From Candidatus Kaiserbacteria bacterium (GTDB taxonomy: Bacteria; Patescibacteriota; Minisyncoccia; Phycocordibacterales; UBA2100): a stretch of 43,233 nt of DNA. The stretch covers positions 1 to 43,233 of the forward strand of contig PLSR01000012.1 in the NCBI GenBank assembly GCA_003164215.1. The letters run 5' to 3'. Below, one piece after another: positions 1 through 43,233 of the stretch (positions are counted from its first letter, which is position 1; every line of letters begins with the position of its first letter). The position numbers and the translations under genes are program-made. Under the pieces are notes generated by a model. It did not search any database. It was given only the letters and a program-made list of their open reading frames with translations, and was not told the DNA's origin.

Positions 1-22
1 CCGAGCTGACTTAGCTCCCAAC

Positions 23-43
23 TACAAAGGCCGGAACTTGGTA
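23..43 (+). repeat. REP-like palindrome R1 (degenerate)
   Basis: TACAAAGGCCGGAACTTGGTA, ends at the ATG of the SRA/HNH gene. Confidence 0.6.
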
Positions 44-684
44 TGGATTTTCTAACCGACGATGCAGGTGGCCGCTCACTCATAACCTCCGCGAGCGAAC
101 TTCAAGTGCGCGAGGGGATGAATTTGCAGAAGGGGATGAATTTCAGAGACGGCGGCGAACAGCTGTCGGTATTCTTGGTGTTACCGCGCGACGGGGGATA
201 TACCGACACGTGGGATGAAGCACAGATGCACTACAGCTACGAGGGCCATGATTCGGTCGCTGAAGGTGCGGCAGGGCGCACGGACGATCAACTCTTGATG
301 TATGCGAGCGGGAAGCCGACAGAGAACGGGAAGTTCTACAAAGCGGCGAACGCATACAAGGACGGCATGCGCGCCGAGCCCTTGCAGGTGCAGATATACG
401 AAAAGCTCGACCCCGGCGTGTACTTCGATAAAGGTATCTTCAATCTCGTCGACGCGACCTACGGCAAAGCCGATGGCGATACGCGCAAGGTCGCGCGGTT
501 CTATCTCACCCCAGCCGATGCCGCGCTCGCACCAGATGGGCGCGTCGCATGGGCAGAACGAACGTTGCCGGCATCAGTCAAAGCGTCGATATGGCGCGAC
601 GGCCAAGGCCGCTGCGCGGTCTGTGGCGAACAATCAAGTCTGCATTTCGAGGGCGCCCATCTTCTTTGCACCGCCCACCGCTGA
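43..684 (+). CDS. SRA/McrA-like modified-base reader with degenerate HNH C-terminus
   Basis: 213-aa ORF; N-terminal GGEQLSVFLVLPRDGGYTDTWDEAQMHYSYEGHDS resembles SRA-like domains of ScoMcrA-type HNH proteins; C-terminal CAVCGEQSSLHFEGAHLLCTAHR resembles an HNH zinc finger with the central part missing. Confidence 0.7.
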   Translation: MDFLTDDAGGRSLITSASELQVREGMNLQKGMNFRDGGEQLSVFLVLPRDGGYTDTWDEAQMHYSYEGHDSVAEGAAGRTDDQLLMYASGKPTENGKFYKAANAYKDGMRAEPLQVQIYEKLDPGVYFDKGIFNLVDATYGKADGDTRKVARFYLTPADAALAPDGRVAWAERTLPASVKASIWRDGQGRCAVCGEQSSLHFEGAHLLCTAHR

Positions 685-685
685 C

Positions 686-706
686 TACAAAGCTCGGAGC
701 TCGGTG
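686..706 (+). repeat. REP-like palindrome R2
   Basis: TACAAAGCTCGGAGCTCGGTG, 1 nt after TGA stop. Confidence 0.75.
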
Positions 707-778
707 AGTGATGTTATTGCGCTCCTGCAGGGAAGGTATACGCTACCACGCAGACTTAGGCTTAGGCGGGAGGAGGCC

Positions 779-1144
779 ATGTTCTTAGTCGCATTTGTCG
801 CAACATACGTAACATTGGCGTCGTTCGAAGAGAATATTCCACTACCGTCACCACCGGAGGCGGATAAGGTCGCGGGGCTCATTTGCGAGAGCGTCTCCGA
901 TGCGGAAGATGCGGGCATCTATGACGTGGATCATAACGGCGACTTCACAGTCCCAGAAATGGAGTCGGAATTTTCAGGGCGGTGTTGGTATCGCGCTGTC
1001 GCGATCAAGCCACCGGGCGTTGTACTGACCGACGTTTTTCATCACGGTGACCACCAACTTCTCCTGTTCCGGATCTTTACACGGAGCGGCGATCGCTGGA
1101 TGTACCAGATCACCTTGCCCCCATCGCAATCATTGACGCGATAA
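779..1144 (+). CDS. Small hypothetical protein with one EF-hand-like loop (DVDHNGDFTVPE)
   Basis: In-frame part of ORF 302..1144; ATG at 779 preceded by GGGAGGAGG; upstream half of that ORF overlaps the 43..684 gene and is not credible. Confidence 0.65.
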   Translation: MFLVAFVATYVTLASFEENIPLPSPPEADKVAGLICESVSDAEDAGIYDVDHNGDFTVPEMESEFSGRCWYRAVAIKPPGVVLTDVFHHGDHQLLLFRIFTRSGDRWMYQITLPPSQSLTR

Positions 1145-1194
1145 AACACATCGCTCGGCGGGAATCTCCGCCGGGCGCTTTGAACGTTAATAAC

Positions 1195-1251
1195 TACAAA
1201 GCTCGGAGCTCGGCAACTTCTGTGGATAACTACAAAGCTCAGAGCTTTGTA
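1195..1251 (+). repeat. REP-like pair R3-R4 with DnaA-box spacer
   Basis: TACAAAGCTCGGAGCTCGGCA-ACTTCTGTGGATAAC-TACAAAGCTCAGAGCTTTGTA. Confidence 0.9.
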
Positions 1252-1291
1252 TTTTTAGGTGGGCCAACAGCAGATGATACACTGACCTCTC

Positions 1292-2947
1292 ATGACGCAA
1301 AACGAGGCTTTAGAGATACTAAAAACTGGAGTGAACGTATTCCTCACCGGTGAGCCGGGCTCCGGCAAGACGCACACGATCAATGACTACATTCGCTGGC
1401 TCAATGCGCGCGGTGTGGACGTGGCAGTGACCGCTTCGACCGGCATTGCAGCGACACATGTCGGCGGTATGACGATCCACTCGTGGAGCGGCATCGGGGT
1501 GAAGCGCAACGTTTCCGATTACGAGATCGAGCTCATTATGAGCAAGGAAAAGACTGCACGCAGGATCCTCGACGCGAAGGTCTTGGTGATCGACGAGATC
1601 TCGATGCTCGACGCGACGACGCTCGATAGCGTTGACCGCGTCCTGCGCACTTTGCGGCACAAGCCGATGATGCCGGAGGAACCGTTCGGCGGATTGCAGG
1701 TGATCTTCGTCGGCGACTTTTTCCAGCTACCGCCGGTCTCGCGGGACGGCGACATGCAATTCGCTTTCGCCTCGGACGCGTGGCGCGAAGCGCGGCCGGT
1801 CGCGTGTTATCTCAATGAACAACATCGACAAGACGATGGCGAATTTCTCGATCTCTTGAGCGCAATGCGGCAGGGCACGTTTGAACGGAAGCACCGCGAC
1901 ATCCTCGCCGGGCGCATCGGACTTTCGCAGGGCGCGATCGTTGCAACGAAGCTCTACACGCACAACGCCGACGTTGACCGCATGAATACCGATGCCTTGG
2001 AAAAGATCAAAGGCAACACGCATGTCTTTCAAATGACTTCGCGCGGTGCTTCGAACCTCGTCGAGGCATTGAAGAAGAACTGTCTCTCGCCGGAAACACT
2101 CGTCTTGAAAGAAGGCGCAGCGGTGATGTTCACGCGCAACAACTTCGACGAAGGATACGTCAACGGTACATTGGCAGATGTCATCGGATTTTCGCCGTTG
2201 GGTGCGCCGATTGTGAAGACGCGTTCGGGAATAACGCTCACCGTCGAACCGGCGGAGTGGGCGATACAGGATGGCAACAAGATCTTGGCGCGTATCAATC
2301 AAATACCATTGCGGCTGGCCTGGGCTATAACGGTGCATAAGAGCCAGGGAATGAGCCTCGATGCGGCGATCATCGATCTCGGCGCGGCATTCGAATTCGG
2401 ACAAGGGTACGTCGCGATCTCGCGCGTGCGCACACTTGCCGGGCTTTTCCTCGAAGGCTTCAACGAGCGTGCGCTTCAAATGCATCCGGATGTCGTCGCA
2501 CAGGATCGGTATTTTCGCGCATACTCCGACGCGGCACGCAAGAAATTCAAATCGTTGCCCGAGAGCGAGAAGGAACACATGCAAAAGAATTTCCTGAAGG
2601 CGATCGGCGCTCACGAACCCTCGATGCGGATACCTCAAGAACCGTCGGCAGGTGCCGCACATTCCGCCCTGCGGAACTCGCTTCGCTCAAACAGTCCTCG
2701 GTCAGAATCTGCGGCACCTGCCGATGGTTCTTCCAAACTGGACCAGGCACGTGAAAAATATCCCAACATGGGCAAACCATGGCCCAAGGAAGACGATGTG
2801 TTGCTTACAGAAATGTTCAAAGACAAAAAGTCGAACAAGGAAATGGGGAAACACTTCGGTCGCAAAGTTTCCGCGATCACCGCGCGTCTCGAACACCTCG
2901 GTCTTATCGAGAATACGTGGAAGGGATATCACAAGAAGCATGAATAG
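1292..2947 (+). CDS. PIF1/RecD-like superfamily 1 helicase
   Basis: Walker A GEPGSGKT, Walker B VIDEISML, VGDFFQLPPV, C-terminal AWAITVHKSQGMSLDAAIIDLG. Confidence 0.93.
   Translation: MTQNEALEILKTGVNVFLTGEPGSGKTHTINDYIRWLNARGVDVAVTASTGIAATHVGGMTIHSWSGIGVKRNVSDYEIELIMSKEKTARRILDAKVLVIDEISMLDATTLDSVDRVLRTLRHKPMMPEEPFGGLQVIFVGDFFQLPPVSRDGDMQFAFASDAWREARPVACYLNEQHRQDDGEFLDLLSAMRQGTFERKHRDILAGRIGLSQGAIVATKLYTHNADVDRMNTDALEKIKGNTHVFQMTSRGASNLVEALKKNCLSPETLVLKEGAAVMFTRNNFDEGYVNGTLADVIGFSPLGAPIVKTRSGITLTVEPAEWAIQDGNKILARINQIPLRLAWAITVHKSQGMSLDAAIIDLGAAFEFGQGYVAISRVRTLAGLFLEGFNERALQMHPDVVAQDRYFRAYSDAARKKFKSLPESEKEHMQKNFLKAIGAHEPSMRIPQEPSAGAAHSALRNSLRSNSPRSESAAPADGSSKLDQAREKYPNMGKPWPKEDDVLLTEMFKDKKSNKEMGKHFGRKVSAITARLEHLGLIENTWKGYHKKHE
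2637..2732. repeat. Palindromic element inside helicase CDS
   Basis: AAGAACCGTCGGCAGGTGCCGCA (2637..2659) and TGCGGCACCTGCCGATGGTTCTT (2710..2732), 22/23 complementary, 50-bp inner segment. Confidence 0.88.
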
Positions 2948-3042
2948 GGCGGTTGCGATCGTTCTTGCGCAAGACCCGTTTTCAATGTATTGTCAATAGA
3001 GCGCAAAGGATCGACCTTCGCGAATATAGGGGGATTGTCACA

Positions 3043-3315
3043 ATGCGGGTCGTGGTCACTGGAGAAGCAGGGCTCTTAAACGCCGCCGTCTCGTGGTGTG
3101 AGGGCGGTCCCGGACAATCGACAGTCATAGCCAACGAATTCGCGCGTTTTCGCCCCGACAAAGTCATTTTTCTCGACTTGTGGGGAGGAAGGATCGAACT
3201 CAATGGTCTCTCTCGCGTATCGTCCGAAGAGTTCGAAGAGCGGATTCGGCGACTCGGTTCCGAATTTGGTGGTCGCGCCTACTTTTACGACCCCCAAAAT
3301 CCGTCTCTTATGTGA
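3043..3315 (+). CDS. Hypothetical protein (90 aa)
   Basis: ATG at 3043 with upstream AGGGGGA; followed by hairpin plus T-rich tail at 3332. Confidence 0.55.
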   Translation: MRVVVTGEAGLLNAAVSWCEGGPGQSTVIANEFARFRPDKVIFLDLWGGRIELNGLSRVSSEEFEERIRRLGSEFGGRAYFYDPQNPSLM

Positions 3316-3384
3316 CTGTTCATCCTGATGTCCGCCGCACAGCTGAGCTATGCGGCGGGCTCGTCTTTTGTTACGATGGCTCGT

Positions 3385-6324
3385 ATGTCTGCGGAGAAGG
3401 AAGTAAAAAAGAGTGAAGTCGCGTTACGTGAAGAAGAGATCCTCAAATTCTGGAACGAGCACGATATTTTCAAAAAATCAGTCGATAAGGAGCCGACGAA
3501 AGGCGAGTATGTTTTCTATGATGGGCCGCCGTTCGCGACCGGTCTTCCGCACTACGGCCACATCGTCGCATCGGTGATCAAAGATGTCGTTCCTCGTTAC
3601 CAGACCATGCGCGGCTATCGCGTCCCACGCATTTGGGGTTGGGATTGCCACGGATTGCCTATAGAGAACATCGTCGAAAAGGAGCTCGGCTTCAAGCACA
3701 AGAAAGACATCAAGGCGTACGGCATCGCGAAGTTCAATGAGCGTTGCCGCGAACAGGTGCTGACCTACGCGCACGAGTGGGAAAAGATCATCCCGCGCAT
3801 CGGTCGCTGGGTAGACATGGAGCATTCGTATCGAACGATGGATAAGTCGTTCATGGAATCCGTTTGGTGGGTCTTCAAGCAACTTTTCGACAAAGGACTC
3901 GTGTACGAAGATTATCGTTCGATGCATATTTGTCCGCGTTGCGAGACAACGCTTAGTCAGCAGGAAGTTTCTGAGGGGTATAAGGATGTGAAAGATATCT
4001 CGGTGACGGTGAAGTTTAGGATGAAAGATCCAGCAAAACATGGGTTTCCAGAGAATACATATTTCTTAGCTTGGACGACGACACCGTGGACGCTGCCAGG
4101 GAATGTCGCATTAGCTGTTTTAGACCCGAAAGATCCACTAAAGAAAGTCGAGCGCTATGTTGCATGGAAGGAAGGAGATTCGATCGTGTTAGCTTCAGCT
4201 CGATATTTCAAAACACTTGGGAAACAAGATTCGGAGATCATTTATGTTTGTGGAGCGGAAGACTTAATTGGTCTCGAATACGAACCGCCTTTCGATTACT
4301 ACATCAAAGATCAAACACTCAAGAATCGCGAGAACGGTTGGAAAGTATACGCCGCTGATTTCGTAACGGCAGAGAGCGGCACCGGCATCGCGCACGAAGC
4401 GCCGGCTTTCGGCGCAGACGACTGGGAACTTTCAAAACAAGTGCATTTGCCGTTCGTGCAGCACGTTAATTACGACGGTACGATGAAGCCGGAAGTCACC
4501 GATTTTGCCGGAATGGAAGTGAAGCCGAACAGCGATGATGACAAAGTGCGGCTCGGCACCGACATCGCAGTCCTCAAATATCTCCAAGACCACGGTACTT
4601 TTTTCTCGAAAGAAAATATCACGCACTCATATCCGCACTGCTGGCGCTGCGACACGCCGCTTCTGAATTACGCGACGTCATCGTGGTTCGTTGCCGTTAC
4701 ACAGATCAAAGATAATCTGCTTGAGAATGCAAAAAATATCAACTGGTCGCCGGAGCACATCAAAGAAGGACGCTGGGGCAAATGGCTCGAGGGTGCGCGC
4801 GATTGGTCGATCAGCCGCCAACGATTCTGGGCGAGCGTCATTCCGATCTGGGTGTGCGAAAAATGCAAAGAGATGCGCGTATTCGGCTCTGCGACGGAGC
4901 TCGAAAAGGCAAGTGGCAAGAAAATAGATGATCTGCACAAGCACATTGTCGATGAGATCGCGGTGCCGTGTGATTGCGGTGGCACGATGAAAAGAATTCC
5001 GGATGTCTTGGATACCTGGTTCGATTCCGGTTCGATGCCGTATGGTGAACGGCACTATCCCTTTGAGAACAAGGAGAAATTCGACGCGGTGTTTCCTGCG
5101 CAATTCATTGCGGAAGGACTCGATCAAACGCGCGCGTGGTTCTACTACCTGCACGTCTTGGCTGGCGCGATATTCGAGAAGAACGCGTTCCAGAACGTGA
5201 TCGTCAACGGCATCATTCTCGCAGAAGACGGGAAGAAAATGGCGAAGAAGCTGAAGAATTATCCCGACCCGATGGAAGTAGTTGACCAATATGGCGCGGA
5301 TGCTCTGCGTTTTTACCTGCTTTCGTCGCCCGTGATGCAGGCGGAGAATCTCAGCTTCGCAGAGAAAGGTGTCGACGAGATCGTGAAGAAAAATATCGGA
5401 CGATTGAATAACGTGCTCGCGTTCTATGAACTGTACAAAGATGGCACGCCGCGCGATTGGCAAAGTACCAACGTGCTCGATCGCTGGATCATTTCGCGGC
5501 TCGATCAGCTCGTCGAGGAAGCGACGAAAGGTTTCGAGAGCTACCAACTCGATGTCGCCGCACGACCACTCACCGGATTCATCGACGATCTTTCGGTGTG
5601 GTATTTGCGCCGAAGCCGCGATCGATTCAAGACCGACGGCGACGACAAAACTGCCGCGCTCGCGACGCTACGGTACGTCTTACATACCGTCTCGCGTGTA
5701 ATGGCACCAACGATGCCTTTTTATGCCGAATATTTGTTCCAAGCCGTTCGCGAATCAGAAGACGAAGAGAGCGTGCACCTTGCGACGTGGCCGGAAGGGG
5801 ATGCTGCGACACGATTCGATGCGGCTCTGGTGAACGCGATGGCAGAATCGCGTCGCGTCGTCACGCTTGCCTTGGAACAGCGCGAGAAGGCGAATATCAA
5901 GGTTCGCCAGCCGCTTTCGGTGACACGCATTCCGCAAATCTCTTTTGCTGCGCTTCCCGATGTCGACGCATTGCTTGCGATCATCGCCGAAGAGATCAAC
6001 GTGAAGACGATCGAGATCGTCAAAGGTCTCGCTGCAGGTACGGTCGAGCTTGATACGTCGATCACACCTGAGCTTAAGGAAGAAGGATTCGTCCGCGATC
6101 TCGTGCGCGCAGTGCAGGGAGAGCGCAAGAATGCAGGCCTCAATCCACATGACACTATTTCGCTTATGATCTCTGCGCCGGATGATGTGCGGGCGATGAT
6201 CGAAAAGAACGAAACAGATATCGTTTCTGCGGTGAAAGCGACCTCGATCTCATTTGGCGATGTGACGAACGATATGCTGAACATCGGCGGATACGCGCTC
6301 GCGATCGCTGTCACCAAAGTGTAG
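3385..6324 (+). CDS. ileS: Isoleucyl-tRNA synthetase
   Basis: PPFATGLPHYGH (HIGH), TTPWTLPGN editing domain, DGKKMAKKLKNYPDP (KMSKS-position) motifs; alternative start 3376. Confidence 0.96.
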   Translation: MSAEKEVKKSEVALREEEILKFWNEHDIFKKSVDKEPTKGEYVFYDGPPFATGLPHYGHIVASVIKDVVPRYQTMRGYRVPRIWGWDCHGLPIENIVEKELGFKHKKDIKAYGIAKFNERCREQVLTYAHEWEKIIPRIGRWVDMEHSYRTMDKSFMESVWWVFKQLFDKGLVYEDYRSMHICPRCETTLSQQEVSEGYKDVKDISVTVKFRMKDPAKHGFPENTYFLAWTTTPWTLPGNVALAVLDPKDPLKKVERYVAWKEGDSIVLASARYFKTLGKQDSEIIYVCGAEDLIGLEYEPPFDYYIKDQTLKNRENGWKVYAADFVTAESGTGIAHEAPAFGADDWELSKQVHLPFVQHVNYDGTMKPEVTDFAGMEVKPNSDDDKVRLGTDIAVLKYLQDHGTFFSKENITHSYPHCWRCDTPLLNYATSSWFVAVTQIKDNLLENAKNINWSPEHIKEGRWGKWLEGARDWSISRQRFWASVIPIWVCEKCKEMRVFGSATELEKASGKKIDDLHKHIVDEIAVPCDCGGTMKRIPDVLDTWFDSGSMPYGERHYPFENKEKFDAVFPAQFIAEGLDQTRAWFYYLHVLAGAIFEKNAFQNVIVNGIILAEDGKKMAKKLKNYPDPMEVVDQYGADALRFYLLSSPVMQAENLSFAEKGVDEIVKKNIGRLNNVLAFYELYKDGTPRDWQSTNVLDRWIISRLDQLVEEATKGFESYQLDVAARPLTGFIDDLSVWYLRRSRDRFKTDGDDKTAALATLRYVLHTVSRVMAPTMPFYAEYLFQAVRESEDEESVHLATWPEGDAATRFDAALVNAMAESRRVVTLALEQREKANIKVRQPLSVTRIPQISFAALPDVDALLAIIAEEINVKTIEIVKGLAAGTVELDTSITPELKEEGFVRDLVRAVQGERKNAGLNPHDTISLMISAPDDVRAMIEKNETDIVSAVKATSISFGDVTNDMLNIGGYALAIAVTKV

Positions 6325-6326
6325 TC

Positions 6327-6902
6327 ATGTACCAAAAATACCAAACTGATGCGATCGTCATAGGCTCGCGCGAGAGCGGGGAAGCGGATAAGTCGCTGGC
6401 TCTCTATACGCGTGATTTCGGTCTCGTGCGTGCGCGAGCGACGTCGGTTCGCAGTGAAAAGTCGAAGATGCGCTATGCGCTGCAAACGTATGCGCGGGCG
6501 AATGTCGCCTTGGTGCGTGGCAAGAGTGGCTGGCGCACCGCGGGAGCATCGGCCTCGACGACGACTGTCGGTAAAGATGGCACCGGTATCAGTGCGTTCG
6601 CGCGCATCAGCGAGCTCGTCACGAAGCTCGTCGCCGGTGAAGACCATAACGAATATCTTTTTGATGCACTTGCGGAAGCTCACACGGCACTGATGCGGAG
6701 TCACGTGGAATCGGTCGCGACGATCGAGATCGTTGCGGTCGCGCGCATCCTCTTTGCGCTCGGCTATCTTTCAGCAGAAGCACTTGAGACTGCATTGTTC
6801 ACGCACACCGCGTATGCCGAGCCGCATCTGCGCGAAGCGGAAGTCATCCAAGAGGAGCTGCTACTATCTATCAATAGAGCGCTCTCGCAGACACATTTAT
6901 AA
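6327..6902 (+). CDS. recO: DNA repair protein RecO
   Basis: N-terminal YQTDAIVIGSRESGEADKSLALYTRDFGLVRARATSVRSEKSKMR typical of RecO OB-fold. Confidence 0.85.
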   Translation: MYQKYQTDAIVIGSRESGEADKSLALYTRDFGLVRARATSVRSEKSKMRYALQTYARANVALVRGKSGWRTAGASASTTTVGKDGTGISAFARISELVTKLVAGEDHNEYLFDALAEAHTALMRSHVESVATIEIVAVARILFALGYLSAEALETALFTHTAYAEPHLREAEVIQEELLLSINRALSQTHL

Positions 6903-6944
6903 TTCCCATTGTGTTCTTACACCTACAGCACTATCTTTACACTT

Positions 6945-7583
6945 ATGTCAGACACCGAAATAAAAGCCGAAGGTACGATGCCGACATCGCCGATCCCGAT
7001 CTATACATCAGTGCGCATGGGCACCATGCGCAGTCGTGACGGCGAAATGTTCACCATGTATGCCGGGCTTGAAATAGATCAGGTCGCGCAGTTGCGTGCG
7101 TACTCGCTCGATAAGAGCGACGAAGAAATTCAAAAGAACACATCCGACCGACAACGTTTTGGCGAAGGTTCATATGAGCAGTGGTATGCCAAAGGCCGCG
7201 TGCCGTTCGCGCTCGTACATGATGAGACCGGTACACTCGCCGCGATCACGTGGTTCGGACCGAAGCCCTTGGGTAGAAAATCGCTCAAACATCTTTCGGT
7301 TGAAGAACGCAGGCAAGACGAGCGGACGCTGGATTCCGGTGATTGGCATACGGTCGTCTATCGTGCGTACGGTCCCTATCGCGGGAAGGGTCTCATGAAA
7401 GCGTTCGTGAAGTTCACGATGGATGCGTATCGCACCGCATATCCGCGCTCTAAGATATGGGCCGGTATTTATGCGGAAAATCCCGCGAGCCTCGGACTCG
7501 TCGAAAAGCTCGGATTCAAAATGCGCGAAGACCTCTCCGATGCGACGTCGCACGAGACGGTGATGGTGTGGGAAGAAGTGTGA
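6945..7583 (+). CDS. GNAT family N-acetyltransferase
   Basis: YGPYRGKGLMKAFVKFTMDAY...GIYAENPASLGLVEKLGFKM acetyltransferase motifs. Confidence 0.88.
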   Translation: MSDTEIKAEGTMPTSPIPIYTSVRMGTMRSRDGEMFTMYAGLEIDQVAQLRAYSLDKSDEEIQKNTSDRQRFGEGSYEQWYAKGRVPFALVHDETGTLAAITWFGPKPLGRKSLKHLSVEERRQDERTLDSGDWHTVVYRAYGPYRGKGLMKAFVKFTMDAYRTAYPRSKIWAGIYAENPASLGLVEKLGFKMREDLSDATSHETVMVWEEV

Positions 7584-8501
7584 TCAGTCGTGGACATTCG
7601 CGACGATCTTCGCCATTTTCACGATGTCGGCAACTTTACAGCCACGGCTGAGATCCATGAAGGGTTTTCTCGTGCCCTGGATCAACGGGCCGATCGCTGT
7701 TGCACCTCCCATACGTTCCGCGATCTTGTAAGCGATGTTGCCGGATGAAAGATCGGGGAAGACGAAGACATTCGCGGCGCCGTTAAGCGGGCCGTCGGGA
7801 GTCTTGATATGTGCCACACCCGGATCGAATGCGGCATCGAATTGGATCTCACCGTCGAGAAGCCACGTGCCCATCTCTTCCCCTCGCCCGCACGCCACCG
7901 TGATCTTTTCTTGTACGATCGCGGTCGCTGCGCGTACCTTTGCCACTGCATCGCCACCGCCGGAACCGTGCGTTGAATATGAAAGCATCGCTATCCGCGG
8001 CACGTTCGAGGTATAGCGCTCATAATTTGCTGCTGTTGCGATCGCGATCTCGGCGAGTTGAGTCACGGTCGGATTCTGGACCACACCGCAATCAGCGAAC
8101 GCGATCGCTCTATCTTCGTATTCCATCAAGAACCAGCTTGAAACGATCTCGACGCCTTCCGCGATGCCGACTGCCTGAATGCCCGCACGTATGATCTCCT
8201 CGGAAGGCGATATGCTTCCCGCGATGCTCGCATCGGCATAGCCCATGTCGACCAGGGTCGCCGCCCGATACAATCGAGAACTCATCTTTTCCTTTGCTTC
8301 GTCGAAGGTGATCGTTTTGCCGCGCGCGATGCGCTTATCAAGATAGTGTTGGGCGAGCGCGTCGGTCGTTGCCGCGCCCTCCAGATCTTCAATGGTGCAC
8401 GCATCACAGAAGTCTGCGCTGTTGATGATCGCGATCGCATCGGTCACACGCGGATCTTCGGTCTCAGGGAATATGATCTTCATCTTTTTGGAGTCTGTCA
8501 T
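7584..8501 (-). CDS. pta: Phosphate acetyltransferase (phosphotransacetylase)
   Basis: MKIIFPETEDPRVTDA..., ADASIAGSISPSEEIIRAGIQAVG, MLSYSTHGSGGGDAVAKV..., PDLSSGNIAYKIAERMGGATAIGPLIQGTRKPFMDLSRGC. Confidence 0.92.
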   Translation of the reverse strand: MTDSKKMKIIFPETEDPRVTDAIAIINSADFCDACTIEDLEGAATTDALAQHYLDKRIARGKTITFDEAKEKMSSRLYRAATLVDMGYADASIAGSISPSEEIIRAGIQAVGIAEGVEIVSSWFLMEYEDRAIAFADCGVVQNPTVTQLAEIAIATAANYERYTSNVPRIAMLSYSTHGSGGGDAVAKVRAATAIVQEKITVACGRGEEMGTWLLDGEIQFDAAFDPGVAHIKTPDGPLNGAANVFVFPDLSSGNIAYKIAERMGGATAIGPLIQGTRKPFMDLSRGCKVADIVKMAKIVANVHD

Positions 8502-8609
8502 AGGTTCATCGGTGGGATATATCGCGGGCCAGTATACCACCAGTCATTCCGAAGTTGTGGATCGGTTTCCAGTTGTGCGTCGTTACGGTACAGTATACGC
8601 TACAGCGAT

Positions 8610-9764
8610 ATGTCCCGCGTCAAATTGAGCGAGTACCGTGCGAAGAAAATGCTGCTTGGCAATGACTACGCCGGACTCTCGATCCGCACCGAGGGCGGCG
8701 ATACGTTGCCGAAAGATGGGCGATGGGTCGCCAAAGTCGATCAAGGCGTAAAAAAGCGCTTCAAACAAGGACTTGTCGTGGTTGATAAGTCGGCGGCCGA
8801 ATTGAATGCGGTGATCGACGGCTGGAGATCGAAAGGCTTTTCACAATTCATTCTGGAGCCGTTCTTCTCGCACAACATGAAAGAGGAGCAATACTTTTCG
8901 ATGGAACGTGTGCGCGAGGGCATCCGCATATTGCATGCGAAGGATGGTGGGGTGGACATCGAAGCACATCCGGAGGCGGTCAAACACTATCTCATCACTT
9001 CGGCGGCCGATGTGCCCGCGGTCGCGGCGACATCAGGGATGCCGCATGCATTCCTGCAGAATTGCATTGATGTGTTCGATAAGAATTTTCTGGCGTTCCT
9101 TGAGATCAATCCACTCGTTATCGTGGACGGACAGGCGCATCTCTTAGATGCTGCGGTATTGGTGGATGATGCGGGTGCATTTTTTACGGATGTATGGGGC
9201 GAGGATGATCTGGTGCGGTCGAAAACGCGACATCCTGCCGAGGCGCGCGTCGAGGCGCTCGCTTCGACGACGCCTGCGTCATTGAAACTTTCTGTCATCA
9301 ACCCCGATGGCGCGCTGTTCTCCCTGCTTTCAGGTGGCGGCGGTTCAATAGTGATCGCGGATGAGGCGCAGCTTAAGGGTGCGGGCTCAATGATCGGTAA
9401 TTACGGCGAATACAGCGGCGGTCCGACGCGAGAGGAGACCTATCTCTATGCCAAAGAAGTGATCGGCGTCATGCTCGCATCGAAGGCGGCGAAGAAGGCA
9501 CTCGTGATCGCCGGCGGCATCGCGAATTTCACCGACATGAAGTCGACCTTCTCCGGCATCATTGATGCTCTCACAGAGGTGGCGCAGATAATGCGCGCCG
9601 CGGGGATCAAAGTATTTGTGCGCCGCGGGGGGCCCAACGAAGCGGCCGGACTCAAGATCATGCGGGAATTTTTGGAAAAAGAATCGCTACTCGGCTCGAT
9701 CGACGGATCGGACTCCATCATTACAAAAGCGGTCGACGATGCGATCCATTTCATACAGATATGA
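8610..9764 (+). CDS. aclB: ATP-citrate lyase, ATP-grasp/citrate-binding subunit
   Basis: ATP-grasp N-terminus; SGGGGSIVIADEAQLKGAGSMIGNYGEYSGGPTREETYLYAK matches the citrate-binding signature of ACL. Confidence 0.82.
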   Translation: MSRVKLSEYRAKKMLLGNDYAGLSIRTEGGDTLPKDGRWVAKVDQGVKKRFKQGLVVVDKSAAELNAVIDGWRSKGFSQFILEPFFSHNMKEEQYFSMERVREGIRILHAKDGGVDIEAHPEAVKHYLITSAADVPAVAATSGMPHAFLQNCIDVFDKNFLAFLEINPLVIVDGQAHLLDAAVLVDDAGAFFTDVWGEDDLVRSKTRHPAEARVEALASTTPASLKLSVINPDGALFSLLSGGGGSIVIADEAQLKGAGSMIGNYGEYSGGPTREETYLYAKEVIGVMLASKAAKKALVIAGGIANFTDMKSTFSGIIDALTEVAQIMRAAGIKVFVRRGGPNEAAGLKIMREFLEKESLLGSIDGSDSIITKAVDDAIHFIQI

Positions 9765-11566
9765 ATACGATAGAACAGATACGAAGCGGAAGAACAGGCA
9801 TACTCATCGCCGGCAATCATGAGAAGATCGTACAATCGATCCTCGACTTCGATTTTCTTTCCGGCAAAAAAGAACCATCGATCGTCGGGCTCGTAAGCGG
9901 CAATCGAAAGGCGCAGAAATTTTTCTTCGGCCCACGTGAGATCCTGCTGCCTTGTTACAAGGGTTTTGAACAAATACCGGCCGAACATGCATCACGAATT
10001 GCGTGGCTCTTGAATCTACAATCGGGGCGCCGCACCTTTGATTCGACCGTCGCGTTCTTTGCGGCGTTTCCACAAGCACTCGGCGCACATCTTTTTGCAG
10101 AAAACGTCCCCGAGCGCCATGCGACGGAATTGATACGCCGTTTTGGCGCTGAAAAGCTCATCGCAGGACCCTCCGGCGTCGGGCTCGTCGTTCCCGGGTA
10201 TCTGAAACTCGGCGCGATCGGCGGGACAGATCCGGTACAACTTTCGGCGAGCCGATTGGGGACAGCCGGATCTATCGCCGTCGTCTCGACTTCGGGCGGC
10301 ATGACCAATGAGCTGATTCGTGCGGTCGCGTCCGCCGGCAAGCGGCTTTCTTTTTCGATCTCGATCGGCGGTGACCGTTTCCCGGTGACTTCGCTCACCG
10401 ATGTGCTGAAGCTGGCAGAGAGCGATCCGGCGACGGCGACGATCGTGTACTTCGGCGAGCTCGGCGGATCCGACGAGTATGAGATCGTCGAGCTCATAAA
10501 GAGCAAACAGCTCACGAAGCCGGTCCTGGCATATATCGCGGGCATCATCGACGAGGCCTTTGACGAGCATATGCAATTCGGCCATGCGAAAGCCCTGGTC
10601 GCGCGCGCCGACGAAAGTGCACGTGCAAAGCGTGATGCGCTATTGGCGGCCGGTGCGCAGGCACCCGAGACATTCCCGCAATTCCTTGAAGCAATGCGAT
10701 CCCTGCCAAGCACTGATTTTCATGATACGGTATTCGATACAGCACCGCTTATGGACCGGCACAAAAGTATTCTCTCGACCCGCACTATTCTCGACCTTTC
10801 AGACGCGCCGGCATTCGTGAAGGACGGCGCGATCGTGCCGCGAAGTTCCGCGATGTTCGCATCAATGTCGCTCAAGGCGCTCCTCGGCAGAGAAGTGTCG
10901 GCAACCGCGTCTGCATTCGTCGAGGCGGTGTTCGAGCTCCTCATTGATCATGGCGGTAATGTTTCCGGCGCGGTCAACACGATGATCACGGCCCGTGCGG
11001 GACGCGACCTCGTTTCTTCGCTCGCGTCAGGAATTCTTACGATCGGTCCGCGATTTGGCGGAGCGGTCACTGAAGCGGCTCGCACGTGGATCGATGGCGT
11101 ATCGTCGGGCATGCACGCGGCCGCGTTCGTAGAAGCACGTACGAAAGGAGGCGCTGTCCTCTCGGGCATCGGCCATCGCAAGTATCGTATAGGCATTCCC
11201 GATCCGCGTGTAGCAACGCTCGCGCAATTCGCGACCTTGCTTAAAAAGCATCCGCACTATGATTTCGCACGGTCGGTCGAGGAAGTAACGACCGGTAAGA
11301 ACGGCTCGCTCATCCTGAACGTCGACGGCGTTATCGCAGCGGTCCTCATCGACATCTTCGTTGAGGTCGATGGATTCACCGCAGAACAACTGCAGGAATT
11401 GCTCGATATCGAGTTCTTCAATGCACTCTTCGTCATCCCGCGCACCGTCGGTTTCATCGCTCATTTTATGGAGCAAAAGCGCAATGACGAAGGCCTTTTC
11501 CGATTGCCGGACGATTTGTTATTCATACGTGATACTAAGCCGAAAGATAAGCCTGACACGAGATGA
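9761..11566 (+). CDS. aclA: ATP-citrate lyase, SCS-alpha plus citrate-synthase-like subunit
   Basis: MQFGHAKALV (catalytic His region), GIGHRKYRIGIPDPRV, LILNVDGVIAAVLIDI, TVGFIAHFMEQKR are ACL C-terminal motifs; 4-bp overlap with upstream subunit. Confidence 0.86.
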   Translation: MNTIEQIRSGRTGILIAGNHEKIVQSILDFDFLSGKKEPSIVGLVSGNRKAQKFFFGPREILLPCYKGFEQIPAEHASRIAWLLNLQSGRRTFDSTVAFFAAFPQALGAHLFAENVPERHATELIRRFGAEKLIAGPSGVGLVVPGYLKLGAIGGTDPVQLSASRLGTAGSIAVVSTSGGMTNELIRAVASAGKRLSFSISIGGDRFPVTSLTDVLKLAESDPATATIVYFGELGGSDEYEIVELIKSKQLTKPVLAYIAGIIDEAFDEHMQFGHAKALVARADESARAKRDALLAAGAQAPETFPQFLEAMRSLPSTDFHDTVFDTAPLMDRHKSILSTRTILDLSDAPAFVKDGAIVPRSSAMFASMSLKALLGREVSATASAFVEAVFELLIDHGGNVSGAVNTMITARAGRDLVSSLASGILTIGPRFGGAVTEAARTWIDGVSSGMHAAAFVEARTKGGAVLSGIGHRKYRIGIPDPRVATLAQFATLLKKHPHYDFARSVEEVTTGKNGSLILNVDGVIAAVLIDIFVEVDGFTAEQLQELLDIEFFNALFVIPRTVGFIAHFMEQKRNDEGLFRLPDDLLFIRDTKPKDKPDTR

Positions 11567-11578
11567 TAGAATTGAGGC

Positions 11579-13546
11579 ATGCCTCCAAGTCGTGACCCTT
11601 CGCATGAGGACGAGAAGATAGAACGCTTGCGTCGTGCGATGTATTCGCGCGAGCTTTCGCCGCGATTGCAAGAGCATGAACGTCGGACACTGAACGCCCG
11701 CGAGGAAGTTATCGGTGACGACTGGAAGCGCGACGAGCCGAAGCTCGAGCCGGTCACGTCCGCGCCGCGAACGATCAACGTCATTCGCCGCGCGCTGTGG
11801 TGGTTGCTCGCACTGGCGGTCATTTTCTTCATTGGTGCGGTCGCATTCTTCATTTATTTCTTTACGTTCGGTGCCGGAAGTTCCGGTGCATCCGCATCCA
11901 ATATCGATATTGTTATCACCGGTCCTGCATCGATCGCCGGCGGGGAAGTGACCGAGCTTCAGATCGCCATTACCAACAAGAACAGCGTGCCGCTTTCGCT
12001 CGCTACGCTGACCGTTTCGTATCCGCCGGGCACGCGTTCGCCGAGCGACTTCAGGACGCCGCAGCTCACCTACCCGATCGATCTCGGCACGATACAGCCG
12101 GGCGAGACGAAAGAGGGCACGGTCAAAGCCGTGCTCTCGGGCACTGAAGGCGAACAATCCGACGTAAAGGCCGAGCTCGATTATCACTTGGGCGGTAGCA
12201 ACGCGATCTTCACGGCGACATCGGATTATGGATTCACCTTCAGCTCATCACCGCTATCGATCGCAGTCACCGGGGATTCGCAGGCGATCTCGGGGCAACC
12301 GCTCTCCATGACGGTGACGATCGCCTCGAACGCGACCGAACCGATCAATGATGTCCTCTTGAGCGCGGCCTTCCCGTTCGGTTTTCAGATGACGTCGTCG
12401 GTACCGAATGTCATTGCGCCGGGTCTGTGGAAGCTCGGCACGTTGAACCCCGGGCAGAAGCAAAGTGTGATGGTCACCGGCGTTTTGACCGGCAACACCG
12501 GAGATGATCGCGTCTTTAATTTCACAACGGGTACGCGGACCAGTAATGCCTCGTCGTCGATCGACGTACCGCTCGGTGCGAGCCCATTCAGTGTTTCCAT
12601 ATCTCAACCGTTCATGGGGCTCTCGATCTTGGTCAACAATTCTTCAACGACGCCGGCGGTCATCACGCCGGGTCAGAAAGTGACCGTTACGATCACATAC
12701 CAGAACAATCTTTCGACATCGATCACCAACGCGGTCATCGTCGCGAAGCTCTCCGGATTTGAGATCGACGGCTCGACCGTCTCGTCGTCGGACGGATTCT
12801 ACCGTTCGAACGACAATACAGTCTTATGGAATAACACAACGACCAATGGCGGTCTTGCACTTCTCGCGCCCGGGGCATCGGGTCAACTCACCTTCAGCTT
12901 CACGGCACCGTCGTCAGATGTGCTGAAGAATACCTCGAATCCTTCGATCGGTATTTCGATCAACGCCGCGGGCGATCGTGTCGACGAGTCCGGTGTGCCG
13001 CAGAATCTCGAATCAGCGGCGACGGCAAAGATCGCGATCGCAAGCAATGTCGCACTGACTGCCAACGGCCTTTACTATTCGAGCCCGTACGGAAGCGTCG
13101 GGCCGTTGCCGCCGCAAGCGGGAGTTGAAACAACGTACGCGATGGTGTTGACCTTGACCAATACGACCAATCAGATCGACAACGCGGTCGTCACCGCGAC
13201 CTTGCCGCCCTATGTGCGCTCGACAGGCAAGCAAAGCCCAAGCAGTGAGGATCTGAAATTCAATCTCGATACCGGGACGGTGACCTGGAATGTCGGTACC
13301 GTCGCGCCGGATGTCGGGACCAACGGTATCCAGCCGCGGCAAGTCGCATTCGAGGTCGGCTTCACGCCATCCACGAGCCAGATCGGACAGACGCCTATCT
13401 TGCTGCAAAACATCCAACTCACCGGAACGGATGATTCGACGGGCCAACCGGTCACCTTAACAACGCCCGACGTGACGACGAACCTCCTCGGCGATACGGG
13501 ATTCAATTCGATAAATGCAACGGTCGTCGCGCCGACGACTCCCTGA
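11579..13546 (+). CDS. Membrane-anchored large surface protein with repeated beta-sandwich (DUF11/CARDB-like) domains
   Basis: N-terminal TM LWWLLALAVIFFIGAVAFFIYFF followed by repeated VTGPASIAGGEVTELQIAITN-like modules. Confidence 0.82.
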   Translation: MPPSRDPSHEDEKIERLRRAMYSRELSPRLQEHERRTLNAREEVIGDDWKRDEPKLEPVTSAPRTINVIRRALWWLLALAVIFFIGAVAFFIYFFTFGAGSSGASASNIDIVITGPASIAGGEVTELQIAITNKNSVPLSLATLTVSYPPGTRSPSDFRTPQLTYPIDLGTIQPGETKEGTVKAVLSGTEGEQSDVKAELDYHLGGSNAIFTATSDYGFTFSSSPLSIAVTGDSQAISGQPLSMTVTIASNATEPINDVLLSAAFPFGFQMTSSVPNVIAPGLWKLGTLNPGQKQSVMVTGVLTGNTGDDRVFNFTTGTRTSNASSSIDVPLGASPFSVSISQPFMGLSILVNNSSTTPAVITPGQKVTVTITYQNNLSTSITNAVIVAKLSGFEIDGSTVSSSDGFYRSNDNTVLWNNTTTNGGLALLAPGASGQLTFSFTAPSSDVLKNTSNPSIGISINAAGDRVDESGVPQNLESAATAKIAIASNVALTANGLYYSSPYGSVGPLPPQAGVETTYAMVLTLTNTTNQIDNAVVTATLPPYVRSTGKQSPSSEDLKFNLDTGTVTWNVGTVAPDVGTNGIQPRQVAFEVGFTPSTSQIGQTPILLQNIQLTGTDDSTGQPVTLTTPDVTTNLLGDTGFNSINATVVAPTTP

Positions 13547-13570
13547 GCAGAAACACGATAGGTTTGAATG

Positions 13571-13603
13571 GCGGGCGAAAATGGCGGAGCCATTTTCGCC
13601 CGC
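13571..13603. repeat. Perfect 15-bp stem hairpin upstream of glyS
   Basis: GCGGGCGAAAATGGC-gga-GCCATTTTCGCCCGC. Confidence 0.85.
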
Positions 13604-13630
13604 ACCCATTCTGCGGTACACTCTCATGAT

Positions 13631-14962
13631 ATGGCCGAGGACAACCTGATGGAAAAGATTGTTTCCCTATGTAAACGCCGCGGTTTTATCTATCCAGGAT
13701 CGGAGATCTACGGCGGCCTTGCCGGTACCTTCGACTACGGCCCGTTGGGCGTCGAATTGAAAAATAATGTGAAGCAACTCTGGTGGCGGATGTTCGTTCA
13801 GGACCGCGATGATATGTGCGGTGTCGATGCGGCGATCCTTATGAACCCGAAAGTGTGGGAGGCGAGTGGGCATGTGAGCGGTTTCTCCGACCCGCTTGTC
13901 GAATGTAAAAAGTGTAAGCGGCGATTCCGTGTCGATCACGTCGGCGATAAGTGCCCGGAGTGCGGCGGAGAATTCGGCGAGGTACGTCAATTCAATATGA
14001 TGTTCAAGACGCAGATCGGCGCCAATGAAGATGCCTCCTCTGTTTCATATCTCCGCCCAGAGACCGCCGGCGGTATTTTCGTCAATTTCAAAAATGTCAT
14101 CGACAGCTTCCATCCGAAGTTGCCATTCGGTATCGCACAGATCGGCAAGGCGTTCAGAAACGAGATCGCACCGCGTGACTTCGTCTTCAGAAGTCGCGAG
14201 TTCGAGCAGATGGAGATCGAATACTTTGTAAATCCTTCTGCATGGGAAAGCTCATTCGAGGAATGGCGACGGGCTGTCCATACATGGACCGACGCGATCG
14301 GTCTCGCAGAAAGTTCTGTACATGAGCTTGAAGTCGGTGATGGCGATCGCGCACATTACAGCAAGCGCACGATCGACTTCGAATTCGATTTTCCGTTTGG
14401 ACGCAAAGAGCTTTACGGGCTCGCATATCGCGGCGACTTCGACCTCTCGGCCCACGCCAAAGGTTCCGGCCAGGAACTTTCGATCATCACCGACGATCAA
14501 ACGGGAGAGAAAGTGGTGCCGCATGTCATCGAGCCGTCTTTCGGTGTTGACCGCACGATCCTCGCGATTCTTGCGAACGCATATACCGAAGACACGCTAG
14601 GGAGTGAACCACGCACCTACCTCAAATTCAATAAGACGGTCGCCCCCATCAAGGCAGCCGTTTTCCCGCTTCTGAAGAACAAGCCCGATCTCGTCGCGAA
14701 GGCGCGCGAGGTATATCTCATGCTCAAGAAACAAGTCCCGCAGATCATGTGGGACGATAACGGCAATATCGGCAAGCGTTATCGACGCCAAGACGAGATC
14801 GGCACACCGGTCTGCATCACGATCGACTTCAACACGTTGGGTGACCCTTCGAATCCCTCAGGGCAAGCGAAGTCGGAACTAAAAGACACCGTCACCATCC
14901 GTGACCGTGACACCGGTGGCCAGGAGCGAATCGCTATCGGCGATCTTGCCTCTCGGATTTGA
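13631..14962 (+). CDS. glyS: Glycyl-tRNA synthetase (single-chain class II)
   Basis: KRRGFIYPGSEIYGGLAGTFDYGPLGVELKNN; RPETAGGIFVNF; PHVIEPSFGVDRTILAIL. Confidence 0.97.
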   Translation: MAEDNLMEKIVSLCKRRGFIYPGSEIYGGLAGTFDYGPLGVELKNNVKQLWWRMFVQDRDDMCGVDAAILMNPKVWEASGHVSGFSDPLVECKKCKRRFRVDHVGDKCPECGGEFGEVRQFNMMFKTQIGANEDASSVSYLRPETAGGIFVNFKNVIDSFHPKLPFGIAQIGKAFRNEIAPRDFVFRSREFEQMEIEYFVNPSAWESSFEEWRRAVHTWTDAIGLAESSVHELEVGDGDRAHYSKRTIDFEFDFPFGRKELYGLAYRGDFDLSAHAKGSGQELSIITDDQTGEKVVPHVIEPSFGVDRTILAILANAYTEDTLGSEPRTYLKFNKTVAPIKAAVFPLLKNKPDLVAKAREVYLMLKKQVPQIMWDDNGNIGKRYRRQDEIGTPVCITIDFNTLGDPSNPSGQAKSELKDTVTIRDRDTGGQERIAIGDLASRI

Positions 14963-15018
14963 ATTCCCGCACGTTTACCATGGCTAGTCTGATGGCTGAA
15001 TCGTGATACGATGGCGCC

Positions 15019-16077
15019 ATGGAAGACCGACATGTGAACATTTCCATAACGAGCGGGACGGTGGTGAAGACCATCCTCTTGTTGCTTCTCGTCGGGTTCA
15101 TTTTTGCCATGCGTGGCATCGTGCTCGACGTGCTTACCGCGATCGTTATCGCCTCGGCGCTTGAACCGGGTGTCGCGCTTCTACACCGGCGTAAGATCCC
15201 GCGCACGCTCGCGGTCATCCTCTTGTATCTTTTCCTCTTCTCGGTATTTTTCGTCATTTTCTACTTCTTCCTGCCGTCTCTCTTCGGTGATATCGCAAAT
15301 TTCATCAATGCGTTGCCGAGCTATATCCAAACGTTCAATGCGACGGGCGCTTTGGATCAATACACCAATCTGCTCGGTCTTCCGGCGCTTTCGAGCATTT
15401 CATCGGCGAGTATCGTGGCTAATATTCATGCCGCCCTGAATATAGGGGTCCTGAACGACGGCTTCAGCACCGCGACCCGTATCTTTGGTGGTGTGTTCTC
15501 GTTCATCCTCATCATCATCTTCTCGTTCTACTTCGCGGTGCTCGAAACTGGCGTGGATGATTTCCTGCGCATCATCGTACCGAAGAGCCATCAGGATTAT
15601 ATTCTCGGTCTCTGGCGCCGCTCACAGCACAAGATCGGCCTGTGGATGCAGGGTCAACTCCTTCTCGCGGTCATTATGGGCGTCCTCGTATTCCTCGGAC
15701 TCACGATCCTCGGCGTGCCCGACGCGCTTGTTTTGGCGACGATCGCCGGATGCTTCGAGATCATTCCGGTCTTCGGCCCGACGCTTTCTGCGGTGCCTGC
15801 GATCGCGATCGCATTCGGAAGTGGCGGCGTTTCCTTGGGCATTCTCACGATCGCGCTCTATATTATTGCCCAGCAATTCGAGAATTATCTCATCTATCCC
15901 TTGGTCGTGACGCGTGTCGTCGGCGTGCCGCCGCTTCTCGTGATCCTTGCCCTTATCGTCGGGGGGGAATTCGCAGGGTTCCTCGGCATCATTCTGTCGG
16001 TCCCGCTCGCCGCGACCGTCCAGGAATTCGTCCGTGATATCGAGCGCGGTCGTTTGCCGTCGCGCCATAAGTCCTGA
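15019..16077 (+). CDS. AI-2E family transporter (PerM-like)
   Basis: Multi-TM protein with VPDALVLATIAGCFEIIPVFGPTLSAVPAIAIAF and SVPLAATVQEFV. Confidence 0.9.
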   Translation: MEDRHVNISITSGTVVKTILLLLLVGFIFAMRGIVLDVLTAIVIASALEPGVALLHRRKIPRTLAVILLYLFLFSVFFVIFYFFLPSLFGDIANFINALPSYIQTFNATGALDQYTNLLGLPALSSISSASIVANIHAALNIGVLNDGFSTATRIFGGVFSFILIIIFSFYFAVLETGVDDFLRIIVPKSHQDYILGLWRRSQHKIGLWMQGQLLLAVIMGVLVFLGLTILGVPDALVLATIAGCFEIIPVFGPTLSAVPAIAIAFGSGGVSLGILTIALYIIAQQFENYLIYPLVVTRVVGVPPLLVILALIVGGEFAGFLGIILSVPLAATVQEFVRDIERGRLPSRHKS

Positions 16078-16090
16078 TCTACTTACCGAT

Positions 16091-17530
16091 ATGGAAGAAA
16101 AAAAGCCGTTCTATCTGACGACAACGATCCCGTATGTGAACGCGGCACCGCATATTGGATTCGCGTTAGAGATCGTGCAGGCTGATACGATTGCGCGCTA
16201 CAAGCGCCTCAGGGGATACGACGTTTTCTTTAATTTCGGTTCCGATGAGCACGGACAGAAGATCTGGCAAAAGGCGAATGAGAGTCGACAGACGCCGCAG
16301 GAATATGTCGATGAATACGCGGCGAAGTTCTCGGCACTGAAGGAACAGTTGAATCTGACCTATGACGCGTTCGTTCGCACGACCGATCCGCACCACAAAG
16401 CCGCAGCGCAGGAAATGTGGCGGCGCTGCAAAGCGGCGGGTGATATCTATAAGAAGAACTATGAGATAAAGTATTGCGTCGGATGTGAGCTTGAGAAAGT
16501 GGATTCAGAATTGGTGAACGGTAAGTGCCCGCTGCATCCGAATCTCGAGCTCGAGATCCGTATCGAAGAGAATTATTTCTTCCGCATATCGAAATATCAG
16601 GACCGGTTGAGGCAGCTGTATGAGCGGACCGATTTCGTAGTGCCCGATCACCGCCTCAACGAAATGCGTTCTTTTGCCGACAAAAAGGGATTCGAGGATT
16701 TTTCCATCTCTCGATTGAAAGCAAAAATGTCGTGGGGCGTCGAGGTCCCGGATGATCCGGAGCACGTCATGTACGTCTGGTTCGACGCGCTGGTCAACTA
16801 CATCTCGACCTTGGGTTGGCCGGAAGATGCGGCGAAGTTCTCGCACTTTTGGAATGGCACGAAAGATTGCATCCAACTCGCCGGAAAGGATCAGGTGCGC
16901 CAGCAAGCGGCGATGTGGCAGGCAATACTCATGTCGGCCGAACTCCCGCCCACAGGGCAGATCCTCATTCACGGATTCATAACATCGAGCGGGGAGAAGA
17001 TGTCGAAGTCGCTCGGCAATGTCATCGAGCCGACAGCGCTCGTAGAAGCATATGGCACTGATGCACTTCGGTATTTCTTGCTGCGGCATATTCATCCGAC
17101 CGAGGATTCCGATTTCACGATAGAAAAGTTCAAGGAGGTCTACAACGCGGATCTTGCCAACGGCCTTGGTAACTTGATCGCACGCATCATGCGGCTTTCC
17201 GAGACACATCTCGAAAAGGGGACGCGACCGGCGCTGCACGATTTTCCCTCGGCGTACACCGAAGCGCTCGATGTATATCGATACAACGACGCACTCGTGT
17301 TCGTCTGGGGCGAGGTCCAATTCCTCGATCGCATGATCACCGAATCGGCGCCATTCAAAGTCGTGAAGACCGATCCGAAAGCGGGGCGTGAACTCATTTT
17401 CAAACTGACGCAGGATCTCTACCACATCGCCGAGCTTCTCGCACCTTTCATGCCAGAGACTGCGGAGAAGATCAAAACAGCGGTCGTCGAGAACAAAAAA
17501 CCGGAAAATCTCTTTCTGCGCAAAGAATAG
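16091..17530 (+). CDS. metG: Methionyl-tRNA synthetase
   Basis: TTTIPYVNAAPHIGFALEIVQAD, SDEHGQKI, GEKMSKSLGNVIEP. Confidence 0.97.
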   Translation: MEEKKPFYLTTTIPYVNAAPHIGFALEIVQADTIARYKRLRGYDVFFNFGSDEHGQKIWQKANESRQTPQEYVDEYAAKFSALKEQLNLTYDAFVRTTDPHHKAAAQEMWRRCKAAGDIYKKNYEIKYCVGCELEKVDSELVNGKCPLHPNLELEIRIEENYFFRISKYQDRLRQLYERTDFVVPDHRLNEMRSFADKKGFEDFSISRLKAKMSWGVEVPDDPEHVMYVWFDALVNYISTLGWPEDAAKFSHFWNGTKDCIQLAGKDQVRQQAAMWQAILMSAELPPTGQILIHGFITSSGEKMSKSLGNVIEPTALVEAYGTDALRYFLLRHIHPTEDSDFTIEKFKEVYNADLANGLGNLIARIMRLSETHLEKGTRPALHDFPSAYTEALDVYRYNDALVFVWGEVQFLDRMITESAPFKVVKTDPKAGRELIFKLTQDLYHIAELLAPFMPETAEKIKTAVVENKKPENLFLRKE

Positions 17531-17532
17531 CC

Positions 17533-18363
17533 ATGAATTATTTCGATGCACATACGCATACGAATTTCGTCGCATATGACGAAGATCGCGAGGATGTCAT
17601 CGCGCGTGCGAAGGATGCAGGCGCAGGAATGAATGTAGTAGGTACGCAATTAGACACGTCGCGGTCGGCGGTCGCGCTCGCAGAAGCACATGACGGTGTC
17701 TGGGCGACCATCGGTCTGCACCCGGTCCATACATCAAAGTCATTTCATGACGCCAAAGAGCTCGGCGTGGGCGGAAAGGAATTCACGTCGCGCGGAGAAG
17801 TGTTCGACAAAGCAGCGTACGAGGCGCTCGGGAAGAATCCGAAGGTCATAGCGGTCGGCGAGTGCGGCCTCGACTACTATCGGCTCGATGCCGATACAAA
17901 AAATGTTCAGCGAGAGGTATTTGTCCAGCAGATCGAGCTCGCGAATGATCTTAAGAAACCATTGATGCTTCACGTCAGAAATGGCACCGACGCGAGCGCG
18001 AATGCGTATCTCGATACGGTCGAACTTTTGAAAGCGCATGCGAAGATCCAGGGAGATGTCCACTTTTTCGCAGGGGATTGGGATATTGCGCAGCAATTCC
18101 TCGATCTCGGATTCACTCTTTCATTCACCGGTGTAATCACATTCACTCACGATTATGATGAGATCGTGCGAAATGCGCCTTTAGATATGATCCTTTCGGA
18201 AACGGACGCTCCGTACGTCACGCCGGTACCGTATCGCGGCAAGCGCAACGAGCCTGCGTATGTCGTGGAGACCGTTCGCGCGATCGCGGAGATCCGCGCC
18301 GCTGATCCGAAAGCGGTCCGCCTGCAGTTACTCTTGAATGCGCAGCGTGTTTTTGGCCTGTAA
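17533..18363 (+). CDS. tatD: TatD family metal-dependent hydrolase
   Basis: DAHTHTNF, GLHPVH, GECGLDYYR, LSETDAPYVTP motifs. Confidence 0.92.
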   Translation: MNYFDAHTHTNFVAYDEDREDVIARAKDAGAGMNVVGTQLDTSRSAVALAEAHDGVWATIGLHPVHTSKSFHDAKELGVGGKEFTSRGEVFDKAAYEALGKNPKVIAVGECGLDYYRLDADTKNVQREVFVQQIELANDLKKPLMLHVRNGTDASANAYLDTVELLKAHAKIQGDVHFFAGDWDIAQQFLDLGFTLSFTGVITFTHDYDEIVRNAPLDMILSETDAPYVTPVPYRGKRNEPAYVVETVRAIAEIRAADPKAVRLQLLLNAQRVFGL

Positions 18364-18411
18364 TACAGCCCTTGCAGACGCGGCACCACTGTGCTAGAGT
18401 GCGCGCTACAT

Positions 18412-18927
18412 ATGGCTGAAGACACGAAAGTAGTTTCAAAAGATGAAGGCTCCGAGGAGCTCGGACTTCGTATATACGAAGTCGGCTACCACGTCATACC
18501 GACGGTCAAAGAAGAGGATATTGAGAGCGTTGTCGCTTCGATCCGCACGGTGATCGAGAAAGCCGGTGGTTCATTCATCGCCGAAGGCGCACCGGCCCTG
18601 ATGAAGCTCTCATATGCCATGACCGCCCGCGAAGGCGACAAAAATGTCGACTACGACCGGGGTTATTTCGGCTGGATCAAATTTGAATCGTCCGTTGAGG
18701 CATCTGAAACCTTGAATGAGACGCTCAAAGCCGATCGCAACATCCTCCGTCACATCATCTTCCGCACCGTCCGCGAAGAGACCCGCGCCCGCATGAAGAT
18801 CCCGACCTTGCGCGAAGTCCGCCGCACCGATGCGATCAAACCGGCACCGCATCACGTCGAAGACACCTCGATCCCCGTATCTGAAGTCGATCTCGACAAG
18901 GCTATCGAAACACTGACGACTGACTAA
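18412..18927 (+). CDS. rpsF: 30S ribosomal protein S6
   Basis: S6-like fold sequence and synteny rpsF-ssb-rpsR. Confidence 0.92.
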   Translation: MAEDTKVVSKDEGSEELGLRIYEVGYHVIPTVKEEDIESVVASIRTVIEKAGGSFIAEGAPALMKLSYAMTAREGDKNVDYDRGYFGWIKFESSVEASETLNETLKADRNILRHIIFRTVREETRARMKIPTLREVRRTDAIKPAPHHVEDTSIPVSEVDLDKAIETLTTD

Positions 18928-18929
18928 GT

Positions 18930-19409
18930 ATGTACATCAACAAGGCAATGCTCTTCGGCAATCTCACGCGCGATCCGGAATTGCGCGCGCTTCCGTCGGG
19001 CATGAACGTCGTGAATTTTTCCGTTGCGACCAATCGCGTCTTCAAGGATCGCGATGGCAAGAATCAGGAACAAACCGACTTTCACAACGTCGTCGTCTTC
19101 GGTCGCCAGGCTGACACGGTGAATCAATATCTCAAGAAGGGGAGTTCGGTATTCGTCGAAGGACGCATGCAAACGCGCAGCTGGGATGACAAAAAGACCG
19201 GCGAGAAGAAATATCGTACTGAAGTCATCGCTGATCGCGTGCAATTCGGTCCGCGTGGATCGGGCTCAGGTTCGGGCGCCCATTCGAATGGCGGAGGGCA
19301 GGGTGGCGAGATGCCGTCGATGGATGAAGATACCTCCGGTGGTCACTCAGCGGGACCGGGCATTGATTATCCGAAGGAAGACATCAATCCGGATGACATT
19401 CCGTTTTAA
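18930..19409 (+). CDS. ssb: Single-stranded DNA-binding protein
   Basis: [33 protein letters not shown]; acidic DDIPF tail. Confidence 0.96.
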
Positions 19410-19426
19410 AAATAAGTAACGATCTT

Positions 19427-19624
19427 ATGGCCAACATTCTTACTCAAAATGACATTCAGCACGTCGACTACAAGGACGTTGATCTCTTGAAACAGTTCAT
19501 CAATCCGCACGGCCGCATGGTCAGCCGCAAGCGAGGCGGTCTCACCGCCAAGCAGCAGCGCGCCGTCGAGGCCGCCGTGAAGCGCGCACGATTCATGGGA
19601 TTGCTTCCGTACGTGCAGAAATAA
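19427..19624 (+). CDS. rpsR: 30S ribosomal protein S18
   Basis: [50 protein letters not shown]. Confidence 0.95.
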
Positions 19625-19650
19625 ATCCAAACAATACCGAAGTTAAGAAC

Positions 19651-19678
19651 AGACGTCGATTGACGTCTCTTCTTTTTA
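19651..19678 (+). terminator. Rho-independent terminator after rpsR
   Basis: AGACGTC-gatt-GACGTCT followed by cttcttttta. Confidence 0.8.
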
Positions 19679-19719
19679 GAGGATACTTGGTATCAGCGAA
19701 GCACTCGAAGGAGACGATC

Positions 19720-19830
19720 ATGTCTTGGATAGTGTGGCTCGCTTACCCGGCAACCCCGTTCGTACTGATTGGAGTCGCGTGGTTATTCAGGGACCGCCAC
19801 CCGTATTCGAACCCCGAGGTCAAGAAATGA
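19720..19830 (+). CDS. 36-aa small membrane-like protein (MSWIVWLAYPATPFVLIGVAWLFRDRHPYSNPEVKK)
   Basis: Upstream GAAGGAGA at SD distance, hydrophobic core, terminator directly downstream; below the ORF-track cutoff. Confidence 0.55.
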   Translation: MSWIVWLAYPATPFVLIGVAWLFRDRHPYSNPEVKK

Positions 19831-19845
19831 GCCTCGACAACAAAA

Positions 19846-19882
19846 AAGCCCGGCGCACAAGTTGCCGGGCTTCCGTTTTTTT
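19846..19882. terminator. Terminator between the small ORF and efp
   Basis: AAGCCCGGC-n9-GCCGGGCTT then CCGTTTTTTT; convergent genes. Confidence 0.85.
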
Positions 19883-19893
19883 AAAGTTTCAAG

Positions 19894-20460
19894 TTATACC
19901 CGCTCCACGTAATCTCCCGTTTCAGTATTGATGCGGATCGTATCGCCGGTCTCGACGAACATCGGTACGGTGAAGGTGGCACCCGTCTCGACAGTGACGA
20001 CTTTGTCGCCGCCTTGGGCGGTATTGCCACGAGTATTCGGCGGGGCATCGGTCACTTTGAGCTCGACTTTGATCGGGATCTTCACTTGGATCGGTTCACC
20101 ATCGAACCAGCGCATTTCGACGTCGGTATTGCCGATGAGATATTTACCGGCATCGCCCATGATCTCGTCGGTCAAGGTGAATCGTTTGGAGGGGTTATTT
20201 GCCTCGTGGAAGAACCACTCGCCATTGCGGTGATAGATGAATTTCGCGGGCTTGGTCTCGACTTCGGCCTCTTCAACTTTGTCGGAGACGTGGAGCGTAT
20301 GCTCCATCATTGAGCCGGAGCGGAGATTGCGGAGCTTGATCTGATTGACTGGTTTGCGCTGTTGTTTGCGGAAAACCCAGGCTGAAACGACTTCGTACGG
20401 CTCGCCATCCATGATGACCAACCGCTTCGGCAGGACTTCATTATATGCAAGCATCGACAT
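19894..20460 (-). CDS. efp: Elongation factor P
   Basis: EF-P KOW/OB domains, C-terminal GDTIRINTETGDYVERV. Confidence 0.95.
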   Translation of the reverse strand: MSMLAYNEVLPKRLVIMDGEPYEVVSAWVFRKQQRKPVNQIKLRNLRSGSMMEHTLHVSDKVEEAEVETKPAKFIYHRNGEWFFHEANNPSKRFTLTDEIMGDAGKYLIGNTDVEMRWFDGEPIQVKIPIKVELKVTDAPPNTRGNTAQGGDKVVTVETGATFTVPMFVETGDTIRINTETGDYVERV

Positions 20461-20489
20461 AGAGGCCCATTATAGCCATATTCTGGCGG

Positions 20490-20518
20490 TTGTCCACTAT
20501 ATCTATTATTGCTATGCT
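20490..20518 (+). promoter_or_regulatory. Sigma70-type promoter for 20543 gene
   Basis: TTGTCC-N17-TATGCT. Confidence 0.6.
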
Positions 20519-20542
20519 CGCCCATAGGATGAGGAGGTGCGC

Positions 20543-21445
20543 ATGTTCTTTAAAAGATCTGAAAGCGGGCAGATCCTCTCCGGAAATGGGGAAGAGCTGA
20601 ATCCGCTCGAAGTCGGCGCATTCGTGCATAAGGTGATGCGCAGACAACTACGACGTAGCGGTCGGCACGACCGTTTTTTGCGAACGGCGCGCCAGACCGG
20701 CGAAGCTACCTTGACCTGGGGTTTCGTTCGCAAGGTCTTCGATGTGGACGATCACCAGGTGACCATTCACGGATGGTTCTCAGAAGGCGTTTTCAGGCTC
20801 TATTGTCTCGGCCCACAAGCCGAATCGGCGGTCGAACGCGTGAACAAACTTCTGCGTCCGTCGCTGCCAAGTTGGTGGAACGTGGCGCGAAAGCGTTACT
20901 CATACAAGGCTCGGCGCAAGCGCGAAGACTGGCTCCGCGCAAAACGACAGCGACTCGAAAAGAAACGTATCGAGCGGGCCGCGAAGAAATCGGATCAGCA
21001 AAAGAGGTCTGCTGTCGACCGCGCATTTGTGCCGTCGCCGATCTCGCTCAAACGTAACGAACTACTGACGCCACAATTCCGCAAAAGCAGGATCTTCTGG
21101 CGGGAAGCGATCAGGTCAACGGTGGCGATCTTCGATATCCACGGGAACGGCCGCTATACGGCTCGCGAGCTCGCGGCACAGGAGCTGTGGAGATCCCTCG
21201 AACGCTCCGGATATCGGTTCGCCCAATACAAACGCCGTGGCTTCTCACTCCGGTTCGATCTCGTCGACGGAATTTGGAGAGGGGACATCACCCCGATCCA
21301 TATTTCATGCACGAAAGACAATGATCGGAAGGAATACCGACGAATGCGTGCGCACTTTCGAGATGTCTTGCTCGGCATACCGAAGGAGTCGCAGGCGGTG
21401 CGACGCGGGCTTCTCTACGACTCGTCCGAGCGTATCGCCGCATAA
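20543..21445 (+). CDS. Hypothetical basic protein
   Basis: ATG with GAGGAGG SD, promoter upstream, terminator downstream; no recognised domain. Confidence 0.75.
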   Translation: MFFKRSESGQILSGNGEELNPLEVGAFVHKVMRRQLRRSGRHDRFLRTARQTGEATLTWGFVRKVFDVDDHQVTIHGWFSEGVFRLYCLGPQAESAVERVNKLLRPSLPSWWNVARKRYSYKARRKREDWLRAKRQRLEKKRIERAAKKSDQQKRSAVDRAFVPSPISLKRNELLTPQFRKSRIFWREAIRSTVAIFDIHGNGRYTARELAAQELWRSLERSGYRFAQYKRRGFSLRFDLVDGIWRGDITPIHISCTKDNDRKEYRRMRAHFRDVLLGIPKESQAVRRGLLYDSSERIAA

Positions 21446-21455
21446 ATACGACAGC

Positions 21456-21490
21456 GTGGGCTCGCTTGAAACGGCGGGCCCACTCTTTTT
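21456..21490 (+). terminator. Terminator after hypothetical gene
   Basis: GTGGGC...GCCCAC followed by tcttttt. Confidence 0.7.
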
Positions 21491-21559
21491 ATCGGACCGC
21501 GACAACGATCGATCTTTGATTTATTCGGATACTTTGCTATAGCTAATGAAGCAGGGAGG

Positions 21560-21787
21560 ATGTCCATGTCATACGAGAAGGGAATGTTGTTCATCGACAC
21601 ATTCAGACAGTGCGAGGCGCTTGCGTTCATGGATGCAGCTGGTTGTACGAACGAAGCATGCCTCCAGATCATCTGGGAATCTGACGATCTCGCCGTGATG
21701 CGCCGCGCACTGCGGATGTTCCCGAAGAAGATGCCCGTCTGGTGGAGCAACCGTTTCGAGAGCGCGATCAAACAAATGATCGGGTGA
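21560..21787 (+). CDS. Hypothetical small protein (75 aa)
   Basis: SD GGGAGG, terminator hairpin at 21786; alternative start 21566. Confidence 0.65.
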   Translation: MSMSYEKGMLFIDTFRQCEALAFMDAAGCTNEACLQIIWESDDLAVMRRALRMFPKKMPVWWSNRFESAIKQMIG

Positions 21788-21816
21788 GGCTGGCCGAGCG
21801 GCCAGCCTCTTTCATT
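21786..21816. terminator. Bidirectional terminator between 21560 gene and recA
   Basis: GAGGCTGGCC-gagc-GGCCAGCCTC perfect 10-bp stem followed by tttcatt. Confidence 0.8.
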
Positions 21817-22894
21817 ATTCCTCTCCTGCGTCACTTCCCGCGGGCGCTTTCGATGCAAAGCTGCCATCGTTGAGGCCTTTGCGGATGTCTTTCAAGAGTT
21901 GATTGAGAACCGCCTTGTGCTCGCGGAGATATGTGCGCGCGGCATCGTAGCCGCGGCCGAGCTTTTCCTCACCGATCGTGTATGAGCCGCCTGATGATTT
22001 CTGCACGAGGCCGAGCTTCTCGCCCAGGGCGAGTGATTCACCCTCCTTACTGATGCCTTCGTTGTACATGAGATCGAATTCGGTCTGGCGAAACGGTGCC
22101 GCGACTTTGTTCTTCACGATCTTCACGCGATGACGGCCGCCCATCGTCTCGTCGCCCTTCTTGATCTGCGCGATGCGGCGGATGTCGATGCGCACTGATG
22201 TGTAGAATTTCAGCGCTTTGCCTCCCGGAGTCGTCTCAGGATTTCCGAACATAACTCCGATCTGCATGCGGATCTGGTTGATGAAGATGACGACCGTCTT
22301 CGTCTTACTGACGATCGCGGTGAGCTTGCGAAGCGCTTGCGACATGAGCCGTGCCTGTTTGCCGACGTGGCTTTGACCCATGTCGCCCTCGATCTCGTCT
22401 TTGGGCGTGAGTGCAGCGACTGAGTCGATGACGATGACGTCGATCTTGCCCGATCGCACGAGGCTCTCGACGATCTCAAGCGCCTGTTCGCCGGTGTCCG
22501 GCTGCGAGATGAGCAGGGAATTGATATCGACGCCGATCTTCTTCGCATATTCCGGATCGACGGCGTGCTCCGCATCGATGAAGGCGCAGATGCCGCCTTT
22601 CTTCTGCGCTTCGGCGATCACATGTAAGGAGAGCGTTGTCTTGCCGGACGACTCCGGTCCGAATATTTCGATGATGCGTCCGCGCGGCAAGCCGCCGATG
22701 CCCAAGGCCCAATCGATGCCGATCGACCCCGTCGGGATCGCGTCGACGTCCACCTTGGGTGTGTCTCCTAATTTCATGATCGCCTCGTCGCCGAATTTCG
22801 TCTTGATCTCGGCGAGCGCGCGGTCGATGTCTCTATCAGTGCCGGTGCCCGTCTCCTTGGGCACCTTCTTTTCTTTCTTCGTAAATCCTGCCAT
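21815..22894 (-). CDS. recA: Recombinase RecA
   Basis: [39 protein letters not shown]; full-length RecA. Confidence 0.98.
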
Positions 22895-22942
22895 ACCCCT
22901 GAATGTTTATATGAATAACGAGGTCTCTACTATTGTATCAAA

Positions 22943-23389
22943 TCACTGACCAGGAGCTATTAGTGGAGTTGTTGACGCGTTTGGTGTCGTTTGTTGCGTA
23001 CTACTTGTAGTAGTTGCGGTACGGACAATTGGTACAGTCGTGGTGGACGTGTAGACGATCTCGATGATCTTCTGCGTCGCGTTGCCGTACTTGTCCTTCG
23101 CGTCGAAAACGATGCGATTGACGCCCGGAGCGAGTACGTAGGGTTCCTGGAAGGCACCCGCCTCGGTCACTTGGATCGGATTGCCGTCGACCGCCAAAGA
23201 AGAGATTCGATCTGCTTTTCCCTGGATCAGGATGTACGGACTGTCGGTCGCCGTCATAGTTTGCGACGGGATGTCGATCGTGGGTCCAAAGAGAAGTCCA
23301 TGCGCTTCGTAGAGAGCATAGGCGATGACTGCGACAAAGAAGATAACGAGCGCGATCCTTGAGAGACGGCTGTCACGATAGGGAAGCAT
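22943..23389 (-). CDS. Membrane-anchored Ig-like domain protein
   Basis: N-terminal TM, ILIQGKADRISSLAVDGNPIQVTEAGAFQEPYVLAPGVNRIVFDAKDKYGN. Confidence 0.75.
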   Translation of the reverse strand: MLPYRDSRLSRIALVIFFVAVIAYALYEAHGLLFGPTIDIPSQTMTATDSPYILIQGKADRISSLAVDGNPIQVTEAGAFQEPYVLAPGVNRIVFDAKDKYGNATQKIIEIVYTSTTTVPIVRTATTTSSTQQTTPNASTTPLIAPGQ

Positions 23390-23393
23390 AGCG

Positions 23394-25688
23394 TTAGGAA
23401 TCTAGGGTCTCGGGATTTTCCTCTTCGACATTCGGTTCGCGGGCGAGCTCATCAGCGTTACCATCGCCGATAACGGTACGCGGCTTAGCGCCGTCTGAAG
23501 GGCCAATGACACCGCGGTCTTCGAGAATATCCATGAGTCGAGCTGCCCGCGCGTAGCCGACACCGAGCTTGCGCTGGAGGTATGAGGTCGACGCTTTGCC
23601 GGCTTCGATCACAGTCTTTTTCGCCTCGCCATAGAGCTCGTCATCCTCCTCGTTTTCCATATCACCGCCGATCATCGACGAGAATATCGCGTCGGTACCA
23701 CCGGCGTTGCGGGTATTGTCGGTGAAATCGATCTCGCTCGGCAAAGACCCCTCGGATTGCTTGGCAAGATAGATGACCACCTTCTTCACTTCGGTCTCGG
23801 AAATATATGCCGCCTGGATGCGGCGCGGCTTGTTCATCTCACCGGAAAGAAAGAGCATGTCGCCGGCGCCGAGCAACTTTTCCGCACCGCCCATATCGAG
23901 AATGGTACGCGAATCGATCTGCGAAGCGACCTGCATGGCGAGGCGGGCGGGGATGTTCGCTTTGATGAGACCGGTGATGACTTTGACCGACGGGCGCTGG
24001 GTCGAGAGTATCAGGTGAATACCGACGGCGCGGCTCATCTGTGCCAAGCGGACGATTCCGCTTTCGAGCTCGCGCGGATATGCCTGCATGATGTCGGCAA
24101 GCTCGTCGACGATGACGACGATGTAGGGCATTGCCTCGGGCAACTTCTCCTCGGGCTCTTCGCCGGCTTCGGCCTTCGCGATCGCGGGAGCGACGATATT
24201 CTCATGGTACGAAGAAATGTCTCGGACGTGCTCTGCTTCGAGGATGTTGTAGCGTCGATCCATTTCTTTCGCGAGCCATTTCAGTGCGAGGATCGCTTTC
24301 TTCGCATCTGTGATGACCGGTGTGAGGAGGTGGGGGATCGAATTGTAGAGCGTGAGCTCGACGCGCTTCGGGTCGACCATGATGAAGCGGAGTCGTTCCG
24401 GTCCACATCGATACAACAAGGAGACGATGAAATTATGCATCGTGACCGACTTGCCGGCGCCGGTCGTGCCCGCGACGAGTATGTGCGGCATCTTCGCGAG
24501 ATCGACGAACTCCGGTGTGCCGGTGATGCTTCGACCGAGCGACATCAAGAGTGGCTTGTCGGAGCTCGTGAATTTTTCATCGGTCACCAGTGGTGCGAGC
24601 CCGAGCATCGTGCGCGAGATGTTGGGCACCTCGATGCCGACGAGCGACTTGCCCGGGATGGGTGCTTCGATACGCACGGGGGAGACGGCCAACGCGAGCT
24701 CGAGGTTGCTCTGCAGGGTGAGGATCTTCGAGAGTCGCACGCCCTCAGCGGGCTTCATCGAATAGCGTGTCACAGTCGGACCGATCGACGCTTCGTCCAT
24801 CTCGACTTGAATGCCGAAATTCTGAAGCGTGCGCTTGATGATGTTCATGTTGGCTTTCACGTCGCCCACCTCAGGCTTGCCCCTGTTCTTCGAAAGGATC
24901 GAAACCGGCGGCGGCACATACTCCGCACCCAAGGCAGCCACGATGGGGAAGCCGTCGACCGGCGTATCTCCCTTGAAAAATGATGCGATCGCGCCAGCGT
25001 TCTTTCTGGTCGACGTTTCCGTTTCGCTCGGTGCCCCTGACGACGTTTGTTCGCGTGTCGCATCTTCGGAATCCTCAGCAGGAAGTCCGGTCACCGCGAT
25101 ATCATCGAGCATCGCAAGACCATCATCGGGTGATCCGGCACGCATCGCGGTGAAGCGCGCGCGCAGTGCAGTCGCAACAGCTCCGAGATGTACGTCGAAG
25201 GCGATGACCAGTGCCGCGATGATGAACGCGAGCAAGAAGACAACGGTCGCGGTCGTATCAATAGAAGAGAGGAGGGGATTGGAAACTGCCGCGCCAAGTA
25301 CGCCGCCGCGTCCGCGGAATGCGACGTTCACGAGTCCCATACTCGAGACGAGAAAGACGATAAGGCTTGCAGTGTGTATCCAACCGAAATGTTTTTCAAA
25401 TGATCTGAATATAACGACGGACAAAAGAAAAAGTGATATCGGAAGGAGCGTGTACCCGATACCGAAGAGCCACGAGAGACCGCTATATACATCGGCTCCG
25501 ACGAAACCGCCGCCTCCCGCTTCCGCGACGATGAGGAATATCGCGATGGCGATCGAAAATATTGCGGCGACACCACGTAAGGCCTCGCCGCTCACGGATG
25601 AGTGATCAACCGAAACATCAGCCTCATGTTGATCATCGTCCCGTGGTCGGTGTCTTCGTCTGCGTCCTTCCTTCTTCATGCGCACCAT
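23394..25688 (-). CDS. ftsK: DNA translocase FtsK/SpoIIIE
   Basis: HILVAGTTGAGKSVTMHNFIVSLL, TQRPSVKVITGLIKANIPARLA, C-terminal winged helix; alternative start 25679. Confidence 0.95.
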   Translation of the reverse strand: MVRMKKEGRRRRHRPRDDDQHEADVSVDHSSVSGEALRGVAAIFSIAIAIFLIVAEAGGGGFVGADVYSGLSWLFGIGYTLLPISLFLLSVVIFRSFEKHFGWIHTASLIVFLVSSMGLVNVAFRGRGGVLGAAVSNPLLSSIDTTATVVFLLAFIIAALVIAFDVHLGAVATALRARFTAMRAGSPDDGLAMLDDIAVTGLPAEDSEDATREQTSSGAPSETETSTRKNAGAIASFFKGDTPVDGFPIVAALGAEYVPPPVSILSKNRGKPEVGDVKANMNIIKRTLQNFGIQVEMDEASIGPTVTRYSMKPAEGVRLSKILTLQSNLELALAVSPVRIEAPIPGKSLVGIEVPNISRTMLGLAPLVTDEKFTSSDKPLLMSLGRSITGTPEFVDLAKMPHILVAGTTGAGKSVTMHNFIVSLLYRCGPERLRFIMVDPKRVELTLYNSIPHLLTPVITDAKKAILALKWLAKEMDRRYNILEAEHVRDISSYHENIVAPAIAKAEAGEEPEEKLPEAMPYIVVIVDELADIMQAYPRELESGIVRLAQMSRAVGIHLILSTQRPSVKVITGLIKANIPARLAMQVASQIDSRTILDMGGAEKLLGAGDMLFLSGEMNKPRRIQAAYISETEVKKVVIYLAKQSEGSLPSEIDFTDNTRNAGGTDAIFSSMIGGDMENEEDDELYGEAKKTVIEAGKASTSYLQRKLGVGYARAARLMDILEDRGVIGPSDGAKPRTVIGDGNADELAREPNVEEENPETLDS

Positions 25689-25869
25689 AATAGCACGCGA
25701 ATCTAAAAAATAACTTGATTTACATAGGATTTCACACGCGGAATAGGCAATGTGAGTCATCATATCGGACAACGAAATCAGCGAAAGACCATTGATTCGG
25801 TGCATGGAAGGTCTATACTGGAAAAGTAGATTTTGTATGAGACGCATAACGTACGCGATGTAACACAAC

Positions 25870-26682
25870 ATGGATACGAAAAAGGACATACAAAAGACAG
25901 AGAACGTATCCCACTTTGTCGACAAACAGACGATCAAGACGCAGGCGTTTGGAGACAATAAGATGGGGGAACGCGCGTATCGTCGATCCGAACGACTTGT
26001 TGCCGCGATCTATCTCCTCACCAACCACATCGAGCCGGATGAGCCGATACGTCGGATCATTCGTGAGCGATCGGCCGTACTACTTTCCGAAGTGCTAGAG
26101 ATCCGTGATGAACTGCGTACAGTCGGATCGCAGAAGAACTATTCGATTGCGGCATCAATTCGACAGCTTATATCGCTCGTCCGGATACTCGCTGTGTCTG
26201 GGTTCGTGTCATTCGAGAATGCGGATATCTTGACCGATGCACTCGATGACCTCGGATCGTTCATGGACACTTCGCGGCGTTCTGTCCTATCGGAAAGCGT
26301 CAGATTTTCGCGTGAAGATCTTATGGATGTCCGCGAGTCTATAAAGGACATGCGAAATATAAAGGACACGGAGAATGTAAAAGACACAGCAAGCGAACCA
26401 ATACATGTCCGCGATCAAAAGGACAGTGGAATCAATCGCAGAATGGAGGCAATAATGGAGGTATTGCGTGGCGGTGCTACCTTGGGGATCAAGGAGATCG
26501 CCGTCAACTTGCCGGAGTACAGTGAGAAGATGATCCAACGCGAATTAGCCGATCTTATAACCCTCGGAAGGGTGACGAAGGTCGGCTTCAGGCGCTGGAG
26601 CAAGTATGCGCTTGCGCTACCTGGAACCATTCCGTCGATCGTCCCTGTTGGGTCGCCGTCTGTGCCCGGTTCTGTCGCCTGA
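25870..26682 (+). CDS. HTH-domain protein with tandem-repeat linker
   Basis: C-terminal winged-helix-like LGIKEIAVNLPEYSEKMIQRELADLITLGRVTKVGFRRWSKY; central IKDMRN/IKDTEN/VKDTAS repeats. Confidence 0.75.
   Translation: MDTKKDIQKTENVSHFVDKQTIKTQAFGDNKMGERAYRRSERLVAAIYLLTNHIEPDEPIRRIIRERSAVLLSEVLEIRDELRTVGSQKNYSIAASIRQLISLVRILAVSGFVSFENADILTDALDDLGSFMDTSRRSVLSESVRFSREDLMDVRESIKDMRNIKDTENVKDTASEPIHVRDQKDSGINRRMEAIMEVLRGGATLGIKEIAVNLPEYSEKMIQRELADLITLGRVTKVGFRRWSKYALALPGTIPSIVPVGSPSVPGSVA
26341..26394 (+). repeat. Three imperfect 18-bp tandem repeats inside the 25870..26682 CDS
   Basis: ATAAAGGACATGCGAAAT / ATAAAGGACACGGAGAAT / GTAAAAGACACAGCAAGC. Confidence 0.8.
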
Positions 26683-27326
26683 TCTCGTTGAAAGATACGC
26701 ACCGTTCGCGCGTCTCTATGATTGACTCCCGTGGTGGGGTCGGGTATTCTGTCACTGGCTTGTGTAGCGATTGGAGCCGTATCTTTGGCCTCATTAGTTC
26801 ACAAGTTATCCACAAAGCGAGGAGTCGCATTGCATCGATTCTGTTAAGACCCAGTATATAATTGCGTGGACACCTCTCTTCATAGAGGCGTCATGCAATA
26901 CAGGTCATCAGATGATGATGAAAACATTGCAGAAGTTCTTCGCGTTCTTTGACACTTTCATAAGGAAACAAACACACCATAAAACACATGCGATTTCTCG
27001 CATGTGTTCGATTCCGCATATCTGATCATCCGGTTACGATCGCAAATCTGTACGACCCATTCCATCTCACTGCTAACCTCACGCGGCACTGTTCGTCTAT
27101 CTAATAGAATAGATAGGTGAGCATGATCGGGTGGGCTAGCAAGTTTCGCCATGCCCTCGAACTACCGAAGTGCGCTTCCGGTTCTGGGTAGGCACAATTA
27201 TTAGTGGTCTTCAGTTATCAGTTAGTTATTAGAAGACACACATCACGCATTGCGCATTCTTGTCGAAGGAAGGCGCATGCGGCTCCGTAGATTTTTTTCT
27301 ACGGAGTGCAAAGGTCAAAAAAAATT

Positions 27327-30300
27327 ATGGTAAAAGCATTAGCAACAAAGAATGTTGTGGCAGTGCTCGCGGCCGTTGCTTTGACGATTGGAGTTTCATT
27401 CGCGTTCGCCGCTCCGGCGAAGGCAGATACGATCTCCTCTCTTCAAGCTCAGGTCCAAGCATTGCTCGCACAGATCCAAGCCTTGCAGGGTTCGACGATG
27501 ACAACAACAACGTCGAGTACCGGCAGCTGCTTCACCTTCACTCAAAACCTCAGTAAGGGTAAGAGCGGCGGTCAAGTCATGGAAGTTCAGCAATTCCTTA
27601 ACAAGCACGGCTTCACGATCGCCGCTTCCGGCGCTGGTTCACCAGGTAACGAAACGAGTTACTTCGGTGCAGCCACGAAGGCCGCCGTCATCGCGTTCCA
27701 GAACGCCTACGCGTCTGCGATCTTGACTCCGGTCGGTCTCACTAGCGGTAACGGTAACTGGTACTCGGGAACTCGTGCACAGGCGAACAGCCTCTGCTCA
27801 GGCTCGACGACCACTACCACCACTGGTGGCGGTACGACAGTCGCGTCAGGTCCTGGTATCACCGTTACGGCTGGTACTCAACCTGCCAACTCGCTCGCTC
27901 CGGCTCTCGCTAACCGCGTTCCGTTCACGACCTTCACACTGACGAACAACACTTCGGCAGCGGTGACGATCACCGGTGTCACGGTTCAGCGCACTGGCCT
28001 CGCAGCTGATGCTGCGTTCGCTGGCGTCGAGATCATCGACCAGAACGGCATCCAGATTGGCACGTCGCGCACGTTCAACTCGAGCGACCAGGCAATCCTC
28101 GGTACGCCGTGGACGTTGAATCCGGGTCAGTCCGCGACCTATACAGTTGCGGCTAACATGCAGACTCAAACAGTTGAATCTGCATATGCAGGTCAGGTCG
28201 CTTCGATCGCGGTCGTCGGTATCGACACCTCGGTGCCGGTTTCCGGCTCGCTCCCGATCACGGGTGCATCCCAGACGATCAACTCATCTCTAACTATCGG
28301 CACGGCGAATACCAACGTATCGTCGTTTGACCCGAATAGTTACCGCACTGAACCGATCGGCACGACGGGGTTGATCTTCTCCGGCATCCGTATCACTACG
28401 GGTTCTGCTGAACCTGAAAAACTCTTCTCGATCACGTGGAACCAGACAGGTTCCATCGGATCAACTGACCTCGCGAATCTCGTGACCATGGTCAATGGTA
28501 CGAGTTACCCGGTCACTGCTGATTCGACAGGCAAGTACTTCACAGCAACGTTCCCCGGCGGAATCTTGATTCCGGAGGGCAACTCGGTTGATGCGTACAT
28601 CCAGGGCGACATCGTGGGCAATGATGCTGCGGGTCGTTCCATCGAGTTCGACATCTACCGTTCGTCCGATGTGTATCTCGTTGGCCAAACATACGGCTAC
28701 GGCGTCACACCGACTCCGAACTCGCCGACCTCTTATGCGGCGCAGACAACGACTACCGATGTGACTCGCCTCACAACGGGCACACCGTTCCTCGAGGGTT
28801 CGTTGACCGCTGTCACGGCGGGCACGCTCTCGACGGTCGGCTCTGCCGGCTCTGTGGGCTCTCAGAACATCGCAGTCAACGTCCCGAATCAGCCTTTGGG
28901 CGGATTCACGACGAACTTCACTGGCGAAGCAGTCCAGGTACAGAGCTTGACGTTTAACGTCACGCAATCCGCCTCGATCGCAACATCCAGTAGCGACGCG
29001 CTCCAGAATGTCTCTCTCGTTGATGGAAACGGCAACACTGTTGCCGGACCTGTCAATGAAGTGAATGGACAATTGTCATTCAATAGCTCGGTAACCTTCC
29101 CGATCGGCCCGATGACGTATACCCTCAAGGGTACCGTCAGCTCTGGAGCCACACAGGGTGAGACCTACCAGCTCTCAATGAATCCAGGTGGTAGCACAGG
29201 TTACCCGTCATGGGGCAGCCCGCAGGGTCAGACTTCTGGCTCTACGGTCTCGCTTCCGAACACGGTGATAACGATGAGCACGATGACGGTCCAAGCTGGA
29301 TCGCTTGTCGTCTCGGCGGCATCGACCCCTGCTTCGACTAACGTCGCGGCGGGTGCGAACAACTTCGTCCTTGCGAACATCAACCTTGATGCCTCGCAGT
29401 CCGGCGAAGATGTCCGCATCTCGTCACTCCCGATTGTCGTGAATATTGTCACGGGAACCGAGGCGACGATAGCGAACGATCTCACCAACTGTCAGCTCTA
29501 CAACGGTGCGACTGCGCTCAATAGCCAGTCGATCGGCGGGGCAAATTGGAGTACAACTGGTAATCCGATGACAGCGAACTTCATCTTCACGAATGCATTA
29601 ACGATTCCGAAGGGCACAGTTGTGACGCTCGCTCTTGAGTGCAACATCTCGAGCTCGCTTCCGGGTACTGATGCGTTCTCGACCGGTGTGAGTAGCACGG
29701 CTGGTTCGCAGCCGTCTCCGACGGGTGTCCAGTCCGGTAATCCGATCTTGGCGAGCGTTCAGACCAGTGCCTCTGGCACCATGACGGTCGGCTCCGCTTC
29801 GCTCGTGATCACCAACCCATCTCCGTTGTCATTCGCGCAAGTCGCGGGTGGTACGACGGGTGTCACGGTCGGTACGTTCACGCTTCAGCCGTCGAGTGAC
29901 TCGGTCAATCTCCAAAACATTGGCCTCTCGCTCAACAGCAACATGGCGTCTTCGTCTGACGTGATGCGCGCGTACATCTTCAATGGTGCGACGCAGGTCG
30001 GCTCGGTGCTCTTCACAGGGGCACCGGTCACGAATACGCATGGCGGACTCGCGACGACTACCATGTACTACGCGACTTCTTCGATCGCATCTCTTAACCT
30101 TCCGCAAAACCAGCAAACTGTCCTCACGATCAAGGCTGACATCAGTCAGATCGGTGCGGGTCAAGCCGGTACGGATGGTCATGAGATCTTGATCAACGTC
30201 GCGGACGCGCAGGGTGTGGGCGCTTCATCGGGCACCTCGGTGCAATCCGGCATGCTCTCAGTCGCCCAGTCAGGCGTTGCGATCTTCCGCTCGGTTCCGA

Positions 30301-30854
30301 CAGTCGCGCTCAGCAGTTACTTGCCGAGCAATGGTATTGCAGACGGTCGCTTGATCGCCTTCACTATCACGGCTGGTAGCAACGGCCCGATCGGTATCAA
30401 CCAGTTGAACTTCAGTATCTCGACTTCGTCGATCAGTACGTTGTCGGGCCTGAACCTCTGGGCCTACACTGACTCCGGCTTCTCGCAGGCTGCGGGAGGT
30501 ACGGTCGGTGGCATCGCTGGCTTCACGAACTACAACGGTTCGGCTAACACGGCAGTGACATATATGTCACCGACGCCGCTTGAAATCGCAGCAGGAACCA
30601 CTGAATACTTCATCTTGAAGGCTACAGTGTCTCCGTCTGGATCAAGCAACTCCTACAACATCGCAACGACGTTGTTGGGTGATGCCACGAACCTCGCTCC
30701 GATCATGTACTCGACATCAACGATTCCGGCATCCAAGTTTGTCTGGTCTCCGAACGCGACTACAACCGCGCTCGTGACCACGAACGACTGGACGAACGGC
30801 TTCGGTGTCAGTGGCTTGTCTCAGAGTGGTATCGTAGAGAACCGAACGAACTAA
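27327..30854 (+). CDS. Very large secreted surface protein with peptidoglycan-binding domain (S-layer-like candidate)
   Basis: Signal peptide ending FAAPAKADT, coiled coil SLQAQVQALLAQIQALQ, PG-binding-like SKGKSGGQVMEVQQFLNKHGF...YFGAATKAAVIAFQ, then many beta-rich modules. Confidence 0.9.
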   Translation: MVKALATKNVVAVLAAVALTIGVSFAFAAPAKADTISSLQAQVQALLAQIQALQGSTMTTTTSSTGSCFTFTQNLSKGKSGGQVMEVQQFLNKHGFTIAASGAGSPGNETSYFGAATKAAVIAFQNAYASAILTPVGLTSGNGNWYSGTRAQANSLCSGSTTTTTTGGGTTVASGPGITVTAGTQPANSLAPALANRVPFTTFTLTNNTSAAVTITGVTVQRTGLAADAAFAGVEIIDQNGIQIGTSRTFNSSDQAILGTPWTLNPGQSATYTVAANMQTQTVESAYAGQVASIAVVGIDTSVPVSGSLPITGASQTINSSLTIGTANTNVSSFDPNSYRTEPIGTTGLIFSGIRITTGSAEPEKLFSITWNQTGSIGSTDLANLVTMVNGTSYPVTADSTGKYFTATFPGGILIPEGNSVDAYIQGDIVGNDAAGRSIEFDIYRSSDVYLVGQTYGYGVTPTPNSPTSYAAQTTTTDVTRLTTGTPFLEGSLTAVTAGTLSTVGSAGSVGSQNIAVNVPNQPLGGFTTNFTGEAVQVQSLTFNVTQSASIATSSSDALQNVSLVDGNGNTVAGPVNEVNGQLSFNSSVTFPIGPMTYTLKGTVSSGATQGETYQLSMNPGGSTGYPSWGSPQGQTSGSTVSLPNTVITMSTMTVQAGSLVVSAASTPASTNVAAGANNFVLANINLDASQSGEDVRISSLPIVVNIVTGTEATIANDLTNCQLYNGATALNSQSIGGANWSTTGNPMTANFIFTNALTIPKGTVVTLALECNISSSLPGTDAFSTGVSSTAGSQPSPTGVQSGNPILASVQTSASGTMTVGSASLVITNPSPLSFAQVAGGTTGVTVGTFTLQPSSDSVNLQNIGLSLNSNMASSSDVMRAYIFNGATQVGSVLFTGAPVTNTHGGLATTTMYYATSSIASLNLPQNQQTVLTIKADISQIGAGQAGTDGHEILINVADAQGVGASSGTSVQSGMLSVAQSGVAIFRSVPTVALSSYLPSNGIADGRLIAFTITAGSNGPIGINQLNFSISTSSISTLSGLNLWAYTDSGFSQAAGGTVGGIAGFTNYNGSANTAVTYMSPTPLEIAAGTTEYFILKATVSPSGSSNSYNIATTLLGDATNLAPIMYSTSTIPASKFVWSPNATTTALVTTNDWTNGFGVSGLSQSGIVENRTN

Positions 30855-30935
30855 TACTTCGTAACGGCTCAATCTTACGGCGACAACGTAAGCATCTAGG
30901 GCAATCGTCTAACCGCGATTCCCTGGGTAAAAAGC

Positions 30936-30975
30936 AAAACCCCCTCCCTAACCGGAGGGGGTTTTGTGTTTTTGT
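30936..30975 (+). terminator. Strong intrinsic terminator after the large surface protein gene
   Basis: CAAAACCCCCTCC-ctaacc-GGAGGGGGTTTTG then tgtttttgt. Confidence 0.9.
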
Positions 30976-31020
30976 ACGATGCCCGAGCATGCTCGGGTGA
31001 GTTGCACAAAAACACAAAAC
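30961..31020. repeat. 60-bp nested cruciform
   Basis: GTTTTGTGTTTTTGT ... perfect inner palindrome CCCGAGCATGCTCGGG ... ACAAAAACACAAAAC. Confidence 0.85.
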
Positions 31021-31069
31021 CGGCCGGAGCCGGGGCCCCGTGCGCTATGCGCGCGGGCGGCGAGGCGTG

Positions 31070-31119
31070 CCCACGAGCGCTTGATGCATGCGAAGCATGA
31101 CCATCAAGCGACCCGTGGG
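31070..31119. repeat. 50-bp nested hairpin
   Basis: CCCACG-AG-CGCTTGATG-[CATGCgaaGCATG-ac]-CATCAAGCG-ACC-CGTGGG. Confidence 0.75.
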
Positions 31120-31156
31120 TTTTATGTTGTCGCAAAATGCCCATGGGCACCATCGC

Positions 31157-31177
31157 CACCAAGCTCAGAGCTTTGTA
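31157..31177 (+). repeat. REP-like palindrome R5
   Basis: CACCAAGCTCAGAGCTTTGTA. Confidence 0.8.
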
Positions 31178-31232
31178 TGTTGTAGATGAGTTTGCAGTTT
31201 TCCCGTATACTTTTGTAACGGGTCGAGATTTC

Positions 31233-32279
31233 ATGCAGAAAATGAAAGAGTATCGAATACTATCTGCCGGCGCGCGATACCTCATCGCGGCGTTCGTTGT
31301 CGGCGCGATAGGTGCCGGACTGGTCGTGCATTATCTCGATACGCGAACGTCGGTTAGTTTTCGCGTGGTGCGCCAAAGCGATATCGCTTCCAGCTCTGCC
31401 TATACGCTCACGGACCCCTTGATCAGTGTGAGCGCGAATCCGTCGGATGGCAGCCCCGCGCCGGAATACACTGCGACCTACCAAAAGATAAATTCATATA
31501 TTACGGCGCAAGAGAAGAATGGCCTGATGACGGCCTCTGTCAATTTCCGCGATATCGACAATGCCGACGGGTTCAATATTAACTCCATGCTTTTGTATGA
31601 TCCGGCAAGTCTCACCAAGATCCCGCTTGCGATGGCATATTACGCGCTCGCAGAATACGACCAGTCTGTGCTTTCGCAGTCGGTCGTCTATAGTGGCGCG
31701 CCCGATCTCGATGCGAATGAACAGGTCGAATCATCGACCCAGCTTTTGCCCGGGCGAAGTTATACGGTCGAGGAGCTGATCGAGCATATGATCAAATATT
31801 CAGATAACAATGCGGAGCAATTGCTCGCCGACCACCTTTCGGCGATCGGACATTTGAGCGTGCTCTCGACGCTGTTCAATGACTTCGGCATCAAGAATGA
31901 TCCGAATGTTCCCGACGATACCACAGTCGGCTCCTACTCGCTCTTTCTGCGCGTGCTCTATAACTCGACCTACCTCGATCGTGATTATTCAGAACAATTA
32001 CTGTCGCTTCTGACGCAGAGCGACTTTGTCCAGGGGATCAGAGCGGGCGTTCCCGATGGCGTTCTCATCGCGCAAAAGTTCGGCGACGCGCGCATACCAA
32101 ATGCACAGGGAGAGCAGGAGGGTGCGGAGCTCCAAAATTGCGGCATCGTGTACTATCCGGATCATCCTTACATACTGTGCGTGATGACCAAGGGCTCAAG
32201 TATTCCCGTACTTGAGGCTACCATAGCTGGCATTTCGCAGATCGCGTACCAGGCCATCCAAAAGCATTATCCGCAATAA
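31233..32279 (+). CDS. Membrane-anchored serine beta-lactamase/transpeptidase-fold protein (class A-like)
   Basis: SxxK (PASLTK), SDN (YSDNNA) and KFG at the KTG position; N-terminal TM. Confidence 0.85.
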   Translation: MQKMKEYRILSAGARYLIAAFVVGAIGAGLVVHYLDTRTSVSFRVVRQSDIASSSAYTLTDPLISVSANPSDGSPAPEYTATYQKINSYITAQEKNGLMTASVNFRDIDNADGFNINSMLLYDPASLTKIPLAMAYYALAEYDQSVLSQSVVYSGAPDLDANEQVESSTQLLPGRSYTVEELIEHMIKYSDNNAEQLLADHLSAIGHLSVLSTLFNDFGIKNDPNVPDDTTVGSYSLFLRVLYNSTYLDRDYSEQLLSLLTQSDFVQGIRAGVPDGVLIAQKFGDARIPNAQGEQEGAELQNCGIVYYPDHPYILCVMTKGSSIPVLEATIAGISQIAYQAIQKHYPQ

Positions 32280-32281
32280 GA

Positions 32282-32338
32282 TACAAAGCTCAGAGCTTGG
32301 TAACTTCTGTGGATAACTACAGAGCTCAGAGCTTTGTA
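32282..32338 (+). repeat. REP-like pair R6-R7 with identical DnaA-box spacer
   Basis: TACAAAGCTCAGAGCTTGGTA-ACTTCTGTGGATAAC-TACAGAGCTCAGAGCTTTGTA. Confidence 0.9.
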
Positions 32339-32382
32339 GGATGCTTTTGCTCAATATTTCAGCTGTGGTATTCTGGGCCGAT

Positions 32383-33099
32383 ATGGAACCACGACAAGAC
32401 AAGCGAAACGAGATCATCGCGATCATCATCATCGGAGCCATTATCCTCATCGGCATCGCGTATTTCTTCTCAAAATCGTTATCGACTCCAACTACGCCTT
32501 CAAATACCGCGTCGAGCACCCCCATTAATACGACCTCATCGTCCTCGGCGTCGTCGATCACCGTGACCTCCGCATCTTCAAGTTCTGGTTATACGATCCA
32601 TCTCATCACTGCAGGCAAAGCTCCGGTCGCACCGAGCTTTAAGACACCGCTCACGTTTTCCGATCCGAGTGTGACCGCGGATGAGCAAGTATCGATGCAA
32701 GCGCAATTCGCGCAGGTGCAAACCACGCTTGCCGCGAATGATCAGGATTTCAACTCGTGGATCGAGCTCGGTGATCTGCGCAAGGAAGCGGGGGACTATA
32801 CGGGCGCTGCGGCCGACTGGCAATACGTCTCGGCGCTCTATTCGAGCAATGTCGTTTCCAACGCCAACCTCGCGGATCTTTATACGAATTATCTCCACGA
32901 ATATCCGCAAGCCGCCGCGGCATACAAAGCCGCGATCGCGAACGATCCGACCCAGGTGTATCTGTACGATGATCTTTTCCAGCTCTACACGAACCAATAT
33001 CCACAACCGACTGCCACCATCGTCGCCCTCTTGAAACAAGGTCTCGCCGCCAACCCAAACGCAGCCGAGCTCAAAGCCGACCTCGCCAAATATCAGTAG
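32383..33099 (+). CDS. Membrane-anchored TPR-like protein
   Basis: N-terminal TM, Thr/Ser linker, helical repeats WIELGDLRKEAGDYTGAAADWQYVSALY... Confidence 0.8.
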   Translation: MEPRQDKRNEIIAIIIIGAIILIGIAYFFSKSLSTPTTPSNTASSTPINTTSSSSASSITVTSASSSSGYTIHLITAGKAPVAPSFKTPLTFSDPSVTADEQVSMQAQFAQVQTTLAANDQDFNSWIELGDLRKEAGDYTGAAADWQYVSALYSSNVVSNANLADLYTNYLHEYPQAAAAYKAAIANDPTQVYLYDDLFQLYTNQYPQPTATIVALLKQGLAANPNAAELKADLAKYQ

Positions 33100-33102
33100 C
33101 CC

Positions 33103-33240
33103 TACAAAGCTCCGAGCTTTGTGGTTATCACGCCGAGAGAGGACCGAAATGAAAACACGTTTTCATTTCGTCCGAACGATGGCGGGAAAAATGATTTGCA
33201 ACCATTTATCCACAGAAGTTACCAAGCTCTGAGCTTTGTA
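33103..33240 (+). repeat. 138-bp composite repeat, left of RAYT (R8...R9)
   Basis: Palindrome at each end, inner CGAAATGAAAAC-ac-GTTTTCATTTCG hairpin, TTATCCACAGAAGT before R9. Confidence 0.88.
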
Positions 33241-33292
33241 TTTTTCCCCAGGTACCAGTTTCTGATGGCCATACCGCGCGTATAATCTGCGC

Positions 33293-34006
33293 ATGCAACT
33301 TCGGGGTCAGGTGCTCGCGGAAGGCGAGAATTATCATGTGTACAATCGCGGTGCTCACAAGCAGCCGATATTCACCTCGGACGAAGATCACGAGCGTTTT
33401 TTGCTCCTGCTCTATCTATACAACACGCACGATCACGTCGTGATGCGTGATGTCCTCTCCAAGTATTCCGCGAAGCGATTCAAGGGCCACGGATTTGTAG
33501 AAATTTTCAAGCACGAACACAGTGACAAATCACTGGTCGATATCCTTGCATATGCGCTGATGCCCAATCATTTTCATCTAGTCTTGCGTCCCAAAGAAGA
33601 CAATGGGATCCAACAATTTCTTCAAAAAGTCTGCGGTGCGTACTCGATGTATTTCAACGCAAAATACGATCACACGGGCACTTTATTTCAGGGGAGGTAT
33701 CATGCCAAGCTTGTCGATAGCGAACCATATTTTCGCTACCTGTTCGCATACGTTCATCTCAACCCGCTCGATCTTCTGCAATCCGACTGGAAGAAGGCGG
33801 GTATTCGATGCGCCAAGAAGGCGAGTTCGTTCCTGACTGATTATCGATTTTCGAGCTTCAAGGATCATATGGACAAACGTCCGGAAGGCGCGATCTTAGC
33901 AGATGAACTCCCCGACTTCTTCAGTTCGAAAGACGATATACGTGATCTCATAAAATGTGAATCAGAGCGAGTCCACCAGTCTTACGAAAAATTCGCCAAG
34001 CTCTGA
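33293..34006 (+). CDS. REP-associated tyrosine transposase (RAYT, Y1/HUH family)
   Basis: ALMPNHFHLVLRP (HUH-type HxH), FLQKVCGAYSMYFNAKYDHTGTLFQGRYHAKLVD with catalytic Tyr; flanked by palindromic repeats. Confidence 0.95.
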   Translation: MQLRGQVLAEGENYHVYNRGAHKQPIFTSDEDHERFLLLLYLYNTHDHVVMRDVLSKYSAKRFKGHGFVEIFKHEHSDKSLVDILAYALMPNHFHLVLRPKEDNGIQQFLQKVCGAYSMYFNAKYDHTGTLFQGRYHAKLVDSEPYFRYLFAYVHLNPLDLLQSDWKKAGIRCAKKASSFLTDYRFSSFKDHMDKRPEGAILADELPDFFSSKDDIRDLIKCESERVHQSYEKFAKL

Positions 34007-34131
34007 GCTTTGTAGTTGTCACACCGAGCGAGGAGCGAAATGAAAATTCGTTTTCATTTCGTCCGAGCAACGGCGGGAAAAAAGATTTGCAACCTTTTAT
34101 CCCCAGAAAATACAAAGCTCAGAGCTTGGTA
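33994..34131 (+). repeat. 138-bp composite repeat, right of RAYT (R10...R11)
   Basis: Same organisation as the left copy; R10 overlaps the RAYT stop codon. Confidence 0.88.
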
Positions 34132-34188
34132 ACTTATGGGGATAACTTCATGAAGGCGCGTGTGACGGTGGGATAATCCGGGTCACAT

Positions 34189-36876
34189 ATGAACAACGCT
34201 TTGGGGTCAAGCGTAGATGTAAATGCCTTGGGGTCAGGCATTTCGATTTCAAATGTGCGCAGAGCAGACGCGGCGACCTTCGTCGCCGCGTCGCTCATTG
34301 TGCTTCTCGCATTCTTCATCAATCCGGTTTTCGCGCATGCGCAAGATGGTCAGAGTCAGCTCACATGGGGCGACGCGACGTATGATTACTTCACGGGAGA
34401 TCTGCTCTCAAGTGATCAAATAAGTATGCAAGACGGCGGCACCTATGCGGTGCCGATCGGTGTATCGAAAGGTGCACTTGTGCAGATCCAAAACATACAA
34501 AATGGTGAGGTCAGTCAATATCCGAGTGCGGGGTATGGTCCGCTCTATTTCTTGCCGGATCCAGCACATTCTACAGAACGTGATTTGATAACAAACATTG
34601 GTGGCTATAGTGGAACCAGCACACTTGCATGGGAGAAGCCTGGCACGTACGAACTTGATGTCTATAAAATACAATTTTCAGTTGGGGACAATGTGCCATA
34701 TTGGGAAGGCATCGTGCATTTCTTTGTCGGGATGCCCGCCTATGCCCAGGTCGCAGATCCGCCCTACCAGACGATCCGCTTTACGATCGTTGATGAGAAC
34801 ATGGTGCCGAAAGAATCGAATGTACTTTTCATTCCCGGCACTGAATCGAGCCGACTCTACCAAAACACTACATCAGGAGAACAAAAGATTTGGGAGCCGG
34901 CGCTCCTCGGTCAACCCGGCGTGGAAGCGCTCGACCTTAATCCCGATGGTACGAGCATCACGCCGACATATACCAAAGCGAACGGCGCACTCGATACGAT
35001 CGCCCAAGGGCCATGGGGCATATCTATTCCGTTCGTGACTGAAGATATTTATAAGACGTTCCTCCAGCAACTCGCGCAGTTGAAAGCGAGCAGCACGATC
35101 GCCGATTATCTCGTCTTCCCATACGACTGGCGCATGAGCCCGGAAGACGTCGTCAATAACGGTACTGCTTATGATGACGGCATACATCATCTCGATACTG
35201 AGCTCGTCGCACTTGCCGCGACATCACGAACCGGCAAGGTCACTATCGTCGCACACTCCAACGGCGGGCTCGTTGCAAAGGCGTTGATGAACAAGCTTGT
35301 ACAAGAAGGCAAGGGGAATTTGGTTGATAAGATAATCCTTGTTGCTGTGCCACAAGATGGTACGCCGGCAGCAATCTCGGTACTTCTCCATGGTGATCAG
35401 ACCGGCATCCCACCATACGTTGTGTCGCAAGCGACCGCCCGCGGTCTGGGGCAATACATGCCCGATGCCTATGACCTTCTTCCGTCGGCGGCCTATTTCT
35501 CGCGAGTATCAACGCCGGTCGTTGATCTCACGAATGCACCAGGGCTTCGCTCGACGGCAGGATTCGCAAGCAAGACCATTATGAACATTGGCAACCTGCA
35601 AAAGTTTCTGACCGGTGCCGGCGGTCGCACGCAGCCTGATCCATCTAATGTCGAAATACCGGAAGTGCTCTCAAAAACGATCCTTGCGGGGGCAACCTCG
35701 CTCCACAACGACCTTGACTCGTGGCAGCCGCCTGCGGGCGTACAAGTCATCCAAATCGCTGGTTGGGGCGTTGACACGGCCTCCGGCGTCGTCTATACGG
35801 AATCCAATGAGCCGGACTGCACCTATGCCATCACCTGCACGACAGCGACCACCACGCGCCATATGGTGAGCCTTACCGAAGATGGAGATGGCACAGTGGT
35901 AACACCGAGTGCCGTGGCAACTACTAGCTGGCAATCATATTATGTAGATCTCAGATCTTACAACGATGCATTTAAGACTAATTTTAGTCACGCCGATATA
36001 ACGGAGATACCAAACGTTCAAAATCTCCTACAATTACTACTCGCCTCAAGTTCTCCAGAGGTATTACCAACTTACGTTACATCGATCGAACCCGTTGCAT
36101 CCTCAAATGAGGAAAGTCTTCGGCTCCGAGTTCTTTCGCCGGTGACATTAGATGCTTTCGACAGCTCAGGAAACCACACTGGCATTGTGCCGGGGCAAAA
36201 TCCGAATGCGGAAGTTCTTGTAGTGGACGAGCAGATCCCAGGAAGCTATTACCAGCGATACGGCGAAGGACAATATATCGGGCTTCCAGCGAGTGGTACC
36301 TATAACGTAAAACTGCATGGCACTGGGACGGGGACATTTACTTTTGAAATTACACCAGTCTCGGAAGATACCGCAGGTACCCCAATAAGTTTTAGCGGGA
36401 TTCCGGTAACGGCCTCGAGCACAGTTGCTATAAATGTGAATGGTGCGAATCCTGCATCGACCTCACTCGTCGTCGATGAGAATGGAGATGGTAAGACCGA
36501 CATAACGATCGCGTCGTCGACACAAGCTGCCGATCCGCTTGCATATACAAAGATTATGTTCACGAGCATCCTTGGAATGGATATCGGGCCGATCGTAAAG
36601 ATCCCACTCGAAGCGAAGATCGTGAATGCTGGCTATCTTATCGCACGAAGTACTCTGTGGGACAACGACGATGGGGACGCAAAAGATACGAATACCAAAG
36701 ACATTTTAAAAGTTCGCGTTTTAAGAAAACTGAATCTGATCGAAACATATGTTGAGAATGAAGTTACCAAACCAAAACCGAAGCTCCTGAAGGCAGAACA
36801 AATATCTCTCGCACAGGGAACTCAAATTCTTGATATGATTGAAGAGTTGAAGACATTGGTAAATGCAAAGTTATGA
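34189..36876 (+). CDS. Exported LCAT/PDAT-like alpha/beta hydrolase with C-terminal beta domains and a Ca-binding-like loop
   Basis: PYDWRMSPEDV, VTIVAHSNGGLVAKALM (GxSxG-type nucleophile elbow), DENGDGKTDI. Confidence 0.83.
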   Translation: MNNALGSSVDVNALGSGISISNVRRADAATFVAASLIVLLAFFINPVFAHAQDGQSQLTWGDATYDYFTGDLLSSDQISMQDGGTYAVPIGVSKGALVQIQNIQNGEVSQYPSAGYGPLYFLPDPAHSTERDLITNIGGYSGTSTLAWEKPGTYELDVYKIQFSVGDNVPYWEGIVHFFVGMPAYAQVADPPYQTIRFTIVDENMVPKESNVLFIPGTESSRLYQNTTSGEQKIWEPALLGQPGVEALDLNPDGTSITPTYTKANGALDTIAQGPWGISIPFVTEDIYKTFLQQLAQLKASSTIADYLVFPYDWRMSPEDVVNNGTAYDDGIHHLDTELVALAATSRTGKVTIVAHSNGGLVAKALMNKLVQEGKGNLVDKIILVAVPQDGTPAAISVLLHGDQTGIPPYVVSQATARGLGQYMPDAYDLLPSAAYFSRVSTPVVDLTNAPGLRSTAGFASKTIMNIGNLQKFLTGAGGRTQPDPSNVEIPEVLSKTILAGATSLHNDLDSWQPPAGVQVIQIAGWGVDTASGVVYTESNEPDCTYAITCTTATTTRHMVSLTEDGDGTVVTPSAVATTSWQSYYVDLRSYNDAFKTNFSHADITEIPNVQNLLQLLLASSSPEVLPTYVTSIEPVASSNEESLRLRVLSPVTLDAFDSSGNHTGIVPGQNPNAEVLVVDEQIPGSYYQRYGEGQYIGLPASGTYNVKLHGTGTGTFTFEITPVSEDTAGTPISFSGIPVTASSTVAINVNGANPASTSLVVDENGDGKTDITIASSTQAADPLAYTKIMFTSILGMDIGPIVKIPLEAKIVNAGYLIARSTLWDNDDGDAKDTNTKDILKVRVLRKLNLIETYVENEVTKPKPKLLKAEQISLAQGTQILDMIEELKTLVNAKL

Positions 36877-37316
36877 ATCACAAAGTAGTCGCAGTAATTC
36901 TATTTGCACTATCTCTCCTCGCAATTTTATTTGGCTATTTTCTTCTTAGTCCATGGTTGATAGGATTGTGTCCTATAGATTCTTACTGCCTAGATGATTC
37001 GTTAAATTTTGGGATAGGTTACCCTCTCTATCTCAGTATTCGTATACTTCCTCTCATTTTTTTTACCCTGATATTCGTGCGTAAAGAAGTATTTAGTACA
37101 TGGTGGAAAATTATCACCCCGCTTTCAATTCTGCTTCTGTTTATCATCATCTCTACACCATATGAATATCATGGATGGATACAGCTTTGGCCCGATCGAA
37201 CGGCCATGACCCACTTAATGGTTTACGTGTTCGTTATCGTAAGTATCATCGTCATTCTCTGGAAATACTGGCGACTGTCACGTATCCCAAAAACAAAACC
37301 GGCACAGCGCGGATAG
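36873..37316 (+). CDS. Hypothetical membrane protein
   Basis: 4-bp overlap with upstream CDS; several TM helices. Confidence 0.7.
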   Translation: MNHKVVAVILFALSLLAILFGYFLLSPWLIGLCPIDSYCLDDSLNFGIGYPLYLSIRILPLIFFTLIFVRKEVFSTWWKIITPLSILLLFIIISTPYEYHGWIQLWPDRTAMTHLMVYVFVIVSIIVILWKYWRLSRIPKTKPAQRG

Positions 37317-37357
37317 CCCGCTTTTCCAATACGCATTACGGTATACAATAGGGGAAC

Positions 37358-37516
37358 ATGCAACAGTCGCCGACGGGATCGTTTCTTAAATTTACGTTCG
37401 GGTTCGTCACGTTTCTCGTGTTGAGCTTCGGCCTCACGCTCGCCGTCAGTAGTTACACCAAGACCCAAGGTTCCCAGCAAGCCGCCGCCGCGGCGATCGC
37501 GCTCATGTTGAAATAG
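37358..37516 (+). CDS. 52-aa small membrane protein (MQQSPTGSFLKFTFGFVTFLVLSFGLTLAVSSYTKTQGSQQAAAAAIALMLK)
   Basis: TACAAT-N8-ATG start, one TM, terminator directly downstream. Confidence 0.55.
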   Translation: MQQSPTGSFLKFTFGFVTFLVLSFGLTLAVSSYTKTQGSQQAAAAAIALMLK

Positions 37517-37527
37517 TATAAAAGTTC

Positions 37528-37559
37528 GAGCGCCGGAATCCTTCGGGATCCCGGCGCTC
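37528..37559. terminator. Hairpin with TTCG tetraloop between convergent genes
   Basis: GAGCGCCGGAATCC-ttcg-GGATCCCGGCGCTC. Confidence 0.7.
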
Positions 37560-37567
37560 TGTGAGTG

Positions 37568-37909
37568 TCAGATCGTGACACCATAGGCGGTCGCGATCTC
37601 TCGCATGTCCGAGACGATGGCAGGATCGATGAATTCTGCGGGGACGTTCGGAAGGATGAATTCCTTCTCATCGCCCGCGAGCACGTTAACGACCGCAGCC
37701 TCGACGTGCCCACCGAATCGTCGCCGGACATCTTTGCAAAAGACAATTTCCGGCAGCGCCAGTTCATATGCCTCTTGCCGCTCTTGCTCGATGGTCTTCG
37801 GGTCGGCCCTCGACCTTTCCCATAGGTCGAAAATCGTCTTCGGGTTTAGACCCCTCCACGCCTCACACCTGAAGGCGCGGATGACATCGTCCACGGCCCT
37901 GTGTCCCAT
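37568..37909 (-). CDS. Hypothetical protein (113 aa)
   Basis: Start preceded by GGAGAG on minus strand; no recognised domain. Confidence 0.6.
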   Translation of the reverse strand: MGHRAVDDVIRAFRCEAWRGLNPKTIFDLWERSRADPKTIEQERQEAYELALPEIVFCKDVRRRFGGHVEAAVVNVLAGDEKEFILPNVPAEFIDPAIVSDMREIATAYGVTI

Positions 37910-37977
37910 TGGTTCTCTCCAGATCGCGGCATTCGTTAGCCGCGAAATACTTTATCATATTGATTGATAATGTCAAA

Positions 37978-38005
37978 TTGACGTATCCTCACAAAACTGT
38001 ACTAT
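37978..38005 (+). promoter_or_regulatory. Promoter of rplJ-rplL unit
   Basis: TTGACG-N16-TACTAT. Confidence 0.6.
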
Positions 38006-38011
38006 GCCCCG

Positions 38012-38142
38012 CATAAGGCCAGAGAAAGCGAGCTTCCCGGTGGGAGTCAGACTTGCTTGAGGTCGAACGATCCAGGATTTGATCCTGCGTCTCTCGAAGC
38101 CTTTGCAGATTAAAAGTGTTTCCGTTTGTTCATTGTGCATAT
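38012..38142 (+). promoter_or_regulatory. Candidate structured L10 leader
   Basis: AAGCGAG[CTTCCCggtGGGAG]..CTTGCTT and CAGGATttgATCCTG hairpins immediately 5' of rplJ, the usual position of L10 autoregulatory leaders. Confidence 0.5.
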
Positions 38143-38646
38143 ATGGCAAAAACGAGAGAGCAGAAGAAGGAGATAGTGGAAAAGATCGAAGGTGCCATCA
38201 AAGGTGCCGCTTCGTCGGTCTTCGTCCACTTCAAAGGAGTGACGGTCGCGCAGGAATCGAAACTGCGCCGCGCATTCCGCGCCGACGGCCTTGGGTATAC
38301 CGTCGCGAAGAAGACCTTGATGCGCCGCGCACTCGACAACCTCGGCCACGAACATCAGAACGTGCCGATGGATGGGGAAGTCGCTGTCGCATACAACATG
38401 GGGAGCAATGATCCGACGCTTCCAGCCAACCGCATTCACAGCTTCGGTAAAGAATGGGGTCCGGAGAAGCTCGTCATCTTGGGCGGCATTTTCGACGGCA
38501 AGTTCGTCGATGCGGCCGCTATGCAGGAGATCGCGACGATCCCGTCGCTCATGGTCTTGCGGGGCAAGTTGGTGAACCTCATCAACTCGCCGCTGAGCCG
38601 GCTCGCGATGGTGTTCGACCAGCACGCGCAAAAGATGAGTTCCTAA
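38143..38646 (+). CDS. rplJ: 50S ribosomal protein L10
   Basis: MAKTREQKKEIVEKIEGAIKGAASSVFVHFKGVTVAQESKLRRAFR. Confidence 0.95.
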   Translation: MAKTREQKKEIVEKIEGAIKGAASSVFVHFKGVTVAQESKLRRAFRADGLGYTVAKKTLMRRALDNLGHEHQNVPMDGEVAVAYNMGSNDPTLPANRIHSFGKEWGPEKLVILGGIFDGKFVDAAAMQEIATIPSLMVLRGKLVNLINSPLSRLAMVFDQHAQKMSS

Positions 38647-38676
38647 TTATAAAAGAGCTTTTGGCTTTCCTATAAG

Positions 38677-38702
38677 CTAGAAGCTAATCACTAGAAGCTA
38701 AT
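38677..38702 (+). repeat. Direct repeat CTAGAAGCTAAT x2
   Basis: CTAGAAGCTAAT-ca-CTAGAAGCTAAT between rplJ and rplL. Confidence 0.8.
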
Positions 38703-38709
38703 TAATCTT

Positions 38710-39129
38710 ATGTCAGACGAAACAATAACGGTAGAAGGAGCAGAGGCGGACGTCGTTGTCCCTTCGCACTTCAAGGCCCTCGTCGAGGGAATGGAGAAGC
38801 TCACGATCTTGGAGGCGAATGAACTCGTGAAGTTGCTTGAGAAGAAGTGGGGAGTCTCCGCAGCCGCGGTCGCGGTCGCCGGACCGGCTGCTGCAGGTGC
38901 GGCAGATGCTGATGAGAAGGCGGAATTCGATGTTGAACTCACCGCGATGGGCGAACAGAAGATCGCCGTCATCAAAGTCGTGAAGGAGATCTTGGCGCTC
39001 GGCCTTGCCGAAGCAAAGACGCTCGTCGAATCAGCTCCGGCTATGCTCAAACAAGCGGTCAAGAAGGAGGACGCCGAAATTTGGAAGAAGAAAATAGAAG
39101 AGGCTGGTGGTAAAGTGACGTTGAAATAA
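38710..39129 (+). CDS. rplL: 50S ribosomal protein L7/L12
   Basis: Hinge and C-terminal [56 protein letters not shown]. Confidence 0.96.
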
Positions 39130-39238
39130 TCCAACGAGCGATGATGAGAAAAGTGCCGTAACAGGTCCAATGCTCATTAACGTGCCGGACGCAGTAGCGT
39201 CCGGCCTGGAGGAAAATCGCGGTCAAATAAGCCAAAAA

Positions 39239-39259
39239 TACAAAGCTCAGAGCTTTGTA
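39239..39259 (+). repeat. REP-like palindrome R12
   Basis: TACAAAGCTCAGAGCTTTGTA followed by gaTATCCACAG. Confidence 0.88.
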
Positions 39260-39337
39260 GATATCCACAGAGATCGCCCCGATGCACCCGCGTCGGGGCG
39301 GTTTCTATTGACGTCCGACACGTGATATTATCCGCTT

Positions 39338-39973
39338 ATGAAAAGCAAGGATTTCCTGAGTGACTTTATTGGCGACCAGCCGCGTGCGCGTCTCCTCCGG
39401 ATCTTTATTTTTAATGATACTGAATCCCTTACGCTTTCGTTGGCGGCCAAACGTGCCGGCATCACGCCGCAAGCAGCGATTCATGCATTGCGTGAGCTCG
39501 AGCATTTAGGGGTCATCACGAAAGGTAAGCAATTGCCGATGCCGGTCTTGCAGAACGGAAAGCTTGTGAAGAAAATTTCCGCGCACAGAGCTGAACCATC
39601 GTGGACCGTGAATACCGACTTTGAGCATTTTCGTGCCGTATCAAATTTTGTGCATGAGGCTTCGCCGGCACGGTACGAGACGATCACTACTGCCTTGCGA
39701 CGCACCGGCAGACTCGGGGTCGTCGTGCTCTCGGGGAATTTTATGGGTGATCCGACGCGGCCGGCCGATCTTTTGCTTGCCGCCGACGGCCTCAGCAAAC
39801 AACGTCTCGAAACAGCGCTCAAAGGTCTTGAACAAACATTCGGGCGTGAGATCCGCTATGCCGCATTCACGACCCCGGAATTCCGCTATCGCCTCACGGT
39901 GCAGGACCGTCTCATCCGCGACACGTTGGATTTTCCGCACCTTGTTCTCTTAGACAGAACGCGCTTGCTCTGA
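39338..39973 (+). CDS. HTH transcriptional regulator-like protein
   Basis: N-terminal winged helix LSLAAKRAGITPQAAIHALRELEHLGVITKGKQ. Confidence 0.7.
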   Translation: MKSKDFLSDFIGDQPRARLLRIFIFNDTESLTLSLAAKRAGITPQAAIHALRELEHLGVITKGKQLPMPVLQNGKLVKKISAHRAEPSWTVNTDFEHFRAVSNFVHEASPARYETITTALRRTGRLGVVVLSGNFMGDPTRPADLLLAADGLSKQRLETALKGLEQTFGREIRYAAFTTPEFRYRLTVQDRLIRDTLDFPHLVLLDRTRLL

Positions 39974-40078
39974 ACCTATCCACAGCAAGGTAACGAGCAT
40001 GGAGAAGATGCTCGTCGAGGTGTTATCATTTTGAGTATATAAGAGGTCGCGAACCTTTAATCACTCATTATTTATTTT

Positions 40079-40768
40079 ATGATAGTTTCTCAATCAGCGG
40101 GCGCGGTACAGGGATCTCTGAGCGATCTCTGGTTCGTTGTCCTCCAATACGTGCCGATGATCATCGCCGCGATCATTGTGCTCATCGTCGGATGGATCAT
40201 CGGCGTCATTCTCTATCGCGTCATTGTCGAGCTCGTGAAGGTCTTACGCATTGACGACGTGATGAAGTCGGCGGGTCTTGATGAAGCAGCCAAAGATCTC
40301 GGCTTCAAGCTCAACACCGGACGCTTTCTCGGGACGCTCGTTATGTGGTTCGTCATCCTGGGATTCTTGGGGGCATCGCTTCAGATACTCGGACTCACAA
40401 CAGTGACCATCGTTCTCGAGCAGGTCGTCCTTCTCTACTTGCCGCACGTGATCATTGCGGTCCTCATTCTGATCCTCGCGGCGGTCGTCGCGGAGATCGT
40501 GAAGAAACTTGTTGCGGGCTCGGCGCGCGCAGCAGGAAGCCGCCACGGCAACTTCGCGGGCACGATCGCCAAGTGGGCGATATGGATCTTTGCGATCATG
40601 ACGGTCATGACCCAGCTTGGCATCGGCGCTGATTTCGTCAACACGCTCTTCACTGGATTCATTATCGCACTTTCAATCGCATTCGGTCTGGCCTTTGGTC
40701 TCGGCGGCAAAGACGCCGCCGCACGTACGATCGAACATATTCGTAGTGAAATGTCGCACGACCAGTAA
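40079..40768 (+). CDS. Conserved TM-helix protein (mechanosensitive channel-related)
   Basis: Repeated TM helices, C-terminal LFTGFIIALSIAFGLAFGLGGKDAAA. Confidence 0.82.
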   Translation: MIVSQSAGAVQGSLSDLWFVVLQYVPMIIAAIIVLIVGWIIGVILYRVIVELVKVLRIDDVMKSAGLDEAAKDLGFKLNTGRFLGTLVMWFVILGFLGASLQILGLTTVTIVLEQVVLLYLPHVIIAVLILILAAVVAEIVKKLVAGSARAAGSRHGNFAGTIAKWAIWIFAIMTVMTQLGIGADFVNTLFTGFIIALSIAFGLAFGLGGKDAAARTIEHIRSEMSHDQ

Positions 40769-40772
40769 TGTA

Positions 40773-40818
40773 CAAATACAGACCTTGGGTACTCCCAAAG
40801 TCTGTATTTGTTCCCCCC
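40773..40818. terminator. Long-stem terminator
   Basis: CAAATACAGACCTTGGG-tact-CCCAAAGTCTGTATTTG, 17-bp stem with one mismatch. Confidence 0.8.
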
Positions 40819-40845
40819 TTTATTCCTATTACGTATTTTGGGGAC

Positions 40846-40877
40846 GGGGCCCGACCGAAGGTCGGGCCCCGCTTTTT
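40846..40877 (+). terminator. Perfect intrinsic terminator
   Basis: GGGGCCCGACC-gaa-GGTCGGGCCCC then GCTTTTT. Confidence 0.9.
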
Positions 40878-40903
40878 GCCCTCATTTGCTATATAATGAA
40901 ACC

Positions 40904-41605
40904 ATGCAAGCAGTCATCCTCGCCGCTGGTCGCGGTACGCGAATGGGCGTCCTTACCGACAACATCCCGAAGCCCTTGCTTGAGGTTGCAGGCAAGACGC
41001 TCCTCGAACACAAGTTCGATGCCCTGCCGGAAGAGGTCGATGAGGTTGTCCTCGTCGTCGGATACCTCGGCGGAAAGATCCAAGAACGCTTCGGCGGCAG
41101 TTATAACGGCAAGCGCATCCTCTATGTCGAACAAGAAGTGCTCGACGGCACCATGGGCGCACTTTCTCGAGTCAAAGGCATTCTCACTGATCGCTTTCTC
41201 GTCATGATGGGGGATGATCTCTACGCAAGCGATGACATTGTGCGAGGTATCGCGATGCCCGATTGGGTCATGCTTGTGGAAGAGACTGCTCAGATGAGTG
41301 CCGGTGGTCGCATCATAGTGGATGACACCGGTATCATCGTAAACATCGAAGAGGGAGATCATAAGGGGCAGGCGGGACTCGCCAATACGGGCTTGTTCGT
41401 TCTCGATACGCGCATATTCCAATATCCAATGGTGCCCAAAACTGCGGGATCAGACGAATTCGGTTTACCACAAACTGCCCTCGCCGCATCAAAAACAGCG
41501 GACATTCCTTTCTTGGCGATCAAGTCGACCTTTTGGATCCAGATCACCGACCCGTATGATTTGGTCCGCGCCGATGCCGCGATCAACGCGCGGGATAGGA
41601 AATAA
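40904..41605 (+). CDS. Sugar-phosphate nucleotidyltransferase
   Basis: MQAVILAAGRGTRMGVLTDNIPKPLLEVAGKTLLEH. Confidence 0.92.
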   Translation: MQAVILAAGRGTRMGVLTDNIPKPLLEVAGKTLLEHKFDALPEEVDEVVLVVGYLGGKIQERFGGSYNGKRILYVEQEVLDGTMGALSRVKGILTDRFLVMMGDDLYASDDIVRGIAMPDWVMLVEETAQMSAGGRIIVDDTGIIVNIEEGDHKGQAGLANTGLFVLDTRIFQYPMVPKTAGSDEFGLPQTALAASKTADIPFLAIKSTFWIQITDPYDLVRADAAINARDRK

Positions 41606-41643
41606 CTTGTCTCCCATTTTCGGCTCCGATTTTTGGCCAAAAA

Positions 41644-41664
41644 TACAAAGCTCAGAGCTTGGTG
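41644..41664 (+). repeat. REP-like palindrome R13
   Basis: TACAAAGCTCAGAGCTTGGTG. Confidence 0.85.
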
Positions 41665-41719
41665 ATTTGACCGACAGTTCATTTTTTTGCACAATCGCAT
41701 CCAGAGGCGGGAGGCAACG

Positions 41720-42172
41720 ATGCGACACATCAGCCCGTATGGAAGCCGGATTCGGCGCGGAGCATGCGCTTTACTTGTTATGGCGGACGGTAAAATCCTT
41801 CTGCACCTTCGCTCGAAGGATGCATGGATCTACGGAGGCTCCTGGGCGTTCTTTGGAGGCGGAGTTGAACGCAGGGAATCCTCATACCAAGGACTTAGCC
41901 GTGAATTAGGGGAGGAGATCGGGAGCCGGGTCTTTCCGGTCCACCGACTGATCGACTCCTCGCGGCATGTGAAGAAGTGCGGACGCGGATTTGTCCGTGT
42001 AAACGACGACACATACTATATCGAAGTTGAGTCATGGCGACGATTCCATCTGAAAGAGGGACAGGATATGCGTCTGTTCACCCTCGATGAAGCCTTGCAA
42101 TTGAAACTGCCACCGCACGAACGGAAAATTATAACCATGCTCCTTCATCGGCGGCAAAGACTGGCCACTTGA
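41720..42172 (+). CDS. NUDIX hydrolase
   Basis: NUDIX box GGGVERRESSYQGLSRELGEEIG; SD GGGAGG. Confidence 0.9.
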   Translation: MRHISPYGSRIRRGACALLVMADGKILLHLRSKDAWIYGGSWAFFGGGVERRESSYQGLSRELGEEIGSRVFPVHRLIDSSRHVKKCGRGFVRVNDDTYYIEVESWRRFHLKEGQDMRLFTLDEALQLKLPPHERKIITMLLHRRQRLAT

Positions 42173-42181
42173 AAGCCCTCA

Positions 42182-42217
42182 AACGTCCCGCGGCAAGACT
42201 GCGGGGCGTTCGATTTT
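42182..42217 (+). terminator. Terminator after NUDIX gene
   Basis: AACGTCCCGC-n9-GCGGGGCGTT then cgatttta. Confidence 0.7.
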
Positions 42218-42238
42218 AAGCCCTATTCTGGGCAAAAC

Positions 42239-42295
42239 TACAAAGCTCAGAGCTTTGTTGGTATCCCCAGAAGTTACCAAGATCCGACCTTTGTA
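42239..42295 (+). repeat. REP-like pair R14-R15
   Basis: TACAAAGCTCAGAGCTTTGTT...GTATCCCCAGAAGT-TACCAAGATCCGACCTTTGTA (spacer in reverse orientation). Confidence 0.8.
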
Positions 42296-42312
42296 TATTC
42301 CGGGGCGGCGAT

Positions 42313-42341
42313 TTGACACAATAGAGCGTCTCGTCTATACT
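42313..42341 (+). promoter_or_regulatory. Near-consensus sigma70 promoter
   Basis: TTGACA-N17-TATACT. Confidence 0.8.
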
Positions 42342-42347
42342 CCCGAG

Positions 42348-42438
42348 CGTATATGGGAATCAAATTAGCGCGAAAAAGGTGGCAATGGTAGCTGGCTTTC
42401 GAGCCGCATCCAGGGCCGCTTCCAAGCGGCTTTTTTCG
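42348..42438 (+). ncRNA. Candidate short (~90 nt) RNA between promoter and terminator
   Basis: Promoter at 42313..42341, GGCT-TTCG-AGCC hairpin, terminator GCCGCTT-cc-AAGCGGC-TTTTTT at 42415..42436. Confidence 0.5.
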
Positions 42439-42803
42439 TACCTTGTATACATGCTCGTTGATAACTGAATAACGACACACAGAACTTCCGAAATCGGCGG
42501 TTTTCGTCGACTACGAAAGTTCTAAAAACAAGAATCACCAAGTAGGTGATTCTACTGAATCAAAAACTTCTCATTTTGGTATCGTCTACCGAATGAGAAA
42601 AAGGAACATCGTGCAAAGAAATTTGTACGGTGCTTGAAAACAAATAACAAATCGTCGTTCCTCGCTTCGCGAAGACAGCGGTGTCGGATCGAAGTGACAC
42701 GATGATGTAGAAAATAACTCGACCCCTTAGACAGGGTCGGGTGCCCCGCGAAATCACGAACGTGATCAACGGGGTAAATACGCGGTTCTCAGAATTCCTA
42801 GCG

Positions 42804-43233
42804 GGAGTTCTGAATAAGGGCGTATGGTGGATGCCTTGACTGAAGAAGGCGATGAAAGACGCGGCATAGCGGCGATATGCTTCGGGGAGGTGCTTAGCAA
42901 CCTTTGATCCGGAGATTTCTGAATGGGGAAACCCCACGGAACGAACTTTCGTGACCTCTCTCTTAAACGCAGAGAGGAGCTTACCCTGGGAAGTGAAACA
43001 TCTCAGTACCAGGAGGAAAAGAGAACAATAGTTATTCCCTTAGTAGCGGCGAGCGAAACGGGATCAGCCCAAACTCAGCCACAATATATATATGTGAACG
43101 CAAGTTCATGTATAGATATTGGGGATGGGGGTCATAAGACTACAGCGCTAGTAATAGGTAGAGTCAAAAATTGCTTAGTTAGTGGAACGCACTGGGAAGT
43201 GCGACCCCAGAGGGTAATAGTCCCGTACACGAA
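42804..43233 (+). rRNA. 23S rRNA, 5' part (runs off window; 5' end approximate)
   Basis: AAGGGCGTATGGTGGATGCCTTG..., GGGGAAACCCC, CCTTAGTAGCGGCGAGCGAA, AGGGTAATAGTCCCGTAC. Confidence 0.96.

Follow-up and report, generated by a model that had tools for sequence, protein, structure and literature searches.

The palindromes dispersed over the window, the 43,233-nucleotide stretch of DNA analysed here, and the transposase gene in their midst very probably constitute a REP/RAYT-type system of Kaiserbacteria-like Patescibacteria, in which we infer that the transposase mobilises the palindromes. The family follows the consensus CTACMAAGCTC-N-GAGCTTKGTAG, and its members are 17–23 bp long, near-perfect, and present at ~90 copies per Mb. 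By analogy with the E. coli enzyme, the RAYT would recognise the palindrome as a single-stranded hairpin (CTACAAAGCTCAGAGCTTTGTAG is the single-stranded form of the window class), would cut at the foot of this hairpin, and would insert doublets of palindromes at intergenic positions as non-autonomous, REPIN-like units.

The RAYT gene, its palindromes, and their co-occurrence

The gene at 33293..34006 (+ strand) encodes a Y1 (HUH) REP-associated tyrosine transposase (RAYT) of 237 aa with an NHFH motif at residues 92–95. It matches Pfam Y1_Tnp (PF01797, E=8e-11) and, under the 80-bit equivalog cut-off, the NCBIfam model NF047646 REP_Tyr_transpos (E=5e-11, 42.7 bits). H93 and H95 are invariant in alignments and Y117, which is probably the catalytic tyrosine, is nearly so. 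A PDB search by sequence gave no match, and the AlphaFold model (pLDDT 92) has as its best PDB structural match 4er8, the E. coli RAYT with a REP hairpin (E=2e-6), with IS608 and ISDra2 TnpA ranking behind. Domain, family, and fold thus agree with the first-pass annotation, which had placed a RAYT beside the palindromes. Its suggestion of a likely CPR genome is borne out by the named relatives of the protein, which come from Kaiserbacteria, Adlerbacteria, Nomurabacteria, and other Patescibacteria. The window is contig 21 of a Patescibacteria genome (G000) of 1,005,050 bases in 28 contigs; this genome has three further Y1 genes with different flanks, plus one truncated, and the RAYT of the window is single-copy for its class.

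Genome-abundant REPs lie on both sides of the gene, as in a REPtron. Upstream, an outer copy (33103..33123) and an inner copy (33220..33240) form a 117-bp doublet; downstream, an inner copy (33994..34014) that contains the RAYT stop codon and an outer copy (34111..34131) form another. The doublets correspond to two 134-bp repeats of 86% identity (33107..33240, a doublet plus internal hairpin, and 33998..34131). An extra strong hairpin, CGAAATGAAAA...TTTTCATTTCG, occurs within these RAYT-side doublets (33135–33200 and 34025–34095) and is absent from the other listed doublets. In a second genome of the genus, G047, the orthologous RAYT is likewise flanked by REPs and the gene order TPR-RAYT-LCAT is the same, but 36-bp doublets take the place of the 117-bp ones. 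The RAYT therefore looks vertically inherited, while the palindromes turn over. The third gene of this order, an LCAT-like lipase/acyltransferase gene (34189–36876), lies directly 3′ of the RAYT and keeps its position in G047.

A scan of the window with CAAAGCTCNGAGCTTTG at ≤3 mismatches detects 14 sites, where 0.13 are expected and 100 shuffles give at most 2. The 17-mers start at 688, 1197, 1233, 31159, 32284, 32320, 33105, 33222, 33996, 34113, 39241, 41646, 42241, and 42277, two bases inside the 21-mers of the first-pass annotation. Fourteen of the 15 palindromes listed there are recovered; the copy near 23 (23..43) is degenerate, its core at 25–41, CAAAGGCCGGAACTTGG, having 3 mismatches to a relaxed consensus. 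Besides the RAYT-flanking copies, the consensus scan finds palindromes at 686..706 (3 bp past a stop codon), 31157..31177 (single), 39239..39259 (after an rplL-like gene), and 41644..41664. It also finds 36-bp-type doublets at 1195..1251 (with TGTGGATAA in the spacer), at 32282..32338 (93% identical to 1195–1251 and folding into one long hairpin, z −5.5), and at 42239..42295, whose second member is degenerate. Doublet spacings are fixed, at 36 and 117 bp within the window and additionally at 20–23 and 64 bp elsewhere in the genome, which adds to the earlier list. The interval from 1.25 to 31.1 kb is indeed free of copies. The family is not confined to three accessory zones, since ~89 copies are spread genome-wide and the genes around the 39–42 kb zone are ordinary ones, rplJ/rplL-like genes among them. 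G047 has no palindrome at the place orthologous to 39239, but the surrounding region is rearranged and a clean empty site was not found. Among known RNA families, the window search matched LSU rRNA only. Another short sequence, TATCCACA, occurs in doublet spacers and RAYT flanks (1214–1230, 32301–32317, and 33207–33219 in the window) and in the flanks of 11 of 93 RAYTs, against 0.1 loci expected.

Over the whole genome, CAAAGCTCNGAGCTTTG at ≤3 mismatches matches ~100 places per strand (9–10 for a reversed control) and CMAAGCTCNGAGCTTKG at ≤2 mismatches matches 89 (2 for the reversed pattern), so that the family is not limited to the window. In a comparison of 52 genomes of the genus, copy number is 89 in G000 and 44 in G047, while the other 50 have 0–5 and controls 0–3. 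Identity to the window RAYT is 100% in G000, 80% in G047, and 53% in the next best genome. REP and RAYT thus co-vary, high copy number being found only with an orthologous RAYT, and relatives without a RAYT match are far from equally rich (0, 1, 1, 0, 0, and 5 copies in six genomes). The apparent dependence of copy number on the RAYT is a correlation that rests on one phylogenetic event, because the two high-copy species are related.

Other palindrome classes are genome-specific too, at lower copy number (about 3–24). CRAGGACSGTCCTYG has 10–16 copies in G013, G042, G008, G046, and G043, GCAAGGTY has 8–13 in G028, G025, and G048, and GAGGTTWAACCTC reaches 24 in G043; CCAAGGACGGTCCTTGG is the palindrome of a relative. 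At least 14 nt are common to both flanks in 147 of 193 CPR RAYT loci but in only 1 of 386 mismatched pairings; of these 147 shared segments, 86 are palindromic. RAYTs elsewhere in the phylum are flanked by palindromes of their own that differ from the one in the window.

Palindromes inside RAYT coding sequences

Within 71 of 192 non-redundant CPR RAYT genes lies an in-frame copy of the gene's own flanking palindrome, mostly at codons 46–69; the first lead was that several CRAGGACSGTCCTYG- and GCAAGGTY-class matches fell within RAYT genes. In the genus, 39 of 93 RAYTs share 13–30 nt with their own flanks at CDS position 121–206, whereas 558 comparisons with the flanks of other RAYTs give a longest share of 13, once. 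Among 110 further CPR-type loci, which include named Nomurabacteria, Sungbacteria, Nealsonbacteria, and Wolfebacteria and of which a few overlap the genus set, 28 share at least 17 nt with their own flanks (null maximum 14). A whole-CDS scan at ≥15 nt reveals a second internal position at about nt 444–594 in nine genes (L165, L182, L183, L187, L207, L216, L224, L228, and L247). With identical proteins removed, the first site is present in 62 genes and the second in 9, which leaves 121 with neither.

The window RAYT and its G047 ortholog contain no internal palindrome. Comparison of CDS with flanks likewise finds none in E. coli rayT or in about 30 outgroup RAYTs, which were reached via a record titled Gammaproteobacteria. 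Three outgroup matches were discounted, L299 and L286 as ORF-call artefacts by eye and L269 as the same CPR-type locus as L176. CPR-type RAYTs also occur on contigs titled Spirochaetia, Omnitrophota, Gastranaerophilales, and Gammaproteobacteria (L176, L178, L185, and L196), through transfer or mis-binning.

Translation of the internal palindromes uses three codon phases and yields unrelated peptides, which indicates that the constraint acts on the DNA. A tree from which the loop columns were left out requires 33 changes of the first site, whereas shuffled labels require 53 (minimum 44). The copy sits in a hypervariable loop modelled with low confidence (residues 61–70). This location and the readability of all three phases are what would be expected if the copy were a chance or neutral REP insertion into a tolerant loop, with no function or continuing exchange, and REPs within other genes are known from several species (PMC3733652). 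Such an origin is nevertheless unlikely. In the sister clade of the window RAYT, all 18 members carry the copy, in many palindrome sequences that always match their own flanks, and loops with a copy are not clearly longer than those without (30 vs 28 residues), so that an insertion lengthening the loop finds no backing. The internal and flanking copies moreover share a non-synonymous change (Ile/Arg): L053 has CATAGG in the internal copy and both flanks, and L054 has CAGAGG in the internal copy and one flank. The shared stretch extends to non-palindromic coding bases, and the upstream copy of L057 bears coding bases on both sides. The simplest reading of these shared changes is copying between gene and flanks, which may have run in either direction.

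Two open frames of <100 aa occur among the listed genus RAYT N-termini, and both end at the internal REP. One, in the genome of the window (C14:60530-60830, L302:727-1029), consists of a REP, a 55-codon RAYT start, an identical internal REP, 8 nt, and an inverted REP, with the 3′ part of the gene missing. In the other (G013:C1, L305:605-1038), 72 nt of the gene's own 5′ part are duplicated in inverted orientation after the break, with additional REPs. Replication slippage between palindromes, with the RAYT uninvolved, is a possible cause of both breaks.

Under the REP/RAYT reading, the internal REP of the relatives that possess it would join the flanking REPs in one DNA exchange, keeping gene and flanks in step, and would become the break point of the gene when the reaction deletes. 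A tentative extension of this reading, to which we give less than an even chance, is that the CPR RAYT gene is itself a REP-bearing element. Its internal recognition palindrome would exchange with the flanking ones, so that shifts in specificity move gene, flanks, and dispersed repeats together, and self-cutting, a form of self-limitation, would leave REP-bounded fragments. Loss of the internal copy is not supported as the cause of high copy number, as a large clade without internal copies has just 0–24 palindromes per genome.

Placement and doublet structure

Site statistics derive from 75 sites in 394 kb of sampled stretches, which were picked partly for holding sites, and from gene calls made by a simple codon-usage scheme. 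On this basis, 61 sites are fully intergenic, 6 lie at gene edges, and 8 lie inside predicted genes, although 83% of the DNA is coding and 17% non-coding. The intergenic bias that the first-pass annotation had proposed to check is therefore present, and the family combines extragenic location with high copy number as classical REPs do. The AGCTTGG/CCAAGCT arm variation reported there is genuine; at that pair, the 75 sites carry the combinations A-T (17), C-G (17), A.G (18), and C.T (18).

Doublets account for 59 of the 75 sites, with member spacings of 20–23, 36–38, 64–65, or 117 bp. The most frequent is 36 bp (11 times), followed by 20–23 (9), 64 (6), and 117 bp (2), the last confined to both sides of the RAYT within the stretches studied. 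The 36-bp doublets have TTATCCACAGAAGTTA, in one orientation or the other, as their common spacer, a T-rich spacer is shared by most 64-bp doublets, and near-identical long spacers are seen in doublets at unrelated places. Such defined, recurring spacing is that of REPINs and BIMEs, and the pattern suggests that the REPIN-like doublets spread as units. Seven of 15 occurrences of the DnaA-box-like sequence TTATCCACA (consensus) in sampled DNA of this genome adjoin REPs.

Folded as single strands, examples of all doublet types form long hairpins (z −4.4 to −11). In the 20- and 23-bp doublets, pairing across members is better than within them, with compensating changes from AGCTC/GAGCT to AGGTC/GACCT, as expected for a terminator-like hairpin. 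The 36-bp doublets retain each separate palindrome. A preference of members for their own partner was rejected for doublets overall (488 vs 478 shuffled, maximum 495, not significant) and is seen in the 20–23 bp types only.

Many copies lie 3–15 bp downstream of stop codons, and 22 of the 61 non-genic sites with two neighbours fall between convergent genes, an enrichment over the 23% of intergenic bp in that arrangement. These placements, together with the perfect or near-perfect long hairpins and compensating changes of the 20–23 bp doublets, would suit palindromes with a regulatory or structural role for the host (as terminators, protein-binding operators, or uptake signals) that multiplied for a cellular function, with the RAYT adjacent by accident. 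Such a host function is, however, very improbable as the origin of the family: it would be expected genus-wide, yet 50 of 52 genomes are at background level; the palindrome class tracks the RAYT from genome to genome; and the near-identical long-spacer doublets at unrelated places are what copied units would produce. Within the REP/RAYT reading, doublets whose members almost adjoin, and which frequently lie between convergent genes, may double as transcription terminators. A first impression of an integron-like cassette array, given by palindromes between single ORFs, was dropped, the sites being genome-wide, palindromic, and tied to the RAYT.

Relation to known repeat systems and significance

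The system shares with the GTAG REP/RAYT systems of gammaproteobacteria (PMC2817692, PMC8266576; PDB 4er8) the HUH/Y1 fold, palindromes to either side of the gene and in many extragenic copies, their arrangement in doublets (BIME/REPIN), and RAYT–REP co-divergence. It differs in its near-perfect palindrome with a 1-nt centre, where GTAG REPs have an imperfect stem and a longer loop, in a protein of about 230–240 rather than 165 aa that scores below the NF047646 cut-off, in its Patescibacteria host, and in the REP carried inside the gene by relatives of the window RAYT. At the 75 sites, neither strand has a GTRG in the 6 nt 5′ of the stem; the usual 5′ sequence there is TAC[AC]. The earlier proposal of a possibly new REP class accordingly gains ground, as the palindrome is without the head that defines the GTAG class. 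The companion statement that REP/RAYT systems are described mainly in Proteobacteria holds for classical REPs; GTAG/CGTC-tagged REPs, on the other hand, are known from 8 phyla (PMC3733652), so that REPs outside Proteobacteria are not in themselves new.

TIRYT elements are RAYT-like genes with GTAG-unrelated TIRs, some of them self-complementary and repeated (PMC3733652). Common to them and the present system are a Y1 gene, non-GTAG repeats that are sometimes self-complementary, and the possibility of moderately abundant dimeric families; the section consulted on them makes no mention of an internal copy. The TIRYT motif GGGGWSAS occurs near the window RAYT and in 11 of 34 outgroup loci, but is unenriched in CPR RAYT flanks (17 of 204 vs 17.7 shuffled), and TIRYT membership was rejected. 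With the GT(A/G)G head and the NCBI equivalog cut-off also wanting, the system is a variant of the RAYT/REP kind outside the GTAG class. REPINs (PMC3116915) are likewise two palindromes with a defined spacer that apparently spread as a unit and can form a long hairpin. Here, unlike in REPINs, several spacers (20–23, 36, 64, and 117 bp) coexist for one palindrome, and the 36-bp spacer contains the DnaA-box-like TTATCCACA.

That the repeats are ordinary IS200/IS605-type MITEs, conventional transposon ends with the Y1 gene as their transposase, is slightly less probable still than a host function: the Y1_Tnp domain, the 134-bp repeats flanking the gene, and the structural matches to IS608 and ISDra2 TnpA would fit, but a RAYT rather than TnpA tops those matches, TnpB was not found among the searched ORFs neighbouring the RAYT, the gene stays single-copy for its class and in the same place in G047 while palindromes multiply, and the 134-bp repeats are REP doublets that are swapped for 36-bp doublets in G047.

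In Rickettsia palindromic elements, a palindrome is inserted in frame into protein genes. The CPR case is unlike these in that the gene is the palindrome's own transposase and its internal copy agrees with the copies flanking it. A literature search that covered few subscription journals gave no report of REP/RAYT in CPR, Patescibacteria, or Parcubacteria, which speaks weakly for novelty; papers on REPtrons are few in number.

In reduced genomes such as those of CPR bacteria, one would not expect some 90 dispersed non-coding repeats per Mb. The genus, with 52 genomes, many RAYTs, and many palindrome classes, is a natural experiment on the joint shift in specificity of a transposase and the palindrome it targets, which is an open question for REPs. 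A frame-locked internal copy that changes with the flanks opens this question to direct tests, as every switch of palindrome class leaves its record in the protein sequence.
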